Source of the DNA: Nocardia ninae NBRC 108245 | Lineage (GTDB): Bacteria; Actinomycetota; Actinomycetes; Mycobacteriales; Mycobacteriaceae | Assembly: GCF_007990755.1 (NCBI RefSeq) | Contig: NZ_BJXA01000032.1 | Location: 28,988 to 92,987 of the forward strand | Length of the DNA stretch: 64,000 nt | Reading direction: 5' to 3' | Shown here: piece by piece, positions 1 through 64,000 of the stretch | How the letters are laid out: the number at the start of each line of letters is the position of its first letter | Position numbering within the stretch: the first letter of the stretch is position 1 | The notes under the pieces: generated by a model | What the model was told of the DNA's origin: nothing | The model's input: only the letters and a program-made list of their open reading frames with translations | The model's database searches: none | Position numbers and translations under genes: made by a program

Positions 1-51
1 CATACGCCAACGAGCCACAATACCAGCCCGGATCGGACGGTCTAAATCGCG

Positions 52-1836
52 TCAGATCTGGATCGGCGGACCGGGATCAATGGCCCGCCGCGGCCCGGGC
101 AGCAGGTAGCGCAATGTGTCGATGCCCGGCTGCTCACAGTCCTGATCCACGACACCCCGATCGTTGCGCCGGCCACCCGACGCATGCCCGCGGGCGGACG
201 AGATGCCCGGCCGGACCTCGTTGGTCACGTAGGGCGTCAGTGGACAGGCGATCGGGTCGGCCGCGGCGAGTGGTCCCGGTGCCGCCGTCAGGGTCACCTC
301 GGCCGCGGTCAGCTCGACGCGATCACCGCCGCCCGGCAGCGCGACCACGGCCAGCGCCACCGCGCCGACCACCGTGTGCGCCCCGAACAGGTTGTCCTTC
401 ATCTTGTTCCAGAGCTTGCCCTTGCGGGGCCGGTCCTCGTCGTCGTCGGATTCGGGTTCCTGCCACGGCTTGGGCCGCTCCGGCGCGGCATCGGACTGCG
501 GCGCCTGATACGAGCGCTGACCGGGCGGCGGCCCGCCCTGGCTACCCGGATCGGCGGGCGGCCGAGCCGGCTGGTTCTCGGGGTACTGCCCCGGCGGCCG
601 GGTGAAGCGGCCGCCCAGCTCGGCGAGATTCGGTGGAAGCCCGCGCGGCACCTCGTCCCGGCTGATCCGCGTAGTCGGATCCTCGCCGGTCGTCGGGTAG
701 CCAGGCCCGTACTGCACCGGCGGCACCGTTCGCGGCGGCGACGGATCCATGTGGGGTTGCGGCAAGTCCGTTCGGCGCTGTGACGACTCCGCTTGGCGCT
801 GTGCCGATTCGGCCTGCCGATGCGCGGCACCGGCCTGGCGCTGTCCGGGCGCGGCCTGCTGCGGCGCGGACTCGGCCCGGTAGTGCCCGGCCGGATCGCG
901 GAACTGCGGGCCGGGGTCCTGGAATTGCGTGGGATCCACCCGAGGCTGCGCGGGCTCGGCATGTCTGCCCACCGGCTCCGGCTCTGCCGATTCGGTATCG
1001 GTCACCAACAGGTGGGCCGCACCCAGCACCAGTGCGTGCATCGGATGATCGGCGACCTGCAGCCGATGGCCGAGATGATTCTGGAAGGCCAACCGCAGCG
1101 CGTCGTTGAAACACACGTTGCCCGACAGCAGCACGGTCGAGGTGTCCGCGCCGATCGAGCGGGCCGCGGCCATCACCTCGATCACCACGTTGTCCGCGGA
1201 CCTGGCGTCGCGCATGGACTCGACGGTCACCGGTACGTCGACCGATTCGGTCGGCTGTTCGTCGTCGCCGTGCACCGCGACCACCAGCATCGTCCGGCCG
1301 TCGGAGTACACGCCGGTCGCGCCGATGCCGTGCGGCCTGGCCTGATCCGGCGGATGCACCAGTCCGAGCGCGCGCACGTACCCCGACAGCGCGATGCTCT
1401 CCGGCAGCGGCTCGACGGTCACGTCGAGCTGCTCCACCAGCGCGGCGTACACCTCGACCTTCTCGTCCGGCCAGCCGTCCGGGTACGGCAGCGCCACCAG
1501 GTCCGGCTTGCCGCGCAGGTGCTTGCCGATGGCGGCCAGCGGGTTGTACATGCGGGCCCGGAACACCAGCTCCGCGGGCCAGGTCGCGCCGGCTACCACG
1601 ATCTGCGGGTGGCCGAGGATGTCGCGCACGTCGGCGATGGCCATGCCGAGGTCCGGGCGCTGCCGGTCCACGCCGGCGGTGTGCAACCGTCCCGACGAAT
1701 CCGCCAGCAAATATGCCGGCGGTGTCCACATGCCCTCCACCTGAACCGGGCGGATCGGTGTGCCACCGCCACCCGCGGCCACGGACACCACATCCCAGCC
1801 GAGATGTACCGCCCCTACTCGCACCGTCACAGGCAT
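52..1836 (-). CDS. Hsp70-like protein with Pro/Gln-rich linker and one membrane segment
   Basis: The 594-residue product starts MPVTVRVGAVHLGWD, which resembles the first beta-hairpin of an Hsp70/actin-fold ATPase. A late ALVLGAAHLLV stretch resembles the end of such a fold, but the classical Hsp70 phosphate-binding motifs are not intact. A long Pro/Gln/Arg-rich linker follows, with short HRQAES-type repeats. Next come a basic patch (KGKLWNKMKDN), one hydrophobic segment (HTVVGAVALAVVAL) and about 70 further residues. The protein is therefore probably a membrane-tethered cytoplasmic pseudo-chaperone. The ATG at 1836 is preferred because the fold begins there; a TTG at 1899 in the same frame is possible. 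It lies 76 bases downstream of the FHA-ABC exporter on the same strand, so the two are probably co-transcribed. Function is unknown; a regulatory role near ESX-4 is inferred from position only. Confidence 0.6.
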   Translation of the reverse strand: MPVTVRVGAVHLGWDVVSVAAGGGGTPIRPVQVEGMWTPPAYLLADSSGRLHTAGVDRQRPDLGMAIADVRDILGHPQIVVAGATWPAELVFRARMYNPLAAIGKHLRGKPDLVALPYPDGWPDEKVEVYAALVEQLDVTVEPLPESIALSGYVRALGLVHPPDQARPHGIGATGVYSDGRTMLVVAVHGDDEQPTESVDVPVTVESMRDARSADNVVIEVMAAARSIGADTSTVLLSGNVCFNDALRLAFQNHLGHRLQVADHPMHALVLGAAHLLVTDTESAEPEPVGRHAEPAQPRVDPTQFQDPGPQFRDPAGHYRAESAPQQAAPGQRQAGAAHRQAESAQRQAESSQRRTDLPQPHMDPSPPRTVPPVQYGPGYPTTGEDPTTRISRDEVPRGLPPNLAELGGRFTRPPGQYPENQPARPPADPGSQGGPPPGQRSYQAPQSDAAPERPKPWQEPESDDDEDRPRKGKLWNKMKDNLFGAHTVVGAVALAVVALPGGGDRVELTAAEVTLTAAPGPLAAADPIACPLTPYVTNEVRPGISSARGHASGGRRNDRGVVDQDCEQPGIDTLRYLLPGPRRAIDPGPPIQI

Positions 1837-1912
1837 AAGTGTGCCTGGTGTGTGGCCGAGATGCTTGCTGTTGTCCGGAGCCCCCGGTCGGGGCCGCAAA
1901 ATCGCTCGCCCA

Positions 1913-4444
1913 TCACGCGGCCGAGGACTTCAGTCGCAGCCGTCGCCAGGTGATGACGGCGAGCACCAGCGTGATCAGCAACAGCACACCGACGTCCAAC
2001 GCCCAGATGCTCGCCGTGTGCTGCCACAGGGTGTCGGGCTGTGCGTTGAGGAACACCTCGCGAATGTTCACCGTCGACGCTCCGGCCGCATACCCCCAGC
2101 GCGCCGGGAACAGCCAGGACACCTGCTCGAGCACGACGCGACCGGTGACCGGAATCAACCCGCCGGCCATCACCAGCTGCACCATGATGGCGACCACCAG
2201 CAGCGGCATCACCTGCTCGTTCGACTTCGCCAGCGACGAAAGCAGCAGGCCGACAACGACACAGCACACCGCGGTCAACGCGATGTCGATGTACAGCTCG
2301 GCGCTGCCGGAGGCCAGCACCGCACCCTCGCCCGGCCGCTTCTTGCCCGCGAGCACGATGCCGACCAGCACCGCCGACTGCAGCAGCGCGGTGATACTGA
2401 ACACCGCGATCTTCGCCGACAAGTACGCCGATGGCAGCAACCCGACCGCGCGTTCCCGCTGGAAGATGGTGCGTTCACCGACCAGATCGCGCACGGTGAG
2501 CGTGGACCCCATGAAGCAGGCGCCGAGGATGAGCACCACCAGCAGCTGCTGGGTCTCGCCGCCGCCGGTCGGCACGAAGGTGCCGTCCGGCAACGCCTTC
2601 AACGCCCCGCGCTGGAAACCGTCCTTGCCCGGCACCACCAGTGAGAGCGCGCCGAGGATGAACGGCAGGATCACCAGGAACGACAGATAGCCGCGGTCGG
2701 CCAGGATCAACCGGATCTGCCTGCGGCACAGCGTCGAGAACTGTTTGCCGCCACTGGATTGCGGCGGCGAGCCCGCGGACCCGTATTGCTGCGGTGGCGG
2801 GGGTGGCGGTGGCGCGAACGCCTGCCTGGATCGGTAGGCGGCGAACGCCTGATCTGGATTGGCCGCCACGTTGGCGAAGATCTCTGCCCAGTCGGTGGTG
2901 CCGAGCGCGGCACCGACGCCGGCCGGGTTGCCGCAGTAGGCGGTCTTGCCGCCGGGCGCGAGCAGCAGCACCTGGTCGCACATGTCCAGGTGTGCGATGG
3001 AGTGCGTCACCACGATCACCACGCGGCCCGCGTCGGCGAGCTCGCGCAGCATCACCATCACCTGCCGGTCCAGCGCCGGATCCAGGCCCGAGGTCGGCTC
3101 GTCCAAGATAAGCAAGGACGGTCCGGTGAGCAGTTCCAGCGCGACCGACGCGCGCTTGCGCTGGCCGCCGGAGAGCCGGTCCACCCTGGTGTCGGCGTGC
3201 TCGGTCAGCGAAAGTTCTTTCAGCACACCGTCGATCACCTGCTGGCGGTCGGCCCGGCTGTTGTCCGGCGGCAGCCGCAGCTCGGCCGCGTAGCCGAGCG
3301 CCTGGCGCACGGTGAGCTGACGGTGCAGCACATCGTCCTGCGGCACCATGCCGATCCGGGAGCGCAAGGCCTCGTATTCGGCGTGCAGGTTGCGGCCCTC
3401 GAAGGTGACCACACCACCGGAGGGCTGCGTGGTACCCGCGATCAGCCTGGACAGCGTCGACTTGCCCGCGCCGGACGGACCGATCAGCGCGGTCAGCGTG
3501 CCCCGGCTGGCCTGCATATTGACGTCGACCAGCAGCTGCTTGTTGCCCTCGACGGTGAACCCGACCCCGTGGACCGCGAGCCCCTGCTCGGCCACCGGCT
3601 TCTGCCGCAGGACCAGCGTGCCCTGCTGGACGACGAAGTCGATGTTGCCGATGGTGATGATGTCGCGCTCGCGCAGCACCGCCCGCTGCTGGCGGTGGCC
3701 GTTGACGAAGGTGCCGTTGGCCGAGCCGAGGTCCTCGATGGTCAGCCCGTCGGCGGCCGCGACCAGACGCGCGTGCTTGCGCGAGGCCAGCGGATCGTTG
3801 ACGACGATCTGGTTGTCGGTGGTGCGGCCGATCGACAGGCCCCCGGCGGGCAGCCGATCGGCCCTGGCGACCGCCGCGGTCGACGCCCGCGCGCGCACCG
3901 GCGGCATGTTCGAGGTGTCGGCCCGGGTCGTCATATTGATATTGACCTGCGGCGGCGCATCCTGCGGCGGTTGATAAGCCGGCCGCTGGAACTGCTGGGC
4001 GGGCCGCTGCCCCGACATCGGCTGACCAGGCATGGGCTGGCCCGGCATCGGCTGACCCGGCATCGGCTGGCCGGACATCGGCTGCTGACCCGACTGCGGT
4101 GGCCGTACCGAAGGGCGCTGCGGGGGTTGCGGATTAGCGGGCAGCAGATGTAGCAACGGTCCACTGATCGCGTCGCCGAGCCGCACCTGCGTGGGCCGAT
4201 CGATCGAGACCGCCTGGGTCAGCCGGCGCGCGTCGACGAACACGCCATTGGTACTTCCATTGTCCGACAACACCCAGGCGCTACCCTGCCATGCGAGCGT
4301 CGCGTGCACCCGCGAAACGAGCGGGCTGTCGACGAACAGCGTCACCTCCGGCGCACGACCCATGGTGACCTGCTGGCTCGAATCGAAGACTCGTTCGTTT
4401 CCATCATGGCGCACGGTGATGGTCTGCGCCCCCGGTGAAGACAT
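1913..4444 (-). CDS. Double-FHA ABC exporter (Rv1747-like)
   Basis: This is an 843-residue single-chain half-transporter. FHA domain 1 spans about residues 20-95 (GRAPE, SRVHA, NGSTNGVF) and FHA domain 2 about 200-280 (GRTTD, SRKHA, GSANGTF). Between them is a Met/Gly/Gln/Pro linker with tandem MPGQP pentapeptides at about 122-146. An ABC ATPase follows, with Walker A GPSGAGKST at 322-330, signature LSGGQRKR at about 424-431 and Walker B LLILDEP. The C-terminal third is an ABC-2 type membrane domain. FHA domains bind phosphothreonine, and the M. tuberculosis homologue Rv1747 is regulated by the kinase PknF. The receptor kinase at 11256-12809 is the obvious candidate partner here. The transported substrate is unknown. 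The start is the ATG at 4444; the gene is divergent from the metallopeptidase. Confidence 0.88.
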   Translation of the reverse strand: MSSPGAQTITVRHDGNERVFDSSQQVTMGRAPEVTLFVDSPLVSRVHATLAWQGSAWVLSDNGSTNGVFVDARRLTQAVSIDRPTQVRLGDAISGPLLHLLPANPQPPQRPSVRPPQSGQQPMSGQPMPGQPMPGQPMPGQPMSGQRPAQQFQRPAYQPPQDAPPQVNINMTTRADTSNMPPVRARASTAAVARADRLPAGGLSIGRTTDNQIVVNDPLASRKHARLVAAADGLTIEDLGSANGTFVNGHRQQRAVLRERDIITIGNIDFVVQQGTLVLRQKPVAEQGLAVHGVGFTVEGNKQLLVDVNMQASRGTLTALIGPSGAGKSTLSRLIAGTTQPSGGVVTFEGRNLHAEYEALRSRIGMVPQDDVLHRQLTVRQALGYAAELRLPPDNSRADRQQVIDGVLKELSLTEHADTRVDRLSGGQRKRASVALELLTGPSLLILDEPTSGLDPALDRQVMVMLRELADAGRVVIVVTHSIAHLDMCDQVLLLAPGGKTAYCGNPAGVGAALGTTDWAEIFANVAANPDQAFAAYRSRQAFAPPPPPPPQQYGSAGSPPQSSGGKQFSTLCRRQIRLILADRGYLSFLVILPFILGALSLVVPGKDGFQRGALKALPDGTFVPTGGGETQQLLVVLILGACFMGSTLTVRDLVGERTIFQRERAVGLLPSAYLSAKIAVFSITALLQSAVLVGIVLAGKKRPGEGAVLASGSAELYIDIALTAVCCVVVGLLLSSLAKSNEQVMPLLVVAIMVQLVMAGGLIPVTGRVVLEQVSWLFPARWGYAAGASTVNIREVFLNAQPDTLWQHTASIWALDVGVLLLITLVLAVITWRRLRLKSSAA

Positions 4445-4551
4445 GCAGCGGATACTATTCCATCACCCGGACATCGGCGGTGCCCCCGACGCGCCTCATA
4501 CCCCGATCCGGCGACCGATGTGAACGCGATACCGGCCGATGAGGGGGATCC

Positions 4552-6000
4552 TTGCCGAAAGTCCGTGCGACGGCGACCATTACCGCCGCGCTGATCGTCG
4601 TGCTGCTGGTCGCGGGCTGTACCCGACTCATCGACGGCCGTGCCGTCTCGATCTACGACGACCCGTTCAAAGTGGCAGGACTGCCAACCACCAGCGGTCC
4701 CAGCGGCCCCCGGCCCGGCGTCGAGGACAGCTCGCTGAAGGCGACCAACGGGGACGGTAGCGCCGAGGACACCCTGGCCCTCAACGCAGTCGAGGACATC
4801 CAGACCTACTGGCGCACCGAGTTCGGCAAAGAGTTCCAGAACGCCGATTTTCAGCCGGTCGAGAAGCTCATCTCCTGGAGCGCGAAGGCGCCGCGCAGTG
4901 ATTCCGTCGAATTCTGCAAGGAGACCACCTTTCATCTGGTGAACGCCGCGTACTGCCGCTTGGACAACTCCATCGGCTGGGACCGCTCGGTGCTGCTGCC
5001 CGCCATGACGGAGACCTTCGGCAAGATGGCCGTGGTCATGGTGCTCGCGCACGAGTACGGGCACGCGGTGCAGACCATGGCCAAGCTGGTCGGCGCCAAG
5101 GATCCGGTGATCGTCAAGGAGCAGCAGGCGGACTGCTTCGCCGGTGCGTTCATGCGCTCGGTCGCGGAGGGCAAGTCCAAGCACTTCACCATCAATACCT
5201 CCGACGGCCTCAACTCGGTGCTCGCCGCCACCGTGGCCATCCGCGACTCCGACCCCGACGATCCGGAGAGCGTGCACGGCTCGGCCTTCGAGCGCGTCAC
5301 CGCCGTGCAGGTCGGTTTCACCGACGGCCCGAAGGGCTGCAAGCGCATCGATATGGACGAGATCACCCAGCGGCGCGGCAATCTACCGAAGGACTTCAAG
5401 GACGACACCGGCCGCGGCGAATACGAGATCAACAAGGAAACGCTGATCGAGCTCAGCAAGGCCCTCGCCGCGCTGCTGCCGACCAAGCCGTCACCGACCT
5501 ACGACTACTCCGGCGCCAAGATCACCTGCCGCAACGGGGTGCCGACCGAGCCGGTCAGCTACTGCCCCGAGAAGAACACCATCGGCACCGACATCCCCGC
5601 CCTCGCCCAGCGCGGTGCCTCCAACTGGGATGTGGACGACCCCCTGCCGCTCAAGGTGACCGGCGACTACAACGGCTACATCGTCTTCATCTCCCGCTAC
5701 ACCCTTGCGGTGCAGCAGAACCAGGGTCAGCAGCTCGTCGGCGCCAAGACCGGCCTGCGCGCGGCCTGCCTGTCCGGCGTGATCACCGGCAAGCTCGCCC
5801 AGCCGGGCCGAAGCTCCGGCCAAGGCGACATCAGCCTGGCCGCAGGCGATCTCGACGAAGCCGTCTCCGGCCTGCTCACCGACGGCCTGGCGGCCAGTGA
5901 CACCGAGGGCAACACCGTGCGCAGCGGGTTCGCCCGCGTCGACGCCTTCCGCGCCGGCGTGATCAACGGCGAAAAGACCTGCATGTCAAGGTATTCCTGA
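4552..6000 (+). CDS. Neutral zinc metallopeptidase lipoprotein
   Basis: The 482-residue product has an N-terminal signal and lipobox (LLVAGC, Cys23), so it is probably anchored outside the cytoplasmic membrane. The zinc motif HEYGH is at 167-171, followed by EQQADCFAGAF at 190-200, the pattern of the putative neutral zinc metallopeptidase family in which the downstream Glu helps bind metal. The C-terminal half (about 300-482) has several cysteines and no domain I recognise. The start is TTG at 4552, chosen because GAGGGGG lies just upstream and the signal peptide begins there. The gene is divergent from the FHA-ABC exporter and convergent, with a 20-base gap, with the FHA protein. The substrate is unknown; envelope-protein processing is the likely role. 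Confidence 0.8.
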   Translation: MPKVRATATITAALIVVLLVAGCTRLIDGRAVSIYDDPFKVAGLPTTSGPSGPRPGVEDSSLKATNGDGSAEDTLALNAVEDIQTYWRTEFGKEFQNADFQPVEKLISWSAKAPRSDSVEFCKETTFHLVNAAYCRLDNSIGWDRSVLLPAMTETFGKMAVVMVLAHEYGHAVQTMAKLVGAKDPVIVKEQQADCFAGAFMRSVAEGKSKHFTINTSDGLNSVLAATVAIRDSDPDDPESVHGSAFERVTAVQVGFTDGPKGCKRIDMDEITQRRGNLPKDFKDDTGRGEYEINKETLIELSKALAALLPTKPSPTYDYSGAKITCRNGVPTEPVSYCPEKNTIGTDIPALAQRGASNWDVDDPLPLKVTGDYNGYIVFISRYTLAVQQNQGQQLVGAKTGLRAACLSGVITGKLAQPGRSSGQGDISLAAGDLDEAVSGLLTDGLAASDTEGNTVRSGFARVDAFRAGVINGEKTCMSRYS

Positions 6001-6020
6001 CCTGAAGATGGGTTCGCTTC

Positions 6021-7310
6021 TCATCCGCCGAACGGTGGCGGGGCCATCGGCTCGAAGCGCAGCACACGATTACCGAGCATGACCTCGGCGCCCGGGACCA
6101 GCACCATGGATTGGTTGGGGGCCAGGCGAATCCAGTCGCGGTAGCCGGGCAAACGGGTGCGGGTTCCATTGGTCGAGCCGCGATCCACGACGGTCACATC
6201 CCAATTCATGAGGTGGATCTCGGCGTGCGCGCGGGACATGCCGCCCGAGGAGTCCTCCACCCGCAACGGGACCAGGCCACGTTGCGCGGCATCGGAATGC
6301 TCTGGGTCGCGGCCGATTACCGCGTCCGCGGCGAGCACGAAGGATATGCCGTCATCGAGGATCAGCATGCCCAGCGGCGGCCGGACCACCTCGATCAACG
6401 GCTGGGTCTGGTCCACCGGCATGCCACACACCGTGCAGAACGCCGCCCGTGGGTCGCTGGGATGCGCTCTGGCGCACTTGAATCCCATCACCTTGACGGT
6501 GAGCGCGGTGGACTTCGCGGTGGCTTCCAGTCGGCGCTGCAGGTCCGGGTCGGGCGGCGGGGCCGGGGTGGTACCGCGCAGCTGGGTCGGCGCGTGCTGC
6601 GGGTCCGGTGTACCGCCGGTCCGGTGCGCGGCGGTCGCCGCCTGACTTCCGGTGGGCGGCTCCGCTTCTCGCTGCGACTCCGATGGCGGGTCGTGGTCGA
6701 TGCGCGCGGTCGGCAGCGGCGCCTCCTCGTTGCGCCGATGCGCTCCTTCACGTACCGCGCCGGACCGGGCCCGCGCCCCGTCGGACCAGATGATCGCGCC
6801 ACCCGCCTGTGCGATGCCCTCGACGAGCCAGCCGATGCCGCGCTCCGCAGGCAGCTCGGGAATACGCCCCTTCGCGTCGTCGACGAACAACGCGACGGCC
6901 CGAGCGGGCACGTTGGCCACCCGATCGACGGTGAACGCCGCGTCACTGCCCCGGTACCGCTCGACCGCGCCGTCCCCGGCCAGCACCGCAGTCACCGCAC
7001 CGTGCAGGAAAATCGCCACCCCGCCGTTCGCTGCACGGGACAGAATCCCGAAGTCGATCGGCTCCCCCGGGCTGATCTGCTCGGCATGCTTCATCAACCA
7101 GCGCGTGGCCTCCCGCGCCACCAACGCCCCCGGCCCGTTCGGCTCGTGCTCGGTGGCCGTACGAACCAATTCGGCCAGCGATTCCAGGGCTAGCGCGGCC
7201 GGCGAATCCTGGGCCGGCCTGCCCCGTCCGCGATGCGCGACAACCACCACCGCCCCCGCGACGCGCGCCACCGCGTGACTACCGACAACGACCTCGACCT
7301 GCCGGTCCAT
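6021..7310 (-). CDS. FHA-domain protein with zinc ribbon and unassigned N-terminal domain
   Basis: This is a 429-residue cytoplasmic protein. Residues 1-180 form an unassigned alpha/beta domain. A disordered Pro/Arg/Glu-rich linker follows, then a zinc-ribbon-like cluster (Cys279, CTVC at 292-295). A C-terminal FHA domain spans about 320-425 with the canonical residues GRD (333), SRAHAE (359-364) and RGSTNGT (377-383). The FHA domain should bind a phosphothreonine peptide, and the nearby receptor kinase is the natural source. I start it at the ATG at 7310. The open frame continues upstream to 7433, but that extension would cover most of the promoter of the divergent lipoprotein gene and looks unlike the rest of the protein. 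The N-terminal domain might be a decayed phosphatase-type fold; this is not secure. Confidence 0.72.
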   Translation of the reverse strand: MDRQVEVVVGSHAVARVAGAVVVVAHRGRGRPAQDSPAALALESLAELVRTATEHEPNGPGALVAREATRWLMKHAEQISPGEPIDFGILSRAANGGVAIFLHGAVTAVLAGDGAVERYRGSDAAFTVDRVANVPARAVALFVDDAKGRIPELPAERGIGWLVEGIAQAGGAIIWSDGARARSGAVREGAHRRNEEAPLPTARIDHDPPSESQREAEPPTGSQAATAAHRTGGTPDPQHAPTQLRGTTPAPPPDPDLQRRLEATAKSTALTVKVMGFKCARAHPSDPRAAFCTVCGMPVDQTQPLIEVVRPPLGMLILDDGISFVLAADAVIGRDPEHSDAAQRGLVPLRVEDSSGGMSRAHAEIHLMNWDVTVVDRGSTNGTRTRLPGYRDWIRLAPNQSMVLVPGAEVMLGNRVLRFEPMAPPPFGG

Positions 7311-7456
7311 CAAAGGAATCGGCCTCGGCGAAGCGGGCGTTGCGGGGTCGTTTGCACACGACCCAGGGTATTGCAATCCCACAACTATCGGGCCCCCTGC
7401 CCGGCGTCCGTCCGGTAACTTCAGTGGCAGCACGTGGAGGAAACGAGGGGCCGGTC

Positions 7457-8662
7457 ATGGTTCGGACATCACGTATCGCGCTGGTCGCATCGTGTATCAC
7501 AGTGGCTGGTCTGCTGACCGGATGCGGCGGCGTGCCGGGCACCGCCACCGCGGGCGAGATCGACGTACGCCAGCTGGAAGTCGGCACCTACGCGGTCGAC
7601 CGCCACCGGTACGACCAGGACGCGGGCGACAAAGCCGCGCTGGTCGAGGGCATGCGAATGTCCGACGCGGTGGTCCCGACCGTGCAGATCGACCCGTCGC
7701 TGAAGGTCGGCCGGGGCAGCGCCGTGGTCGCCGACGCCGAGCAGGCGCTCGATTTCGTCGCCAAGTCCTCCAAGCCGGTCTTCGACGATCGCAAACTCAT
7801 CACCGGCTACGCCGCCAGCGGCGCCGATCGCCCCGACCCCGAGGGACAGACCAACCCGGCCCCCGAGGCCACCGCGGTCACCATCGCGTTGTTCCGCTTC
7901 CCGGACCCGGCGATCGCGAAGCTCGCCGCGCGTGAGCTCGAGGACGTCGACATCGCCATCTCACCGGAGAACCGCAAACTACCGTCCACCACATACCCGG
8001 ACGCCTACATCCATTGGCGCCCCGGCGTTCCCACCGTCGGCACCTTCATGGCCCACAAGGAATTCGTCATCTCCTTGTTCATCCAGCGCCCCCACGCCGA
8101 CAGCACCGACCTGGTGGAGTGGGTCGACAAATCCCTCGCCGCCGAGCTGACCCAGCTGGACAAGTTCCAGGCCACGCCGCAGGCGAAGATCAAGGACTTG
8201 CCGGTCGACCCCGAAGGGCTGCTCGCCCGCGTCGCCGTCAGCGACCGCAAGAACCGCACCCCCGACACCGCCACCTTCGCTATTTTCGGCCCGCACCACA
8301 TGGTGCACCGGGCCGACGACGAATCGGCACACCTGCGCCTGATCCAAGAGGCGGGCGTGGACCGCCAGGCCATCGCCGACGACAGCTACGTCGCGCGCAC
8401 CAGGGACAGCGCCGCCGCCCAGGAACTGGCCGCCGGATTGATGGAAAGCGAAGGCGCACACTACGACACGCTGGGGGCGCCGAAGGACGTGCCCGGTGCG
8501 AAATGTCTGCAGCTCAACAGCAAGGGCAATCCGGAACGCGAATACAAGTTCCGGTGCTACGTCGCATACAAACGTTATGTGGGTGTCGTCACCAGCGACA
8601 AAGAACCGGATGTCCGGCAGAAGGTGGCGGCCGAATACGCGCTGCTCGCGAACAGTCTGTGA
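7457..8662 (+). CDS. DUF7373-like exported lipoprotein 1
   Basis: The 401-residue product has a signal peptide and a good lipobox (LLTGC, Cys23). The mature start GTATAGEIDVRQLEVGTY carries the family's (E)IDxRxLxVGxY motif. The body repeats features seen in all five paralogues here: a DPxL segment, a P-KYP/YPDAYxHWRPG motif and a late conserved Cys pair before a terminal AxYxLLANS-type ending. ATG 7457 has GAGGGG just upstream; longer in-frame starts lack this and precede the signal peptide. It is the most divergent of the five lipoproteins and stands alone before the first overlapping pair. The family is actinobacterial and, to my knowledge, uncharacterised. Surface location is supported; function is not known. 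Confidence 0.75.
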   Translation: MVRTSRIALVASCITVAGLLTGCGGVPGTATAGEIDVRQLEVGTYAVDRHRYDQDAGDKAALVEGMRMSDAVVPTVQIDPSLKVGRGSAVVADAEQALDFVAKSSKPVFDDRKLITGYAASGADRPDPEGQTNPAPEATAVTIALFRFPDPAIAKLAARELEDVDIAISPENRKLPSTTYPDAYIHWRPGVPTVGTFMAHKEFVISLFIQRPHADSTDLVEWVDKSLAAELTQLDKFQATPQAKIKDLPVDPEGLLARVAVSDRKNRTPDTATFAIFGPHHMVHRADDESAHLRLIQEAGVDRQAIADDSYVARTRDSAAAQELAAGLMESEGAHYDTLGAPKDVPGAKCLQLNSKGNPEREYKFRCYVAYKRYVGVVTSDKEPDVRQKVAAEYALLANSL

Positions 8663-8747
8663 GGCGGTCCGCAACATTATGGTCGGGTGCCGCGGCACGC
8701 GGTGACGTAGGATTCCGCGGGAACCACAGTCCGTCAGGGGAGGGACC

Positions 8748-9962
8748 TTGCAGCCGCACGCGAAGACGATGCCGCGCCGAACGACGTATGCCCTGGTCGC
8801 GACGGCAGCACTGGTGGTCGTCAGCGGTGGCTGCGGGTCCGACGAGCAGCGTGCGAACAACCCGCCTCCGTCCATCGATCTCAGCAGGCTCGATGTAGGA
8901 AATTACGATACGAAGCCGCGTCAGTTAGGCGCCGTGAAAAGTCACGACCAGGCTCGAATTATCGAAGCGGAACGGCTCGGCAATTTCGTGCCCGCGGCAC
9001 TGGACATCGATCCCCGCTTCGTGCACGGCAATCCGTTCATGGCAACGGTGTTCGTCGATCCGGAAGCCGCCCTCGGCAAGGTGATGGCGGTGGACCGATT
9101 CGCCGAGGCCGCCCCGGATTTCGTCGCCGGCTTTCAGAGCTTCGGCCGCACCGAGGCCGAGAACCGAGGCATTGATCTGATGAACGCGGTCATGGTCTTC
9201 CCGGACGAACAGAAGGCCAAGGACGCGGCCGCCGCGCTGGAACGGGTCGACTACGAGGCAGGCGAGCGCAACACCGCCGTGCCGATCCCGAAATATCCGG
9301 CGGCATATGCCCATTGGCAGCCGAACCAGCAGTCGATCGGATCATGGTTCGCCACCGGCAAATTCGTCGTCTACACGTGGGTCTACGACTATCTGAAGAT
9401 CTATATCGAGAAGGTCGACCTGCCCGCCCTGATCGCGCTGGTGGAGAAGAGCCTCGACACGGTGGTTCCGTCCATCACCAAGTTCACACCGACCCCGCCC
9501 GACCAGCTGATGAACTTGCAGATCGATCTGGACGGCATGCTGAACCGCACCATCGCACGCCCCAGAGAGGACTCGTGGCTCAATCCGCCCGGTGCGTACC
9601 ACGGCCGCACCGCTATCCATTTCGCCAATAACGCCGCCGAGGTGTTGCGCGACATCGAGAAAGCGGGCGTCGACCGTTTCGCGGCGAACGGGATCGACCT
9701 CTATCGGGCCCGTGATGCCGCCGCGGCCACGACATTGCAGCAAGACCTCGGTGGGCTCACGAAGCGATTCAAGAAGGCCGACTCCCCCGCCAACCTGCCG
9801 GTTGCCGAATGCAAGGAGTACATCGGGCGCGGCAACCTGGCGATCCGCTTCTACTGCTCGGTGTCCTACGACCGCTACGCCGCGTTCTCCGCGTCGCACC
9901 AGTTGTTGGACGCCCAACAGCGGATCGCCGCCGAATACACAGTGCTGGTGAATGCCCGATGA
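8748..9962 (+). CDS. DUF7373-like lipoprotein 2 (pair A, copy 1)
   Basis: This 404-residue exported lipoprotein has the lipobox region VSGGC, which is weak at the -3 position. The mature start contains IDLSRLDVGNY, followed by the subgroup-specific sequence FVPAALDIDPRF. Start is TTG 8748 behind a GGGGAGGG run; the alternative is ATG 8769. It belongs to subgroup A with the gene at 12958 (shared LDVG-Y, RxLxxFVP, DIDPRF, LTRPRED/IARPRED). Its TGA overlaps the ATG of the next gene (ATGA at 9959-9962), so the two lipoproteins are made in step. Together they may form a heteromeric surface complex; that is inference. Confidence 0.74.
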   Translation: MQPHAKTMPRRTTYALVATAALVVVSGGCGSDEQRANNPPPSIDLSRLDVGNYDTKPRQLGAVKSHDQARIIEAERLGNFVPAALDIDPRFVHGNPFMATVFVDPEAALGKVMAVDRFAEAAPDFVAGFQSFGRTEAENRGIDLMNAVMVFPDEQKAKDAAAALERVDYEAGERNTAVPIPKYPAAYAHWQPNQQSIGSWFATGKFVVYTWVYDYLKIYIEKVDLPALIALVEKSLDTVVPSITKFTPTPPDQLMNLQIDLDGMLNRTIARPREDSWLNPPGAYHGRTAIHFANNAAEVLRDIEKAGVDRFAANGIDLYRARDAAAATTLQQDLGGLTKRFKKADSPANLPVAECKEYIGRGNLAIRFYCSVSYDRYAAFSASHQLLDAQQRIAAEYTVLVNAR

Positions 9963-11179
9963 GGCGCGCGTTCCTGATCCCCTTCGCCGCCTTGCTCGCG
10001 GCGGGCCTCACGGCCTGCGGATCCACCATGCCCGGGACCGTCGAACCCGCCGAGATCGACATTCGCACGCTCGATACCGGGTCCTACCCGACCGAGCCGC
10101 TCAATGCGCACGACGACGACTACAAACCGGATTTCATCACCATGCCGCACATCGCGGCGATGCGGTTGTCGGACTACGTGGTACCCGCCTACGAAATAGA
10201 CCCGAAACTGAAATACAGCCAGCTGCCGTTCGAGATCACCCGCGGCTCGCTGCCGTCCGAACTCGGCATCGAACCCGACCTGAAACCGATCGCCGCGCGG
10301 CACAAACTGCTGTTCGGCTTCCGGACAACCGGTTTCGATCAGAAGACGTCGATCATTCCGTCCGGCTGGCCGGTCAAGACCCGGCAGAACACCACGACCA
10401 TCTCGACGATGGTCATGCAGTTTCCCGACGTCGAGCGGGCAACGGCGGCAGCGGCCGAGTTCCATGACGCCGACCTCGCCGCCAACCGCGACAACCAGCG
10501 GGTGCCGCTGCCCAAGTACCCGGCGGCCCGGGCACAGTGGCGGCCGGATGCGCCGTTCCTGCGCACCACCCTCGCCCACGGCCCTTATGTCGTCGCACTG
10601 CTCGTCTCCTCCAACGGGCCGGACCTGCCCGCACTGACGGCGCTCGCCGAAAAGACCTACGACATTCAGCTTCCGGTGCTGGACCAGCTGAAGCCGCTCA
10701 CCGAAGAAGAGACCTATCAGCTGCCATGGGACCCGGATCATCTGCTGAGCCGCGCATTGAATCCGAACAAATTCGAACGACCGGCGATAGGCACGCAAGC
10801 GCTCTACAATTTGCGCGGAATCGTCCAGTACGCCGATGATTTGAGCGTCGCGAAACAGCGCTTCAGCGCGATGAACGCCGACCGCTTCGCCGTATCCGAC
10901 GGAACAATCGTGGCCCGCACACCCGACGCGGCGGCGGCGAAGAGAATTGTCGCCGAAAGGCTCACACCCGCCCCGGTCGCGAACGATGCCGCAGCACCAC
11001 CGAATGTGCCGGATTCGGCCTGCGTCGAGCACAGGCAAGAGGCCTTCAACTTCGAGATGAAGCGATTCACCTGTGTCGTCGCTTACCGCCAATACGCGGG
11101 ATTCGTGACCGGCAACCAGTTGCTCGACGTCCACCAACGCGCCGCCGCGCAGTACGCAATCTTCGCCAACAGCCGGTAA
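9959..11179 (+). CDS. DUF7373-like lipoprotein 3 (pair B, copy 1)
   Basis: This 406-residue exported lipoprotein has lipobox LTAC and mature start EIDIRTLDTGSYPTEPL, which matches the gene at 14142 (EIDVRSLDVGQYSTEPL). It starts by a 4-base ATGA overlap with lipoprotein 2, so translation is coupled. Subgroup-B features are the ARHKLLFGF segment, absent from subgroup A, then a KYPAARAQWRP motif and the ending QRAAAQYAIFANSR. A longer in-frame ORF from 9809 is only an upstream extension through lipoprotein 2. Function is unknown. Confidence 0.75.
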   Translation: MRRAFLIPFAALLAAGLTACGSTMPGTVEPAEIDIRTLDTGSYPTEPLNAHDDDYKPDFITMPHIAAMRLSDYVVPAYEIDPKLKYSQLPFEITRGSLPSELGIEPDLKPIAARHKLLFGFRTTGFDQKTSIIPSGWPVKTRQNTTTISTMVMQFPDVERATAAAAEFHDADLAANRDNQRVPLPKYPAARAQWRPDAPFLRTTLAHGPYVVALLVSSNGPDLPALTALAEKTYDIQLPVLDQLKPLTEEETYQLPWDPDHLLSRALNPNKFERPAIGTQALYNLRGIVQYADDLSVAKQRFSAMNADRFAVSDGTIVARTPDAAAAKRIVAERLTPAPVANDAAAPPNVPDSACVEHRQEAFNFEMKRFTCVVAYRQYAGFVTGNQLLDVHQRAAAQYAIFANSR

Positions 11180-11255
11180 TGCGACGCCGCCGTCCCATCC
11201 CGAGCGGTCCAGTATGCTGCCGCGTGGGGAGCACCGACTCAGGAGATTGTGGATC

Positions 11256-12809
11256 ATGGCGATAAGCCCCGGCACCATCGTGGGCGGGTACCGCATCCAG
11301 GGCGTGCTCGGTGCGGGCGGCATGGGCACCGTTTACCTGGCCAAACATCCCAGCCTGCCGCGGATGGACGCGCTGAAGGTGCTCAGCGGCGAACTCAGCA
11401 ACGACCACGAATTCCGCACCCGCTTCGAGCGCGAAGCCAATCTCGCCGCCGGACTCGACCATCCGAACATCGTGTCGGTCTACAACCGTGGCGAAGAAGA
11501 CGGCCGGCTGTGGATCGCCATGCAGTACGTCGACGGCACCGACGCCTCCGCGGAACTGACCCGCGACCGGCATTCGATGAATCCGCTACGCGCGCTACGC
11601 ATTACCACCGAGGTGGGCAAAGGCCTCGACTACGCGCACCGAAAAGGCTTGCTGCACCGCGACGTCAAGCCCGCCAACTTCCTGCTCTCCTCCAGCGAGG
11701 GTGACGAAGAACGCGTCCTGCTCACCGATTTCGGCGTCGCCAAATCCAACGACGACACCACCGAACTCACCCAGACCGGCAGCTTCGTCGCCACCATCGC
11801 CTACGCCCCGCCCGAACAGCTGGTCGGCGGCCACCTCGACCATCGTGCCGACATCTACAGCCTCGCCTGCGCCTTCTTCAAGCTGCTCACCGGCCGAAAC
11901 CCTTACCCGGCAACGCAACCCGCGCTGGTCATGATGGGCCACCTGCACGAGCCACCCCCGCTGGCCACCGCCGTCGACCCCGGGCTACCGCCCGCCATCG
12001 ATCATGTCTTCGCCAAGGCGCTGGCGAAAGACCCCACCGACCGGTACAACACCTGCCGCGAATTCACCGACGCGGCCGCGAGCGCGCTCATCCCGGGGCA
12101 CAATCCCGCCCCCACGAACACCTCGCCGACCTATCCCATCCAGGTCTTCGATCCGCGGCCGAATACCGACCCGCGCGTAGCGGTTTCGTCACCACACGCA
12201 GTGGTGTCCGCTCCGCCCAGTTCTCGGAAACGGTGGTTCGTCGGCGCAGGTGCCGGTGCAGTCGTCGTCGCCTTGGCCGTAGGCATCGGGATTTGGACGT
12301 TGGGCGGGAACGACTCCGCCAATACCAGTGCCGCCACCGGCACTGTCTCGGCCGGTTCGACCGTCGCGGTGAGTTCGTTGCCGTCGATCGAACAGGCCCG
12401 GGCTACCAATCCGGCGTTCCGCGGCAAGACCATCACCGTGGTGGATGTGCCACGGAGCAAACAGGTCTCGATTTTCCTGGGCGGTTCGGCGCAGACGAAG
12501 TTCCTCGAAGACTTGGGTTTCGTCTATAACCCCAACTACCCCAAACAGGGTGATGAGACGTTGCGCGTGCTGCCCAACGCCGAGTCGCTCGAGGTCAACG
12601 CGGACAGCTTCGTGCTAGCGGTGCGGACCGACGAAGACGCTGGCAGCGGCGGGCTGCGCGGACTGCCCTATCAGGTCGCGGGTACTCGGGCCACGGTCAT
12701 CCCGCTGGACGATGCCGAAGCTGTAGCGGCGTTCCGCAATTGGGGTGCCGGCTCGGAGCAGGTGTTGCTCGACAAGCTGGTGCCGCTGCTGCAGAAGCGG
12801 GTGAAGTAG
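11256..12809 (+). CDS. Receptor-type Ser/Thr protein kinase (PknB family)
   Basis: This 517-residue membrane kinase has the Gly loop GAGGMGTVY at 19-27, catalytic Lys41 (ALKVL), HRDVKPANFL with Asp136 and Asn141, DFG at 158-160, and the P+1 region with APPEQ at 184-188. All are intact, so it should be active. A juxtamembrane Pro/Ser/Thr linker (about 285-325) leads to one membrane helix (about 327-349). The external domain of about 165 residues has no PASTA repeats and no fold I recognise. ATG 11256 is chosen because AGGAG lies 10 bases upstream and the kinase fold starts at once. It sits between two copies of a lipoprotein pair and near FHA proteins. Sensing of those lipoproteins by the external domain is an attractive but unproven idea. 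Confidence 0.92.
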   Translation: MAISPGTIVGGYRIQGVLGAGGMGTVYLAKHPSLPRMDALKVLSGELSNDHEFRTRFEREANLAAGLDHPNIVSVYNRGEEDGRLWIAMQYVDGTDASAELTRDRHSMNPLRALRITTEVGKGLDYAHRKGLLHRDVKPANFLLSSSEGDEERVLLTDFGVAKSNDDTTELTQTGSFVATIAYAPPEQLVGGHLDHRADIYSLACAFFKLLTGRNPYPATQPALVMMGHLHEPPPLATAVDPGLPPAIDHVFAKALAKDPTDRYNTCREFTDAAASALIPGHNPAPTNTSPTYPIQVFDPRPNTDPRVAVSSPHAVVSAPPSSRKRWFVGAGAGAVVVALAVGIGIWTLGGNDSANTSAATGTVSAGSTVAVSSLPSIEQARATNPAFRGKTITVVDVPRSKQVSIFLGGSAQTKFLEDLGFVYNPNYPKQGDETLRVLPNAESLEVNADSFVLAVRTDEDAGSGGLRGLPYQVAGTRATVIPLDDAEAVAAFRNWGAGSEQVLLDKLVPLLQKRVK

Positions 12810-12957
12810 CCCGAGCGGTATCGCGGGGCAACCACTTCGAATGCTATGTTGCCGACTGCGATACGTCGTCGCCGCAGGCTTGACCAGCGCGCGAACGTAT
12901 TCCGGGGGGATCGCTGTTCGTCGGATGCCCTCCGCTTGCCGGTCGATGGAGGGAACG

Positions 12958-14145
12958 ATGCGGAGACCACTCAGAATGCTGGCAGCCGGACTGGTCGCCT
13001 TGTCGGTGAGCGCAGCTGGGTGTGGGTCGGATTCACCGCCGCCGACGCCGGTCGTTGATGTCAGCCACCTCGACGTTGGTAGCTACGCAACCGCACCACG
13101 CGAAATCGGCAAGCCCGGATTCGACCGCGCGAGATTGAGCGAAGGCCAACGCCTCGCCAGCTTTGTTCCGTTGCCGATGGACATCGACCCGCGATTCACC
13201 GTCCAGTCCGGCTCCGGCACCAACGTCACCCTGGGATTCATCGAAACCGTCTATGCCCTCGAACTTTCCGCCGACCCTTTCCGGGCGATCACACCAGGCT
13301 TCATAGCGGGCTTCTACAGCCTCGGATATTCCGAGAGCGATATATTGATCGCCACGTCACTCACGAATACCGTGCTGTTGTTCTCCGATCAGCAGGCCGC
13401 CACACTGGCCGCACCGGCTCTCGCACAGGCAGTCGCCGAGAAGAAGGGACTGAGCGCACCCGTCGCCATCGGCAACCGTCCGGATGCATTCGCGTTCTGG
13501 AAACCGGGGACTCAGGAGCTTTACGCGTTCCAGGCGAGCGGGCAGTACGTCATCTACACCACGATCAGAGATCGAGCCAAGATCCTGCTCGAGACCACCG
13601 ATCTACCCGCCATGGTCGCGCTCACCGAGAAGAGCTTCGATACGGTGGGTACCCGGCTTCGCGAGTTCCGCCCGACGCCACGGGACAAGCTGACAGATGT
13701 CCCTCTCGACCGCGACGGCATGCTCGGGCGTTCATTGACTCGACCGAGAGAAGACGATTGGAGCAATCCTCCCGGCCTCTACGACCGCACCGGTGCGCTC
13801 CATATGAGCGATGATCCGCTGAGCGATAAGAAGCTCTTCGAGGAAGCCGGGGTCGACTGGATAGCGAACTCCGCCGGAAACGTCTACCGGGCCGAGGATT
13901 CAGCAGGCGCGCAACTCATTCGGGACCGGCACAGTGAATTGAGCAAACTATATCGCCGGATCGACCCGCCGAAGAATCTGCCCGACGCACGCTGCCGTGA
14001 GTTCCGGGCGAAGAATTCGCTCGTCCTCAGATTCCATTGCGTGGTGTCCTACGACCGCTATACCGCAGAGGTGCGGTCGGGCCAGCTGATCGATGTACAG
14101 CAACGGATCTCGGCGCAGTACGCGATTCTCACGAAAGCGAAATGA
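12958..14145 (+). CDS. DUF7373-like lipoprotein 4 (pair A, copy 2)
   Basis: This 395-residue exported protein has the signal peptide and lipobox region SAAGC, which is non-ideal at -3. Its mature start VVDVSHLDVGSYATAPRE and the later sequence FVPLPMDIDPRF match lipoprotein 2 closely. ATG 12958 has GGAGGGA eight bases upstream. Its stop overlaps the ATG of lipoprotein 5 (ATGA at 14142-14145), the same junction as in the first pair. Codon use and GC match the neighbours, so the duplication is not recent. Function is unknown. Confidence 0.74.
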   Translation: MRRPLRMLAAGLVALSVSAAGCGSDSPPPTPVVDVSHLDVGSYATAPREIGKPGFDRARLSEGQRLASFVPLPMDIDPRFTVQSGSGTNVTLGFIETVYALELSADPFRAITPGFIAGFYSLGYSESDILIATSLTNTVLLFSDQQAATLAAPALAQAVAEKKGLSAPVAIGNRPDAFAFWKPGTQELYAFQASGQYVIYTTIRDRAKILLETTDLPAMVALTEKSFDTVGTRLREFRPTPRDKLTDVPLDRDGMLGRSLTRPREDDWSNPPGLYDRTGALHMSDDPLSDKKLFEEAGVDWIANSAGNVYRAEDSAGAQLIRDRHSELSKLYRRIDPPKNLPDARCREFRAKNSLVLRFHCVVSYDRYTAEVRSGQLIDVQQRISAQYAILTKAK

Positions 14146-15410
14146 GCCGCATGATCAACCTACGTATGCGGCACGTGCCCGCTGCCCTCGTGCTGCTCAT
14201 CGCCACCGGGTGCGGCGCGCCGATGACCGGGACACCGCAGCCAGGTGAGATAGATGTCCGTTCCCTCGACGTCGGCCAATACTCTACGGAGCCGCTGGAT
14301 ACCTACTCCGAATACGCGCACTCGGTGCGCCGCGGAACAGCACTGGCGATCTCGCGCCTGGCAAACCATGTGGTGACCGGTATCGATATCGACGCCAAGC
14401 TGCGCTACGGCACCGGCGTGCAGGAAATCGCCAAGCCCGACGATGTCAAGAACGTCCTGGCGGAACCGGGTGTATCGATCGCGGCTCGGCACAAGATGCT
14501 GTTCGGATTCGCTTCCGGTAGTAGCGATTTCCGGGCGGAGCCGCACGTGGCCGTGGCGCCGGATGCGACGCTCACCACCGTGGCGGTCATGCAGTTTCCT
14601 GACCCAGGGTCCGCAGAACGGGCTGCGGCCGAATTCGAAGAGGCTGACTTCTCCGTGGCTTCGGACCAGAACGAGCGTGTGCAGCTCGCGAAGCACCCAC
14701 GGGCGCATTCCCATTGGCGGCCCGGCACTCCGACGATCGGTTCGGTCGTCGCGCACGGAAACTATGTGGTCAATACCTTTATCTCCACAGCCAGGCCCGA
14801 CCTCGCCGACCTGACCGCCCTTGCCGAGAAGGTCTACACGGCACAGCTGCCGATGCTCGACACCCTCGCGCCCCTGTCGGCCGAACAGGCCCTGCGATTG
14901 GACCTCGACCCCGAGGGTGACATTCGTCGAATCCTCAATCCAGGCAAACTCGATATACCCAGTGTCGGCAGTCTCGCGGCATACAAACTGCAAGGATTTC
15001 TACATTGGCAGACAGACCGCACTGCGGCGAAAGATCTTTACGCACACGGTGAACGTTTCGTCTTCTCGAGCGCCTACTCGTCGACAACGAACAGCTACAC
15101 CAGGGGAATCGCCCAAAGCTTCGGTAAGGGCATCGGCAGATTCTTGGACGGAGCCATTCTGATCCGAGCGCGGGATATCGACTCGGCGCAGGCTCTTTGG
15201 TCGAAGATTCTCGACGCACCGGATACGAGTCAGGCACCGCCCAGAGTTCCGAACAGTAAATGCGCCGAGCTTCCGACGGAGGGGTACGTCAGGGACTGGG
15301 TTTGCGCCGTTCGGTACCGCAACTACGTGGGCTATGTCTGGAGCACCCAACTGCAGGACACACAGCAGCGCGCGGCCGCTCAGTACGCACTGCTCGCCAA
15401 CAGCCAGTAG
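14142..15410 (+). CDS. DUF7373-like lipoprotein 5 (pair B, copy 2)
   Basis: This 422-residue exported lipoprotein has the lipobox region IATGC. The mature start shares GEIDVRSLDVGQYSTEPLD with lipoprotein 3, and the subgroup-B ARHKMLFGF segment is present. It has a Ser/Thr/Tyr-rich insertion around 300-325 (SSAYSSTTNSYTRG) not found in copy 1. It starts by ATGA overlap with lipoprotein 4 and ends QRAAAQYALLANSQ. No clear terminator follows; 390 non-coding bases separate it from esxU. Function is unknown. Confidence 0.74.
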   Translation: MSRMINLRMRHVPAALVLLIATGCGAPMTGTPQPGEIDVRSLDVGQYSTEPLDTYSEYAHSVRRGTALAISRLANHVVTGIDIDAKLRYGTGVQEIAKPDDVKNVLAEPGVSIAARHKMLFGFASGSSDFRAEPHVAVAPDATLTTVAVMQFPDPGSAERAAAEFEEADFSVASDQNERVQLAKHPRAHSHWRPGTPTIGSVVAHGNYVVNTFISTARPDLADLTALAEKVYTAQLPMLDTLAPLSAEQALRLDLDPEGDIRRILNPGKLDIPSVGSLAAYKLQGFLHWQTDRTAAKDLYAHGERFVFSSAYSSTTNSYTRGIAQSFGKGIGRFLDGAILIRARDIDSAQALWSKILDAPDTSQAPPRVPNSKCAELPTEGYVRDWVCAVRYRNYVGYVWSTQLQDTQQRAAAQYALLANSQ

Positions 15411-15800
15411 TACGTCGACTCCGGCCACACCCCGGCTCTTTCCTTGCCGATATACCCACGATCTGCTGTAGCGGGAGCCATAGTGGTTGGGTAAGGTACA
15501 ACCAGCCAGCCCACTCGCCAATCAGAACATCAGCGAGCAGGGGGAAGGAGGGGAGCCGAGCGCTGGCGCTGCAAACATGCCATATCGACCACGTCCATAG
15601 CCTGACGAGCGGCCCATACGCGGCCCCGCCAGCACGGGCGGGCAGGTCGAAGGACGCTGGAGTCTGGTCTCCGTTGGGGGAGATCCAAACTTTCTCGAGT
15701 CGGATGGAACCGATCAGACCTACCGAGCGTCCAATCAGATGTACAGGCCAACTGGGGGCTTCTGCCGTTGGCCGAGACGGGAAACCGAGAAGGAGCCAAA
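15411..15800 (+). other. Non-coding stretch upstream of the esx pair
   Basis: No convincing gene is seen in either strand. A small inverted repeat (TGGTTG, 9-base spacer, CAACCA) lies at 15484-15504 after the last lipoprotein. The remaining 300 bases probably hold the esxU promoter and a long 5' leader. A good ribosome site (AAGGAG) precedes esxU. Confidence 0.5.
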
Positions 15801-16118
15801 ATGGCAGGACAGCTCGAAGCGAACGAAATCCTCATCGAGAAGTTCGCACAAAACGCCAGGGATCGTCACGCTGACCTGATGAAGGCGATCACCCTGCTGG
15901 ATAAGAAGTCGGACGACACGACCATGACCTGGCAGGGCCAGGCACGGGCGGCGTTCGATGCGCTGATGGACAACTACTTCGCCCAGGCGCGCAAGCTGAA
16001 CGACACGCTGGACCAGACCGCCGACAAGCTCAGCAAGGCGGGTAAGTCCTTCGCGGCTCAGGACGAGCAGTTCGCCCAGCAGGTGGCACAGCAGGCCTCC
16101 AGCCTGAACCTGCCCTGA
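15801..16118 (+). CDS. esxU: WXG100 protein, EsxU-like (CFP-10 side)
   Basis: This 105-residue helical hairpin protein has the turn motif WQG in TMTWQGQARAAFD. M. tuberculosis EsxU (Rv3445c) is also 105 residues and precedes the 100-residue EsxT, as here. It should pair with the next protein and be exported by the ESX-4 machine. The C-terminus (FAQQVAQQASSLNLP) has no clear YxxxD/E secretion signal; a Phe occupies the likely Tyr position. ATG 15801 follows AAGGAG at a good distance; an upstream in-frame ATG at 15768 lacks this. The esx pair faces eccC here, whereas in mycobacteria it is co-directional with it. Confidence 0.85.
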   Translation: MAGQLEANEILIEKFAQNARDRHADLMKAITLLDKKSDDTTMTWQGQARAAFDALMDNYFAQARKLNDTLDQTADKLSKAGKSFAAQDEQFAQQVAQQASSLNLP

Positions 16119-16158
16119 TCGCTCAGCCGAACCACCAGATACCAAGGAGAAGCTCCAG

Positions 16159-16461
16159 ATGGTAGCAAACGACCCAAGCACAATTTCCTCCAACTTCGGC
16201 GCGGTCGAGGCTGGCGCGCAGTCCATCGTGGCCGAAGCGCGGAACATCACGGCCATGCTCGAGGATTTCCACAAGCAGGTCACCGACTTCGTGACCAACT
16301 ACTGGAAGGGTGACGCCAACGAGGCCTTCGCTCAGCTCCAGTCGCAGTGGAACACCAGCGTCACCCAGCTGAACGCCACGCTGGAGACCGCCGGTCGGGC
16401 TGTCAGCAGCGGTAACACCGATCTGCAGGCCACCGACACCAGCTTGGCAAACCTCTTCTGA
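16159..16461 (+). CDS. esxT: WXG100 protein, EsxT-like (ESAT-6 side)
   Basis: This 100-residue protein has the WKG turn motif in TNYWKGDANEAFAQLQ between two predicted amphipathic helices; the family length is 95-105. It follows esxU by 40 bases with its own AAGGAG ribosome site. It is the predicted heterodimer partner of EsxU and an ESX-4 substrate. The C-terminus ends LANLF without a YxxxD/E motif. A strong hairpin terminator follows at 16477-16517. Confidence 0.86.
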   Translation: MVANDPSTISSNFGAVEAGAQSIVAEARNITAMLEDFHKQVTDFVTNYWKGDANEAFAQLQSQWNTSVTQLNATLETAGRAVSSGNTDLQATDTSLANLF

Positions 16462-16476
16462 GATCCTGTCTCGGCC

Positions 16477-16517
16477 AATTCGGGCCCCCGGCAAGCATAT
16501 TGCCGGGGGCCCGAATT
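16477..16517. terminator. Perfect 18-bp stem hairpin between esxT and Rv3446c-like gene
   Basis: The arms AATTCGGGCCCCCGGCAA and TTGCCGGGGGCCCGAATT are exactly complementary around a 5-base loop. The hairpin lies between two convergent genes (stops at 16461 and 16551), so it can end transcription from both sides. It has no long T tract, as is common in high-GC actinobacteria. Confidence 0.82.
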
Positions 16518-16550
16518 ATGTGAACTGCCGCAGTGCTACCGCACCAGAAT

Positions 16551-18008
16551 TCACGGAATCACGCGGACCGAACTACCGAAGGTCTCGCACGTAGTCGAGA
16601 GCGCCTGCCAATTGTTGTCGGCATATTGGCAGCCGATGCTGACCTGAATTCCATACTCCAGCAGCACATGCCAGCGGACAGTAGAACCGTCACCGGGCCG
16701 TTCGGTATACGCGAGAGTGGATCGTCCCCCGTAGACGACATCGCGTTTGAGCTCGGACATCACCCCGGCCGGCCGTTGCTTCATCTGCGTCTCGAGCCGC
16801 GCCGCAACCTGCTCATAGCTCGACCCCGGCGCTACCGGCGTTTGCGTCACTGTGACACGTAGCCGGGCACCATCGTCCGGGGACAGCTCGACCCGGGACC
16901 TACCGCTGGTGTCGGGAGCCGACGCCATATGCCAACCAGCCGGCACCTGAAAACGAATGCGCCCATACGTTTCCGGCCCGATGGCAACAGTGCTGCTAGG
17001 CGGGCCGGCGGTACTGCTCGGCACCGATTCGCTACTCGGCGCCGAGGTGCCAGGCGCGGCAGTCGGACCGTCATCGGGTCCATTCAGCAGCACAACCCCG
17101 CCGACGATAGCGGCACCGACAACGACAATCGCAGCAACAGCCGCGCTCACATAACCGAGCCCGTTGCGCCGAGGCTGTTGCGCCGCAGCACGTTCGCGCA
17201 GCGGCTGCATCCATTCGGTCTGCGGCAGCGCGGCCGGCAACTCCGGTTGCTGGATCGGTTCGGTCTGGTGCCCGCGGATCAGATCGGGCCCGGTCAGCGC
17301 CCGCAGCGCGACACCCGGTCCACACCGCTGCTGCACGGCCGCGCGAAGTACATCGAGTTTCGCCGCATCGGTGACACCCACCGACTGCGCCAGATCGGCA
17401 GGCTGACCATCGAGCAGCCGGTCGAGCAGCGCGCACAGGGTGGTGAAGCCGCTGGATTCCGGCAGTATCTCGGCGAGCGCGAGAGTTGGCGCATGTTCAC
17501 ACGATTCGACGTGTACACCCTGATGGCTGCGGATGACCGTGCTGGCCGTGGTGGTGAGCGCACCGAATTCCAGCACCAATGTGCGCCGACTGTGGCTGGT
17601 GCCCTCGTCCGACGCGACGGCCCGCACCGCCAACTCCTCGAACACCACGTCCGTGGTGAACCGCCGAGCCGCCTGGTCGAGCACGGAACGACGCGACGCA
17701 CCCCATTCCGTCGGACAGATCACCGTGATCCGCTCGCACGGCGCGCTGACGCGCAAATTCTCCAACACGGCGCCGAACACCGCGACCAGACCGTCGACCA
17801 CGGACGGAACGCGCGGCAGCAACGCGACGGCCTCGGCGGGCACGTACTGCACCACGGAACTCACCTGTGTCGGCGGGGTCAGCGACTCCCCGACCACCAG
17901 GTCGAACCCGTTGCTGCCCAACACGATCGACGGTGCCACGTCCCAGTGCGTCGTCGCGCCACGCGCCCAGACGCGCGTGTCGGTGACCACCAGCTCGACG
18001 GTAGCCAT
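16551..18008 (-). CDS. Type VII secretion-associated protein, Rv3446c family
   Basis: The 485-residue product has an N-terminal half (1-280) resembling a divergent actin/Hsp70-like fold. It has one membrane helix at about 287-312 (GYVSAAVAAIVVVGAAIVGG), then a Ser/Pro-rich linker and an external domain of about 140 residues. That external domain (RIRFQVPAGWHM, then LEYGIQVSIGCQY and a terminal Cys) matches the C-terminal domain of the Rv3446c family. In mycobacteria this gene follows eccC4 in ESX-4, as here. Its ATG overlaps the eccC stop (ATGA, 18005-18008), so the two are translated together. The biochemical role is unknown; it probably bridges cytoplasm and cell wall next to the secretion pore. 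Confidence 0.85.
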   Translation of the reverse strand: MATVELVVTDTRVWARGATTHWDVAPSIVLGSNGFDLVVGESLTPPTQVSSVVQYVPAEAVALLPRVPSVVDGLVAVFGAVLENLRVSAPCERITVICPTEWGASRRSVLDQAARRFTTDVVFEELAVRAVASDEGTSHSRRTLVLEFGALTTTASTVIRSHQGVHVESCEHAPTLALAEILPESSGFTTLCALLDRLLDGQPADLAQSVGVTDAAKLDVLRAAVQQRCGPGVALRALTGPDLIRGHQTEPIQQPELPAALPQTEWMQPLRERAAAQQPRRNGLGYVSAAVAAIVVVGAAIVGGVVLLNGPDDGPTAAPGTSAPSSESVPSSTAGPPSSTVAIGPETYGRIRFQVPAGWHMASAPDTSGRSRVELSPDDGARLRVTVTQTPVAPGSSYEQVAARLETQMKQRPAGVMSELKRDVVYGGRSTLAYTERPGDGSTVRWHVLLEYGIQVSIGCQYADNNWQALSTTCETFGSSVRVIP

Positions 18009-21000
18009 CAGGTTTGCGGCGGCATCCAGGCCGTCTGGATCAGACCCTCACTGTTGCGCGTGACGTACGTGCCGCGGCCCGGCGGCATCGGGCTCGGCCG
18101 CGTCGTCCCCATCAGCACACCCTCGTCCCGGCTGCAGCTCATGATCAGGCCGGCCGACCCGAGGTCCTTCATCCTGGCCAGCGTCGCCTCGAACATGGCA
18201 CGTCCCGCGCCACCGGAGCGCCGCGCGATGATCAGATGGAAGCCGAGGTCACGGGCGTGCGGCAGGTGTTCCACCAACGCCTGGACCGGATTACCGCTGG
18301 AGGTGGCCACCAGGTCGTAGTCGTCGACGACGACGTACAGCTCGGGGCCGCTCCACCATGAGCGATCCTTCAGCTGCTGTGGCGTCACGTCGGGACCTGG
18401 CGTCCGGTTGCTGACGTACGCGGCGAGATCGGCCATGTTCTGCGTGAACTGGGGTGCGGTCGAGCCGTAGCCGGCGAGGTAACCCTCCGGCACCGTGCCG
18501 AGCATCGAGCGTCGGTAGTCGCCCATGATGATCCGCGCCTGGTCCGGGGTGTTCGATGCGGCGATGCCCTCGACGATCGACCGCAGCAGCGTCGTCTTTC
18601 CCGACTCGGTGTCGCCGATGACGAGGAAGTGCGGACTCACCGTGAAGTCGAGGTAGACCGGGGCCAGCTCGGCTTCGTTGATACCGATCGGGATTCGCAT
18701 GCACTTGACCGACTGATCGACCTGCGACGGCCAGTCGCCCGCGAGGTAGAGCAGCTGCTCGCGCGGCAGCTCCTCGGGCAGCATGCGCACCGGCGGGGCC
18801 GGCCGGCCCGGGGTCAGGCGGGCGATGGTCGAGACCGCCTCGCCGACTGCCTGACCGATATTGGTCGGGTCCGAACTGCCATCGATCCGTGGCAGACCGG
18901 TCAGCATGTGCAGGCAGTCCGGCGTCATACCGCGGCCGGGGCGGGCCTGCGGAACCATCGAGGCGAACTTGCGGCCGAGGTCGGAATCCATCGGATCACC
19001 GAGGCGCAGTTCGATTCTGGTGGCGATCTGGTCCTTCAGCGCGGGCCGCGCCTCCGCCCACCGGTTCAGCGCGATGACGATGTGCACGCCATACGACAGA
19101 CCCTGCACCGCCAGGTTCATGATCACCTGTTCGAGCATCTCGAAGTCCTGGCGGATGGAGCCGAAGCCGTCGATCACCAGGAACACATCGCCGAACGGGT
19201 CCTCGTGCGCGCCGGTCGCGGCCGGGCTGCTGGACGGATCCATCGCGCGCAGCCTGCGGAACTCGGTCATCGACTCGATGCCGAGCTGCCGGAATCGGGC
19301 CTCGCGCTGCCGCACGATGGTGGTCATCTCGGCGACGGTGCGCCGGACCTGGTCCGCGTCCAATCGGCTTGCGACGGAACCGACATGCGGCAGGCCCTGC
19401 AGGCTCATCAGTGTGCCGCCACCGAAGTCGAGGCAGTAGAACTGCACCTGCTCGGCGGTGTGCGTCAGCGACATGGCCATGATCAGCGTGCGCAGCGCGG
19501 TCGACTTACCGGACTGCGGGCCACCGACGACGGCGACGTTGCCGCGCGCACCGGACAGGTCGACCACCAGCGGGTCGCGCCGCTGGTCGTACGGCCGGTC
19601 GACGATGCCGATCGGGGCGCGCAGCGTGGCCACCGCGGAGTATTCGCCGGTGAGGATGGAGCGCGGGATCAGCTGGTCCAGCGTCGGTGCCTCGTCCAGT
19701 GGCGGCAGCCAGATCTCGTGCGCGGGACGGCCGTGGCCGTTGATCCGCGAGACCAGCATGTGCACGTTGGAGACCTGCTCGCCGTCCTCGGCCTGCTGGT
19801 CGGCGGCGCTGGGCTCGGCGGGCAGCGGAACCCGGTCCACCGCACGGAAATCCACGTGGGTGGCGGTGAACGGCCGGGCCTTGATGTCGATCTCGCCAGA
19901 CTGGGTGGCGACGGTGATGTCGCGCTGCGAACCGCCGCCGACGTAAGGGCCGGAGACGTAGGACGCCTGGAACCGCACGATCTCGCCGGAGTCCGACTTC
20001 AGGTAACCGCCACCGGGATTGTTCGGCAGGTTGTAGGCGTCGGGCACGCCGAGCACCTGACGGGATTCGTTGGCGGAGAAGGTCTTCAAGCCGATCCGGT
20101 AGGACAGATGGCTCTCCAGGCCCTTCAGCTTTCCCTCTTCCAGGCGCTGCGAGGCGAGCAGCAGGTGCACGTGCAGCGAGCGGCCGAGCCGGCCGATCAT
20201 CACGAACAGTTCCGCGAAATCCGGGTGCTGGGTGAGCAGTTCGGAGAACTCGTCGAGCACCACGAACAGGGCGGGCAGCGGATCCAGGTCGGCGCCTGCC
20301 GCACGGGCCTTCTCGTATTCGGAGACGTTGGCGAAGTTGCCCGCGGCGCGCAGTACCTCCTGACGGCGGTTCATCTCACCGGCCAGCGCGTCCTTCATGC
20401 GGTCGACGAGGTCGGCTTCTTCTTCCAGGTTGGTGATGACGGCCGCGACATGCGGCACGCTGTCGAGTCCGAGGAAGGTCGCACCACCCTTGAAGTCGAC
20501 GAGCACCAGGTTGAGCTGGTCCGGCGAATGGGTGGCGAGCAAGCTGAGCACCAGGGTGCGCAGGAACTCCGACTTGCCGGAACCTGTTGCGCCGATGCAC
20601 AACCCGTGCGGGCCCATGCCGTTCTCGGCGGCTTCCTTGATATCGAGTTCGACCGGCAGGCCGTCGGCGCCGACGCCGAACGGCACCCGAAGCCGCTCCC
20701 GGCCGTAGCGCGGCCGCCAGGCGTGTTCGGGGTTGAACGAGCCGATGTCGCCGAGGCCCATCAGCTGGCTCCAGGTCGAAATGACCTCGGAGTCATCGGT
20801 TTCCACGTCGCTGCTGCGCTGGGTCGCCGCCCGGTACGGCGCGAGCCTGCGGGCCACCTGCTGCGCCTGCTGCGGGCTGATCCGGTCGATCAGCGCGAAG
20901 CGCTCCTGGTTACCGGTCGCGCCGCGGCCGACGCACTCACCGTTCTCCACGATCATCTTGATGCCGCGCGAGACCGCCAGTCGCGGTGCGTACCCGCACA

Positions 21001-22042
21001 GGTCGATGATGGTGACGCCCTCGTAGCCGGATTCGCGCAGCTGATCTTCCTCGGCTTCCAGCAGTCCGCCGTCCACGATGATGACGATGTGCACCATGTT
21101 CGCGTTGGCAGGCTGGTTACGCGAGTAGCGGACCCGGTTGCCGAGCAGCGGCTGCAGCCCGGCCATCGCCTCCCGGATCGAGCCGTAGAACATGCGCTGG
21201 GTGCCGATGCCGTCCTGCGCGTCGGGGTGCTGGGTGTGCGGGAGCCACTTGGTCCACTCCCACTCCCGCGCGGTGTCCGGGCCGCAGACCACCGCGACGA
21301 GCACCTGGTCCGGCGCCTGGAACATGCACAGCTGCAACAACATCGCGCGGGTCATGTCCCTGGCCTCGACCCGGTCGCCGTCCAGCGCGATGGTCGCGAA
21401 ACCCTTGACCGCGATCGCCGTCGGCAGGTCGGGCACGGTCGAGTGCGCGCGCACGAAGCGGCGCAGCGAGACGGCCGCGATCGGCTCGAGCTCTTCGACC
21501 GGTCCGGTCTCCGGCGCGACCAGGCGGGTCGCCAGCCGCTGGCCGCCGACGCCGATGCGGGCGTGGCAGAAATCCTTGTCGCCCGCGCGGCGCTCCCACA
21601 TGCGGCTGGTGCCGGCGAGCATCCAGATCAGACCCGGTTCGGGGTGGCTCCACTCGACCGAGGCGCGCTGCTGGGTGGCCGTGTTGTCCACGTCCCGGCG
21701 TACCTGGTCGAGGTAGCGCAGATAGTCCTTGCGATCTTCGTTCGCCTCGGCGGCCTTGGCCCCCTTGCCGCCGCCCTGACCTGCGAACATGCCGACCATC
21801 GAGAACATCATCATGAGCGGGAACATCATGCTCATCGGGTTCGATCCGATGCCGCCGCCCTGGGTGAACAGCAGCGCCATCATGCCGACCATGCCGATGA
21901 TCATCACGACCGGCATCAGCTTCATCAGCAGATTGCCGGGGGTCACCCGGGGGATCTCGGGCGGCGGCTGCAGCGTGACCTCACCGCCGGGCGAGCGCGG
22001 CATCTCTCTACGTGCGCGGCGCTGGAACCGTACGGTACTCAT
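18008..22042 (-). CDS. eccC: ESX-4 type VII secretion ATPase EccC (unsplit)
   Basis: This 1344-residue protein is the motor of the ESX pore. Two membrane helices lie at about 40-90 in a Met-rich region, followed by a linker and three FtsK/SpoIIIE-type ATPase domains. The P-loops are ATGSGKSE (about residue 483), GPQSGKST (about 840) and DTESGKTT (about 1142). EccC is a single chain, as in ESX-2, 3, 4 and 5, not split as in ESX-1. The first ATPase carries LVDFKGGATF and VVLDEFSELL (Walker B), which fit the regulatory active domain. The C-terminal domains are expected to recognise Esx substrates. It is divergent from eccD with a shared 239-base promoter region that holds a 13-bp inverted repeat. 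Confidence 0.95.
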   Translation of the reverse strand: MSTVRFQRRARREMPRSPGGEVTLQPPPEIPRVTPGNLLMKLMPVVMIIGMVGMMALLFTQGGGIGSNPMSMMFPLMMMFSMVGMFAGQGGGKGAKAAEANEDRKDYLRYLDQVRRDVDNTATQQRASVEWSHPEPGLIWMLAGTSRMWERRAGDKDFCHARIGVGGQRLATRLVAPETGPVEELEPIAAVSLRRFVRAHSTVPDLPTAIAVKGFATIALDGDRVEARDMTRAMLLQLCMFQAPDQVLVAVVCGPDTAREWEWTKWLPHTQHPDAQDGIGTQRMFYGSIREAMAGLQPLLGNRVRYSRNQPANANMVHIVIIVDGGLLEAEEDQLRESGYEGVTIIDLCGYAPRLAVSRGIKMIVENGECVGRGATGNQERFALIDRISPQQAQQVARRLAPYRAATQRSSDVETDDSEVISTWSQLMGLGDIGSFNPEHAWRPRYGRERLRVPFGVGADGLPVELDIKEAAENGMGPHGLCIGATGSGKSEFLRTLVLSLLATHSPDQLNLVLVDFKGGATFLGLDSVPHVAAVITNLEEEADLVDRMKDALAGEMNRRQEVLRAAGNFANVSEYEKARAAGADLDPLPALFVVLDEFSELLTQHPDFAELFVMIGRLGRSLHVHLLLASQRLEEGKLKGLESHLSYRIGLKTFSANESRQVLGVPDAYNLPNNPGGGYLKSDSGEIVRFQASYVSGPYVGGGSQRDITVATQSGEIDIKARPFTATHVDFRAVDRVPLPAEPSAADQQAEDGEQVSNVHMLVSRINGHGRPAHEIWLPPLDEAPTLDQLIPRSILTGEYSAVATLRAPIGIVDRPYDQRRDPLVVDLSGARGNVAVVGGPQSGKSTALRTLIMAMSLTHTAEQVQFYCLDFGGGTLMSLQGLPHVGSVASRLDADQVRRTVAEMTTIVRQREARFRQLGIESMTEFRRLRAMDPSSSPAATGAHEDPFGDVFLVIDGFGSIRQDFEMLEQVIMNLAVQGLSYGVHIVIALNRWAEARPALKDQIATRIELRLGDPMDSDLGRKFASMVPQARPGRGMTPDCLHMLTGLPRIDGSSDPTNIGQAVGEAVSTIARLTPGRPAPPVRMLPEELPREQLLYLAGDWPSQVDQSVKCMRIPIGINEAELAPVYLDFTVSPHFLVIGDTESGKTTLLRSIVEGIAASNTPDQARIIMGDYRRSMLGTVPEGYLAGYGSTAPQFTQNMADLAAYVSNRTPGPDVTPQQLKDRSWWSGPELYVVVDDYDLVATSSGNPVQALVEHLPHARDLGFHLIIARRSGGAGRAMFEATLARMKDLGSAGLIMSCSRDEGVLMGTTRPSPMPPGRGTYVTRNSEGLIQTAWMPPQT

Positions 22043-22215
22043 TCCCGCACCTCGCTACCGCCCGGCGCCGGAATGCGCGGGCACATGATTCGGACGCGAC
22101 GCTCCCTCATGGTGCGAGAATCCCCCTCCTCGACTGCTGTGATTCCGGCTCAGTGTAGAGGCAGCAGCGGACATGTCGTACAGTTCGACCAGCATTCTGC
22201 TGCCCGAAACGTGGG

Positions 22216-22250
22216 TTCGCAAACTCGACGTCGGCTCTCGAGTTTGCGAA
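22216..22250. promoter_or_regulatory. 13-bp inverted repeat in the eccC/eccD divergent promoter
   Basis: TTCGCAAACTCGA and TCGAGTTTGCGAA are perfect complements with a 9-base spacer. The element ends 31 bases before the eccD start and is 173 bases from the eccC start. It could be a dimer operator for the ESX-4 locus or a hairpin in the eccD leader. No regulator gene lies beside it. Confidence 0.5.
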
Positions 22251-22281
22251 AATACGAGGTAGAAGACGAGTTGGGGGAAGC

Positions 22282-23748
22282 TTGACGCACGCGCGACTTG
22301 ACCACATCGATGAAAACTCCGCGCACGGCATCGTCCGCGCACCAGATCTCGCCCGGGTGACGATTCTCGCCAAACACACCCAGGTGGATATGGCGATCCC
22401 GGTCGACGTGCCTGTTGCCCTGGTGATCCCGAGTGTCGTCGACATGGTCGCACAACACAGCCGCAGCAACGACTTCGACAACGAAGGCGAGCGCTTCGAG
22501 CCGGCCGAGTGGGTGCTCGCCCGAATCGGTCATCCCCCCTTCTCCAATTCGCTGAGCCTCGGCGAGCACGGTGTCCGCGACGGCGAGCTGCTCATGCTGG
22601 AGAGCGCCTCGCATACCGCACCGACGCCGCTGTTCGACGACATCATGTACAACGTCGCGATCGCCGACACCGACCATTACCGCAGTTGGACCCCGAAGGT
22701 CGCGCGGATCACCGGCTCGGTGCTCGCCGCGCTCACCATGCTCGTCGGCTGTCTCGGTCTGCTGCTCTCCCCCGATGCCCTGCCCTCCTGGGTCAGCGGT
22801 TCGGTCGCGCTCGCCGTCGCGATCCTGCTCGTCATCGCGTCCATGGTGCTCAGCCGGATGTACGGCGACACCTCGACCGCACTCGTGCTCGGCGGCTGCG
22901 CGCTGCCGCCCGCGTTGACCGCGGGCATGCTCTACGTGCCCGATCACTACGGCTGGCCGCACATCCTGCTCGGCGCCGTATTGTTCGGCGCCACCGCGGT
23001 TTTGGCGTGGCGGGTCAGCGGCGTCGGCCTCGCGCTGTTCATCGGCGCGGCCACCCTCGCGCTCTACGCGGTGCCTGCCGCCCTGGTCGGGATGCTCACC
23101 GGGCAGCCGGAACGCGCGATCGGCGCGGGCGCCGCGGCCCTCGGACTCGCCGGACTCGCCCTGGCACCCCGGATCTCCATGCTGCTGGCCAAACTGCCAC
23201 TGCCGCCGGTCCCCTCGCCCGGCACCCCGATCGACCCGACCGAAGACGACCCCGACGATCACCGCGCGCTGCCCACCATGGAAGCACTGCGGGTGAAGTC
23301 CGAGCGGGCCCGCATGTACCTGGCCGGCCTGGTCGCCGCCACCACCCTGGTCACCGTCGTCGGCGCGCTCGCCAGCACCGACCCGGAAGCCGAGAACCCG
23401 TACTGGCAAGGCATCGCGCTCGCCCTGGTCTGCGCGGTGGTCCTGATGTTCCGCAGCCGCACCTACGCGGGCGCCGAACAAGCCGTCGTACTCATCGCGG
23501 GTGGCGCGGGCATCGTGCTGATCATGCTGGTAGGAGCCGGTTTCGCGATGGACCAGCCCCTCGCCGTCTTCGGCGCCGCCATGGTCATCCTCATCTCAGC
23601 CCTGATCCTCGGCATCATCATCCCGAACCAGTCGGCCACCCCGCCGATGCGCCGCGGCGTCGAACTCCTCGAATACGCTTTCGTAGCCGCCGTCCTCCCC
23701 CTGGTCTTCTGGGTGGCCAGCCTCTACTCCCTCGTCCGCGGGCTGTGA
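22282..23748 (+). CDS. eccD: ESX-4 membrane pore subunit EccD
   Basis: The 488-residue product has a ubiquitin-like N-terminal domain at about 20-110 (VTILAKHTQVDMAIP, ending VRDGELLMLES). From about 145 to the C-terminus there are some eleven hydrophobic segments, the EccD pattern. EccD forms the inner membrane vestibule of the ESX pore. The start is TTG at 22282, supported by GGGGGAAG just upstream; no ATG lies at a sensible place. The stop overlaps the GTG of mycP (GTGA at 23745-23748), giving coupled translation of pore and protease. Confidence 0.93.
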   Translation: MTHARLDHIDENSAHGIVRAPDLARVTILAKHTQVDMAIPVDVPVALVIPSVVDMVAQHSRSNDFDNEGERFEPAEWVLARIGHPPFSNSLSLGEHGVRDGELLMLESASHTAPTPLFDDIMYNVAIADTDHYRSWTPKVARITGSVLAALTMLVGCLGLLLSPDALPSWVSGSVALAVAILLVIASMVLSRMYGDTSTALVLGGCALPPALTAGMLYVPDHYGWPHILLGAVLFGATAVLAWRVSGVGLALFIGAATLALYAVPAALVGMLTGQPERAIGAGAAALGLAGLALAPRISMLLAKLPLPPVPSPGTPIDPTEDDPDDHRALPTMEALRVKSERARMYLAGLVAATTLVTVVGALASTDPEAENPYWQGIALALVCAVVLMFRSRTYAGAEQAVVLIAGGAGIVLIMLVGAGFAMDQPLAVFGAAMVILISALILGIIIPNQSATPPMRRGVELLEYAFVAAVLPLVFWVASLYSLVRGL

Positions 23749-25160
23749 ACCGGATCCTGCGCACCGGTGCGGCAGCGGCGGTGCTCGCATTAAGTGTCTC
23801 GTTCGGGGTGGGAGCGAGTCAGGGTGTGGCACATGCTGATCGGCCGCCGCCGGTCAATCCGGCATTGCTGCCGCCCGGTGACCCGGCACGGCCGCCGGAC
23901 AAGACCGAACACCCCGCCAACACTCCCTGCGCCTCTACCCAGCAGGGCGGGGATGGCCCCGCCACCCCCCTGCCGCAGCTTGCGCTCAACCTCGAACATG
24001 CTTGGGAGTTTTCCCGCGGCGAAGGCCAACTGGTAGCGGTCATCGATACCGGTGTCACCCGTCATCCTCGCCTGCCCGATTTGGATGCGGGTGGCGACTA
24101 TGTGGCGGAGCCCGGCGACGGTGTGAGCGAGGACTGCGACGGCCACGGGACGGTCGTAGCGGGCATCATCGGGGCGAAACACGTAGAGGGGCAAGGCTTT
24201 TCAGGAGTCGCACCCGACGCGCGCATTCTGTCGATTCGGCAGACGAGCAAGTTCTACGACGTGCCGGGCCGACAGGACAGAAAACCGGAAGATCCGCCAA
24301 AGGGATACGGCAACGTCAACGCGCTCGCCTCTGCGATCCGTCGAGCCGCCGATATGAATGCTTCGGTAATCAACATCTCGTTGGTCTTGTGCGTACCCGG
24401 TAGCACGCAACCAGCCGACGACGCGGTCGGTGCCGCCGTGCGCTACGCGACTTTGGAACAGGATGCCGTGGTAGTGACGGCGGCAGGCAATACCGATGGC
24501 AACTGCAAGCCGAGCAACCCGGACGTCATCAACCCGCTCCGTCCGAACAGCGACCCGTGGAAGAACGTCACTACCAACGTCACACCTTCACGTTTCGACG
24601 ACTATGTCCTTTCGGTCGGATCCATCGACAAGGATGGCGCGCCCTCAAAATTCACCGTGCCGGGCCCATGGGTCGGAGTCGCCGCGCCCGGCGAGGACAT
24701 CGTCTCGCTCGACGCGCGCGGCAACGGCACCATCACCGGCATATACGACAGCGAAAGGATGGTCCCGCTGGCGGGCACCAGCTTCGCCGCGCCCTATGTG
24801 TCCGGAGTTGTCGCGCTGGTCCGCGCCCGCTTCCCTGAACTCAGTGCACTCGAAGTGATCAAACGTATCCAGGCCACCGCACACGCCCCAGGTGAAGGTT
24901 GGAACCCTTACGTCGGCTATGGCGCGATCGATCCGATTGCGGCGCTCACCGCCGAAACCACGAAACCCCTTCCGCCGAAACGGCCTGCCGAACCCAAGCA
25001 GGTACAGCTGGCAGTTCCCGCACCCCCACCGCCGCCGGACAACCGAGCCCGCAATATCGCCCTGATCGGCAGCGCAACCGTCGCGATCCTGCTCACGCTG
25101 GGCATGCTCGCGTCCTTCCCGATCCGCCGCAGATTCGGTGTCACCGGCGACGACATGTGA
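23745..25160 (+). CDS. mycP: Mycosin protease MycP of ESX-4
   Basis: The 471-residue product is a subtilisin-like membrane protease. It has a signal peptide (1-31), a catalytic domain with Asp101 (IDTGV), His134 (DGHGT), oxyanion Asn249 (AAGN) and Ser346 (GTSFAAP), a Pro-rich linker, and a C-terminal membrane helix at about 438-460 followed by basic residues. All catalytic residues are intact. Mycosins are needed for stability of the ESX complex. It starts with GTG overlapping the eccD stop; the much longer open frame beginning at 22509 only runs through eccD in another frame. Confidence 0.94.
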   Translation: MNRILRTGAAAAVLALSVSFGVGASQGVAHADRPPPVNPALLPPGDPARPPDKTEHPANTPCASTQQGGDGPATPLPQLALNLEHAWEFSRGEGQLVAVIDTGVTRHPRLPDLDAGGDYVAEPGDGVSEDCDGHGTVVAGIIGAKHVEGQGFSGVAPDARILSIRQTSKFYDVPGRQDRKPEDPPKGYGNVNALASAIRRAADMNASVINISLVLCVPGSTQPADDAVGAAVRYATLEQDAVVVTAAGNTDGNCKPSNPDVINPLRPNSDPWKNVTTNVTPSRFDDYVLSVGSIDKDGAPSKFTVPGPWVGVAAPGEDIVSLDARGNGTITGIYDSERMVPLAGTSFAAPYVSGVVALVRARFPELSALEVIKRIQATAHAPGEGWNPYVGYGAIDPIAALTAETTKPLPPKRPAEPKQVQLAVPAPPPPPDNRARNIALIGSATVAILLTLGMLASFPIRRRFGVTGDDM

Positions 25161-25369
25161 TCCAGAAGGGCCTCAGCGAATTCCGCCGCGGCCCGTCTGA
25201 TCAATCGATCTGGTTGATACTTTTCTGGATCCGAGCGTGTCCCGCCGACGCAGAAGGCTCCGATCGGCGACTCGCGGGTTCGACCGAGCAATGGCCGTGG
25301 GGCATGTAGCGTCTGCACAGCGAACTGCGGTACATAAGGTGCCGGATCCGATCAATGCAGGTAGTCCCC

Positions 25370-26170
25370 ATGAAGCAGCAAGAACAAGCAGCCGACGGCA
25401 CGCCCGATACCGAGGGGTTGAGCCGGCGCGAGGCGTGGGAGCAGGCCACCGGCGTGCCGATGATGCTGCTCGCCGTGCTGTTTCTCGCCGTCTACGCCTG
25501 GTATGTGCTGGATACCGGCGCCTCGCCACAGCTGGACGCGTGGCTCAGCCGGGTCGACATTGCGATCTGGGCTTTGTTCGCGATCGACTTCGGGACGCGA
25601 TTCGCGTTGTCCACTCGACGGTGGGAGTTCCTGCGCAACCATCCCATGGAGTTGCTGATCGTGCTGATTCCGCCGTTTCGCCCGCTACGGCTGGTGCGAG
25701 CGGCGGTGCTGGTGCTCGGCACCCTGAACCGGCAATCGCTGACTCAGCGGTCTCGCCTGTCGGTGTTCGTCGGAACCAGCTCGATACTGGTGCTGTTCCT
25801 GTGCAGCCTGGCCTTCTTCGACGCCGAGTACGGCGCGGAAGGCAGCAAGGTGCTGAGCTTCGGTGACGCGCTGTGGTGGTCGGCGGTCTCGGTCACCACG
25901 GTCGGTTACGGCGACGTCTACCCAGTCACCGTGGAAGGTCGACTGATCTCCCTGGTGCTGATGACCTTCGGCATCGGCCTGATCTCCTTCGCCATCGGCA
26001 CCACGACCAGCTGGGTGATCGATCAGCTGAAGACCGTCGAGGAGACCGCCGACCGCACGGATCGGGAGATCGGTGTGTTGGTCGAGGAGCTCCGTTCGTT
26101 GCGCGCCGAAGTTGCCGCGTTGCAGAACAACTCCGACGGCTCGAATACGGTTGTCGCGGACGGCCGTTAG
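25370..26170 (+). CDS. Voltage-gated-type potassium channel
   Basis: The 266-residue product has six hydrophobic segments. It has an S4-like helix with spaced arginines (FRPLRLVRAAVLVLG), a pore loop with selectivity filter TTVGYGD, and a long final helix. A short cytoplasmic coiled-coil tail (VEELRSLRAEVAALQ) follows. This is the architecture of small bacterial Kv channels, which work as tetramers in the cytoplasmic membrane. There are two nearby in-frame ATGs (25355 and 25370); the second has a weak AGGT and is preferred. The gene lies between mycP and eccB, which are neighbours in the mycobacterial ESX-4 locus, and its stop is 5 bases from the eccB stop. I know of no role for a channel in type VII secretion. 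Confidence 0.88.
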   Translation: MKQQEQAADGTPDTEGLSRREAWEQATGVPMMLLAVLFLAVYAWYVLDTGASPQLDAWLSRVDIAIWALFAIDFGTRFALSTRRWEFLRNHPMELLIVLIPPFRPLRLVRAAVLVLGTLNRQSLTQRSRLSVFVGTSSILVLFLCSLAFFDAEYGAEGSKVLSFGDALWWSAVSVTTVGYGDVYPVTVEGRLISLVLMTFGIGLISFAIGTTTSWVIDQLKTVEETADRTDREIGVLVEELRSLRAEVAALQNNSDGSNTVVADGR

Positions 26171-26174
26171 CCGA

Positions 26175-27662
26175 CTATTTGGCGGCGACGGGTTGCTTGG
26201 CCGGGTTCGGATCAGGGGCTACACCGTCGTGGGCGACCATGGCTTCCTCGCGACCCATCGTCGGCCCGCCGGCGAGTAGACCCACGATCGGCCATGGCGC
26301 GGGTTCCGGCGTAACGCCCGATTCCGGGTCCATACCAAGCGCTTTCGCCGCATCGTTGTTCTTGATGCCGTAGCGAACACCGGTGTCGGACACGTAGAAC
26401 ATGCTGTCCTTGCGGCGGCTGTCCGGTTCGATGCCGGTGGTTTGCACGAAGGCGCCCGAGCCGGGCTTGAAGTAAACGGAGTCGACGTTGTCACCCTTGC
26501 CGTCGGCCTGGGCGAGCGGTACCAGCTGGGCTTTGCTCGACATCGGCAGATCGCTGGCGTCGATCACCGACAGGGTCGCGCGCACGGCGACATCGGCATT
26601 ACCCGCCGCGCCGGGGATCGGCTTCCACGACAAGCAACTGACCGGACGGGAATTGGCCTGGACGATCGTCGGCGCGGCAGCCGGGTACGTGTCCACCTTC
26701 AGCGCCTTCGACGGGCGCGTTTGGTTGGCCTCGAAATCGCCGATTGCCGTGTTGTGGCCCGGATTCGGCTGCGAACTGCGGATAATTTCGGCGGTCAGTG
26801 GATTGATCTGCTGCAGTCCGTCGCGCAGGATCACGTAATTCTGATCAGCTTTACCTCCGAGTTGAACAACGGTGCCGATCTTCAGATTGTTGATCGAGTA
26901 CCCGTCGGGCTGCCCACCCGGATCGTCGATTTTCGGCGGCACGATCGGATTCACTTCGGGAATGGAATTCAGCAGGCCCTCGCTGATAGGTCGCGGCGTT
27001 GCACCGCGGATCTTCAGTGGTCCGGTGACGGACGGGTCGTTCATGTCGACCCGGGCACGCGTCTTGTTCCACACGAGGTAGGTCGCGCTCTTGCCCTTGA
27101 CCAGCAGCGCCTTGTCGTTCCCCATTTCCGCTGCTTTGTCGCCGAGTTCGAGGTCGCCGATCAACACCGACGTGCTGCGGTCGTCGCTGCCGTCTGCCTT
27201 CAACGAATCACAGACGGTCCAGGCCCGCCCTTTTCCTGCTTTGTCGAAGATCAGCGAACCAGGCGCACCGGGGATGCCGATGAGCTGGCCGCGCGGCTTC
27301 TTGCCCAGCTCGGAATCCTTGACGACCGCAGGCTTGGACGCGTCACCGGCGGCCAGCCGGGCCGAGGCCAGGTTGAGGGTCGGGTGCACGACATCGCCGA
27401 TCACCACGTAGACGCCGCCGGACTCCTTGGCGATCAGGATCTTGCTGTTGTCGATCTTGGCTTGCGGTCGCAGCAGTGCGAGGACGCCGCAACCTGCCAA
27501 TACGACGATCGCCAAGACGAGGCCGACCGCGTAGGCCCGCGACTGCGAACGCATCGGGTCGTGCAGCATCCGCACGTCCCGGCGGACCAGCGCATGCTCC
27601 ATCCGGCGAACCAGAAAGCGGTAGCCGCTCACCTGCCACCGAGTGGTGGGTTTTGAAGGCAT
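26175..27662 (-). CDS. eccB: ESX-4 subunit EccB
   Basis: The 495-residue product has a cytoplasmic N-terminus with the EccB signature (YRFLVRRMEHALVRRDVRML), one membrane helix at about 43-64, and a large periplasmic beta-repeat domain. It has two conserved cysteines (WTVCDS and PVSCLSW) that form the EccB disulfide in the family. The C-terminus is PWPIVGLLAGGPTMGREEA followed by a short tail. EccB forms the periplasmic part of the pore. The start is ATG 27662; it is divergent from eccE across 111 bases and convergent with the K+ channel. Confidence 0.94.
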   Translation of the reverse strand: MPSKPTTRWQVSGYRFLVRRMEHALVRRDVRMLHDPMRSQSRAYAVGLVLAIVVLAGCGVLALLRPQAKIDNSKILIAKESGGVYVVIGDVVHPTLNLASARLAAGDASKPAVVKDSELGKKPRGQLIGIPGAPGSLIFDKAGKGRAWTVCDSLKADGSDDRSTSVLIGDLELGDKAAEMGNDKALLVKGKSATYLVWNKTRARVDMNDPSVTGPLKIRGATPRPISEGLLNSIPEVNPIVPPKIDDPGGQPDGYSINNLKIGTVVQLGGKADQNYVILRDGLQQINPLTAEIIRSSQPNPGHNTAIGDFEANQTRPSKALKVDTYPAAAPTIVQANSRPVSCLSWKPIPGAAGNADVAVRATLSVIDASDLPMSSKAQLVPLAQADGKGDNVDSVYFKPGSGAFVQTTGIEPDSRRKDSMFYVSDTGVRYGIKNNDAAKALGMDPESGVTPEPAPWPIVGLLAGGPTMGREEAMVAHDGVAPDPNPAKQPVAAK

Positions 27663-27773
27663 TATTCCTCCCCCGAACAGTGCTCACATTCGCGCAACAC
27701 AGTACAGTTCCCGAGGACTCTTGTTCAGCTCGCCCACTATTATGGGCCGACACCGGGTACTTGGGGGACGACG

Positions 27774-29426
27774 ATGGCGGAACCTGCCGGGGCGGGACCA
27801 CGGCCGCTCCTTGGCCGAATCTCGCTGCAGAATCTGTTGATTGCGCAGGTGATCGGCTTCATCGCGGGGGCGGTCGCGTTGATTGCCGGACTGCAACCGC
27901 TGATTGCCCTCGGGGTGGGCATCGTCGTCGCACTGATTCCACTGATCCCGATCGCCAAGCGCACCGTGCTCGATTGGATCGCCACCTGGTGGCGCTACCT
28001 CACCAAGCGGGACTACACGATCGGCCAGACCGTCGACTTCCGCGGCGCCGACGGACGTTCGCTCGGGCTGTACTGGGACGGCAGCCGAGTCGTGACGGTC
28101 GTCGAGGTGCTCGCCCCGCCCGGTGGGCTGACCCGGATCGCCCGCAACACCGTGCACGCCTCGCACCTGCTGCCGCTGCCGGAACTGGCGAAATGCCTGA
28201 ATCAGCACGACATCCTGCTCAGCGGCATCGACATCGTCAGCCACGGGCACCGCAGCCGATCGGGCACCCCCGCGGGGAAGATCTACGAATCGCTGCTCGG
28301 GCCGCTGCCCGCGACCGCGCATCGCACCGTCTGGCTGGCGATCAGCTTCGACGCGGTCGCGTGCCCGGAGGCGGCGGCCCGGCGCGGCGGCGGTGCGGAG
28401 GGCGCGTCGCGCGCGGTCACCATCGCGACCCAGCGCATCATGCGCACGCTCGAAGACGCCGACTGCAACGCCCGCATCCTGACCGCACCGGAAATCCGCA
28501 AGGCGGTCCTGCAGATCACCAGCGGTTTCGATCCGCGCACCCTCGAACATCGGTGGCGTTACGCCGAAATCGGCAACAGCGTGAACATCGGCATGGCCGT
28601 CGACCCGAAGCGACTCGGTTCGGATCTGCTCGCCCAGCTGTGGGTGGCGCCCTCGCGCGGCACCACGGTGGCGGTGCGGCTGCGGCCGGGAAGCTCGGCG
28701 GAGTCGGTGAGCATCGGTGCGGCATGGCGGCTGACCGCGCGGGAACTGCCGGAGCGCTACAAACTCGCGGGCATGGTGTCGATGAACGGCCGGCATCGCG
28801 ACGGGCTGCTCGCGCACCTGCCGCTCGCGGTTCCGGGCGTGGACGCCACCGTCCCGATGAGCGAATACCCGATCGACGTGATCGACGCGTTGCACCTACC
28901 GTCCTCGGGTTGCGGTCAGCTGATCGGCTCCGACGACGAAGGCAACGGCGTCGCGGTCCGCATCGTCGGCGCGGGCATCTCGACCGTCTATGTGGCCGGG
29001 GAGCTTTATCTCGCACAGCAATTGGTGTTCCGCGCGCTCGCGGTCGGCGAACGTATTCTGATCCGCACCGACCGGGCGCATGCCTGGGAGAACCTGGTCA
29101 CCACCATCGGCAATCCGGAGCGCCTGACCCTCGCGGTCGAAACTCACCAGTCCGACGCGGGTTTCACCGCGACCGTGGTGGACGGCGTCCTCGCGCCAGC
29201 CCCGCACGCGGGTGTCACCACCATCTACGTCACCGGCGACCCGATGGGCTGGCCCGCCACCCGCCCCGACCTGTCCATCCACCAGCCCGCGGCGATCGGC
29301 AACCACGTCATCCTGCGCACCGGCACGGCGCAGGTCGACCTCACCCTGGTCTCCATCCCTCGCGAAGCCACCTACATCGGCCACCCGCGCGGGCGTCGCG
29401 GCGCACCGGTCGGTGCCACGGGCTAA
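27774..29426 (+). CDS. eccE: ESX-4 subunit EccE
   Basis: The 550-residue product has two adjacent N-terminal membrane helices at about 20-40 and 42-61, then a cytoplasmic region of about 480 residues that starts RTVLDWIATWWRYLTKRDYT. This matches EccE, the peripheral subunit that clamps EccB/EccC/EccD protomers. M. tuberculosis ESX-4 lacks eccE, but other mycobacteria and Nocardia relatives keep it, so this locus represents the fuller form. ATG 27774 has GGGGGAC upstream. It is divergent from eccB. Confidence 0.9.
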   Translation: MAEPAGAGPRPLLGRISLQNLLIAQVIGFIAGAVALIAGLQPLIALGVGIVVALIPLIPIAKRTVLDWIATWWRYLTKRDYTIGQTVDFRGADGRSLGLYWDGSRVVTVVEVLAPPGGLTRIARNTVHASHLLPLPELAKCLNQHDILLSGIDIVSHGHRSRSGTPAGKIYESLLGPLPATAHRTVWLAISFDAVACPEAAARRGGGAEGASRAVTIATQRIMRTLEDADCNARILTAPEIRKAVLQITSGFDPRTLEHRWRYAEIGNSVNIGMAVDPKRLGSDLLAQLWVAPSRGTTVAVRLRPGSSAESVSIGAAWRLTARELPERYKLAGMVSMNGRHRDGLLAHLPLAVPGVDATVPMSEYPIDVIDALHLPSSGCGQLIGSDDEGNGVAVRIVGAGISTVYVAGELYLAQQLVFRALAVGERILIRTDRAHAWENLVTTIGNPERLTLAVETHQSDAGFTATVVDGVLAPAPHAGVTTIYVTGDPMGWPATRPDLSIHQPAAIGNHVILRTGTAQVDLTLVSIPREATYIGHPRGRRGAPVGATG

Positions 29427-29657
29427 CGCCGCGCATCTCCTGTTTCGCCGCGTACCGCACCATCGACAGGTCGGGAGCCAGCCCCGACGAGTCGCGCAAA
29501 TTCCCTTGTGCGCAAGCCAATTCAGGGGATGAATCAGCCCCGCGGGTAAATACTGCATCGACGGCAAGAGTTGACGGCAAGAGATCGGCAAACTAGCGTC
29601 CAGATAGGCGGCTCGGTTGGAGCCGCCCCAATGGGGAGTTCTGGGGAGGATTCATTC

Positions 29658-29909
29658 ATGAAGTTTTCGATCTATGCGTTTGCATCGCTGCTGGCCGCCG
29701 GCATCGCTTCGGCGGCGCTGAATCCTGGTGTAGCGAACGCGATTCCGTCGAGCTGCACTATCGCGAATTCCGCGGTCGTCTGCAAGACCGCGCGAGATTG
29801 CGAGAGTGCACGTAAAGAGCTCAAGGCGCAGCATCCGAATATCAGCCGATGCTATAACCAGCAGCCAGACAAAGATCGATTCGAGTACGTACATATGGCG
29901 CGCTGGTAG
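29658..29909 (+). CDS. Small Sec-exported protein with four cysteines
   Basis: The 83-residue product has a clear signal peptide (KFSIYAFASLLAAGIASAAL) and a likely cleavage after AlaAsnAla at 28. The mature part of about 55 residues has four cysteines (33, 42, 48, 65), which could form two disulfides. ATG 29658 follows GGGGAGGA at 7 bases; a longer in-frame start at 29571 lacks this. It lies 231 bases after eccE and is followed by a hairpin. No family is recognised. A link to ESX-4 rests on position alone, since the protein uses a Sec signal. Confidence 0.65.
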   Translation: MKFSIYAFASLLAAGIASAALNPGVANAIPSSCTIANSAVVCKTARDCESARKELKAQHPNISRCYNQQPDKDRFEYVHMARW

Positions 29910-29970
29910 TCACGGGCGCACACCGCGGCGCAGCGGTGGCGAGCGCATGCTGACGTAGCGCACCTGGTGA

Positions 29971-30000
29971 CGCGCCGTGCACGATTTCGTGCGCGGCGCG
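29971..30000. terminator. Hairpin between the small secreted protein and the flavin reductase
   Basis: CGCGCCGTGCACGA and TCGTGCGCGGCGCG pair with one mismatch around a 2-base centre. It lies between convergent genes (stops at 29909 and 30150). The remaining 240 bases here show no gene. Confidence 0.55.
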
Positions 30001-30149
30001 TTACTTGTTGCACGGCAGGCACATTGGCGCGGCGAATGCGTACCAGTTCGCACCGGCACTCGACCTACTGCTCCACGTTCTGGCGCGGCACGCCTCAGAT
30101 TGCCAAGAACTTCGTGCGCGGCAGGCGAGCCGGCGCGCAACTGCGGTGA

Positions 30150-30710
30150 TCAGCCCGGGTAGGGGTCGACGTTCCGTGCCACCCGCAAAGTTCTTGCCCA
30201 CCAGGACAACTGGCGGAGCATACGAGCGGCGGCGTCGATGGCCGCACCGTCCTGCGTTTCTCCGGCGGCGTCGAACTGCTTCTTGGCCTGGTGGAAGCTG
30301 ACGGTTTCGCGGATCGAGACCATGTGGATCTCAGCCACCACCTGACGTAATTGCTCCACGGCTCGCAGGCCGCCGGAGAGCCCGCCGTAGGAGACGAAAC
30401 CGATCGGCTTGGCGCGCCATTCATGTTTCGCCGTGTCGAACGCGGTCTTCAGCGAAGCCGGGTACCCGTGGTTGTACTCGGAGGTGATCGCGACGAAGGC
30501 GTCCGCGGCGGCCAGCCTGGCCCGGTAGTCGGCGACCTCGGGGGTCTCGGTGAGGCTGGTCGGCAGCGGGGTGTCCGCGAGATCTATGACGCCCGTGTCG
30601 AACTCGTCATGCGCGCGTAGTGTGCCCAGGAACCAGTCGGCGACCACCGGAGCGAACCGCTCCGGACGCACGCTGGCCACGATGACCTCGAGCCGCAACG
30701 GAGTGTCCAT
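30150..30710 (-). CDS. NADPH-dependent FMN reductase family protein
   Basis: This 186-residue flavodoxin-like protein carries the family's SEYNHGYPASLKTAFD motif at about 77-92 (FMN contact) and a GFVSYGGLSGGLRAVEQL motif. It is predicted to be a soluble quinone, chromate or azo-type reductase using NAD(P)H. It is divergent, with 45 bases between starts, from an NmrA-type protein, and the two are probably co-regulated. No regulator lies beside them. Confidence 0.85.
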   Translation of the reverse strand: MDTPLRLEVIVASVRPERFAPVVADWFLGTLRAHDEFDTGVIDLADTPLPTSLTETPEVADYRARLAAADAFVAITSEYNHGYPASLKTAFDTAKHEWRAKPIGFVSYGGLSGGLRAVEQLRQVVAEIHMVSIRETVSFHQAKKQFDAAGETQDGAAIDAAARMLRQLSWWARTLRVARNVDPYPG

Positions 30711-30755
30711 CGCGTGAGCTTAACGCGCGCGGGGCGGGCCGAAAGGAAGAAGAAA

Positions 30756-31589
30756 ATGATCTTGGTAACCGGCGCTACCGGAAACATCGGTGGCGAGGTG
30801 GTGACGGCGCTGAGCGAGTCCGGCGCGCCGGTGCGCGCGCTGGTGCGCGATCCGGCGACGGCCACGCTGCCCGCGGGCGTCGAGGCGGTGACCGGCGATC
30901 TGAACCGGCCGGAGACCATGGTCGACGCCCTCGACGAGGTGCGCGCGCTGTTCCTGCTGCCCGGCTACGACAACCAGGCCGACCTGCTGGACCGCGCGAA
31001 AAAGGCCGGGGTGCAACGGGTCGTGCTGCTGTCGAGCGCCTCGGCGGCACTGCAGGATCTGGACAACGCCGTCTCCCGCTACATGACGCTGTCCGAGCGG
31101 GCGGTGCGCGAATCCGAACTGGCCTGGACGTTTCTGCGGCCGCGCTCGTTCATGTCGAACGCACTGCGCTGGCTGCCGCAACTCGCGGCCGGTGACGTGG
31201 TGCGGGTGCAGTTCCCCGAGGTCCGGTTCGGCGCGATCGACCCCGCCGACATCGCCGCCGTCGCCGCCCTGGCACTCACCGGCGACCACCTCGACGGCCG
31301 GACGCTCGAACTGACCGGCCCGCAGGCCCTGCTGCCCGCCGACCAGATCGCCATTCTCGCCGCGACTTTGGACCGGCCGCTGGTCGCGCAGGGCCTGAGC
31401 ACCGAGGAGACCAGGGCGGAACTCAGCGCGACCATGCCGCAGCACTACGTCGAGGCCTTCCTGAGCTTCTTCGCCGGCGGCACCCTGGACGAGGCGACGC
31501 TGCACCCCACCGTGCAGGAAGTCACCGGACGCGCGCCACGCACCTTCGAACAGTGGGCGCAGGCGCACGCCGCCGCCTTCACCGGCTGA
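30756..31589 (+). CDS. NmrA-type NAD(P)-binding protein
   Basis: This 277-residue Rossmann protein begins ILVTGATGNIGGEV (dinucleotide loop). It lacks the YxxxK catalytic pair of short-chain dehydrogenases, which fits the atypical NmrA/QOR2-like group that senses or reduces quinones. ATG 30756 has AAAGGA upstream; the frame extends to 30714 but that would enter the divergent gene's promoter. Pairing with a flavin reductase suggests electrophile or quinone stress handling (inference). Confidence 0.83.
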   Translation: MILVTGATGNIGGEVVTALSESGAPVRALVRDPATATLPAGVEAVTGDLNRPETMVDALDEVRALFLLPGYDNQADLLDRAKKAGVQRVVLLSSASAALQDLDNAVSRYMTLSERAVRESELAWTFLRPRSFMSNALRWLPQLAAGDVVRVQFPEVRFGAIDPADIAAVAALALTGDHLDGRTLELTGPQALLPADQIAILAATLDRPLVAQGLSTEETRAELSATMPQHYVEAFLSFFAGGTLDEATLHPTVQEVTGRAPRTFEQWAQAHAAAFTG

Positions 31590-31696
31590 GGCGGGTAAGC
31601 GGACCCTGTCCACGGTCGGCCTCGGCGAGTCAGGCACGATATGCACTGGCTATCAGCCTGACCGTGGCATAGGGTTCGACTCGGGAGGGGGGATTT

Positions 31697-32728
31697 GTGA
31701 TACTCGGGCGCTGGTTGCTCATCGAAACGCTCGGACACGTCGACACCTGGTCGCTGCTCGCGGTCGGTACGGCGCCCCGGGAATGGAAGTCGTTCCAGCG
31801 CGCCGTTTCCACCCGATTACAACCCCTCATCGCCACCGCCTACACCAGCGGCACGGTCGTCGACCAGCAGCTGCCGCAGTCCCGGCACGACTGGTCAGGC
31901 CAGCGCATCGTGGTGGTGCCCCTGCACGGGCCCGACGAACGGGTCCATGCCGTCCGGCTGTGGGTGGGCACGGGCGATCCGCCACCGCCGGTCGGCGTCG
32001 CCGCGTTCGGGGTCGACGCGCGAGCCCGGCGGATCGAAGCCCTCCCCTACGACCTCGGGCCGCATTTCGAGGACGGCCGCATCGTCTGGATCGGTGCCGA
32101 ATCCTTCGAGCTGATCGAACGTTTCGACGGCGCACTCGATCTCGTAGCCACGCTGGCCAGATCGACACCCGGCGACCGGTGGCTCGACACCGCGACCGTG
32201 CGTGCGCGGACCGGTCCGCGCACGCTGCTGCTCGCCGCGCGTAACCCCGACGAGAACCGGTACCGCTGGCTGGGTCTGGCCGTCGATGTCACCGATAGTG
32301 TTGCGCCCCAGCGTAAATCGTTCGAGGCAGCGACCCTGGACCTACTGCGCGGCGCACAGCCGAACCTCTACCTCGCCATCGTCGACCTGGCCCAGGTGCG
32401 GCTGATCCGCTGGGTCACCGAGCCGGTGCCCGGGTTGCGCTGGGGCCGCGGCACCGACGAGCGCACCGTGCCACACCCCGCCGATCGGGACCGAATAGTC
32501 TGCGCCCGCAACGACATCCGCTCCGGTGCCGAGCGGGTCACGCTGGCGGCGGTGCGGATGGCCACCGATACCGGCGACTGGCTCGTCGCCGACCTGGAGG
32601 CCTCACCGCTGCCCGGTGGAACGACGGGCGCGCGGGTGCCCGAATTCGCCTTGGTTCAGCTGGAAATCATCGACGACCCGCAACCGGAGGAACCGTCGGC
32701 CACTGACCAACCGCCCGCAACCCCGTGA
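31697..32728 (+). CDS. Rv3651-like PAS/GAF-type protein
   Basis: This 343-residue soluble protein has start GRWLLIETLG and a middle segment DRWLDTATVRARTG. Length and overall make-up fit the Rv3651 family (PAS-GAF-PAS-like, about 345 residues), which has no known enzymatic activity. It starts with GTG 31697 behind a GGGAGGGGGG run. It is convergent with the epimerase gene, with only 4 bases between stops. The assignment is tentative because no catalytic or strongly diagnostic motif is present. Confidence 0.5.
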   Translation: MILGRWLLIETLGHVDTWSLLAVGTAPREWKSFQRAVSTRLQPLIATAYTSGTVVDQQLPQSRHDWSGQRIVVVPLHGPDERVHAVRLWVGTGDPPPPVGVAAFGVDARARRIEALPYDLGPHFEDGRIVWIGAESFELIERFDGALDLVATLARSTPGDRWLDTATVRARTGPRTLLLAARNPDENRYRWLGLAVDVTDSVAPQRKSFEAATLDLLRGAQPNLYLAIVDLAQVRLIRWVTEPVPGLRWGRGTDERTVPHPADRDRIVCARNDIRSGAERVTLAAVRMATDTGDWLVADLEASPLPGGTTGARVPEFALVQLEIIDDPQPEEPSATDQPPATP

Positions 32729-32732
32729 CCTG

Positions 32733-33746
32733 TCAGCCTGCCGCGGCCTCCGCAGGCACAGCCACGAACTCGGCCAAGCCTTGCTGCGGCGCGACCACCG
32801 CACTGAAACCCAATGTGCGCCTGGCCCGTTCGGGATCGGCGACGAAATGACGGACATCGCCGATCCGGTATTGCCCGGTCACCACGGGCGCGGGACCACC
32901 ACACGCCTTCGCCATGATCGAGGCGACCTCCCACAACGTGATCGGCCGCCCGGACGCGATATTCAGTGGAACGAACCCGGGCAGCGCCCGCTCGACCGCC
33001 GCGAGCACGGCCACCGCGGCATCGCGCACGTGCACGAAATCCCGGACCTGCCCGCCATCCTCGAACACATGCGGCGCCCGCCCCTCATCCAGCGCGGCCC
33101 GCACCTGACCCACCATCCCGGCCCGCGCGCCTACACCGTAGACCTGATGCATCCGCAGCGCGGTCACCGCGCCACCGACCTGCAAACCCCAAGCGAAGGC
33201 ATAGTTTTCCTGCGCCACCTTGCTCGCGCCGTAGCTGCCGCGCGGGCGCAGCGGCGCGTCCTCCCCCACCGGCTCCCAGGTCAGCACGTCGCCGGTGCGC
33301 GGAGCCCGATGGTCGAACATGCCCCGATCCAGATCCGCGCGCCTGCGCAGCCCGGGGAAGAACGGCCCGCCGCGCACGCTGCGGTAGCGGCCCTCGCCGT
33401 ACACGCTGATCGATGACGCGAGCACCAGGCGGCGCACCTTCGCCCGCTCCATGGCGCCGAGTAACGCGGCGGTGCCCAGATCGTTGTGTGTCGCGAATTC
33501 GGCCGGACCGGCGCCCGCGGTGACCGCGGCGAGATGGCAGACGACGTCGATGCCCGCGAGCAGCGGCGCGAGCGCGTCGGCGTCGCGCACATCGACCCGC
33601 GAAACACCGTCCGGCGGCTGCGCGTCCGGCCCGTGCACGGTGTCGAGCATCAGATCGATGCCGACTACTTCATGACCTGCGGAAGACACGGCCTTGCACA
33701 CGTGTGTTCCGAGGAAACCGGCCGCGCCGGTGACCAGCACTCTCAT
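32733..33746 (-). CDS. NAD-dependent epimerase/dehydratase (GalE3-like)
   Basis: This 337-residue extended short-chain dehydrogenase has the NAD loop GAAGFLG at 7-13, active-site residues SSISVYG and YGASK (Tyr, Lys), and a C-terminal DVRHFVADPERARRTLGF substrate region typical of nucleotide-sugar epimerases. In M. tuberculosis the pnp/MTAP gene (Rv0535) is also adjacent to an epimerase (galE3, Rv0536). Here it lies 33 bases after mtnP on the same strand, so the synteny is kept. The sugar substrate is not known. Confidence 0.82.
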   Translation of the reverse strand: MRVLVTGAAGFLGTHVCKAVSSAGHEVVGIDLMLDTVHGPDAQPPDGVSRVDVRDADALAPLLAGIDVVCHLAAVTAGAGPAEFATHNDLGTAALLGAMERAKVRRLVLASSISVYGEGRYRSVRGGPFFPGLRRRADLDRGMFDHRAPRTGDVLTWEPVGEDAPLRPRGSYGASKVAQENYAFAWGLQVGGAVTALRMHQVYGVGARAGMVGQVRAALDEGRAPHVFEDGGQVRDFVHVRDAAVAVLAAVERALPGFVPLNIASGRPITLWEVASIMAKACGGPAPVVTGQYRIGDVRHFVADPERARRTLGFSAVVAPQQGLAEFVAVPAEAAAG

Positions 33747-33779
33747 TCACCGCACCCTTGTTCGGCACCCCCGCATGGG

Positions 33780-34589
33780 TCAGGGTAACTCGAACGGGAG
33801 CGACACTCCGGTATGAACGCGGCACCGATCGCAGGTGTCGGTCTCGGTGACCGCGGCCACCGAGCGGCGGATCAGGTCCTTGAACGGCACCAGGTTGCGC
33901 TTGAACTCGGCGAACACATCGACCGCGTGCACGCCGGTACCCTCCTCCAGGCCCGCATCCAGATCGGTCACCAAAGCGACTGCGGCGTAGCACATCTCGA
34001 GTTCTCGGGCGAGCACGGCCTCGGGGTGACCGGTCATGTTCACCAGGTCCCAGCCCTGCCCGGCGAACCAGCGACTCTCCGCCCTGGTGGAAAATCGGGG
34101 GCCTTGGACGACGACCATCGTGCCCGCGCCCTTCATCGGCAGCACATCGTCGGCGGATTTGATCGTCGCGGTACGAAGGTCATCGCAGTACGGGTCGGCG
34201 AAGGAGACGTGCACGCCACCGCCGTCGAAATAAGTCTGCGGACGGCCCGAGGTCCGGTCCACCAACTGGTCCGGCACCGCCACCGTGCCGGGACCCCAGT
34301 CCCCGCGCAGGCTGCCCACAGCGCAGGGCGCGAACACCCGCCGCACCCCGAGTGAACGCAACGCCCACATGTTCGCCTGGTACGGCAGGGTGTGCGGAGC
34401 GAACTCGTGACTCTTGCCGTGCCGCGGCAGGAAGGCGACCGGCCGCCCCTGCACCTCGCCGATCGCAACCGGCGCACTCGGCGCCCCGTACGGGGTTTCT
34501 ACCTCGACGTGCGTCGCCTCGTTGTCGAAGAAATCGTAGAAGCCGCTGCCGCCGATGACGGCGAGCGCAGGCCTGGCATGCGAACTCAT
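33780..34589 (-). CDS. mtnP: S-methyl-5'-thioadenosine phosphorylase
   Basis: This 269-residue nucleoside phosphorylase has GGSGFY near the N-terminus, PRHGKSHEFAPH (phosphate and purine site), the RFSTRAESRWF motif and MTGHPEAVLARELEMCYAAV, the family signature. It cleaves methylthioadenosine from polyamine or AdoMet use to adenine and methylthioribose phosphate. The start is ATG 34589, where the fold begins. The frame is open much further upstream (to 35462) but that part runs antisense through csoR and is not coding. It is the first gene of a two-gene operon with the epimerase. Confidence 0.88.
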   Translation of the reverse strand: MSSHARPALAVIGGSGFYDFFDNEATHVEVETPYGAPSAPVAIGEVQGRPVAFLPRHGKSHEFAPHTLPYQANMWALRSLGVRRVFAPCAVGSLRGDWGPGTVAVPDQLVDRTSGRPQTYFDGGGVHVSFADPYCDDLRTATIKSADDVLPMKGAGTMVVVQGPRFSTRAESRWFAGQGWDLVNMTGHPEAVLARELEMCYAAVALVTDLDAGLEEGTGVHAVDVFAEFKRNLVPFKDLIRRSVAAVTETDTCDRCRVHTGVSLPFELP

Positions 34590-34811
34590 GCCCCGATTCT
34601 CCCGTCCCCGAGACGTCCGCCGATCAACGGGTACCGCAACTCCGAGCGCACGCCAGGTAGAGCCTTGTCGGTGGACTCGGCCATGATGGCGGGCGGGGTG
34701 CTCGCGGTCTGCGGTATCGCGCTGGCGCGTGGTGGAGCCGAGGATCGGGTCGCTGCTCGGCCGCGTGACCCCGTGGAACAGGCGCTGACCTGACAAGTCG
34801 GGCGGAAAACT

Positions 34812-34828
34812 GTACCCTAGGGGGGTAT
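34812..34828. promoter_or_regulatory. CsoR/RicR-type copper operator
   Basis: The sequence GTACCCTAGGGGGGTAT contains TACCC and GGGTA half-sites in the arrangement known for CsoR/RicR operators. It lies 41 bases upstream of the repressor start, so autoregulation is expected. Confidence 0.78.
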
Positions 34829-34868
34829 GAATCCGGTTCGACCGTAGACCGGCAGCCAGCGAGGAGAC

Positions 34869-35195
34869 ATGGTGACATCCAGCCCCCAGGACCACGCCGC
34901 GCACGATCACGCCGCGCACGGCTACATCACCGCGAAGGACGACTACCTCAAGCGACTGCGCCGGATCGAGGGCCAGTCGCGCGGACTGCAGCGCATGGTC
35001 GAGGAGGAGAAGTACTGCATCGACATCCTCACCCAGGTCTCCGCGATGACCAAGGCACTGCAGGCGGTGGCGATGGGACTGCTCGAGGATCACATCAGTC
35101 ACTGCGTGGTCGACGCCGCGGTGGCGGGCGGCCCGGAGGCGGAAGCAAAGATCAAAGAGGCCACCGACGCCATCGCTCGGCTGGTCCGGTCCTGA
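34869..35195 (+). CDS. Copper-sensing repressor, CsoR/RicR type
   Basis: This 108-residue all-helical protein has the copper ligand triad Cys50, His75 and Cys79. The spacing (25 and 4) equals that of Cys36-His61-Cys65 in M. tuberculosis CsoR, so Cu(I) sensing is well supported. An N-terminal extension (DHAAHDHAAHG) adds histidines. The gene stands alone with a matching operator in front and no copper ATPase beside it, which resembles RicR rather than CsoR organisation. ATG 34869 follows GAGGAG. It probably controls copper-resistance genes elsewhere. Confidence 0.88.
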   Translation: MVTSSPQDHAAHDHAAHGYITAKDDYLKRLRRIEGQSRGLQRMVEEEKYCIDILTQVSAMTKALQAVAMGLLEDHISHCVVDAAVAGGPEAEAKIKEATDAIARLVRS

Positions 35196-35298
35196 CACCC
35201 CCTCGCTGAACCGTCGAACCGTAAGCGAGCCCTGCGCGAGAGCTGCGGCCGCTGGTTCCGCGACCAGACGTTGCGGCGGCAACCCTGCTGCCGGGAGG

Positions 35299-36216
35299 CT
35301 AGCCGTGCCAGCGGCGATAGACGTCGGCGGCGCCGGGGTGTAGCGGGATCGGGGCAGTGCCGATGAGGGAACGACCGTCCAGGAATTGTGTGCCTGCCGC
35401 TTCGGTGGGCACCAGCGAATCAGCCTGGTACACCAGGAGTTCGACGATCGACGCGGCGACATCCTCGGGCATGGACGCGGCGGCTAGCAGCAGGTTCGCC
35501 ACGCCGATGGTGTGCACGGCGACGCCCCCGGGGTAGGCGTCGGCGGGGATCTCCACCCGGTCGTACACCGGTCCGAACCGTTCACGCATAGGCACGGCCA
35601 AGTCCCCCATGTCGACAAGCCGCATGCGCGCCGGGATCTCGAGCACGCTCGTCGGCACACCACCGGCCCACAGCAACGCGTCCACTTCCCCCGCTGCCAG
35701 CTCGGCCATCGCCGTCCGCAGCGGCCGATGCGAAACCTGCACGTCCCCTTCGGGATTCAGCCCGGCCACTCGCAGGATCCGGTCACCGGTCAACGCCGCG
35801 CCGGACCCGTCGGCACCGAGATTCACCCGGGCGCCACGCAACTGCGCGACGCTGCCGATCACACTGTCCGACCGCACCACGAGCTGCAGGTAGTTCTCGT
35901 ACACCCGGCCGAGCGCCAGCACCCGATCGGTCGTATCCCCCACCGAATCCGACAGTGCCAGCGCGGCATCCACCTGCCCGCGCGCCAGCATCGCCAAGTT
36001 CTCCTGCGACCCCGACGTGGTCACCCGCTCGATCCGCACGTCGCCTTCCTGCGCGGCAGCGGCGGCGAGCAACCCCGCGAAGGCGTAATAGAACCCGCCC
36101 ACCTCGCCCGAGGCCAACCGCACGACCGGCCCGCCCGCACTCGGTCCGCACCCAGCGATGCCCACCGCGGCCACGCCGGTCAGCGCCAGAAATCCCCGCC
36201 GTCCCATCGTCATCAT
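35299..36216 (-). CDS. TAXI-family solute-binding lipoprotein
   Basis: The 305-residue product has a twin-arginine-like, lipobox-bearing signal (RRGFLALTG then GIAGC). It has a TAXI (TRAP-associated extracytoplasmic immunogenic) fold: GEVGGFYYAFAGLLA, then TSGSQENLAMLARGQVDAALA and LNLGADGSGAALTGDRIL-type motifs. Such proteins bind small organic acids or amino acids outside the membrane. No TRAP membrane subunit is present in the window. The gene lies last in a permease, response regulator, histidine kinase operon, so it may present ligand to the kinase. Its ATG 36216 overlaps the stop of a 55-codon ORF. Confidence 0.82.
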   Translation of the reverse strand: MMTMGRRGFLALTGVAAVGIAGCGPSAGGPVVRLASGEVGGFYYAFAGLLAAAAAQEGDVRIERVTTSGSQENLAMLARGQVDAALALSDSVGDTTDRVLALGRVYENYLQLVVRSDSVIGSVAQLRGARVNLGADGSGAALTGDRILRVAGLNPEGDVQVSHRPLRTAMAELAAGEVDALLWAGGVPTSVLEIPARMRLVDMGDLAVPMRERFGPVYDRVEIPADAYPGGVAVHTIGVANLLLAAASMPEDVAASIVELLVYQADSLVPTEAAGTQFLDGRSLIGTAPIPLHPGAADVYRRWHG

Positions 36217-36380
36217 GGCGCCACCGATGTTCGGTACTCGTCCACCGTGCCGAGCATCGGTCGCCGGTTCCGGCGTTCGGTTAGGCGCGCTTCGCCGAAA
36301 GCAGCCGCATACGGACTGCGGCACCGAGCCGGCAGCACACCGAATATCCCCCGCATCAACCAGTTCCGGTGCATCGTCAT
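36213..36380 (-). CDS. Possible 55-residue protein bridging the kinase and TAXI genes
   Basis: This small ORF starts with an ATG overlapping the histidine kinase stop (ATGA) and ends with a TGA overlapping the TAXI ATG (ATGA). It fills the gap exactly, the strongest evidence that it is translated. The product is basic (ten or more Arg) with a short hydrophobic N-terminal patch (NWLMRGIFGVLP). About three quarters of its third codon positions are G or C, somewhat below the neighbours. It may be a real small membrane-associated protein or a coupling ORF. No family is recognised. Confidence 0.42.
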   Translation of the reverse strand: MTMHRNWLMRGIFGVLPARCRSPYAAAFGEARLTERRNRRPMLGTVDEYRTSVAP

Positions 36381-37804
36381 GGCCGCTCCGCCGGCAGCCG
36401 GATGTGGACGGCCAGTCCGTGCGGGTGGACCGCTTCGACGGTGAGGGTCCCACCACAAGCTTGCGCGAGGGCGGCGGCGATGGGCAGGCCGAGGCCGGAG
36501 CCGCCGCTGACGGCGGTCGAGCCGCGGAAGAAGCGGGTGGTGAGCCGGTCGATCTCGTCGGCGGGCACACCGACGCCGTCGTCGTGGACGGTGAGGGTGA
36601 CCCAGCCGGGTTCGCCCGCGACGGTGAGCACCGTCCGTGCACCGGATCCCGCGTAGCGGCACGAATTGCTCAGTGGCACATCGAGAATCTGGGCGAGCGC
36701 GTCGGCGGAGACCGCGACGTCGGCGTGCTCGATCGACGGACCGATCCGCAGTTCCTGCCCCGCCGCGTCGTACGCCGAGTACCACGCGTCGAAGCGGTCG
36801 GCGACCACCTGGACCGCGTCGCAATGGTTCTCGTCCGCAGCGAGCCTGGCCGCGTCGAAGCCGGCGGGTGTTTCGGCGACGGCGAGGGTGAGCAGGCCGT
36901 CGAGCAGCGCGGTCAGCCGCTCGACCTCGGCCGCGGCGCTGCGAAAGGTGTTCGCCGCCTTGTCCGGTACCGCGGGCTCGAGCGAGTCAAGTCGAATCGT
37001 CAACGCGGCCAGCGGGTTCCGCATGGCGTGCGCGGTGTCGGCGACCAGTTGACGTTGCGCGTCCACCGAATCGGCGACGGCCAGCGCCATTGCGTCGAAA
37101 GATTCGGCGACAGCACGCATTTCGGGAGGACCGCCGTGATGCGTGGCGATCGACGCCGGATGCTTGGCGGCGACCGTCTCGGCCCGCGGCTTGGGCAGTG
37201 TCGCGGTGAGATCGGCGACGGCGTGCGAGAGCGCCCCGAGCGGCCGCAGCACCCAGCGGCTCAAAGTCAGTGCGAGCAAGGTGAACAGCGCCATCGCGAT
37301 CACACCGCCGAGCACGATCAACGCCCAGGTGCGGGCGATGTCGGCGCGGGCACGCGCGGTGGACGCCTGGATCACCACGGCGCCGCTCACCTGTACCCCG
37401 GTGCCGACGGGGCGCGCGACCAGCATGGTCGGCGCACCCCATGGGGTCAGTTGAGCCACCGCGTGCGGACGCTGATTGCGCCGCGCCGCCGCCACCGCGG
37501 CACCGATCTCCGGGTCGTCGATGCTCGCGCCGCCGTTGGCGGTCGTCGCCCCTTTCGCGTCGACCACCAGCACGTTTTCGCCGTACAGCTCGTGATAACG
37601 GCCGACCTCGTCGGACAGCGCCCGGCTATCCCCCGAGGTCGAGGCGGCCGCGGCGAGATTCGCGAACCGGTCGGCGTCGCCGGACCGGGCGAGCACCAGC
37701 TGCTGGGTCCGGCTCGTCGCCACCGTCAACGACAGCGGCACGGCGAACGCCAGCACCGCGATCGCGGCGAACACGGTCAGCGCGATGAGTAGGCGGCGCC
37801 GCAT
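36377..37804 (-). CDS. Sensor histidine kinase
   Basis: This 475-residue membrane kinase has membrane helices at about 5-30 and 160-182, with an external sensor of about 130 residues between them and then a HAMP-like linker. The dimerisation box AHAMRNPLAAL has phospho-acceptor His259. The ATP domain has an N box (SNSCRYAG) and G boxes (DDGVGVP, GSGLGLPI). It pairs with the response regulator whose stop is 13 bases upstream. The layout resembles TctE-type kinases that work with organic-acid transporters. Context suggests sensing of dicarboxylates or a related solute, possibly through the TAXI protein. Confidence 0.9.
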   Translation of the reverse strand: MRRRLLIALTVFAAIAVLAFAVPLSLTVATSRTQQLVLARSGDADRFANLAAAASTSGDSRALSDEVGRYHELYGENVLVVDAKGATTANGGASIDDPEIGAAVAAARRNQRPHAVAQLTPWGAPTMLVARPVGTGVQVSGAVVIQASTARARADIARTWALIVLGGVIAMALFTLLALTLSRWVLRPLGALSHAVADLTATLPKPRAETVAAKHPASIATHHGGPPEMRAVAESFDAMALAVADSVDAQRQLVADTAHAMRNPLAALTIRLDSLEPAVPDKAANTFRSAAAEVERLTALLDGLLTLAVAETPAGFDAARLAADENHCDAVQVVADRFDAWYSAYDAAGQELRIGPSIEHADVAVSADALAQILDVPLSNSCRYAGSGARTVLTVAGEPGWVTLTVHDDGVGVPADEIDRLTTRFFRGSTAVSGGSGLGLPIAAALAQACGGTLTVEAVHPHGLAVHIRLPAERP

Positions 37805-37817
37805 GGCCTGCCCCCGG

Positions 37818-38477
37818 TCATTGCCCCCACCGATACCCGTAGCCGCGAATGGTGGTGATCAGTCCCGGCCGATTCAGCTTGGCGCGCAACCCGGTCATGT
37901 GCACGTCGAGCGACCGGGACACCGCGACGAACGCGTCCCCCCAGATCCGGTCCATCAGCTGCTGGCGGCTCACCGCGGCGCCCGGCCGCTCCACCAGCGC
38001 CTGCACCAGCTCGAATTCCTTCTGCGTCAACGTGATCGGCGCACCGGCCACCTCGACCAGGCGCGCCTGCAGATCCACCCGCACGTCACCGGTGACCACC
38101 ACCGCCTGCGCCGGTTGCGCCGCGGCGGCCGCCCGCCGGGTGACCGTTTCCAGCCGCGCCATCAATTCCGCGATCCGCGGCGGCTTCACCAGATAGTCGT
38201 CGGCGCCGCCGCGCAACCCGCGCACGATCGAACGTTCGTCGCTGCGCGCCGTCAGGATGAGCACCGGCACCTGACTCACCTCACGCAACTGCCGCAGCAC
38301 CTGCAACCCGTCCCCGTCGGGCAGCCCGAGGTCGAGAATGATCGCGTCGTAACCGCGGTGCGCCATCAGAATGTCCGCGCCGCGCCGTTTGCGCTCCGCC
38401 CGGTAACCACGGGCGTTCAGCGCCTCGACCAGCGCGTCACCGACGCCGTCGTCATCTTCGACCACCGCAAGCCGCAC
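37818..38477 (-). CDS. OmpR-family response regulator
   Basis: This 219-residue protein has a receiver domain with acidic pocket EDDD, phospho-acceptor Asp49 (ILDLGLPDGDG), Thr and Lys (LTARS, LVKPP), then a winged-helix domain ending LRAKLNRPGLITTIRGYGYRWG. It starts with GTG 38477; the frame is open far upstream but that part is antisense to the permease gene. It is the cognate partner of the kinase and probably controls the upstream permease and its own operon. Confidence 0.91.
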   Translation of the reverse strand: MRLAVVEDDDGVGDALVEALNARGYRAERKRRGADILMAHRGYDAIILDLGLPDGDGLQVLRQLREVSQVPVLILTARSDERSIVRGLRGGADDYLVKPPRIAELMARLETVTRRAAAAAQPAQAVVVTGDVRVDLQARLVEVAGAPITLTQKEFELVQALVERPGAAVSRQQLMDRIWGDAFVAVSRSLDVHMTGLRAKLNRPGLITTIRGYGYRWGQ

Positions 38478-38527
38478 GCGCCGATCTTCCCACGCTGGGC
38501 GAATCGGCGCGTGCGCCGGGCCGTCGG

Positions 38528-39937
38528 TCACGCAGTGGTGAGCCGACGTTCCGGCTCGGCCGTCCCGACACCGGTCCCAGTTACGGCGTCGGCGGCGGCC
38601 TGTTCGGCTTCGATGGTCGAGGAGGCCGAGGTCTCCCGCATGAACAGGTAGGTGAGCAGCGAGATGGCGATGCACCCCGCGACGTACCAGAAGTAGACCG
38701 ACTCGTGGCCCGCCTTCTTCAGCGTCAAGGCGATCGTTTCGGCGGTGCCGCCGAAGATCGCGACGGTCAGCGCGTACGGCAGGCCGACGCCGAGCGCGCG
38801 GATCTTGGTCGGGAACAGCTCCGCCTTCACGATGGCGTTGATCGAGGTGTAGCCGGTGACGATCACCAGCGCGCCCATCATCAGTGCCCACGCGCCGATC
38901 GGGTTCTTGGTCTGCCCGAGCACCGTCATGATCGGCACGGTGAGCAGCGTGCCCGCGACGCCGAAGAAGATGAGCAGCTTGCGCCGCCCGATCCGGTCGG
39001 ACAACGCACCCGCCAAGGGCTGCAACACCACGAACGCGAGCAGGGCGAAGAAGTTGATCCAGGAGCCGGTCTCCTCGGGGATGCCGACGCTCAGCTTCAT
39101 GTACTTCTGCATGTACGTCGTGTACGTGTAGAAAGCCACGGTCCCGCCGAGGGTCAAGCCGACCACCAGCAGACATTCGCGGGGGTACTGCATCAGCATC
39201 CGCAGCGAGCCGCGCGGCGCGGTGCTCGACGCTGTGACCGCGTCGCCCACGCTGTTCACCAGCGGAACCGACTCGGCCGCCGCCGCTTCGAACTGCGCGG
39301 ACTCGTCCATGCTGCGCCGCAGCCACATCACGATGAGCGCGGCGGCCGCGCCGATGACGAACGGGATGCGCCAGCCCCAGTCGTACATCTGGGCCTTGTC
39401 GAGGAATTGCTGCAGGATGATCTGCACGCCCAAGGCGACCAGCTGGCCGGCCACCAGCGTCACGTACTGGAAGCTCGAGTAGAACCCGCGCTTGCCCGCC
39501 GAGGCCACCTCGGACAGATACGTTGCGCTGGTGGCGTATTCGCCGCCGACCGAGAGGCCTTGCAGCAGTCGCGCCAGCAGCAACAGGACCGGCGCCGCGA
39601 TGCCGATCGTCTGGTAGCCGGGGGTCACCGCGATCAGCAGCGAGCCGCTCGCCATCACCGTCACCGACAGGGTCAGCGCGGAACGCCGTCCGTACTTGTC
39701 GGCGTAGCGGCCGAGCAGCCAGCCGCCGAGCGGGCGCATCAGGAAGCCGACGGCGAACACCGCGGCGGTGGACAGCAGCTGCGCGGTCGGATCACCGGAC
39801 GGGAAGAACGTTTTCGCGAAATAGATGCTGAACGCGGCGTAGACGTACCAGTCGTACCACTCGACGAGGTTGCCGATGGATCCGCGCAGCACGTTCGCGA
39901 CGACCCGCCGCTCGCCCACGGGCTTTGTCGTAGTCAC
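38528..39937 (-). CDS. MHS-family dicarboxylate/alpha-ketoglutarate permease
   Basis: This 469-residue major facilitator has twelve predicted helices. It shows the metabolite:H+ symporter signature (GSIGNLVEWYDWYVYAAFSI near 20-40), the loop RPLGGWLLGRYADKYGRR, LLQGLSVGGEY, and a second-half DRIGRRK loop. It is close to KgtP-type transporters of C4/C5 organic acids. GTG 39937 has a strong AAGGAG site. It is the first gene of an operon with a response regulator, kinase and TAXI protein. The exact substrate is not proven. Confidence 0.87.
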   Translation of the reverse strand: MTTTKPVGERRVVANVLRGSIGNLVEWYDWYVYAAFSIYFAKTFFPSGDPTAQLLSTAAVFAVGFLMRPLGGWLLGRYADKYGRRSALTLSVTVMASGSLLIAVTPGYQTIGIAAPVLLLLARLLQGLSVGGEYATSATYLSEVASAGKRGFYSSFQYVTLVAGQLVALGVQIILQQFLDKAQMYDWGWRIPFVIGAAAALIVMWLRRSMDESAQFEAAAAESVPLVNSVGDAVTASSTAPRGSLRMLMQYPRECLLVVGLTLGGTVAFYTYTTYMQKYMKLSVGIPEETGSWINFFALLAFVVLQPLAGALSDRIGRRKLLIFFGVAGTLLTVPIMTVLGQTKNPIGAWALMMGALVIVTGYTSINAIVKAELFPTKIRALGVGLPYALTVAIFGGTAETIALTLKKAGHESVYFWYVAGCIAISLLTYLFMRETSASSTIEAEQAAADAVTGTGVGTAEPERRLTTA

Positions 39938-40014
39938 AAGATCTCCTTCTTCGACGCGTCAGCGCGTCAGCCGAGACCGAGTGTGTCTGCTGTCACAGCG
40001 GCAAGGGAATGCCC

Positions 40015-40055
40015 AGAGCCCCTTCCTAACAGTCCCTTAGGAGTGTCAGGGCTCT
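40015..40055. promoter_or_regulatory. Nested inverted repeats upstream of the permease operon
   Basis: An outer pair AGAGCCC/GGGCTCT encloses an inner pair TCCTAA/TTAGGA, centred about 98 bases upstream of the permease GTG. This may be the response-regulator binding site or a cruciform. No other support. Confidence 0.35.
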
Positions 40056-40089
40056 CCCCGATCTAGGCGGTGGAGACCTTCACGTAAAA

Positions 40090-40125
40090 GCACCTCGCAC
40101 AAGGTTGTTGCCTTGCGCGAGGTGC
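40090..40125 (-). terminator. Terminator of the F420-type oxidoreductase gene
   Basis: GCACCTCGCACAAGG pairs with CCTTGCGCGAGGTGC (one mismatch) around TTGTTG. On the minus strand the hairpin is followed by CTTTTACG, so it fits intrinsic termination of the gene that stops at 40154. Confidence 0.75.
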
Positions 40126-40153
40126 GATGCAGAACTTTTGCGGCTGTGCCGGC

Positions 40154-40993
40154 TCAGCCGTTCAGCAGCGGTGCCAGCGTGCGCAGCCCAGCGAGGTAGT
40201 CCTCGTTCAGGACCTGCACCGCAACATGGTTGCCACCGGCGTCCAGGTGCGCGGTGAGCTCAGCGGCGACGTGCTCCGGGCTGCCGTGCGCGATGACGGC
40301 GTCGAAGACCCGGCTGCCGGGGTCGGTGAGTTCCTCGTCGGTGAAGCCGAGCCTGCGCAGGTTCGAGGCGTAGTTCGTCAGGCCCAGGTAGAACCCGACG
40401 GTCCCCTCTGCGACGGCATGCGCCTGCTGCGGGTCGTCGGTCAGTACGACCTTGTGCTCGGTCGCGATCAGCGCGTCCGGGCCGATCTCCGCCCGGGCCC
40501 GCGCGGTGTGCGTGGACGGCACGAAATAGGGCAGCGCGCCCAAGGACCGCTGCGCGGCCAGCTTCAGCACCCGCGGCCCGAGGGCGGCCACGGCGCGGCG
40601 CTCGGCAGGCACGTCCAAAGCGTCCAGTACGTCGAGGTATTCGACGAGGGCGTCGTAGGGCTTACGGTACTCACCGGTGTGCTCCGGGTGCCCCGCACCG
40701 ATACCGAGCAGGAAGCGGCCGGGGAAGCGCGCGTCGATCCGGTGGAACGACTCCGCGACCTCCTTCGCGGGCACGGCCCAGATGTTCACGATGCTGGTAG
40801 CCACGTTGATCGTCTCCGTCGCCGCCAGCAACGGCTCGACGGTCGACAGATCACCGGGCGGCGACGCACCCAGCCAGAGCGTCCCATAGCCGGATTTCTC
40901 CAGCTCCCGCGCGTCTTCCGGGCTGAAGAGGTTGTACGCCCGCCACACACCGAATCGTCCGAGGCCCTCGATTGTCATGCTTTGCGGAACCAC
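40154..40993 (-). CDS. LLM-class F420-dependent oxidoreductase
   Basis: This 279-residue luciferase-like TIM barrel protein has FLLGIGAGHPE, a loop typical of F420-binding members, and segments GYGTLWLGASPPGDLSTVEPLLAAT and a C-terminal GGNHVAVQVL. Such enzymes use reduced F420, common in Nocardia and mycobacteria, on varied substrates. GTG 40993 is preferred because GGAAGGG lies 8-9 bases upstream; ATG 40978 is the next choice and the frame is open to 41053. It is divergent from hsp20 across a CIRCE element, so heat-shock control of this gene is possible. Confidence 0.82.
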   Translation of the reverse strand: MVPQSMTIEGLGRFGVWRAYNLFSPEDARELEKSGYGTLWLGASPPGDLSTVEPLLAATETINVATSIVNIWAVPAKEVAESFHRIDARFPGRFLLGIGAGHPEHTGEYRKPYDALVEYLDVLDALDVPAERRAVAALGPRVLKLAAQRSLGALPYFVPSTHTARARAEIGPDALIATEHKVVLTDDPQQAHAVAEGTVGFYLGLTNYASNLRRLGFTDEELTDPGSRVFDAVIAHGSPEHVAAELTAHLDAGGNHVAVQVLNEDYLAGLRTLAPLLNG

Positions 40994-41046
40994 CGTGCCG
41001 CCCTTCCTATTCCGGCCGGATCCATAAAAATTCCTGCCCCGAATCG

Positions 41047-41073
41047 TTAGCACTCTCGATTCGAGAGTGCTAA
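41047..41073. promoter_or_regulatory. Perfect CIRCE element (HrcA operator)
   Basis: TTAGCACTC, nine bases, GAGTGCTAA: an exact match to the CIRCE consensus. The spacer TCGATTCGA is itself palindromic. It lies between the LLM oxidoreductase and hsp20, 74 bases from the hsp20 start and 54 from the oxidoreductase start. Confidence 0.95.
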
Positions 41074-41146
41074 CTTTGGTGGTGCACAGCTACCGGCGCC
41101 TACCGCGGTGGCAGGCGTCGCCACAGGTGAAATGGAGGTGATTGCT

Positions 41147-41593
41147 GTGCTGAGGTTCGATCCATTCCATGACATGGACACCGTCGCGCGCCAGCTGCTC
41201 GGTGAGACCGCGGGTTCCTCCCGCGCCCCGCGATTCATGCCGATGGATCTGTTCAAAGCGGGTGACCACTATGTCCTGCACGCCGACCTGCCCGGAGTCG
41301 ATCCCGGCTCGGTGGATGTGAGCGTGGACAACGGCACCCTGACCCTGCGGGCGCAGCGCAGCGCACCCAGCGAGGAAGGCGTCCAGTGGATCGCCTCCGA
41401 GCGTTTCGCGGGCAATTTCATGCGCCAGATCAGCCTCGGCGACAACGTCGACGCCGAAAAGATCAGCGCCACATACAACAACGGCGTGCTGTCGGTGACG
41501 ATTCCGATCGCCGAACGGGCCAAGCCGCGCCGCATCGAGGTCGCCAGCGGATCGGCGCAGCAGAAGACGATCGAAGCCGGATCGTCCAACTGA
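41147..41593 (+). CDS. Small heat-shock protein, Hsp20/alpha-crystallin family
   Basis: The 148-residue product starts LRFDPFHDMDTVARQLLG as in actinobacterial Hsp18 proteins. An alpha-crystallin domain spans about 35-135 with DLPGVDPGSVDVSVDNGTL and YNNGVLSVTIP, the conserved beta-strands. A short basic tail follows. It is an ATP-independent holdase. GTG 41147 is chosen because GGAGGTG lies six bases upstream; the frame is open from 41108 but the extension is not family-like. The upstream CIRCE predicts HrcA repression relieved by heat. Actinobacterial small Hsps are more often controlled by HspR or RheA, so this is unusual. Confidence 0.9.
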   Translation: MLRFDPFHDMDTVARQLLGETAGSSRAPRFMPMDLFKAGDHYVLHADLPGVDPGSVDVSVDNGTLTLRAQRSAPSEEGVQWIASERFAGNFMRQISLGDNVDAEKISATYNNGVLSVTIPIAERAKPRRIEVASGSAQQKTIEAGSSN

Positions 41594-41660
41594 ACGACTC
41601 GGCGCCCGCGCCGCAGCCGCCTGCCGGTTGTGCGGCGCGGGCGCAGCGTCCGCCAGGAAT

Positions 41661-42599
41661 TCAGCCCCCGCAACAACTTTCGCCCGACGGCACGGTGCGT
41701 ACTTCCCTGGTCTGCGCGTTGCGCGCGGCAAGATCCGCGGCGGCGGGATAGTCGACGGCGATCAGGCTCAGACCGTGCGCGGGAGCCACGGTGACCGAGC
41801 TGGAGCGCTCGGTTTCGTTCAGCAGCCCGCCGACCCAATCCGGCGTGCGGCGCCCCTCACCCACCGCAAGCACGGCACCGACCAGGCTGCGAACCATGGA
41901 CCAGCAGAAGGCATCCGCGCTGACATACGCGGTGAGCAGGTCGCCGTCGCGGTGCCAGTCGAAGCGCTGAAGTTCCCGCACCGTCGTCGCGCCCTCGCGG
42001 CGGCGACAGAAAGCCGCGAAGTTGTGCAGGCCCAAGAGCTTTCGAGACGCCGCGCGCATCGCATCGATATCGACGTCGTGGCGGCAGCCCACGATGCTGC
42101 GGGCCTGCAGCGGTTCGGCGCCGTAGGGGGCGGTGGTCAGCCGGTACGCGTAGTGCCTGCGGATCGCCGAGAAGCGCGCGTCGAATTCGGGCGGGACGAG
42201 GCGAACCTCCTTGATCCGCACATCCTTCGGCAGGAAACGCGCCATCCGGTGCACCAGCTTGGCCGGGTCGAGCTCGGCGGTCGTATCGAAATGGGCGACT
42301 TGCCCTTCCGCGTGCACGCCGGCGTCGGTGCGGCCCGCGACGGTCAGCGGCACCGGTTCGCGGAACACCTTGCTCAGCGACTCCTCCAGCACGCCCTGCA
42401 CGGTGCGCAGGCCGGGCTGGCGCGCCCAGCCAGTGAAATCGGTTCCGTCGTAACTGATATCGAGCCGGAACCGTGTGGCCGGACGCGCGATCGCGTCGAC
42501 CGGCGCCGCATCTCGCGTCGGCTCGGCCGAATCCTGCCTCGGCACAGCCGAAACCTGCTCCGGGCCAGCCGAGTTCGACGACGAGCTAGCCGACAGCAT
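41661..42599 (-). CDS. truA: tRNA pseudouridine(38-40) synthase
   Basis: This 312-residue enzyme isomerises uridines in the tRNA anticodon arm. It shows [22 protein letters not shown] at the start of the fold and the catalytic GRTDAGVHA loop, then [11 protein letters not shown] and [16 protein letters not shown]. The first 44 residues are a disordered extension. ATG 42599 has GGAGG six bases upstream; a GTG at 42617 is an alternative. It is the last gene of the alpha-operon cluster, as in M. tuberculosis, behind a hairpin. Confidence 0.94.
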
Positions 42600-42639
42600 C
42601 GAGTCCTCCGCGCTCACTTCGATCTCCTGGTCAACGAAC

Positions 42640-42675
42640 GAACCCGCCGACCCGCGGAAAGCGGGCGGCGGGCTC
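42640..42675 (-). terminator. Hairpin between rplQ and truA
   Basis: GAACCCGCCGACCCGC and GCGGGCGGCGGGCTC pair with one bulge and one mismatch around GGAAA. It lies 34 bases after the rplQ stop. It may attenuate transcription into truA. Confidence 0.55.
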
Positions 42676-42708
42676 GATCAGAAATTCCGACGCGAACGTC
42701 GGGCATCC

Positions 42709-43233
42709 TCAGGCCTTGTCTTCGGTGGCCTTTTCGTCGGCAGCCGGAGCCTCGACCTCAGCGGTCTCGGCAACAGCGTCGTCGGCCTTGTCCTCGACAA
42801 CCTCAGCGGCCGGGGCCTCTTCGGTCTTCTTGGACGAGGCGACACGGCGAGCGCGGTCGGCCTCGTTGGTCACGGTCTTCTCCCGGACCAGCTCGATGAT
42901 GGCCATCGGCGCATTGTCACCCTTACGCGGCAGCGTCTTGGTGATGCGCGTGTAGCCGCCCTCGCGACCCTCGAACGAGGGGCCGATCGTGGCGAAGAGC
43001 TCGTGCACGACGTCCTTGTTGCGGATCACCTTGAGCACCTCGCGACGGTCGGCAAGGGTGCCTGCCTTCGCCTTGGTGACAAGCTTCTCGGCGTAGGGAC
43101 GCAGTGCCTTGGCCTTGGACTCGGTGGTCGAAATTCGACCGTGCTCGAAGAGCGCCGTCGCCAGATTGGCGAAGATCGCCTTCTGGTGCGACGCCGACCC
43201 GCCGAAGCGAGCACCCTTCTTGGGCTTGGGCAT
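42709..43233 (-). CDS. rplQ: 50S ribosomal protein L17
   Basis: The 174-residue product has a core L17 fold (about 1-120): [38 protein letters not shown] and [24 protein letters not shown]. The acidic Ala/Glu-rich tail after about 130 is the usual actinobacterial extension. ATG follows AAGGAG. It is the last ribosomal gene of the operon. Confidence 0.98.
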
Positions 43234-43285
43234 TGTTGGTTCTCCTTGTGTGAGGCCGGGCCGGGGTGCCTACCCCGCGTCTGGC

Positions 43286-44344
43286 CTAGAGCTGTTCGGT
43301 CTCGGCGTAGTCCTGCTCGCCACCGTCGGTGTCACTGAACGTGCCGCTGTCGCTCCACGTTCCGGTGCTCGCGTCGTAACCCACCACAGACGAAGGATCG
43401 AACGACGCCGGGCTGTCCTTGAGCGAGAGGCCGAGCGCGTGCAGCTTGACCTTCACCTCGTCGATGGACTTCTGGCCGAAGTTGCGGATGTCCAGCAGGT
43501 CCGACTCGGTGCGGGCGACGAGCTCGCCCACCGTGTGCACACCCTCGCGCTTGAGGCAGTTGTAGGACCGGACGGTGAGGTCCAGGTCCTCGATCGGCAG
43601 ACCGAACGAGGCGATGTGGTCCGCCTCGGCCGGCGAAGGGCCGATCTCGATGCCTTCGGCTTCGACGTTGAGCTCACGGGCCAGGCCGAAGAGCTCGACC
43701 AGGGTCTTGCCCGCCGAGGCGAGCGCGTCCCGTGCGCTGATGGAGTTCTTGGTCTCCACGTCCAGGATCAGACGGTCGAAGTCGGTGCGCTGTTCGACAC
43801 GGGTGGCCTCGACCTTGTAGGTCACCTTGAGCACCGGCGAGTAGATCGAATCCACCGGGATCCGGCCGATTTCCGCACCGGACGCCTTGTTCTGCACGGC
43901 GGGGACGTAGCCGCGACCGCGCTCGACAACGAGCTCGATCTCCAGCTTGCCCTTGTCGTTCAGGGTGGCGATGTGCATGTCCGGGTTGTGCACGACGACG
44001 CCGGTCGGCGGCACGATGTCACCGGCGGTGACGGTGCCGGGGCCCTGCTTGCGCACGTACATCGTGACCGGCTCGTCCTCCTCCGAGGACACGACCAGAC
44101 CCTTGAGGTTCAGGATGATGTCGGTGACATCTTCCTTCACGCCGGGGACGGTGGTGAACTCGTGCAGCACGCCGTCGATACGAATGCTCGTGACCGCGGC
44201 CCCCGGAATCGAGGACAGCAGGGTACGCCGCAGCGAATTGCCCAGGGTGTAACCGAAACCCGGCTCGAGCGGTTCGATGGTGAACTTCGAGCGGTTCTCG
44301 GCAACGACCTCTTCGGTCAGTGTCGGACGCTGTGAAATCAGCAT
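43286..44344 (-). CDS. rpoA: RNA polymerase alpha subunit
   Basis: The 352-residue product has an N-terminal assembly domain ([20 protein letters not shown], the alpha dimerisation motif), a linker, and a C-terminal domain with [17 protein letters not shown] and [17 protein letters not shown], the DNA UP-element and activator contact surface. The acidic tail is usual for actinobacteria. A strong AGGAGG precedes ATG 44344. It lies between rpsD and rplQ in the standard order. Confidence 0.99.
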
Positions 44345-44400
44345 TTAGGATCATCCTCCTGTTTGGGCGCCCGCTATTTGACGCCTCGTTTTAGGGGTTG

Positions 44401-44432
44401 TGCATGATCTGCCGGTAGCAGCAGATCACGCA
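44401..44432 (-). other. Hairpin in the rpsD-rpoA intergenic RNA
   Basis: TGCATGATCTGC and GCAGATCACGCA pair with one mismatch (a possible G-U in RNA) around an 8-base loop. It lies 15 bases after the rpsD stop and ahead of rpoA. It may be a processing or attenuation site; no U tract follows. Confidence 0.45.
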
Positions 44433-44446
44433 CCGTGTAGCAGCGT

Positions 44447-45052
44447 TTACTTCGAGTAGTACTCGACGATGAGCTGTTCCGAGAGCGGCACATCGATCTG
44501 GGCGCGCTCGGGCTGCTGGTGCACCAGGATCCGCAGACGGCCCGGGATGACCTGCAGCCAGCCGGGAACCGGCCGGTCGCCGACGGTCTCGCGCGCAACC
44601 TGGAACGGCAGCGTGCCCAGCGACTTCTCCTTGACATCGATGATGTCGTACTGGGTCACCTGGAAGCTCGGAACGTTGACGCTCCGGTTGTTCACCAGGA
44701 AGTGGCCGTGGCTGACGAGCTGGCGAGCCTGACGACGGGTACGGGCCAGACCGGCGCGGTACACGACGTTGTCCAGGCGGCACTCGAGCAGACGCAGCAG
44801 GTTGTCACCGGTCTTGCCCTTGAGGCGGTTGGCCTCTTCGTAGTACCGGCGGAACTGCTTCTCCATGACGCCGTAGGAGAAGCGAGCCTTCTGCTTCTCC
44901 TGCAGCTGGAGCAGGTACTCGCTCTCCTTGATCCGCGCGCGGCCGTGCTGGCCGGGCGGGTACGGACGACGCTCGAACGCCTGGTCGCCGCCGACGAGGT
45001 CGACGCGCAGACGACGCGACTTGCGGGTGATGGGGCCTGTATAACGAGCCAT
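44447..45052 (-). CDS. rpsD: 30S ribosomal protein S4
   Basis: The 201-residue product shows MARYTGPITRKSRRLRVDLVG, YPPGQHGRARIKESEYLLQLQEKQKARF and an S4 RNA-binding domain (RLDNVVYRAGLARTRRQARQLVSHGHF). It is a primary 16S rRNA binder. ATG 45052 has AAAGGAAAG upstream. No zinc Cys motif is present (C-minus type). Confidence 0.98.
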   Translation of the reverse strand: MARYTGPITRKSRRLRVDLVGGDQAFERRPYPPGQHGRARIKESEYLLQLQEKQKARFSYGVMEKQFRRYYEEANRLKGKTGDNLLRLLECRLDNVVYRAGLARTRRQARQLVSHGHFLVNNRSVNVPSFQVTQYDIIDVKEKSLGTLPFQVARETVGDRPVPGWLQVIPGRLRILVHQQPERAQIDVPLSEQLIVEYYSK

Positions 45053-45074
45053 TTTTTATCTCTTTCCTTTCCCG

Positions 45075-45488
45075 CTAGACGCGACGACGCTTGGGCGGAC
45101 GGCAGCCGTTGTGCGGCTGGGGGGTGACGTCGGAGATCGTGCCGACCTCGAGGCCCGCGGCCTGCAGCGAACGGATCGCGGTCTCGCGGCCCGAACCCGG
45201 GCCCTTCACGAAGACGTCGACCTTCTTGACGCCGTTCTCCTGCGCCTTGCGGGCAGCGTTCTCGGCGGCGAGCTGCGCGGCGAACGGGGTCGACTTGCGC
45301 GAACCCTTGAAGCCGACGTGGCCCGAGGACGCCCACGAGATGACGTTTCCGGCCGGGTCGGTGATCGACACGATGGTGTTGTTGAACGTGCTCTTGATGT
45401 GCGCGTGGCCGTGCGGGACGTTCTTCTTTTCCCGGCGACGCGACTTCTGGGTCTTCTTGGGGCCGGAGGCCCTGGACTTCGGAGGCAT
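45075..45488 (-). CDS. rpsK: 30S ribosomal protein S11
   Basis: The 137-residue product has a basic N-terminal tail ([19 protein letters not shown]) and the S11 core [15 protein letters not shown] and [20 protein letters not shown], ending [11 protein letters not shown]. It lies 10 bases after rpsM. Confidence 0.98.
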
Positions 45489-45498
45489 CGGTTATCCC

Positions 45499-45873
<375 letters not shown>

Positions 45874-46090
45874 GTGGCAGGTTCCTTAGCTGTTGCGGAG
45901 GTCTGCTCCCTGTCCGTCCCCTCGTCTTGGTGGGGCACCGGCCTCCGTACCGGTGGTTGGCGCACACGCCTTCCGGGCGAACCCGGAATACCGCAGCGTG
46001 CGGCTGGAGCTGGGAGTTCTTCTTTAGTTGGCCAAGCCGATCAGTGATCGGTGCCCGGCTGGTGATCGCTGGGAGTTGCCTCCCGCTTGA

Positions 46091-46204
46091 TCAGCCCTGG
46101 CGCTGCTTGTGGCGCAGGTTGTCGCAGATCACCATGACCCGACCGTGACGGCGGATCACCTTGCACTTCTCGCAGATCTTCTTGACGCTCGGCTGAACCT
46201 TCAC
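46091..46204 (-). CDS. rpmJ: 50S ribosomal protein L36
   Basis: This 37-residue protein reads from GTG 46204: [20 protein letters not shown], then [14 protein letters not shown]. The zinc ligands Cys11, Cys14, Cys27 and His32 are present (C-plus type), so this copy needs zinc. It is too short to be an obvious ORF but fits the expected position between infA and rpsM. Confidence 0.97.
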
Positions 46205-46224
46205 GTCCGTCCAATCTTGTTGTG

Positions 46225-46242
46225 GTTCACACGGGTGTGAAC
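46225..46242. promoter_or_regulatory. 18-bp perfect palindrome upstream of rpmJ
   Basis: GTTCACACGGGTGTGAAC reads the same on both strands. It ends 21 bases before the rpmJ GTG. It could be an operator for rpmJ and the following genes, or the top of an RNA hairpin. Confidence 0.5.
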
Positions 46243-46249
46243 ACAGTTT

Positions 46250-46273
46250 TTCCCCAGCCTTTTCGCTGGGGAA
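46250..46273. other. 9-bp hairpin in the infA-rpmJ gap
   Basis: TTCCCCAGC and GCTGGGGAA pair perfectly around CTTTTC. No T tract follows on the minus strand, so simple termination is not assured. With the neighbouring palindrome it gives two stacked structures between infA and rpmJ. Confidence 0.5.
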
Positions 46274-46387
46274 GTCTGTTGTGCCGCTCTGTCGAGCGAC
46301 GGTTCTGCACGGCCAGGCGAACTTCTCACCTCACCGAAGTGAATCGACCCGGGCACACTCCGCTGAGGAGAGATCGCCCGATTCGAT

Positions 46388-46609
46388 TTACTTGTAGCGG
46401 TAGACGATCCGGCCGCGTGACAGGTCGTATGGGGAAAGCTCGACGACCACGCGGTCCTCGGGGAGGATACGAATGTAGTGCTGCCGCATCTTCCCGCTGA
46501 TGTGCGCGAGAACCTTGTGACCGTTCTCGAGCTCGATCCGGAACATCGCATTGGGCAACGGCTCGACAACTCGACCCTCGACCTCGATGGCCCCGTCTTT
46601 CTTCGCCAT
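46388..46609 (-). CDS. infA: Translation initiation factor IF-1
   Basis: This 73-residue OB-fold protein has [40 protein letters not shown] and [23 protein letters not shown] 46609 has GCGGAGG upstream; a longer in-frame extension to 46723 is not conserved in the family. It is the first gene of the cluster. Confidence 0.98.
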
Positions 46610-46925
46610 GTCCTCCGCGATCCCGGTTACGCTCAACCTGGTTTGTTTGGCTTGTTTCTGCTTACATGGATCAATCGGCCGAAACCGACCGACGACATGC
46701 AAACAGTCGGCGCATAGGTGCACCGCCGCTCCAGCTTACCGGTACCGGATGGTTCCGGCAAAAATGGGTGTCGGTGGTAGCTCCCGCCGGTACTCTTTCC
46801 GCCCCGATCAGAGCGTGAAATCGAGGGCCGCAGCGCCCTGGCCTCCTGCCCCTCTGTGGTGTCCGGACGTCGCGTAAACTGACCGCTGTCCAGGTATAGA
46901 GGGTCGAGCAGATCTAGGGGGATCC
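46610..46925. other. Divergent promoter region, infA and EspI-like gene
   Basis: Three hundred bases without a gene. It should hold the infA-operon promoter (minus strand) and the promoter of the second ESX region (plus strand). A palindromic ACCGGTACCGG lies near 46738. I cannot assign -10/-35 boxes safely. Confidence 0.45.
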
Positions 46926-47006
46926 GTGAGCGAGCGCAGCGAGCGAACCTCCCATGCAGCGCCTCCGGGCACGATGGAACCGAGCGCTAGCGAGGTGGAA
47001 TCGTGA
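46926..47006 (+). CDS. 26-codon leader ORF coupled to the EspI-like gene
   Basis: GTG 46926 has an AGGGGG ribosome site five bases upstream. The ORF reads MSERSERTSHAAPP and on to SEVES, then TGA. The TGA overlaps the GTG of the following large gene (GTGA). Its first 20 bases are the GAGCGAGCGCAGCGAGCG-type sequence that also occurs near mycP of the second locus. It may be a translated leader that sets the level of the large protein. Confidence 0.5.
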   Translation: MSERSERTSHAAPPGTMEPSASEVES

Positions 47007-50000
47007 GCCGCAATAATGACGGCCTCCCCATGCTGCCGCCGTGGCTGTCCGAGAGTGATGTCACACAGGTCGGCTACGAAGCGCCGGTGCAGAACCTTCC
47101 CTCCGACGATGTGATCGACGAGAGACCCAGCCGCCGACGTCAAGAGAAGAAGCGTAAGGGTTGGCGCCGGGACAAGAACGACACCCCGGCCACCGAAGAG
47201 CAGCAGCCCGAGGCCGGCCCGCACGGTCGCACACCCGATGCGGGTTCCCGTTCGCCGGAGCCGCCGCAGCCCGATACCCCGCGCGCGGACCCGTGGCGTC
47301 AGCCCGGGCTGGATGCCTACGTCCAACCGCGCACGGATGACGTGTGGCAGGCCGGTCCGCCGCAACGTACCGAAGCACCGGCGCAGCGCACCGAAGCACC
47401 AGCGCAGCGTCCGGAGGCACCGGCTGCGCGGACCGAGGCACCGCCGCAGCGCACCGGCGGACCCGCACAGGGACTGCCCACCCGGAACCCCGGCCCGCCG
47501 CCCCCGGCCTTCCAACCGCTGGGCAGCCGCGCTGTCACCGAGCCGCCCGTCTCGAACGACCCGACCACCCGGCAACAGCCCACCCGGCCCGATCTGCCGC
47601 CGCCACCCGCGCTTCCGGATCCGCCGCCGCAGGCATCCTCAGCCATTCCGGACGCACCGCCGCAAGCCTCGACCAATGCGCCGCAGGCCCCCGCGGAGCG
47701 TTACGCACCGCCGGAGCCCGATGGCCCGCCGCCGTGGCTGGCCGGACCGCGGCCCGAGCAGGCGACGACCGCACCGGCCGCACCGCCGCGTCGGCCACCG
47801 CTGCCGGATCCTCCGCCGTTGCCCGGTCCGCCACCGGCGCAAGGCGGCTCGTCGACGACTCCGTCCGCCGAACAGACACCACAGGCACGACCGGACGCAC
47901 CGGCACGCGGGCAAGAACCGCCTGCCGCGAGCCGGGTACCGCAGGCACCGGGTGACAACGCCGCCGAACGACCGGGCGCGCCAACACCTTCGGCGCCGCC
48001 CACCCGACCCGGGCCGCTGGATCAAGGCCGCGCGCCCGGTGACAGCGTCGTTCCCCCGGCGGCGCCCGTAACCGGGCCGCAGGGACGTGCGCCGCAAGCA
48101 CCGGATCGTGAGCAGCCGGGCGCGGAGAACGTTGCCGGTGCGACGACACCTCCCGCCGTCCAGCCGGGTCAGGAACTTCCGAGCCGTGGGCCGGCTGCGG
48201 GTTCGGCACCGTCGAGCCCGACCTCGACAGCGGGACAGCCGGTACCCGACGATACCGTCGGCGGGCCTGAGCGCGGCCCGGCCGCCGTGCAACCAGGTGC
48301 GAACGGCACCGCGTTACCGCCGCTGCCCGCCCGACCCGCCGAACCTGCTACACCGGGCACCGAGCGCCCGGAATCCGGTCAGCCACAACGCGACAACTCG
48401 CTCCAAGCACCAGGTTGGGTGCCCTCTTCCAACACCGGAGCAACCCGGCCGTCCGCCAGCGGGCGACACCGCCTGCCCGCCGAGATCGACGGGCTCCCGG
48501 GTGTGCCCGAGGAGTCGGCGCAGCGGTCCGGCGGACAGCCGCAGCCCCGGAATGACCTCCCGCAGCCACCTGTTGGGCCGTACGCGCCGGCGAATCAGAG
48601 CGGATCCGGCGGCCCGATCGGATACCCGCCGCAGGCGACCGGCGGTCAGGCCCCGAGCAGTGAGCAGCCCGCGCCACCGGCACCGAGCGAGCCGTGGCGC
48701 AACGCCGCGGCTCCGGTGTGGGCAGACGAATCCGTCAGTCGGCCACCGTCGGTCGGCGGGCAGGCACCCGGCAGCGAACAGCCCGGCCCGCCCGCACCCG
48801 GCGTCCCGTGGCTCAACCAGGCAGCACCGGCGGCGCAAACCCCGAGCCGGACAGCACCGTCCGTCGGTGGGCAAGCACCGGTCAGTGAGCAGCCGGGACC
48901 GCCCGCACCCGGTGTCGCTTGGCACAACCAAGCCGCACCAGCAGCCCAAACCCCAGGCCACACAGCACCATCCGCAGGCGGACAAGTACCAGGCAACGAA
49001 CAGCCCGGCCCGCCCGCACCCGGCGTTCCATGGCACAACCAAGCCGCACCAGCAGCCCAAACCCCGAGCCAGACAGCACCGTCCGCGGGCGGACAAGCAC
49101 CGGGCAACGAACAGCCAGGACCACAAGCGCCCGAGGTTCCTTCGCGTGCGCCAGGCGGATTCGCCGGACCACAGGTCGGTGGCCAGGCGCCGGGTGGGTC
49201 ACCGCCCGCGCCGCCGCAACCGCCGGGCCAGTGGGGTCGTCCGCCGGGACCGGTCGGTGGGCAGTACCAGCCTGGCGTGCAATACCAGTCGGGTCCGCCG
49301 CCATCACTGGACGATGTGCCGATGCGCCGGGCCAAGAAGTCGCCGGGCAGCGGCTGGCGTAAGGCCGTGCATCACGTGTCGGGCGGCGCGATCAATCCTG
49401 GATTGTCCGCGGAGGAACTGCGGTTGCAGGAGTTGGTCGCCCGGATCCGCCAACCCGTGCGCGGCGACTACCGGATCGCGACGCTGTCCCTGAAGGGTGG
49501 TGTCGGAAAGACCACCACCACCATGGGTATCGGCTCGATCTTCGCCTCGATCCGCGGCGACCGGGTGATCGCGGTGGACGCCAACCCCGACTTCGGCACG
49601 CTGTCGCAGCGGGTGCCGCTGCAGACCAGGTCCACCGTGCGTGACCTGCTGCTCGACCCGTCGATCCAGCGCTACTCCGATGTCCGCAGGCACACCTCGC
49701 AGGCCACCAGTCGCCTGGAAGTGCTTGCCAGCGAACGCGATCCGGCGGCGTCGGAGGCGTTCAGCGAGGAGGAGTACCGTGCGGTCGCCCGGATCCTGCA
49801 GCGCTTCTACAACATCATCCTGACCGACTGCGGTACCGGACTGATGCATTCGGCGATGTCGGGCGTGCTGGATCTGGCTCACTCACTGGTGCTCATCTCC
49901 TCCCCCGCGATCGACGGCGCCCGCAGTGCCGCAGCGACTTTGGACTGGCTGTCGCTGCACGGACACGATCACCTGGTCCGCAACGCGGTGGTGGTGATCA

Positions 50001-50224
50001 ACTCGCCGCGCGCCGGATCACCGAACGTCGGCATCCAACAGCTGCGGGAGTACTTCCTGTCCCGTTGCCGCGCAGTGCACATCATCCCGTTCGACGCGCA
50101 CATGTCCGAGGGCGCCGAGATCGATCTGCACCGCCTGCACAAACACACCAAGCGCGCCTACGTCGAACTCGCCGCCACCATCGCCGACGATTTCGCCACC
50201 GATCACCGCCGCTATCAACCCTGA
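47003..50224 (+). CDS. EspI-like protein: long Pro-rich region fused to a ParA/MinD-type ATPase
   Basis: The 1073-residue product has residues 1-780 disordered and very rich in Pro, Ala, Gln and Gly. They include RTEAPAQ-type heptads near 120-155 and 37-residue tandem repeats at about 546-715. A basic patch (MRRAKKSPGSGWRKAVHHVSG) leads to a deviant Walker A ATPase with LSLKGGVGKTTTTMGIG at about 830, AVDANPDFGTLSQRV and a later IILTDCGTGLM (Walker B). EspI of ESX-1 has the same plan and is thought to regulate secretion by ATP level. The GTG 47003 overlaps the leader ORF. It probably regulates the second ESX locus. It is not a chromosome-partition gene, as no parB or parS is near. Confidence 0.82.
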   Translation: MSRNNDGLPMLPPWLSESDVTQVGYEAPVQNLPSDDVIDERPSRRRQEKKRKGWRRDKNDTPATEEQQPEAGPHGRTPDAGSRSPEPPQPDTPRADPWRQPGLDAYVQPRTDDVWQAGPPQRTEAPAQRTEAPAQRPEAPAARTEAPPQRTGGPAQGLPTRNPGPPPPAFQPLGSRAVTEPPVSNDPTTRQQPTRPDLPPPPALPDPPPQASSAIPDAPPQASTNAPQAPAERYAPPEPDGPPPWLAGPRPEQATTAPAAPPRRPPLPDPPPLPGPPPAQGGSSTTPSAEQTPQARPDAPARGQEPPAASRVPQAPGDNAAERPGAPTPSAPPTRPGPLDQGRAPGDSVVPPAAPVTGPQGRAPQAPDREQPGAENVAGATTPPAVQPGQELPSRGPAAGSAPSSPTSTAGQPVPDDTVGGPERGPAAVQPGANGTALPPLPARPAEPATPGTERPESGQPQRDNSLQAPGWVPSSNTGATRPSASGRHRLPAEIDGLPGVPEESAQRSGGQPQPRNDLPQPPVGPYAPANQSGSGGPIGYPPQATGGQAPSSEQPAPPAPSEPWRNAAAPVWADESVSRPPSVGGQAPGSEQPGPPAPGVPWLNQAAPAAQTPSRTAPSVGGQAPVSEQPGPPAPGVAWHNQAAPAAQTPGHTAPSAGGQVPGNEQPGPPAPGVPWHNQAAPAAQTPSQTAPSAGGQAPGNEQPGPQAPEVPSRAPGGFAGPQVGGQAPGGSPPAPPQPPGQWGRPPGPVGGQYQPGVQYQSGPPPSLDDVPMRRAKKSPGSGWRKAVHHVSGGAINPGLSAEELRLQELVARIRQPVRGDYRIATLSLKGGVGKTTTTMGIGSIFASIRGDRVIAVDANPDFGTLSQRVPLQTRSTVRDLLLDPSIQRYSDVRRHTSQATSRLEVLASERDPAASEAFSEEEYRAVARILQRFYNIILTDCGTGLMHSAMSGVLDLAHSLVLISSPAIDGARSAAATLDWLSLHGHDHLVRNAVVVINSPRAGSPNVGIQQLREYFLSRCRAVHIIPFDAHMSEGAEIDLHRLHKHTKRAYVELAATIADDFATDHRRYQP
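48638..49138 (+). repeat. 111-bp tandem repeats inside the EspI-like gene
   Basis: Units begin at 48752, 48863 and 48974 with exact 111-base spacing. A degenerate unit precedes (48638, 114 bases) and a partial one follows (49085). Each full unit encodes 37 residues with the core EQPGPPAPGVPWHNQAAPAA. The similarity of the units suggests recent expansion and possible length variation between strains. Confidence 0.9.
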
Positions 50225-50286
50225 AACACCGCCGTGTCACACCGTCACGTGACAACTGGGTTGCCGACCCTCGGGCTACCGATCGA

Positions 50287-50338
50287 GCAGAGTCATATGG
50301 TCGCCAACAGATCTTCAGCAGCGACCATATGACTCTGC
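50287..50338. repeat. 18-bp perfect inverted repeat after the EspI-like gene
   Basis: GCAGAGTCATATGGTCGC and GCGACCATATGACTCTGC are exact complements with a 16-base spacer. It sits in the 298-base gap between convergent genes (stops at 50224 and 50523). The arms contain CATATG and are AT-richer than the surroundings. Terminator, operator or mobile-element remnant are all possible. No T tract follows; the rest of the gap shows no gene. Confidence 0.7.
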
Positions 50339-50522
50339 CCACCCTCGAAATGCCCGGCAACACAACCACATCAGCCGCATCCAACCGCTCGGTGCACAGA
50401 CCGTCCATACCTCTCACAGGGCTTACAGTCCTTGTGACAGGTACGGAAGGTCTGCGAGACCTCACGAAACGACCGCGCGCGAAAACCGTTCGCGGGCTAG
50501 CGGTCTGGCGGTAAGGGCGGAG

Positions 50523-51050
50523 CTACCACTCCGGGAGACGACGTCTGCCCGCGAGAATGTCGCGGACGAGATCGTCGTAGGCATCGGCGAGTTCGGCAAG
50601 GTGATGCCAAGCGCCGTGCAGTCTTTCGTCGTGTGCGTCGAGGGTCATCAGCGCGTGGTGCGCGCGCACCGAGGACTCGGCGAGGCGGTCGATGACCGCG
50701 CCGACGGTCTCGGTGTGCAGGGTCGCACCGAGCCGGTGCTGGGGCACACTGCGTGCGACCCAGTCATCGATGGCCATGACCAATTCGACTCTGCGGCGCT
50801 CGATTTCGAGGACCACCGTCGGGTCGGTGTCCACCGAACCACCGCGGCCGACCAGTCGCCGCTCGTGCAGCACCGCGAGATCGCGGGCGAACCAGAGCAA
50901 CGGACCGCCGACCACGCGGTGTCCACGACACGCCCGAACAAGTAGATCCGAGGTGGGAAGCAGTCCAGGAGCATGGGACTGCACCACCGAATCGGCACAC
51001 CGCAGGGTGCCGGGAAGAGCCATTACGACTGTTGTATCCGAACCTGCCAC
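50523..51050 (-). CDS. DUF4254-like protein
   Basis: This 175-residue, mostly helical protein has segments VELVMAIDDWVARSVP, HTETVGAVIDRLAESSVRAHHAL and HHLAELADAYDDLVRDILAGRRRLP. The pattern fits the DUF4254 family of Nocardia relatives; function is unknown. GTG 51050 has GCGAGG upstream; ATG 51023 is an alternative without a ribosome site. It is divergent from a GntR regulator, 143 bases apart, which may control it. Confidence 0.65.
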   Translation of the reverse strand: MAGSDTTVVMALPGTLRCADSVVQSHAPGLLPTSDLLVRACRGHRVVGGPLLWFARDLAVLHERRLVGRGGSVDTDPTVVLEIERRRVELVMAIDDWVARSVPQHRLGATLHTETVGAVIDRLAESSVRAHHALMTLDAHDERLHGAWHHLAELADAYDDLVRDILAGRRRLPEW

Positions 51051-51193
51051 GTTGCCTCGCCGTCATCGCCGCACAACACCGGATCAGGACGTTCATTACA
51101 ATAAACCTCTGAAGGCACCTGTCAAGCGTTACCGGGCCGTAGGAAGTCACGAAGAGTACACTTCGTTACCTGCACGACCAACCGAGGAGCAAG

Positions 51194-52003
51194 ATGGCGG
51201 ACGGTCCGACGTACCACCGGATCGCAGACCTCCTCCGCGAGGAGATCCGCGCAGGCAAGTGGAAACCGGGTGATCGGTTGCCCAGCCACACGGAGCTGGC
51301 CGAGCACATGCAGGTCTCACTGACCACCGCTCGCAATGCGATTCAGGTGCTTGTCACCGAAAATCTCGTCTACACAGCGACTTCCCGCGGCACCATCGTG
51401 CGAAACCAGGAAGTTCTGGAATCAGTTGTCACCGACCATATCCGACACGACCGGCCGAAGTCGCCGCACGACATCTTCGAGGAGATCGCGCGCGCCGCGC
51501 ACCGGACGCCGTCCAAGGAGTTCAGCGCGAAGATGGAGCCTGCGGGTCCCTCGGTCGCGCTGTGGCTCGGCGTGCCCGAAGACTCCTGGGTGCTGGCCAG
51601 GACGGTCGTCCAGTATCTGGACAACGAGCCGTGGTCCTGGGAGGTCAGCTTCTATCCGCGAGACCTGGCCGAGGCCACCGGAATCGACTCGCCGCACGAC
51701 ATTCCGGAGGGCACCACCCGCCGATTGGCGGTCAGCGGGCACGCCGAGACCGCCCATCGCGACACGCTGACGGCGCGGCCCGCCACCGCCGAAGAGGCCA
51801 CCGTGCTCGGCGTGGCGGCGGGCACGATCCTGCTGGACCATCTGCGGATCGGCGCCAACCACGAGCGGGTCACCAGGGCCACCCGGCACCGTTCCATCGC
51901 CGCGAGTAACCGGCTGGCCTACCAGCTCGGCGACGCCGAAGGACTGGCCGTCATCGGGCGCACCCTGGGCGTGCCGTACGGACCGGGCATCGCGACGGCA
52001 TGA
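51194..52003 (+). CDS. GntR-family regulator, HutC/UTRA type
   Basis: The 269-residue product has an N-terminal winged helix (YHRIADLLREEIRAGKWKPGDRLPS, then VSLTTARNAIQVLVTENLVY) and a C-terminal UTRA ligand domain (about 95-260) with AASNRLAYQLGDAEGLAVI-type ending. HutC members repress neighbouring genes until a small ligand binds. It is divergent from the DUF4254 gene and its stop overlaps the GNAT start (ATGA, 52000-52003). The ligand is unknown. Confidence 0.86.
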   Translation: MADGPTYHRIADLLREEIRAGKWKPGDRLPSHTELAEHMQVSLTTARNAIQVLVTENLVYTATSRGTIVRNQEVLESVVTDHIRHDRPKSPHDIFEEIARAAHRTPSKEFSAKMEPAGPSVALWLGVPEDSWVLARTVVQYLDNEPWSWEVSFYPRDLAEATGIDSPHDIPEGTTRRLAVSGHAETAHRDTLTARPATAEEATVLGVAAGTILLDHLRIGANHERVTRATRHRSIAASNRLAYQLGDAEGLAVIGRTLGVPYGPGIATA

Positions 52004-52638
52004 GTATCATGCTCCGCCAGGCGACAATTGGTGATCTGGGCGTGATCTGCCGTCTGCGCCTGCAGCGCACCGCGTGGCTCACCACGCGCGGCTCCGATCA
52101 ATGGACGGTCGCGGGTCGCGGCCTACCCATCGAGATCTTCGCGCGCTCGGTCGGCCGGTCGATGGACGCGGGCGAGACCTGGATCGCGGAGGTCGCGGGC
52201 GAACCCGCGGGCACGATCACCGTCAACCGCCATGCCGACCCTGGGCTGTGGTCGCCGTGGGAACTATCCGACGCGGTCGTCGTCCACTACATGATCGTCG
52301 ACCTCCGCTTCGCCGGACAGCGCATCGGCCAACGACTGCTCGCCCACGCGGGATGGCTTGCGCGCCAACAGGAGCGCGACTGGGTCCGGCTCGACGCCTG
52401 GACCACCAACACCGAACTGCACGACTACTACCGCAGAGCGGGCTTCCAATTCGCGCGCATCGCAGGCCCGATAGCGACCGGTCCGTCCCGCGCCCTGTTC
52501 GAACGTCGCGCCGACAGCTGGGATTTCGACGCCGCGGTCACGGTCCCCGCCGCCCGCGTCACCGGGACCACCCCGAACCTCGGCTTGGTCCCACCCAATC
52601 CAATCGCTGATTTCGCTGCGGGCCAACCCAACAACTGA
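52000..52638 (+). CDS. GNAT-family N-acetyltransferase
   Basis: The 212-residue product has a GNAT fold at about 4-170 with the acetyl-CoA loop RFAGQRIGQRLL (pattern Q/R-x-x-G-x-G/A) and the beta-bulge strand before it (VVVHYMIVDLRF). An unstructured C-terminal tail of about 40 residues follows. It is translationally coupled to the GntR gene and convergent with eccC. The substrate is unknown. Confidence 0.83.
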   Translation: MSIMLRQATIGDLGVICRLRLQRTAWLTTRGSDQWTVAGRGLPIEIFARSVGRSMDAGETWIAEVAGEPAGTITVNRHADPGLWSPWELSDAVVVHYMIVDLRFAGQRIGQRLLAHAGWLARQQERDWVRLDAWTTNTELHDYYRRAGFQFARIAGPIATGPSRALFERRADSWDFDAAVTVPAARVTGTTPNLGLVPPNPIADFAAGQPNN

Positions 52639-52721
52639 CCCGTACCGCGTGATCGCCCACCGAGCCACCACCGCGGCGGCAGCTCGCCCACGGCTACCCC
52701 GACTCGGCGGCGGCCCCACTC

Positions 52722-55700
52722 CTACTGGGTAGGCGGCATATACGCGATCTGCACCATCTCCTGACCCTTGCTGCGCGAGGCCAGCGTGCCGCGGCCCGGG
52801 GGAAGCTTGCTGGGCCGGATCTCACCGATGATCTTGCCCTCGTCCCGGGAGCCGCTCATGACCAGCGTGTCCACCGACAGGTTCTTCAGGCCACCGATGA
52901 TCGGGTCGTAGAGGGCGCGCGACACGCCACCCATGCGGCGGGTGACGACGAAGTGCATGCCGATATCGCGGGCCTGCGGCAGGTATTCGATCAGCGCGGC
53001 GAACGGGTTGATGCCGCCGGTAGCCACCATGTCGTAGTCGTCGACCACGATGTAGATCTCCGGCCCTTCCCACCAGCTGCGCTCGCGCAGCTGCTGCGGG
53101 GTGATGTCGGAACCGGGGATCCGCTTGGACAGGAACTCCGCGACCTCGGCGATCATCGGCCCACAGGTCTGCGACGAGGTGGAGTATCCGGCGAGGTGTT
53201 CGCCCTCGACCACGCCGAGCATGGTGCGGCGGTAGTCGATCATGATGATCTTCGCCTGATCCGGCGTCGAATTCTCCACCACGCCCGTCACGATGTTGCG
53301 CAGCAGCGTGGTCTTGCCGGATTCGACGTCGGCGAAGGCCATGAAGTGCGGATCGGTCCCGAAATCCAGGACCAGCGGCTGCAATTCGGATTCGCCGAGA
53401 CCGACGACCACCCTGGTCGGGCTGAGCTCGATGCCCTGTTCCCTGGCGATGGCCAGCAGGTCGTCGCGGTTGAACTGCAGCGGCAGCATGCGCACCTCCG
53501 GCGCCCGCCTGCCCGCGTGCAACTCCGCGAGTTCCTGACGCGCCAGGGTGACACCGTCGGCCAGCGACTCCGGATCGGAGTTGGAGTCCAACCGCGGCAA
53601 GGCAACCAGCATGTGCAGCTGTTCCGGGGTGAGACCGCGGCCCGGACGACCCACCGGAACCTGGAAGGCGGTGCGCCGCCCCATCTCCGAGTCGGTCGGA
53701 TCACCGAGGCGCAGCTCGAGCCTGGTGCCGATCTGGTCCTTGACCACCGGCCGGATCTCGGCCCACCGGGACGCGCCGATGATGAGGTGGATGCCGTACG
53801 ACAAGCCCTGTGCCGCAATGGCGGTGATCTGCGGCTCCAGCACGTCGAACTCTTCGCGGATCACGGCCCAGCCGTCGATCACCAGGAACACGTCACCGAA
53901 TCGGTCGTCGGCCAACGGATTACCCGCCGACGCCGCGCCGTCGGGCACGTGCGCCGCCGCGGCGAACTTGCGCCGCCGGAACTCCGCCATCGACTCGATA
54001 CCGAGTTCGGCGAAGCGTTCCTCGCGCTGACGCATCAGCGAGGTGAGCTCGGCGATGGTGCGCCGGACCCGGTCGCTGTCGAGCCGGCCGGCCACCGAGC
54101 CGACGTGCGGCAAGCCGACCAGGCCCGCCATACTGCCGCCACCGAAGTCCAGGCAGTAGAACTGCACGTGCTGCGGCGTGTGGGTAGCCGCGGCGGCCAT
54201 GATGATGGTGCGCAAGGTGGTCGACTTACCCGACTGCGGACCACCGACCACCGCCACATTGCCCTGGGCGCCGGCCAGACTGATGGTCAGCACGTCACGA
54301 CGCTGCTCGTACGGCTTGTCGATCACGCCGATCGGCATCCACAGCTGACCGTGCCGGTTGACCGGCGAGCGCCAGTCCGGGTCGGGCAGCAGCATGTCGA
54401 CGGTCGGGGACTCTTCGAGCGGCGGCAGCCACACCTCGTGCGCCGGGCGGCCGTGCCCGGTCAGCCGTTTGACGACCACGTCGAGCAGCGAGTCCGGAAT
54501 GCCCTCGTCCGGACCGGGCGCGTTGAGCGCCGACGGCGGCGGCGGGAGTTCGAGCAGCGGGTTCGACGGCGACGGCGGCAGATCCAGTGCGGAATCGTCC
54601 TCCACCGGTTCCGGCATCTCGACCGGCGCGGCGGTGAACACCGCGAGCCGCTGGCCGCCGACCGGACTGCCGTCCTCACCGGTCACCGTGCCCACCGGCG
54701 CCACATAGGGACCGGACACGTAACTCGCGTTGAACCGCAACGGATCCGAGGCGTCGCTCTTCAGATAGCCTGCGCCCGGCACGCTCGGCAGGTGGTAGGC
54801 GTCGGTGATGCCGAGGACCGCGCGCGATTCGTTGGCGGAGAAGGTGCGCAGACCGATTCGGTAGGACAGGTGCGACTCGAGGCCGCGCAGCTTGTTCTCC
54901 TCCAGCCGCTGCGAGGCGAGCAGCAGGTGCACGTGCAGCGAGCGGCCGAGTCGGCCGATCATCACGAACAACTCGGCGAAATCCGGCTTCTGCGAGAGCA
55001 GTTCGGAGAACTCGTCGACCACGACGAACAGCGCCGGTAGCGGATCGAGCGGCACGCCCGCGGCCCGCGCCTTCTCGTAGTCGGTCACGTTGGCGTAGTT
55101 GCCCGCCGACCGCAGCAGTTCCTGGCGCCGGTTCATCTCACCGGCGAGCGCGTCTTTCATGCGGTCTACCAGGGACAGTTCCTCTTCCAGGTTGGTGATC
55201 ACCGCGGCGACGTGCGGCAGTGAATCCAATCCGAGGAACGTCGCGCCACCCTTGAAGTCGACCAGCACCAGGTTCAGCGCGTCCGGCGAGTGCGTGGTGA
55301 CCAGCGAAAGCACCAGCGTGCGCAGGAATTCCGACTTACCCGAGCCGGTCGCGCCGATGCACAGGCCGTGCGGGCCCATGCCGTTCTCGGCCGACTCCTT
55401 GATGTCGATCTCCACCGGTGTGCCGTCGGGGGTGATGCCGATCGGCACGCGCAGCCGCTCCCGCGCGGTGCGTGGCCGCCATACCCTGGCCGGATCGATC
55501 TGCGCCGCGTCCGGGATCTTCAGCAACGCCATCAGCCCCGGATCGGCCGTCGAACCCTCACCGAGACTGACGATCTGGGCCGCCGTGGCAAGCCGGTATC
55601 GCGACAGCGCCCGCGAAAACGCCTCGGCCTCCGCCGAAGTCACCACGTCGGCGGTGGCGAACTTCTCCACGCCCGCCGCGCTGCGGGCCGACACGTCGCC

Positions 55701-56798
55701 GTCCGCGGCGACCAGCTGGAGCCCGCGGCGCGCCGCGAGGCCACCCTCCGGTGCGGTGAGGTCGAGCACGGTCACCGAATCCAGGCCGGATTCACTGATC
55801 AGTCGTTCGTTGCCGTTGACGTACCCGTCATCGATGATCACCACCAGGTGCAGCCGCCCCTGGGTGGGTTGCGGGTTACGCATGAAACGGCCACGCTCCA
55901 TCAGCTCGGCCGACAGCGCGGTCTCCAGCTCACCCAGCGAGGTGTACATCATCCTGGCCGAGCCCATGCCGTCGCGCAGGGTCGGATGCTGCAGGTGCGG
56001 AAGCCATTTCGCCCAGCCCCAGGCCCCGTCCGGGTCCGCACAGACGATGGCGACCGCGAGATGGTCGGGCCCGTGGAAGGTGACCAGCTCCATCAACATC
56101 GACCGCGTCAGCATGCGCGCGTCCTCGGCCGGGCCGCCGATGTTGATCGCGGGGAAGGCGCGCAGCGACACCGCGGTCGGCAAGCTGTGCACCACCGAAT
56201 GGGTACGCACGAACCGGCGCAGCGCGACGGTGGAGACCGGCTCCAGGTCTTCCAGTGGACCGGTTTCCGGCCTGGCCAGCTTCGTGGCCAGCCGGTGGCT
56301 GCCGATACCGACGCGGACGTGGCCGAAGTCCGGATCGTTGGGCCTGCGCTCCCACATCCGCCGGGTGCCGATCAGCGAGGGCAGGTCGGCCGGGTCCGGA
56401 TGGCTCCAAGCCAGCGTCTCCAGCTGCTTGCTGCCGGTGCGCCGCACGTCTTTACGGATCTGATCGAGGTAGCGGAAGTAGTCCTTGCGCTCCTCGTTGA
56501 GCTCGACGGCGCGCTTACCCGTGCCGCCGCGGAAGCCCGCCATCATGCCGACCATCGACATCAGCATCATCATCGGGAACATCATCGACAGCGGATTGGC
56601 CAGCAGATTGCGGCCCATCATCGCCATCATCGCGATCATGCCGATCACCGCGACCACCATGACGACCGGCATCAGCTTCATCATCAGCGGGGCAGGCAGC
56701 GCGCGCGGAATCTCCGGCGGCGCGGTCAACGCCACCTCACCACCGGGTGCCCGGGGCGGCGCTATCCGCGGGCGCCGTACGAAACCTTCGATAGCCAT
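52722..56798 (-). CDS. eccC: EccC ATPase of the second ESX locus
   Basis: The 1358-residue product is unsplit and very similar to the ESX-4 EccC of this window throughout, including the N-terminal PGGEV, APPEIPR and MKLMPVVM blocks. Two membrane helices lie at about 38-90. P-loops are ATGSGKSE (about 482), GPQSGKST (about 852) and DVESGKTT (about 1157). All three are intact. A Pro/Asp-rich insert at about 710-760 (PPSPSNPLLELPPPPSA) between ATPase domains 1 and 2 is absent from the other copy. It is the first gene of a minus-strand run eccD-mycP-eccC. Confidence 0.95.
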   Translation of the reverse strand: MAIEGFVRRPRIAPPRAPGGEVALTAPPEIPRALPAPLMMKLMPVVMVVAVIGMIAMMAMMGRNLLANPLSMMFPMMMLMSMVGMMAGFRGGTGKRAVELNEERKDYFRYLDQIRKDVRRTGSKQLETLAWSHPDPADLPSLIGTRRMWERRPNDPDFGHVRVGIGSHRLATKLARPETGPLEDLEPVSTVALRRFVRTHSVVHSLPTAVSLRAFPAINIGGPAEDARMLTRSMLMELVTFHGPDHLAVAIVCADPDGAWGWAKWLPHLQHPTLRDGMGSARMMYTSLGELETALSAELMERGRFMRNPQPTQGRLHLVVIIDDGYVNGNERLISESGLDSVTVLDLTAPEGGLAARRGLQLVAADGDVSARSAAGVEKFATADVVTSAEAEAFSRALSRYRLATAAQIVSLGEGSTADPGLMALLKIPDAAQIDPARVWRPRTARERLRVPIGITPDGTPVEIDIKESAENGMGPHGLCIGATGSGKSEFLRTLVLSLVTTHSPDALNLVLVDFKGGATFLGLDSLPHVAAVITNLEEELSLVDRMKDALAGEMNRRQELLRSAGNYANVTDYEKARAAGVPLDPLPALFVVVDEFSELLSQKPDFAELFVMIGRLGRSLHVHLLLASQRLEENKLRGLESHLSYRIGLRTFSANESRAVLGITDAYHLPSVPGAGYLKSDASDPLRFNASYVSGPYVAPVGTVTGEDGSPVGGQRLAVFTAAPVEMPEPVEDDSALDLPPSPSNPLLELPPPPSALNAPGPDEGIPDSLLDVVVKRLTGHGRPAHEVWLPPLEESPTVDMLLPDPDWRSPVNRHGQLWMPIGVIDKPYEQRRDVLTISLAGAQGNVAVVGGPQSGKSTTLRTIIMAAAATHTPQHVQFYCLDFGGGSMAGLVGLPHVGSVAGRLDSDRVRRTIAELTSLMRQREERFAELGIESMAEFRRRKFAAAAHVPDGAASAGNPLADDRFGDVFLVIDGWAVIREEFDVLEPQITAIAAQGLSYGIHLIIGASRWAEIRPVVKDQIGTRLELRLGDPTDSEMGRRTAFQVPVGRPGRGLTPEQLHMLVALPRLDSNSDPESLADGVTLARQELAELHAGRRAPEVRMLPLQFNRDDLLAIAREQGIELSPTRVVVGLGESELQPLVLDFGTDPHFMAFADVESGKTTLLRNIVTGVVENSTPDQAKIIMIDYRRTMLGVVEGEHLAGYSTSSQTCGPMIAEVAEFLSKRIPGSDITPQQLRERSWWEGPEIYIVVDDYDMVATGGINPFAALIEYLPQARDIGMHFVVTRRMGGVSRALYDPIIGGLKNLSVDTLVMSGSRDEGKIIGEIRPSKLPPGRGTLASRSKGQEMVQIAYMPPTQ

Positions 56799-56846
56799 GA
56801 GTCCCTCGATCGGTCGAGCTTTCTGCGGTCGGCACAGAGCCTGTCG

Positions 56847-58256
56847 CTAGGGGTCGTATTCGGCGTCGATCTCCCTGCGTCTGCGGCGGAACGGAATCGC
56901 CACCGCGATACCGATCGCCAGGGCGGTCAGGCAGGTCAGTGAGCCGATCACCGCGATCCGGCGCGGCCGAGGGTCGGGACCGGGTGGGACGACCGGCGCG
57001 GCGATCAGCCGACCGACATCGGCTCCGGCGTTCACCGGACGATCGGGCAGTTGCGCGGTCAGCGCGGCGAGCGGGTCGATCAGGCCCGCGCCGATCGCGT
57101 CGTCGTGGCCGGTGCCCGGCGCCTGCGCGGTGCGCACGATGCGATCGATCACCTGCTGGGCATCGAGATGCGGGAATCGGGAGCGCACCAGGGCGGCCAG
57201 CCCGGCGACATACGGCGCCGCGAAACTGGTGCCGTCCACCGGACGGATGCCCTCGGTGGTCTGCACGCCGTTGACCAGGCCGACGCCGCCCGGCTTGCTG
57301 TCCAGCGACACGATATTGCGGCCGATCGCGCTGACCCCGATCCACGGTCCGTGCAGCGACAGATCCGACGGCTTACCGTCGGCGTCCACCGAGCCCACCG
57401 CGAGCACATACGGCGAGAACCAGGCCGGGCTGGCGACGGTGGTGACCGCGCCCCATCCGGTGCCCTCGTTCTGGTTCTTGCATGGGCCATCGGACTCGAC
57501 GTTGCCCGCCGCGGCCACCACGACGACATTGCGGTCGTAGGCGTACTTCACCGCGGCACCGAGCGAGGAGTCGGCGGTATCGGAACCGGCTGGGCTGCAG
57601 GCCACTTCGGAGATGTTGATGACGGTGGCGCCGAGGTCGACCGCGCGCACCACGGCCGCCGCCAGGGTGAGCACGCTGCCGTAGCCGTCGGCGCGGATGG
57701 CACCGGGCGCCCGGTCGCCCGCGCGGTCCTTCTTCTCGTAGGCGAGGCTCAGCTGCCGGATGGTGAGGATCTCGGCCTCGGGCGCCACCCCGGCGAACGC
57801 GTCGCCCGGACTCGGCTGGGCCGCGATGATGCCTGCCACCAGCGTGCCGTGCCCGTCGCAGTCGACGCTGCCGTCGGTGTCGGAGACATAGTCGCCGCCG
57901 GTCTGCAGGAACGGCAATCGCGGATGCCGGTTCACTCCGGTATCGATCACCGCGACTTTCTGCCCGGCGCCCCTGCTGAACTGCCAGGCCGAGGGCAACT
58001 CGAGGACCCGCTGCGCGATCGGCGGCTCGTTCGGCGGGGGGCCGGTGAGCGCGGGCTCGGCGCACAGGTCGCGCTGCTCGGTCGGCTCCAACGGCGCGGG
58101 GCGACCGCTCAACGCCTGTGCGATGGCTAGCGCACCCGGATCGATGACGGGCCGCGAGATCGCCGAGGCGGGCGGCGCCGGCGCGCCCACCAAGCCGATC
58201 ACCGCGGCGACGCAGGCCATCCGCAACAGGCTGCGACGGAAGGCGCTAGATCTCAT
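56847..58256 (-). CDS. mycP: Mycosin MycP of the second ESX locus
   Basis: The 469-residue product has a signal peptide (1-32), catalytic Asp105 (IDTGV), His136 (DGHGT), Asn252 (AAGN) and Ser344 (GTSFAAP), then a Pro-rich linker and C-terminal membrane helix (about 438-460) with a basic tail. All catalytic residues are present. ATG 58256 is preceded by a run of tiny overlapping ORFs from the eccD stop. The stop is 48 bases from eccC. Confidence 0.94.
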   Translation of the reverse strand: MRSSAFRRSLLRMACVAAVIGLVGAPAPPASAISRPVIDPGALAIAQALSGRPAPLEPTEQRDLCAEPALTGPPPNEPPIAQRVLELPSAWQFSRGAGQKVAVIDTGVNRHPRLPFLQTGGDYVSDTDGSVDCDGHGTLVAGIIAAQPSPGDAFAGVAPEAEILTIRQLSLAYEKKDRAGDRAPGAIRADGYGSVLTLAAAVVRAVDLGATVINISEVACSPAGSDTADSSLGAAVKYAYDRNVVVVAAAGNVESDGPCKNQNEGTGWGAVTTVASPAWFSPYVLAVGSVDADGKPSDLSLHGPWIGVSAIGRNIVSLDSKPGGVGLVNGVQTTEGIRPVDGTSFAAPYVAGLAALVRSRFPHLDAQQVIDRIVRTAQAPGTGHDDAIGAGLIDPLAALTAQLPDRPVNAGADVGRLIAAPVVPPGPDPRPRRIAVIGSLTCLTALAIGIAVAIPFRRRRREIDAEYDP

Positions 58257-58298
58257 CGCTCGCTGCGCTCACGAGGTCTCATGGCTGCCTGCGCTCAT
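58246..58298 (-). other. Chain of overlapping mini-ORFs between eccD and mycP
   Basis: Reading the minus strand, the eccD TGA overlaps an ATG (58298) of a 9-codon ORF. Its TGA overlaps a GTG (58272) of an 8-codon ORF, whose stop lies within mycP after the mycP ATG (58256). The two short ORFs are imperfect copies of each other (GAGCGCAG-GCAGCCATGAGA and GAGCGCAG-CGAGCGATGAGA). This could relay ribosomes from eccD to mycP. Confidence 0.4.
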
Positions 58299-59770
58299 AT
58301 GTTCCTGGCCATCGAGTAGACGTTCATGATCCAGAGCACCAGCGGGATCAGCGCGATGATCAGCAGGTATTCGAAGATCTCGATCATCCGCCTCGTCACC
58401 GGGGTGACCTCGATGTGCGGTCCGATCACACCGAAGCCGACGGTGCCCGCCGCGAAGGCGACCAGCAGGCCGACGCCGAACATCTGGAAGTCCGTGTCGC
58501 CCATGGCCGTACCGAGGATCAGCGCCACGAAGATGACGATGCCGCCTGCGATCAGCGTCGCAGCCTGGGTGAGATCGGCGAAGGATCGGCCGCGCAGGCA
58601 CAGGATGATTCCGGTGACGACGGCCAGCGTGAGGCCCTGCCAGCGGGCGGCGCCCAGCGGGTCCGCCGCGCCGAACGCGCCGATCACCGCGCTCAACGTG
58701 CACGCGATGATCAGGCCGGATTGGTACTGATTGGCCGCACGGGCCCGCTCGCCGAGACCGGCCGCCGAGGGCAGTGCGGTGGCGCCGATCGCGCCGATGC
58801 CCTCGATGGTCGGGCGCTGTTCGTGATCGGCCGGGTCGATCGCCGCACCCGCGGTGGGCACCGGCGGGATCGGCAGCCGGGCCAGGCCCGCGGCCATCCG
58901 CGGCACCATCGACAGCATCGCGACGCCGACGACCACCAGGGCAGCGGACAGCTTCGGCAGGCCCGGATGCCAGATGAGATACACCGCGGCGGAGATACCA
59001 CCGATCACGCTGGCCGCGGCCGCGGCCGAGAACAAGGTGGCGCCGCTACCGATGAGCCGATAGCCGAGCACGGCGGCCACCAGTGTCACCGAACAGGCGA
59101 GCAGCAGATGCGCACTGCCGAGCGCGCCGGGCACGAAAAGCGCGGCACCACCGAACAAGAGCAGCAGGCCGTCCAGCGACAGCCAGGTGGCGGTCGTCGG
59201 ATCCAGGTATTTGCGGGCGGCGAAGCCCGCGGCGACGAAGGCGCCGATACCGGCGGCCGACAGCACGAACGCGGGGGCTATCGGATCGCCGTGCCCGCGC
59301 GAGATCACCAGCAGCGTCAGCGCGGTGAGCACCGTCAGCACGGAGGTGACCAGGCCCATCCAGCGCGCGGAGTTGCCGGTCCAGCTGCGGAATTCCTCGG
59401 TGGTGAGCCGGGATACCGCGTCGATCACGTCATCGAAGAGCGCGGGCGCTTCCTTCGCGGTGACCGAGCGGAGCACCAGCAGTTCGCCGTCGTGCACGTC
59501 CGCGTCGTTGAGCGTGCGGCTCGGCGCGAAGGCCTCTTGACCGATGCGCGCCAGGGTCCAGTGCTGGGCCTGCAGCGGCACCGAGTCGTCTTCGGCGTCG
59601 ACCTGTTCGGGATTGCGCGATTCGATCAACGCCACCAGGTCGCCGATGAAGCTGGCGATCGGGACGGTTGCGGGCAGCCCGACATCGAGCTGAGTGTTGC
59701 CGCCGATGACGGATACTCGACTCAGCTCGGGCTCAGCGGCACGTGTGCCACTGGTTGGTGACTCGATCAA
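58295..59770 (-). CDS. eccD: EccD of the second ESX locus
   Basis: The 491-residue product has an N-terminal ubiquitin-like domain (about 18-105, RVSVIGGNTQLDVGLPATVP, ending HDGELLVL), then about eleven hydrophobic segments from residue 138 to the end. The start is TTG 59770 with GGGGTC upstream; another start closer to the fold is possible. It is divergent from eccA across 240 bases. Confidence 0.92.
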   Translation of the reverse strand: MIESPTSGTRAAEPELSRVSVIGGNTQLDVGLPATVPIASFIGDLVALIESRNPEQVDAEDDSVPLQAQHWTLARIGQEAFAPSRTLNDADVHDGELLVLRSVTAKEAPALFDDVIDAVSRLTTEEFRSWTGNSARWMGLVTSVLTVLTALTLLVISRGHGDPIAPAFVLSAAGIGAFVAAGFAARKYLDPTTATWLSLDGLLLLFGGAALFVPGALGSAHLLLACSVTLVAAVLGYRLIGSGATLFSAAAAASVIGGISAAVYLIWHPGLPKLSAALVVVGVAMLSMVPRMAAGLARLPIPPVPTAGAAIDPADHEQRPTIEGIGAIGATALPSAAGLGERARAANQYQSGLIIACTLSAVIGAFGAADPLGAARWQGLTLAVVTGIILCLRGRSFADLTQAATLIAGGIVIFVALILGTAMGDTDFQMFGVGLLVAFAAGTVGFGVIGPHIEVTPVTRRMIEIFEYLLIIALIPLVLWIMNVYSMARNI

Positions 59771-59837
59771 CGACCCCGGACCCCCGGCCTCTCCACTGGC
59801 GATTGTTCACGCCCCAATTGCACTGCATGGAACGTCT

Positions 59838-59856
59838 TCTGAGTGAACGACTCAGA
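59838..59856. promoter_or_regulatory. Small inverted repeat in the eccD/eccA promoter
   Basis: TCTGAGT and ACTCAGA are separated by five bases. It lies between the divergent starts (59770 and 60011). A weak candidate operator. The rest of the 240-base gap shows no gene. Confidence 0.35.
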
Positions 59857-60010
59857 CACAGTCAGACTCTCATGTAGACAACACTTGCGTTGCAACCTCC
59901 CGGCAGCTGAACCTAATGTAACGGACAGACCAGGCACTGCGCGATCGGTAGTCTGGGGGGCATAAGAACTTATCCACTACTACGAACGAAGACTTCGGGG
60001 TCCGACAGCC

Positions 60011-61843
60011 ATGACCGGCAATCGCCAAGCACAACGCGCCTTCGACGCCGGAATTCTGTCGCTCGGACTGTCCATCGAAGGGCAGGAATCCGCGCGCGAC
60101 CTCGAGTACGCGAAGCTGGCCTTCCAGCGCGCCACCGAGTGGGACCCCACCATGTGCGACGCGTGGCTCGGCCGCGCGGCCGCCGGTGAGCTCACCAAGG
60201 ACGTCTTGTTCAACATGCACAAGACCAGCACCAGCACGCTGTACCGGGAGCAGCGCAGGCTCGGACTGCGGCCGCGCGAGCTCGCGGGCCGGTTCCTGCC
60301 CGGTCTGTACATCGACTACCCGCTGGCCAGCTACACCGAGATCTGGCTCGCCTGGGCCGCGCAACTCATCGCAGACAAGGAGTACGACGAGGCCGAGCGG
60401 GTGCTCAACGACCTCGACGCGCACCGCAGGTCCCAGCTGAGCGACCCGGATCGCGAGATCGATAACCGCATCTGCGCCTATGTCCGCGGCGTGCTGCACT
60501 ACAACACCCAGCGCTGGCCCGATGTGATGACGGTGCTGGCCGGGTCGGCCGAGTGGGACGACCCGTATCTCGCGGCTGGTGCGAACGTCATGGTGGGCAC
60601 CGCGTGCGCGCAGCTCGGCTTGTTCGGTGAGGCAATCCGGCGGATGGAACAGGCCGAGGCGGGCCCGATTCCGGCGGCCCGGTCCACCGCCATGTTCTGC
60701 CGCGGCCTGTGCCTGCGCGAATCCGGCAACGAAGAAGTAGCGCAGGGCCTGTTCGAGAAGGTGTACTCGCAGGCGCCGGATTTCGAGGCGAACACCACCG
60801 CGATGCGCGACCGCACCTACCGGATCAGCGTCACCTCCCGGGAAACGATCGACGCCCGCACCGACAAGTGGGATCCGGCCTCCGCGCCGTCGATGAAGCA
60901 GCTCGAGCAGGCCGAGACCGAGGACCGGGCCAAGAAGATCCTGGCCGAGGCCCGCGCCGAACTCGACTCGCAGATCGGTTTGACCTCGGTGAAGACCCAG
61001 GTGGCCAAGCTGCAGTCGAGCGCGCAGATGGCCAAGATCCGCGCCGAGAAGGGCCTGGCCGCCGGAGCGCGCGGTCAGCACCTGGCCTTCACCGGTCCGC
61101 CCGGCACCGGTAAGACCACCATCGCCCGCGTGGTCGCCAAGATCTATTGCGGCGTCGGCATCTTGAAGACCGACAAGGTGGTCGAGGCCAAGCGCGTCGA
61201 CTTCGTCGCCCAGCACCTCGGCGGCACCGCGGTGAAGTCGGAGGCGCTGATCGACAGCGCGATGGACGGCGTGCTGTTCATCGACGAGGCCTACACCCTG
61301 ATCCAGACGGGTCTGCAAGGCGGCGACTCGTTCGGCCGTGAGGCCGTCGACACCCTGCTGGCCCGGATGGAGAACGACCGCGACCGGCTGGTGGTGATCA
61401 TCGCCGGCTACGACGGCGAGATCGATCGCCTGCTCGCCGCCAACGACGGTCTGGCATCACGGTTCTCCAAGCGAGTGCAGTTCCCGTCGTACACACCCGA
61501 CGAGCTCGGCGAGATCGGCAAGGTCATCGCGAACAAGCGGGATTCGGAGCTGTCCGACGAGGCGCACGAGCTGCTCGTCAAGGCCTGCACCCAGCTCTAC
61601 TCGATGCAGAGCACCGACCAGAGCGGTCAGCCGCGCCGCGGCGTCGACCTCGCGGGTAACGGCCGGTTCATCCGCAACGTCATCGAGGCCGCCGAGGAAG
61701 AGCGCGAGTTCCGCCTGGCCAACGACGAGACGCTGGACCTGGCCAATATCGACGAGTCGATGCTGATGCGCATCGAGGCGCCGGATATGCATACCGCGCT
61801 CACGGGCATTCTCGCCTCGCTGAACGTCGGCTTCACCGGCTGA
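60011..61843 (+). CDS. eccA: EccA, cytosolic AAA+ ATPase of the second ESX locus
   Basis: The 610-residue product has an N-terminal TPR-like helical domain (about 1-280) and a CbxX/CfxQ-type AAA+ domain (about 310-600) with Walker A GPPGTGKTT (362-370), Walker B VLFIDEAYT (about 420) and arginine-rich sensor regions (LASRFSKRV). EccA works with export of PE/PPE-type substrates in ESX-1, 3 and 5. ESX-4 normally lacks EccA, so this gene sets the second locus apart. It is the only plus-strand gene between eccD and eccB. Confidence 0.95.
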   Translation: MTGNRQAQRAFDAGILSLGLSIEGQESARDLEYAKLAFQRATEWDPTMCDAWLGRAAAGELTKDVLFNMHKTSTSTLYREQRRLGLRPRELAGRFLPGLYIDYPLASYTEIWLAWAAQLIADKEYDEAERVLNDLDAHRRSQLSDPDREIDNRICAYVRGVLHYNTQRWPDVMTVLAGSAEWDDPYLAAGANVMVGTACAQLGLFGEAIRRMEQAEAGPIPAARSTAMFCRGLCLRESGNEEVAQGLFEKVYSQAPDFEANTTAMRDRTYRISVTSRETIDARTDKWDPASAPSMKQLEQAETEDRAKKILAEARAELDSQIGLTSVKTQVAKLQSSAQMAKIRAEKGLAAGARGQHLAFTGPPGTGKTTIARVVAKIYCGVGILKTDKVVEAKRVDFVAQHLGGTAVKSEALIDSAMDGVLFIDEAYTLIQTGLQGGDSFGREAVDTLLARMENDRDRLVVIIAGYDGEIDRLLAANDGLASRFSKRVQFPSYTPDELGEIGKVIANKRDSELSDEAHELLVKACTQLYSMQSTDQSGQPRRGVDLAGNGRFIRNVIEAAEEEREFRLANDETLDLANIDESMLMRIEAPDMHTALTGILASLNVGFTG

Positions 61844-62023
61844 CCACAGTAAGGCCGAGCGCCGCGCGGGCTGAGCGTTACGCCGGGCAACTGCACGGCC
61901 GGATGCTCCACGAGCCCGCGTTCAGCGCGTTACGCACCGAGCGAGCACCCACCACCACGGAACCAGTTGCTTGGGCTGAGCGCTTACTCTCCTGGCGCAC
62001 AACGGGACGCAGGCGCTCCACCG

Positions 62024-62055
62024 GGCCCAGCGCCCGATGAGCTGAGCGCTGGGCC
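62024..62055. terminator. Hairpin between eccA and eccB
   Basis: GGCCCAGCGC and GCGCTGGGCC pair perfectly around a 12-base loop. It lies between convergent genes (stops at 61843 and 62071). The 227-base gap otherwise shows no gene, only several GCTGAGCG-like words. Confidence 0.55.
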
Positions 62056-62070
62056 TGCTGACCTCGCCGA

Positions 62071-63585
62071 CTATTGTGGCGGCTCGAGCGGCAGCTGATC
62101 GCGTGCCGTGAGCGCTTCCTTCGCGGACAAGTTCGCGCCGGGCACCATCTGGCCGATGATGGCCCACGGCGCGAGGCGCGGGGTGTCCCCCAGGCCGAGC
62201 ACGCCTGCGGTCTCCATATCCGGAACGCCGTAGCGCACACCGTTGTCGGCGACGTAGAACAGACTGCCGCGCCGCGGGCTACCGGGACCCATGCCGGTCA
62301 CCTGAACGAACTCGCCGCTGCCCGGCGGGACGTACACCGCGTCCACCCGGTCGCCGGTGCCATCGGACGTGGCCAGCGCGACGGTCTTCGCCTTTTCCGC
62401 GATCGGCACGCGCACGCCGGCCAGCAGGGTGATCGAGGCGCGTTCGGCCGGGCCGTCACCCGCGTCGGTCTTGCGGTTGGCCGGGGCGGTGCCCGGCGTC
62501 TTGGACCACGCGACACAGGCCACGGGGGCGTCTTCGGCGTTCAGGATCTTCGGGGTCTCGACCGGAAAGTCGTTGACCGGCAACACATGTACCACCGGCA
62601 CCCGATCGAGCACGTCCGGCGGCATGGTCGGGATCTCGCTCATCCCGTGCGAGTCGGCGAACCGGATCACCTGCGCGGTGAACGGGCTCACCGGCTGCAG
62701 CCCGTCGGCGAGCACGGCGTACAGCTGCGGCTTGCCGTCACCGACATCGCGCACCGAAATCACGCCGCCCACCGGGATTTTCGACAACGGGCCCGGCCCC
62801 GGCTGGCCCGCCTGCGGGATCTGCGGGGCCGTGAGCGCGGGGACTTCCGTTGTGGCGCCGAGCATTCCGGTGCCGATCGGGCGCGGGCGGTGCATTGTCA
62901 GGTTCAGCGCGCGGATCAGCACCGAGTTGGCGGGGTCGACCTCGGCCCGCTTGCCGTCGTAGACCAGGTAGGTCTTGTCGCTGCGCTTCACCAGCAGCGC
63001 CTCGTCCTTGGTGACCGTGCGGATCCGATCGCCGAGGGCGGGGCGGCCCGCGATGACGGTGGTGGTGCCGCCGGTGGCCGAGGCCGCGCTGCCGCCCTGC
63101 GACAGCGGGATCGTCTCGCACAGCGACCATTCCGAGCGGGAGCCCTGCGACGACCCGGGCAGGGCGCTCGGCGCACCGGGGATGCCGACCATCGGGCCGC
63201 GCGGCATGCTGTTGAGCTTGCTGTCCTTCACGCCGTGCGGCTCGGCATTGCTGCCGGTGATCAGCCGGGCGGAGGCGAGGTTCAGGACGGGGTGCAGCGT
63301 CTTGTTGCCGTTGTCGGACTCCACGACCACATACAGCGCGCCGCTCTGCTTACCCGACACGATCAGCGCGTCACCGATGGCGCCCTGCGGCCGCAGGAAG
63401 CTCAGAATGGCCGCACCGGCGATGATGAGTATCCCGAGCACCGCGCCGACCCACAGCGAGCGCACCTGGGACCGCATCGGATCGTGCAGCATCCGCACAT
63501 CGCGCCGCACCAGCGCGTGATCCAGTCGGCGCAACAGGAATCGGTACCCGTTGACCTGGGCTCGGGTAGTCAGCTGTGCCGGCAC
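62071..63585 (-). CDS. eccB: EccB of the second ESX locus
   Basis: The 504-residue product has signature YRFLLRRLDHALVRRDVRML at 14-33, one membrane helix at about 43-63, and a periplasmic beta domain with conserved cysteines (WSLCET and PVACVAW). The C-terminus is PWAIIGQMVPGANLSAKEAL, as in other EccB proteins. It is divergent from eccE across 128 bases. Confidence 0.94.
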   Translation of the reverse strand: MPAQLTTRAQVNGYRFLLRRLDHALVRRDVRMLHDPMRSQVRSLWVGAVLGILIIAGAAILSFLRPQGAIGDALIVSGKQSGALYVVVESDNGNKTLHPVLNLASARLITGSNAEPHGVKDSKLNSMPRGPMVGIPGAPSALPGSSQGSRSEWSLCETIPLSQGGSAASATGGTTTVIAGRPALGDRIRTVTKDEALLVKRSDKTYLVYDGKRAEVDPANSVLIRALNLTMHRPRPIGTGMLGATTEVPALTAPQIPQAGQPGPGPLSKIPVGGVISVRDVGDGKPQLYAVLADGLQPVSPFTAQVIRFADSHGMSEIPTMPPDVLDRVPVVHVLPVNDFPVETPKILNAEDAPVACVAWSKTPGTAPANRKTDAGDGPAERASITLLAGVRVPIAEKAKTVALATSDGTGDRVDAVYVPPGSGEFVQVTGMGPGSPRRGSLFYVADNGVRYGVPDMETAGVLGLGDTPRLAPWAIIGQMVPGANLSAKEALTARDQLPLEPPQ

Positions 63586-63713
63586 AAGGTCTCCATCGAA
63601 CTGTCGAGAACCATCTTCATCGACACGGTACCGTAATTCCAGGACGGCCCTGAACCGATGAATTCATGGCCCATCGGCGGTGGCCGAACAGGTGGCAGAC
63701 AGGGACTTACGCG

Positions 63714-64000
63714 GTGACGACAAGTGTGAACGAGACCAGGCCCGCCGGGGCGACCGAAGCGGAAGGCACCGGCGCCTCGACGCGGAATGCCGGCCGGCCC
63801 TCGGCCTATGACACCCTGCGTGACCCCGAGTTCTGGCTCTTCCGTATCTATCCGCTGCGGGTGCTCGTTCCGGTGGTGGTGCTGGCCGCGACGCTGGTCT
63901 GGATCATCCTCGCCACCACGGAGTCGCTGTGGGGTGCGATCGGTGCCGGCGCCGCGCTCGCGGTGCTGCTGCTGATCCCGATGCGGGGCCGCACCCCGGC
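63714..64000 (+). CDS. eccE: EccE of the second ESX locus (5' part; cut by window end)
   Basis: From GTG 63714 the frame is open to the window end (95 codons). The sequence has a short hydrophilic start, then DPEFWLFRIYPLRVLVPVVV and a second hydrophobic stretch (WGAIGAGAALAVLLLIPM), the two adjacent membrane helices of EccE. It is divergent from eccB exactly as eccE is in the first locus. Identity is based on this plan and position, because only the N-terminus is visible. The 128-base gap before it holds the shared promoter and a palindromic ACGGTACCGT. Confidence 0.75.
   Translation, partial: MTTSVNETRPAGATEAEGTGASTRNAGRPSAYDTLRDPEFWLFRIYPLRVLVPVVVLAATLVWIILATTESLWGAIGAGAALAVLLLIPMRGRTP

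Follow-up and report, generated by a model that had tools for sequence, protein, structure and literature searches.

Which ESX systems flank the alpha operon of Nocardia ninae, and how did two of them come to lie there? ESX-1, -3 and -5 hold a central place in the biology of mycobacteria, and their lineage, according to the model in print, evolved on plasmids. We analysed a stretch of 64,000 nucleotides (the window) with an ESX (type VII) locus on each side of the alpha operon. The best explanation overall, with a probability of roughly 0.8, is that these loci encode two type VII (T7SSa) export machines of anciently separated types, ESX-4 and ESX-4EVOL (hereafter EVOL). Both types are already known; what is new is that EVOL genes keep to the neighbourhood of the alpha operon. 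A chromosomal site where ESX-4 lies beside the sister lineage of ESX-1/3/5, with EVOL genes at that site in other genera, makes the question of a plasmid origin directly testable.

Two ESX loci flank the alpha operon

A sequence-only reading of the window had placed two complete-looking ESX loci astride the alpha operon. Gene calls and NCBIfam and Pfam matches bear out this arrangement (Table 1). Completeness holds for locus 1, an entire ESX-4 locus with eccE, but not for locus 2, which stops inside eccE, where the contig runs out at window base 64000. Every ESX gene of locus 1 exceeds its NCBIfam cut-off, and its mycP has the motifs that surround the subtilase Asp, His and Ser. About 12 kb of other genes separate locus 1 from truA. 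The ion-channel gene inserted in locus 1 also occurs in G189, with a 72% match in L120.

The strands of locus 2 alternate (eccC< mycP< eccD< eccA> eccB< eccE>). The divergent eccB-eccE pair is as first read, and profile matches agree with the reported eccA and EspI-like ATPase. The gene at 47003..50224 is provisionally named espI from its position. The eccE fragment by itself has no NCBIfam match. In the relative G008 (locus L028, EccA 95% identical), eccE is followed by esx, esx, EspG, PPE and PE, assigned with PF14011, PF00823, PF00934 and PF06013, one of the two esx genes scoring under the Pfam cut-off. Comparison with relatives identifies the GntR/UTRA and GNAT genes as conserved neighbours of locus 2, and the DUF4254 gene, found at an equivalent position in L031, L032 and L120, is kept within Nocardia.

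Table 1. Features of the two ESX loci and the intervening alpha operon (window positions)
Feature	Position	Strand	Evidence
Locus 1 WXG100 (esx)	15801..16118	+	PF06013 and TIGR03930 above cut-off
Locus 1 WXG100 (esx)	16159..16461	+	PF06013 and TIGR03930 above cut-off
Locus 1 Rv3446c-family T7SS-associated protein	16551..18008	-	TIGR03931, 145 bits (cut-off 47.6)
Locus 1 eccC, fused EccCa+EccCb, three Walker A motifs	18008..22042	-	TIGR03924/TIGR03925 above cut-off
Locus 1 eccD	22282..23748	+	TIGR03920 above cut-off
Locus 1 mycP	23745..25160	+	TIGR03921 above cut-off (profile run on 23781-25160)
Ion-channel gene inserted in locus 1	25355..26170	+	PF07885
Locus 1 eccB	26175..27662	-	PF05108, TIGR03919
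Locus 1 eccE	27774..29426	+	PF11203, TIGR03923
Alpha operon neighbourhood: truA (41661), rplQ (42709), rpoA (43286-44344), rpsD (44447), rpsK, rpsM, infA (46388)	41661..46609	-	Gene calls and profile/homology matches
Locus 2 espI-like MinD/ParA-type ATPase (KGGVGKTT)	47003..50224	+	CbiA/AAA_31
DUF4254 gene between espI and eccC	50523..51050	-	PF14063
GntR/UTRA regulator, neighbour in locus 2	51194..52003	+	PF00392, PF07702
GNAT acetyltransferase, neighbour in locus 2	52000..52638	+	PF13508
Locus 2 eccC, fused, three Walker A motifs	52722..56798	-	TIGR03924/TIGR03925
Locus 2 mycP, catalytic motifs	56847..58256	-	TIGR03921
Locus 2 eccD	58295..59770	-	TIGR03920
Locus 2 eccA (AAA+ ATPase)	60011..61843	+	TIGR03922 above cut-off, PF21545
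Locus 2 eccB	62071..63585	-	PF05108, TIGR03919
Locus 2 eccE, cut by contig end	63666..64000	+	EccE profile positions 1-53; 66% to eccE of L028

Locus 1 groups with ESX-4

Locus 1 has the ESX-4 set: eccB, eccC, eccD, mycP, a WXG100 pair and an Rv3446c-like gene. A profile scan of window positions 15000-30000 found no eccA, PE, PPE or espG in the cluster. The ESX-4 order first ascribed to it matches that of loci in g30 and g14 (L131, L141), eccE<eccB>mycP<eccD<eccC>Rv3446>esx>esx> beside truA (codes such as g30 denote genera). Locus 1 branches with ESX-4 of other genera in the EccB, EccC, concatenated and mixture trees. Unlike the Mycobacterium ESX-4 loci L085 and L109, at which eccE was not found, it has eccE, as well as the extra ion-channel gene. 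ESX-4 carries eccE in Nocardia and in g10, g14, g18, g23, g27, g28, g29, g30 and g34. By analogy, EccB, EccC, EccD and EccE would form a membrane complex that, with the mycosin MycP, exports the WXG100 pair of the locus.

Locus 2 groups with ESX-4EVOL

In a tree of concatenated EccB, EccC, EccD and MycP from 49 loci, locus 2 branches within a clade of EVOL-type loci (support 100/99), apart from ESX-4 and ESX-1/3/5, and it goes with EVOL in the EccB, EccC and mixture trees too. ESX-1/3/5 and Nocardia ESX-1AN-like loci form one clade (100/100), to which EVOL is sister (joint support 99/98). A C20 mixture run on 36 loci, with 13 of the 49 dropped, recovered the three groups again (98, 99, 100). 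A topology with ESX-1/3/5 outside ESX-4 plus EVOL was rejected (p = 1e-4), as was a single Nocardia clade of both loci (AU test, p = 3e-62). The two loci are not the sister groups that had been expected, an outcome which the sequence-only reading had itself named as refuting: each branches with loci of its own type from other genera, locus 1 with ESX-4 and locus 2 with EVOL. The suggested old duplication stands in so far as the loci are old paralogues.

The 49 sets were picked by hand, the EccB tree having 88 EccB rows. Fast or partial loci (L103, L110, L111, L114, L135, L144, L147, L148 and L149), many near duplicates and loci lacking core genes were omitted, among them the distinct EVOL loci L100 (g10), L072/L074 (Gordonia) and L113 (G270). 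Comparators were labelled EVOL by gene content, plus one named T. tyrosinosolvens record, and g37 is called Tsukamurella from its closeness to one named record. The labels ESX-1, ESX-3, ESX-5 and ESX-1AN are our own assumptions, based on gene order rather than on named records. The alpha-operon locus of g16 groups with ESX-1/3/5 in the EccB tree (83), with EVOL in the EccC tree and, at a tentative fork, inside EVOL in the concatenated tree. An EccC-only tree put mycobacterial ESX-4 with ESX-1/3/5; we discounted this grouping, which was flagged for long branches and is absent from the concatenated tree.

Judged from its sequence, locus 2 resembles ESX-4 but carries EccA and EspI, and it belongs to none of the sampled ESX-1/3/5 types. 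It has the core genes eccB, eccC, eccD and mycP, together with eccA, espI and the first part of eccE. Its eccA and EspI-like gene could be taken as signs of an ordinary ESX-1, -3 or -5 system, but this is very improbable: locus 2 lies outside the ESX-1/3/5 clade and inside EVOL, its gene order is unlike that of the ESX-1-/ESX-3-like loci L084, L106, L108, L115 and L118, and it does not have the ESX-1/2/3/5 order (eccA-eccB-eccC...eccD-mycP in one direction) of L106 and L107. The conserved C-terminal part of its EspI shares 67-72% identity with EspI encoded on the truA side in other genera, and 36-44% with EspI at ESX-1-type loci. Locus 2 had been cast as an intermediate between ESX-4 and the later systems; it is ESX-4-like with EccA and EspI, but is better described as part of a sister clade of ESX-1/3/5.

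The machine parts are assigned by homology, and transport roles are carried over from mycobacterial ESX systems. On that analogy, locus 2 is predicted to export PE/PPE and Esx pairs; EspG would be the chaperone of PPE, EccA an AAA+ factor for disassembly, and EspI an ATPase with a regulatory role. In relatives, the EVOL order is PE-PPE-espG-esx-esx-eccE-eccB-eccA-eccD-mycP-eccC-...-espI. Dumas 2016 is reportedly a source on the ESX-4-bis of mycobacteria. As described in PMC7478629, ESX-4-bis has a two-eccD gene order that the Mycobacterium EVOL loci L083 and L117 share; the likeness to EVOL is one of gene order, and the mycobacterial copies in our set are far from the alpha operon. ESX-4EVOL has been published for Nocardia, Tsukamurella, Segniliparus and some mycobacteria (Newton-Foot 2016, PMC4791881). 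Locus 2 resembles that description in its ESX-4 core with eccA, eccE and espI, and espG, pe and ppe are present in its relatives; it differs in being cut before the esx/PE/PPE part. The notion of an intermediate is itself already in print there, as ESX-4EVOL.

EccC similarity and the case against a recent duplication

The near-identity of the two EccC proteins around ATPase 1, noted in the sequence-only reading, is real but not specific to this pair. They are 84-92% identical per 50 residues over 451-650, and 56% overall. Between ESX-4 and EVOL of Nocardia, ATPase 1 identity is 0.82 within a genome (n = 4) and 0.81 between genomes (n = 24). The likeness is family-wide conservation, and since it is as high between genomes it gives no evidence of a lineage-private duplication. 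Gene conversion in ATPase 1 was rejected on the same two values. That ESX-4 duplicated recently, inside Nocardia or just before it, can be practically dismissed: the loci are neighbours and their ATPase 1 domains are 84% identical, but domains from different genomes are about as similar, and the AU test, under the model used, rejects one Nocardia clade.

EVOL genes and the alpha operon across genera

We searched for rpoA in 48 genomes and typed the best espI matches in 35/48. In 32/48, spanning seven genus codes, rpoA has an EVOL-type espI no more than 20 kb away. Nocardia has this espI on the infA side (15/15); Gordonia (8/9), g19 (3/3), g26 (2/2), g16 (2/2), g15 (1/1) and g24 (1/1) have it on the truA side. 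For the other 13/48 genomes (best espI match 24-67% identity), none of the matches listed, checked by eye, is within 60 kb of rpoA. A genome-wide EspI-profile search returned at least 593 stretches; the best 80 of 273 relatives were mostly unrelated ParA-type proteins with short motifs such as KGGVGKTT, and hardly any named ESX locus was among them. EspI-like ATPases also occur outside ESX loci, in Antrihabitans (L179) and as a second, ~69% copy in Nocardia.

Fourteen of 15 Nocardia genomes have an eccB on each side of rpoA, at a distance of 7-17 kb towards truA and of 18-46 kb towards infA; for some of these genomes the copies were typed from a tree or from gene order (EVOL in G000, G082, G011, G012, G099, G189, G306, G336 and G353; ESX-4 in G000, G011, G189 and G306). 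EVOL occupies the ESX-4 site beside truA in Tsukamurella (3/4; PE-PPE-EspG-esx-esx-eccE-eccB) and in g16 (2/2; PE-PPE-esx-esx-eccB-eccC). EspG from truA sites falls within the EVOL clade (22 rows, 92/96); six loci were left out by hand from the EspG tree and seven from the EspI tree, as were weak or short matches. Core blocks in Gordonia G278, g19 and g24 retain the ESX-4 order mycP<eccD<eccC>Rv3446>. Elsewhere EVOL lies off the alpha operon: eccC is ~210 kb away in g21, EVOL is ~105-116 kb away in g23, and in g12 and g10 drafts it is on contigs other than that of the alpha operon. Mycobacterium has eccB on the truA side in 6/6 genomes, and in the three inspected (L085, L109 and L269) gene order marks the locus as ESX-4; its EVOL-type eccA (G069, G270, G322 and G350) is always far from rpoA.

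Origin of the EVOL lineage

How did EVOL come to lie beside the alpha operon? A position common to several genera suggests a chromosomal rather than a plasmid origin. We infer, at about even odds, that ESX-4 was duplicated within the chromosome, beside the alpha operon, and gave rise there to the EVOL/ESX-1/3/5 lineage. Nocardia would then retain both copies, EVOL - alpha - ESX-4, each in the eccE<eccB>...eccC> orientation; Tsukamurella and g16 would have retained only the EVOL copy, beside truA; and in Gordonia and its kin espI would have stayed by truA, in some genera with PE/PPE/EspG/esx, as the core genes moved. Several observations count against this reading: EVOL lies off the alpha operon in Mycobacterium, g21, g23, g12 and g10; it is on the infA side in Nocardia and on the truA side in the others; EspI-like ATPases exist outside ESX loci; and the tree conflict and mobile copies described below point the other way. 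More tentatively, and at somewhat less than even odds, we propose that a tandem duplication in the chromosome, taking in ESX-4 and the alpha operon, was the start of all of EVOL and ESX-1/2/3/5, the mycobacterial virulence systems among them, with Nocardia keeping the product, Tsukamurella and g16 showing reciprocal loss (alpha - EVOL), and plasmids coming later. If so, the published order, plasmid first, would be reversed.

The published model infers a plasmid ancestor with reinsertion (Newton-Foot 2016, PMC4791881); the string "ribosom" has no occurrence in the main text of that paper. An EVOL-type ESX on an M. arabiense plasmid and an ESX-4-bis copy reported on an ICE (PMC7478629) fit such mobility, as do the Mycobacterium EVOL loci away from the alpha operon and the conflict between the EVOL tree and the alpha-operon species tree. 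This conflict means that transfer or hidden paralogy occurred; a single EVOL clade of the Gordonia group, Tsukamurella and g12 was rejected (p = 0.0037). However, independent insertions would have to strike one operon repeatedly to put EVOL beside it in several genera, and the nearness of EVOL genes to the alpha operon favours a chromosomal origin over reinsertion. Moreover, the single EVOL-type plasmid in the tree branches with EVOL loci of Mycobacterium (100/100) and is not basal; of the 101 plasmid records that match EccB, the trees took in three loci (L037, L068 and L114). Nor is eccE a plasmid novelty, since it is already in ESX-4 of Nocardia and nine other genus codes. We consider the plasmid model unlikely.

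Homologous replacement, in which EVOL was transferred from one genus to another and homology with resident ESX-4 or with ribosomal genes directed it to the alpha-operon site, would account for the shared site and the tree conflict together, and Tsukamurella and g16 do carry EVOL where other genera carry ESX-4. However, Nocardia has EVOL on the infA side with ESX-4 still on the truA side, and we regard replacement as rather improbable.

Gordonia bronchialis (G278, identified by 100% identity over 8000 bases to a G. bronchialis plasmid) has one EVOL-type system, dispersed, with eccA, eccC and eccB 0.8 to 2.5 Mb apart. It is tabulated in print as ESX-4, a listing that we correct to EVOL-type.

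Two ESX loci of different type

Profile matches place all ESX-4 parts of the locus on the truA side of the alpha operon (locus 1) above curated cut-offs. The same is true for EccC, MycP, EccD, EccA and EccB of the ESX-4EVOL (EVOL) locus on the infA side (locus 2), which also encodes an EspI-like ATPase of the MinD/ParA type and the beginning of EccE. Three Walker A motifs are intact in each EccC by motif inspection, as are the Walker A and Walker B-like stretches of the locus 2 EccA, the KGGVGKTT of its EspI-like protein and, in each mycosin, the Asp, His and Ser motifs. The sequence-only reading described both loci as complete-looking. This holds for locus 1 but not for locus 2: the window reaches the very end of contig C32 of the 9.7 Mb draft, and the contig ends within eccE.

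In G008, a close relative whose EccA is 95% identical to that of locus 2, two esx-type genes come after eccE, and then EspG, PPE and PE (PF06013, PF14011, PF00823, PF00934; one esx is under the cut-off). In the single-contig genome G189 (L119, L120, L161), both loci and the alpha operon can be read as one chain, with a small number of additional genes interspersed. The EVOL side runs PE-PPE-espG-esx-esx-eccE-eccB-eccA-eccD-mycP-eccC-gnat-gntR-DUF4254-espI, and the order continues from espI as [infA...rpoA-rplQ-truA]-eccE-eccB-mycP-eccD-eccC-Rv3446-esx-esx. Mycobacterial ESX systems are the template for the export roles that we assign. By homology, locus 1 is predicted to export its own WXG100 pair, and locus 2 to export PE/PPE and Esx pairs with an EspG chaperone and EccA as AAA+ factor.

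Phylogeny of the two loci

We built trees for EccB (88 rows), EccC (57 rows) and, from 49 hand-picked sets, concatenated EccB, EccC, EccD and MycP (2734 columns), with comparator type labels assigned here from gene order. In all three, locus 1 branches within an ESX-4 clade alongside other genera, among them g23, g27 and g30, and locus 2 branches within an EVOL clade. Support in the concatenated tree is 100/99 for EVOL, 100/100 for ESX-1/3/5 with the Nocardia ESX-1AN-like loci, and 99/98 for both together; a C20 mixture model with 36 sets recovered the three groups again (98, 99, 100). A single Nocardia clade of both locus types was rejected (lnL difference 1315, p 3e-62), as was placement of ESX-1/3/5 outside a joint ESX-4+EVOL group (p 1e-4). 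Hence, the duplication predates the genus Nocardia. The suspected old duplication is thus borne out, but the two loci are not sister groups, since each falls with the same type from other genera. The suggestion that locus 2 is an intermediate survives in part: it is separate from ESX-4 and groups with ESX-1/3/5, but the trees and rejected topologies indicate a member of their sister group, not their ancestor.

The near-identity of the EccC proteins around the first ATPase site is real (84–92% per 50 residues, versus 56% overall), but it is general. Compared with each other, Nocardia ESX-4 and EVOL copies of ATPase 1 score 0.82 when both come from one genome (n=4) and 0.81 when they come from two (n=24), whereas either type scores only about 0.53 against ESX-1/3/5. 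These values indicate that EVOL retained an ESX-4-like ATPase 1 that diverged in ESX-1/3/5.

Further ESX copies and neighbouring genes

The N. ninae genome (G000) has three EccB genes, and two EccA genes by PF21545. The third EccB (contig C5) is EVOL-type by the EccB tree; by analogy with the related genome G082, the second EccA, on C16 together with eccD and a partial mycP, probably belongs to its partner set. This second EVOL-like copy occurs in halves, [PE PPE espG esx esx eccE eccB] and [eccC mycP eccD eccA], which lie on two contigs in N. ninae (L005 = C5, L027 = C16) and roughly 55 kb apart in G082 (L127, L128).

Antrihabitans has a lone EspI-like ATPase gene with no ESX beside it (L179), and EspI-like relatives away from ESX genes also occur in Actinomadura, Streptomyces and a MAG of Corynebacterium (L172, L173, L170); neighbours of such stray genes were examined for L170, L171, L172 and L179 only. 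The DUF4254-GntR-GNAT trio is found in several Nocardia, and is kept in G397, which has no eccB within 60 kb of rpoA.

Features near the two loci and elsewhere in the N. ninae genome
Feature	Location	Setting	Relatives
FHA-domain ABC transporter	window 1913-4345	near locus 1	
Five DUF7373 genes, protein kinase gene among them	window 7532-15410	adjoining locus 1 esx genes	of two DUF7373 genes, in G011 (L033) and G001 (L034), close to the EVOL-locus eccE
Ser/Thr-type protein kinase gene	window 11214-12809	near locus 1	
Ion-channel gene	window 25355-26170	between mycP and eccB, locus 1	also in G189 (L120)
DUF4254-GntR-GNAT trio	window 50523-52638	between espI and eccC, locus 2	
993-residue protein, WXG100-like N-terminal domain (PF25547), possible ESX substrate	L005:4366-7347	near third eccB	
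EspI-like ATPase, second copy in Nocardia (~69%)	G000:C21:87681-88556	away from ESX genes	

Position relative to the alpha operon

We surveyed 48 hand-picked genomes of the family, all 48 with rpoA, EccB genes and some EspI-like match. In Nocardia, eccB lies on both sides of rpoA in 14/15 genomes; the exception, G397, has only espI near rpoA. A tree or the gene order identified the EVOL copy in nine genomes and the ESX-4 copy in four; elsewhere the type is assigned by position. EVOL-type espI lies within 20 kb of rpoA in 32/48 genomes: on the infA side in Nocardia (15/15), and on the truA side in Gordonia (8/9), g19 (3/3), g26 (2/2), g16 (2/2) and single genomes of g15 and g24.

The truA site has PE, PPE, EspG and esx in g19 (3/3), and PE and PPE in g24, up to the end of the available stretch. 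In g16 (2/2), eccB and eccC at this site are accompanied by PE, PPE and a pair of esx genes; EspG was sought there in both genomes and not found. EspG is present in one g26 genome; Gordonia has a weak PE match in one genome, and PE, PPE and esx without espI in G300. PE-PPE-EspG-esx-esx-eccE-eccB adjoins truA in three of four Tsukamurella genomes (exception G116) and in a named T. tyrosinosolvens record, and EVOL-type espI is absent from the Tsukamurella truA sites. After these come mycP, eccD and eccC in G103 and G141; in G070 eccC is far off. T. tyrosinosolvens “plasmid 22” (L069, NZ_LR134464.1) bears rpsM-rpsK-rpsD-rpoA-rplQ-truA and resembles a chromosome fragment.

EspG of the truA sites falls within the EVOL clade of the EspG tree, and EspI of these sites clusters with the EVOL EspI of Nocardia and Mycobacterium, not with ESX-1 EspI (30 rows, 87/88; long branches flagged). 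In Mycobacterium, eccB is on the truA side (6/6); ESX-4 order is found beside truA in this genus and in g12, g14, g18, g25, g28 and g30.

Origin of the EVOL type

Because the EVOL type is found at the alpha operon in several genera, the shared site is easiest to explain by a chromosomal origin at that operon. Tandem duplication of the alpha operon with its ESX genes, followed by different losses, could have produced the arrangement, and orientation fits. In the published model (PMC4791881), the innovation took place on a plasmid that reinserted repeatedly. The main text of that paper has no occurrence of “ribosom”, and the alpha-operon point is absent from titles and abstract starts among the matches listed (ESX with rpoA, rplQ or truA; ESX-4 with ancestral or ribosomal), bioRxiv and most subscription journals being outside this scope.

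Several observations count against an origin at the alpha operon. EVOL is on the infA side in Nocardia but on the truA side in other genera. The EVOL-type eccA of Mycobacterium is far from rpoA in G069, G270, G322 and G350, eccC of g21 is about 210 kb from rpoA, EVOL genes of g23 are about 105–116 kb away, and in g12 and g10 drafts they are on different contigs from rpoA. The EVOL core was searched for in g29 (G040) and not found. An EVOL-type cluster is present on an M. arabiense plasmid, and ESX-4-bis has been reported on an ICE (PMC7478629). The EVOL tree conflicts with a species tree built from five alpha-operon proteins (36 rows; several of its deep forks are weak), and a species-like grouping was rejected (p 0.0037). 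These results indicate that transfer took part in EVOL history. Targeted replacement, with EVOL inserted at an ESX-4 site, is possible.

The single system of Gordonia bronchialis

G. bronchialis is entered as ESX-4 in a 2016 table in PMC4791881, and a 2024 paper (PMC11217815) describes ESX-4 as the sole T7SS in nonmycobacterial Actinomycetota, Nocardia and Gordonia included. G278 is G. bronchialis DSM 43247 (8000 plasmid-contig bases are 100% identical to NC_013442.1). Its only EccB lies at 3.52 Mb, the single full-length match to EccC at 1.76 Mb and the single strong match to EccA at 0.99 Mb; its EccB, EccC, EccD and MycP fall inside EVOL in the concatenated tree. We therefore correct the ESX-4 listing to a single, EVOL-type system. 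In G278 and in genomes of g19 and g24, the ESX genes are dispersed in pieces that are widely separated or on different contigs: eccB-eccE of EVOL type, the block mycP-eccD-eccC-Rv3446, and eccA by itself. In these genomes espI is at the alpha operon, with PE/PPE there too in g19 and g24.
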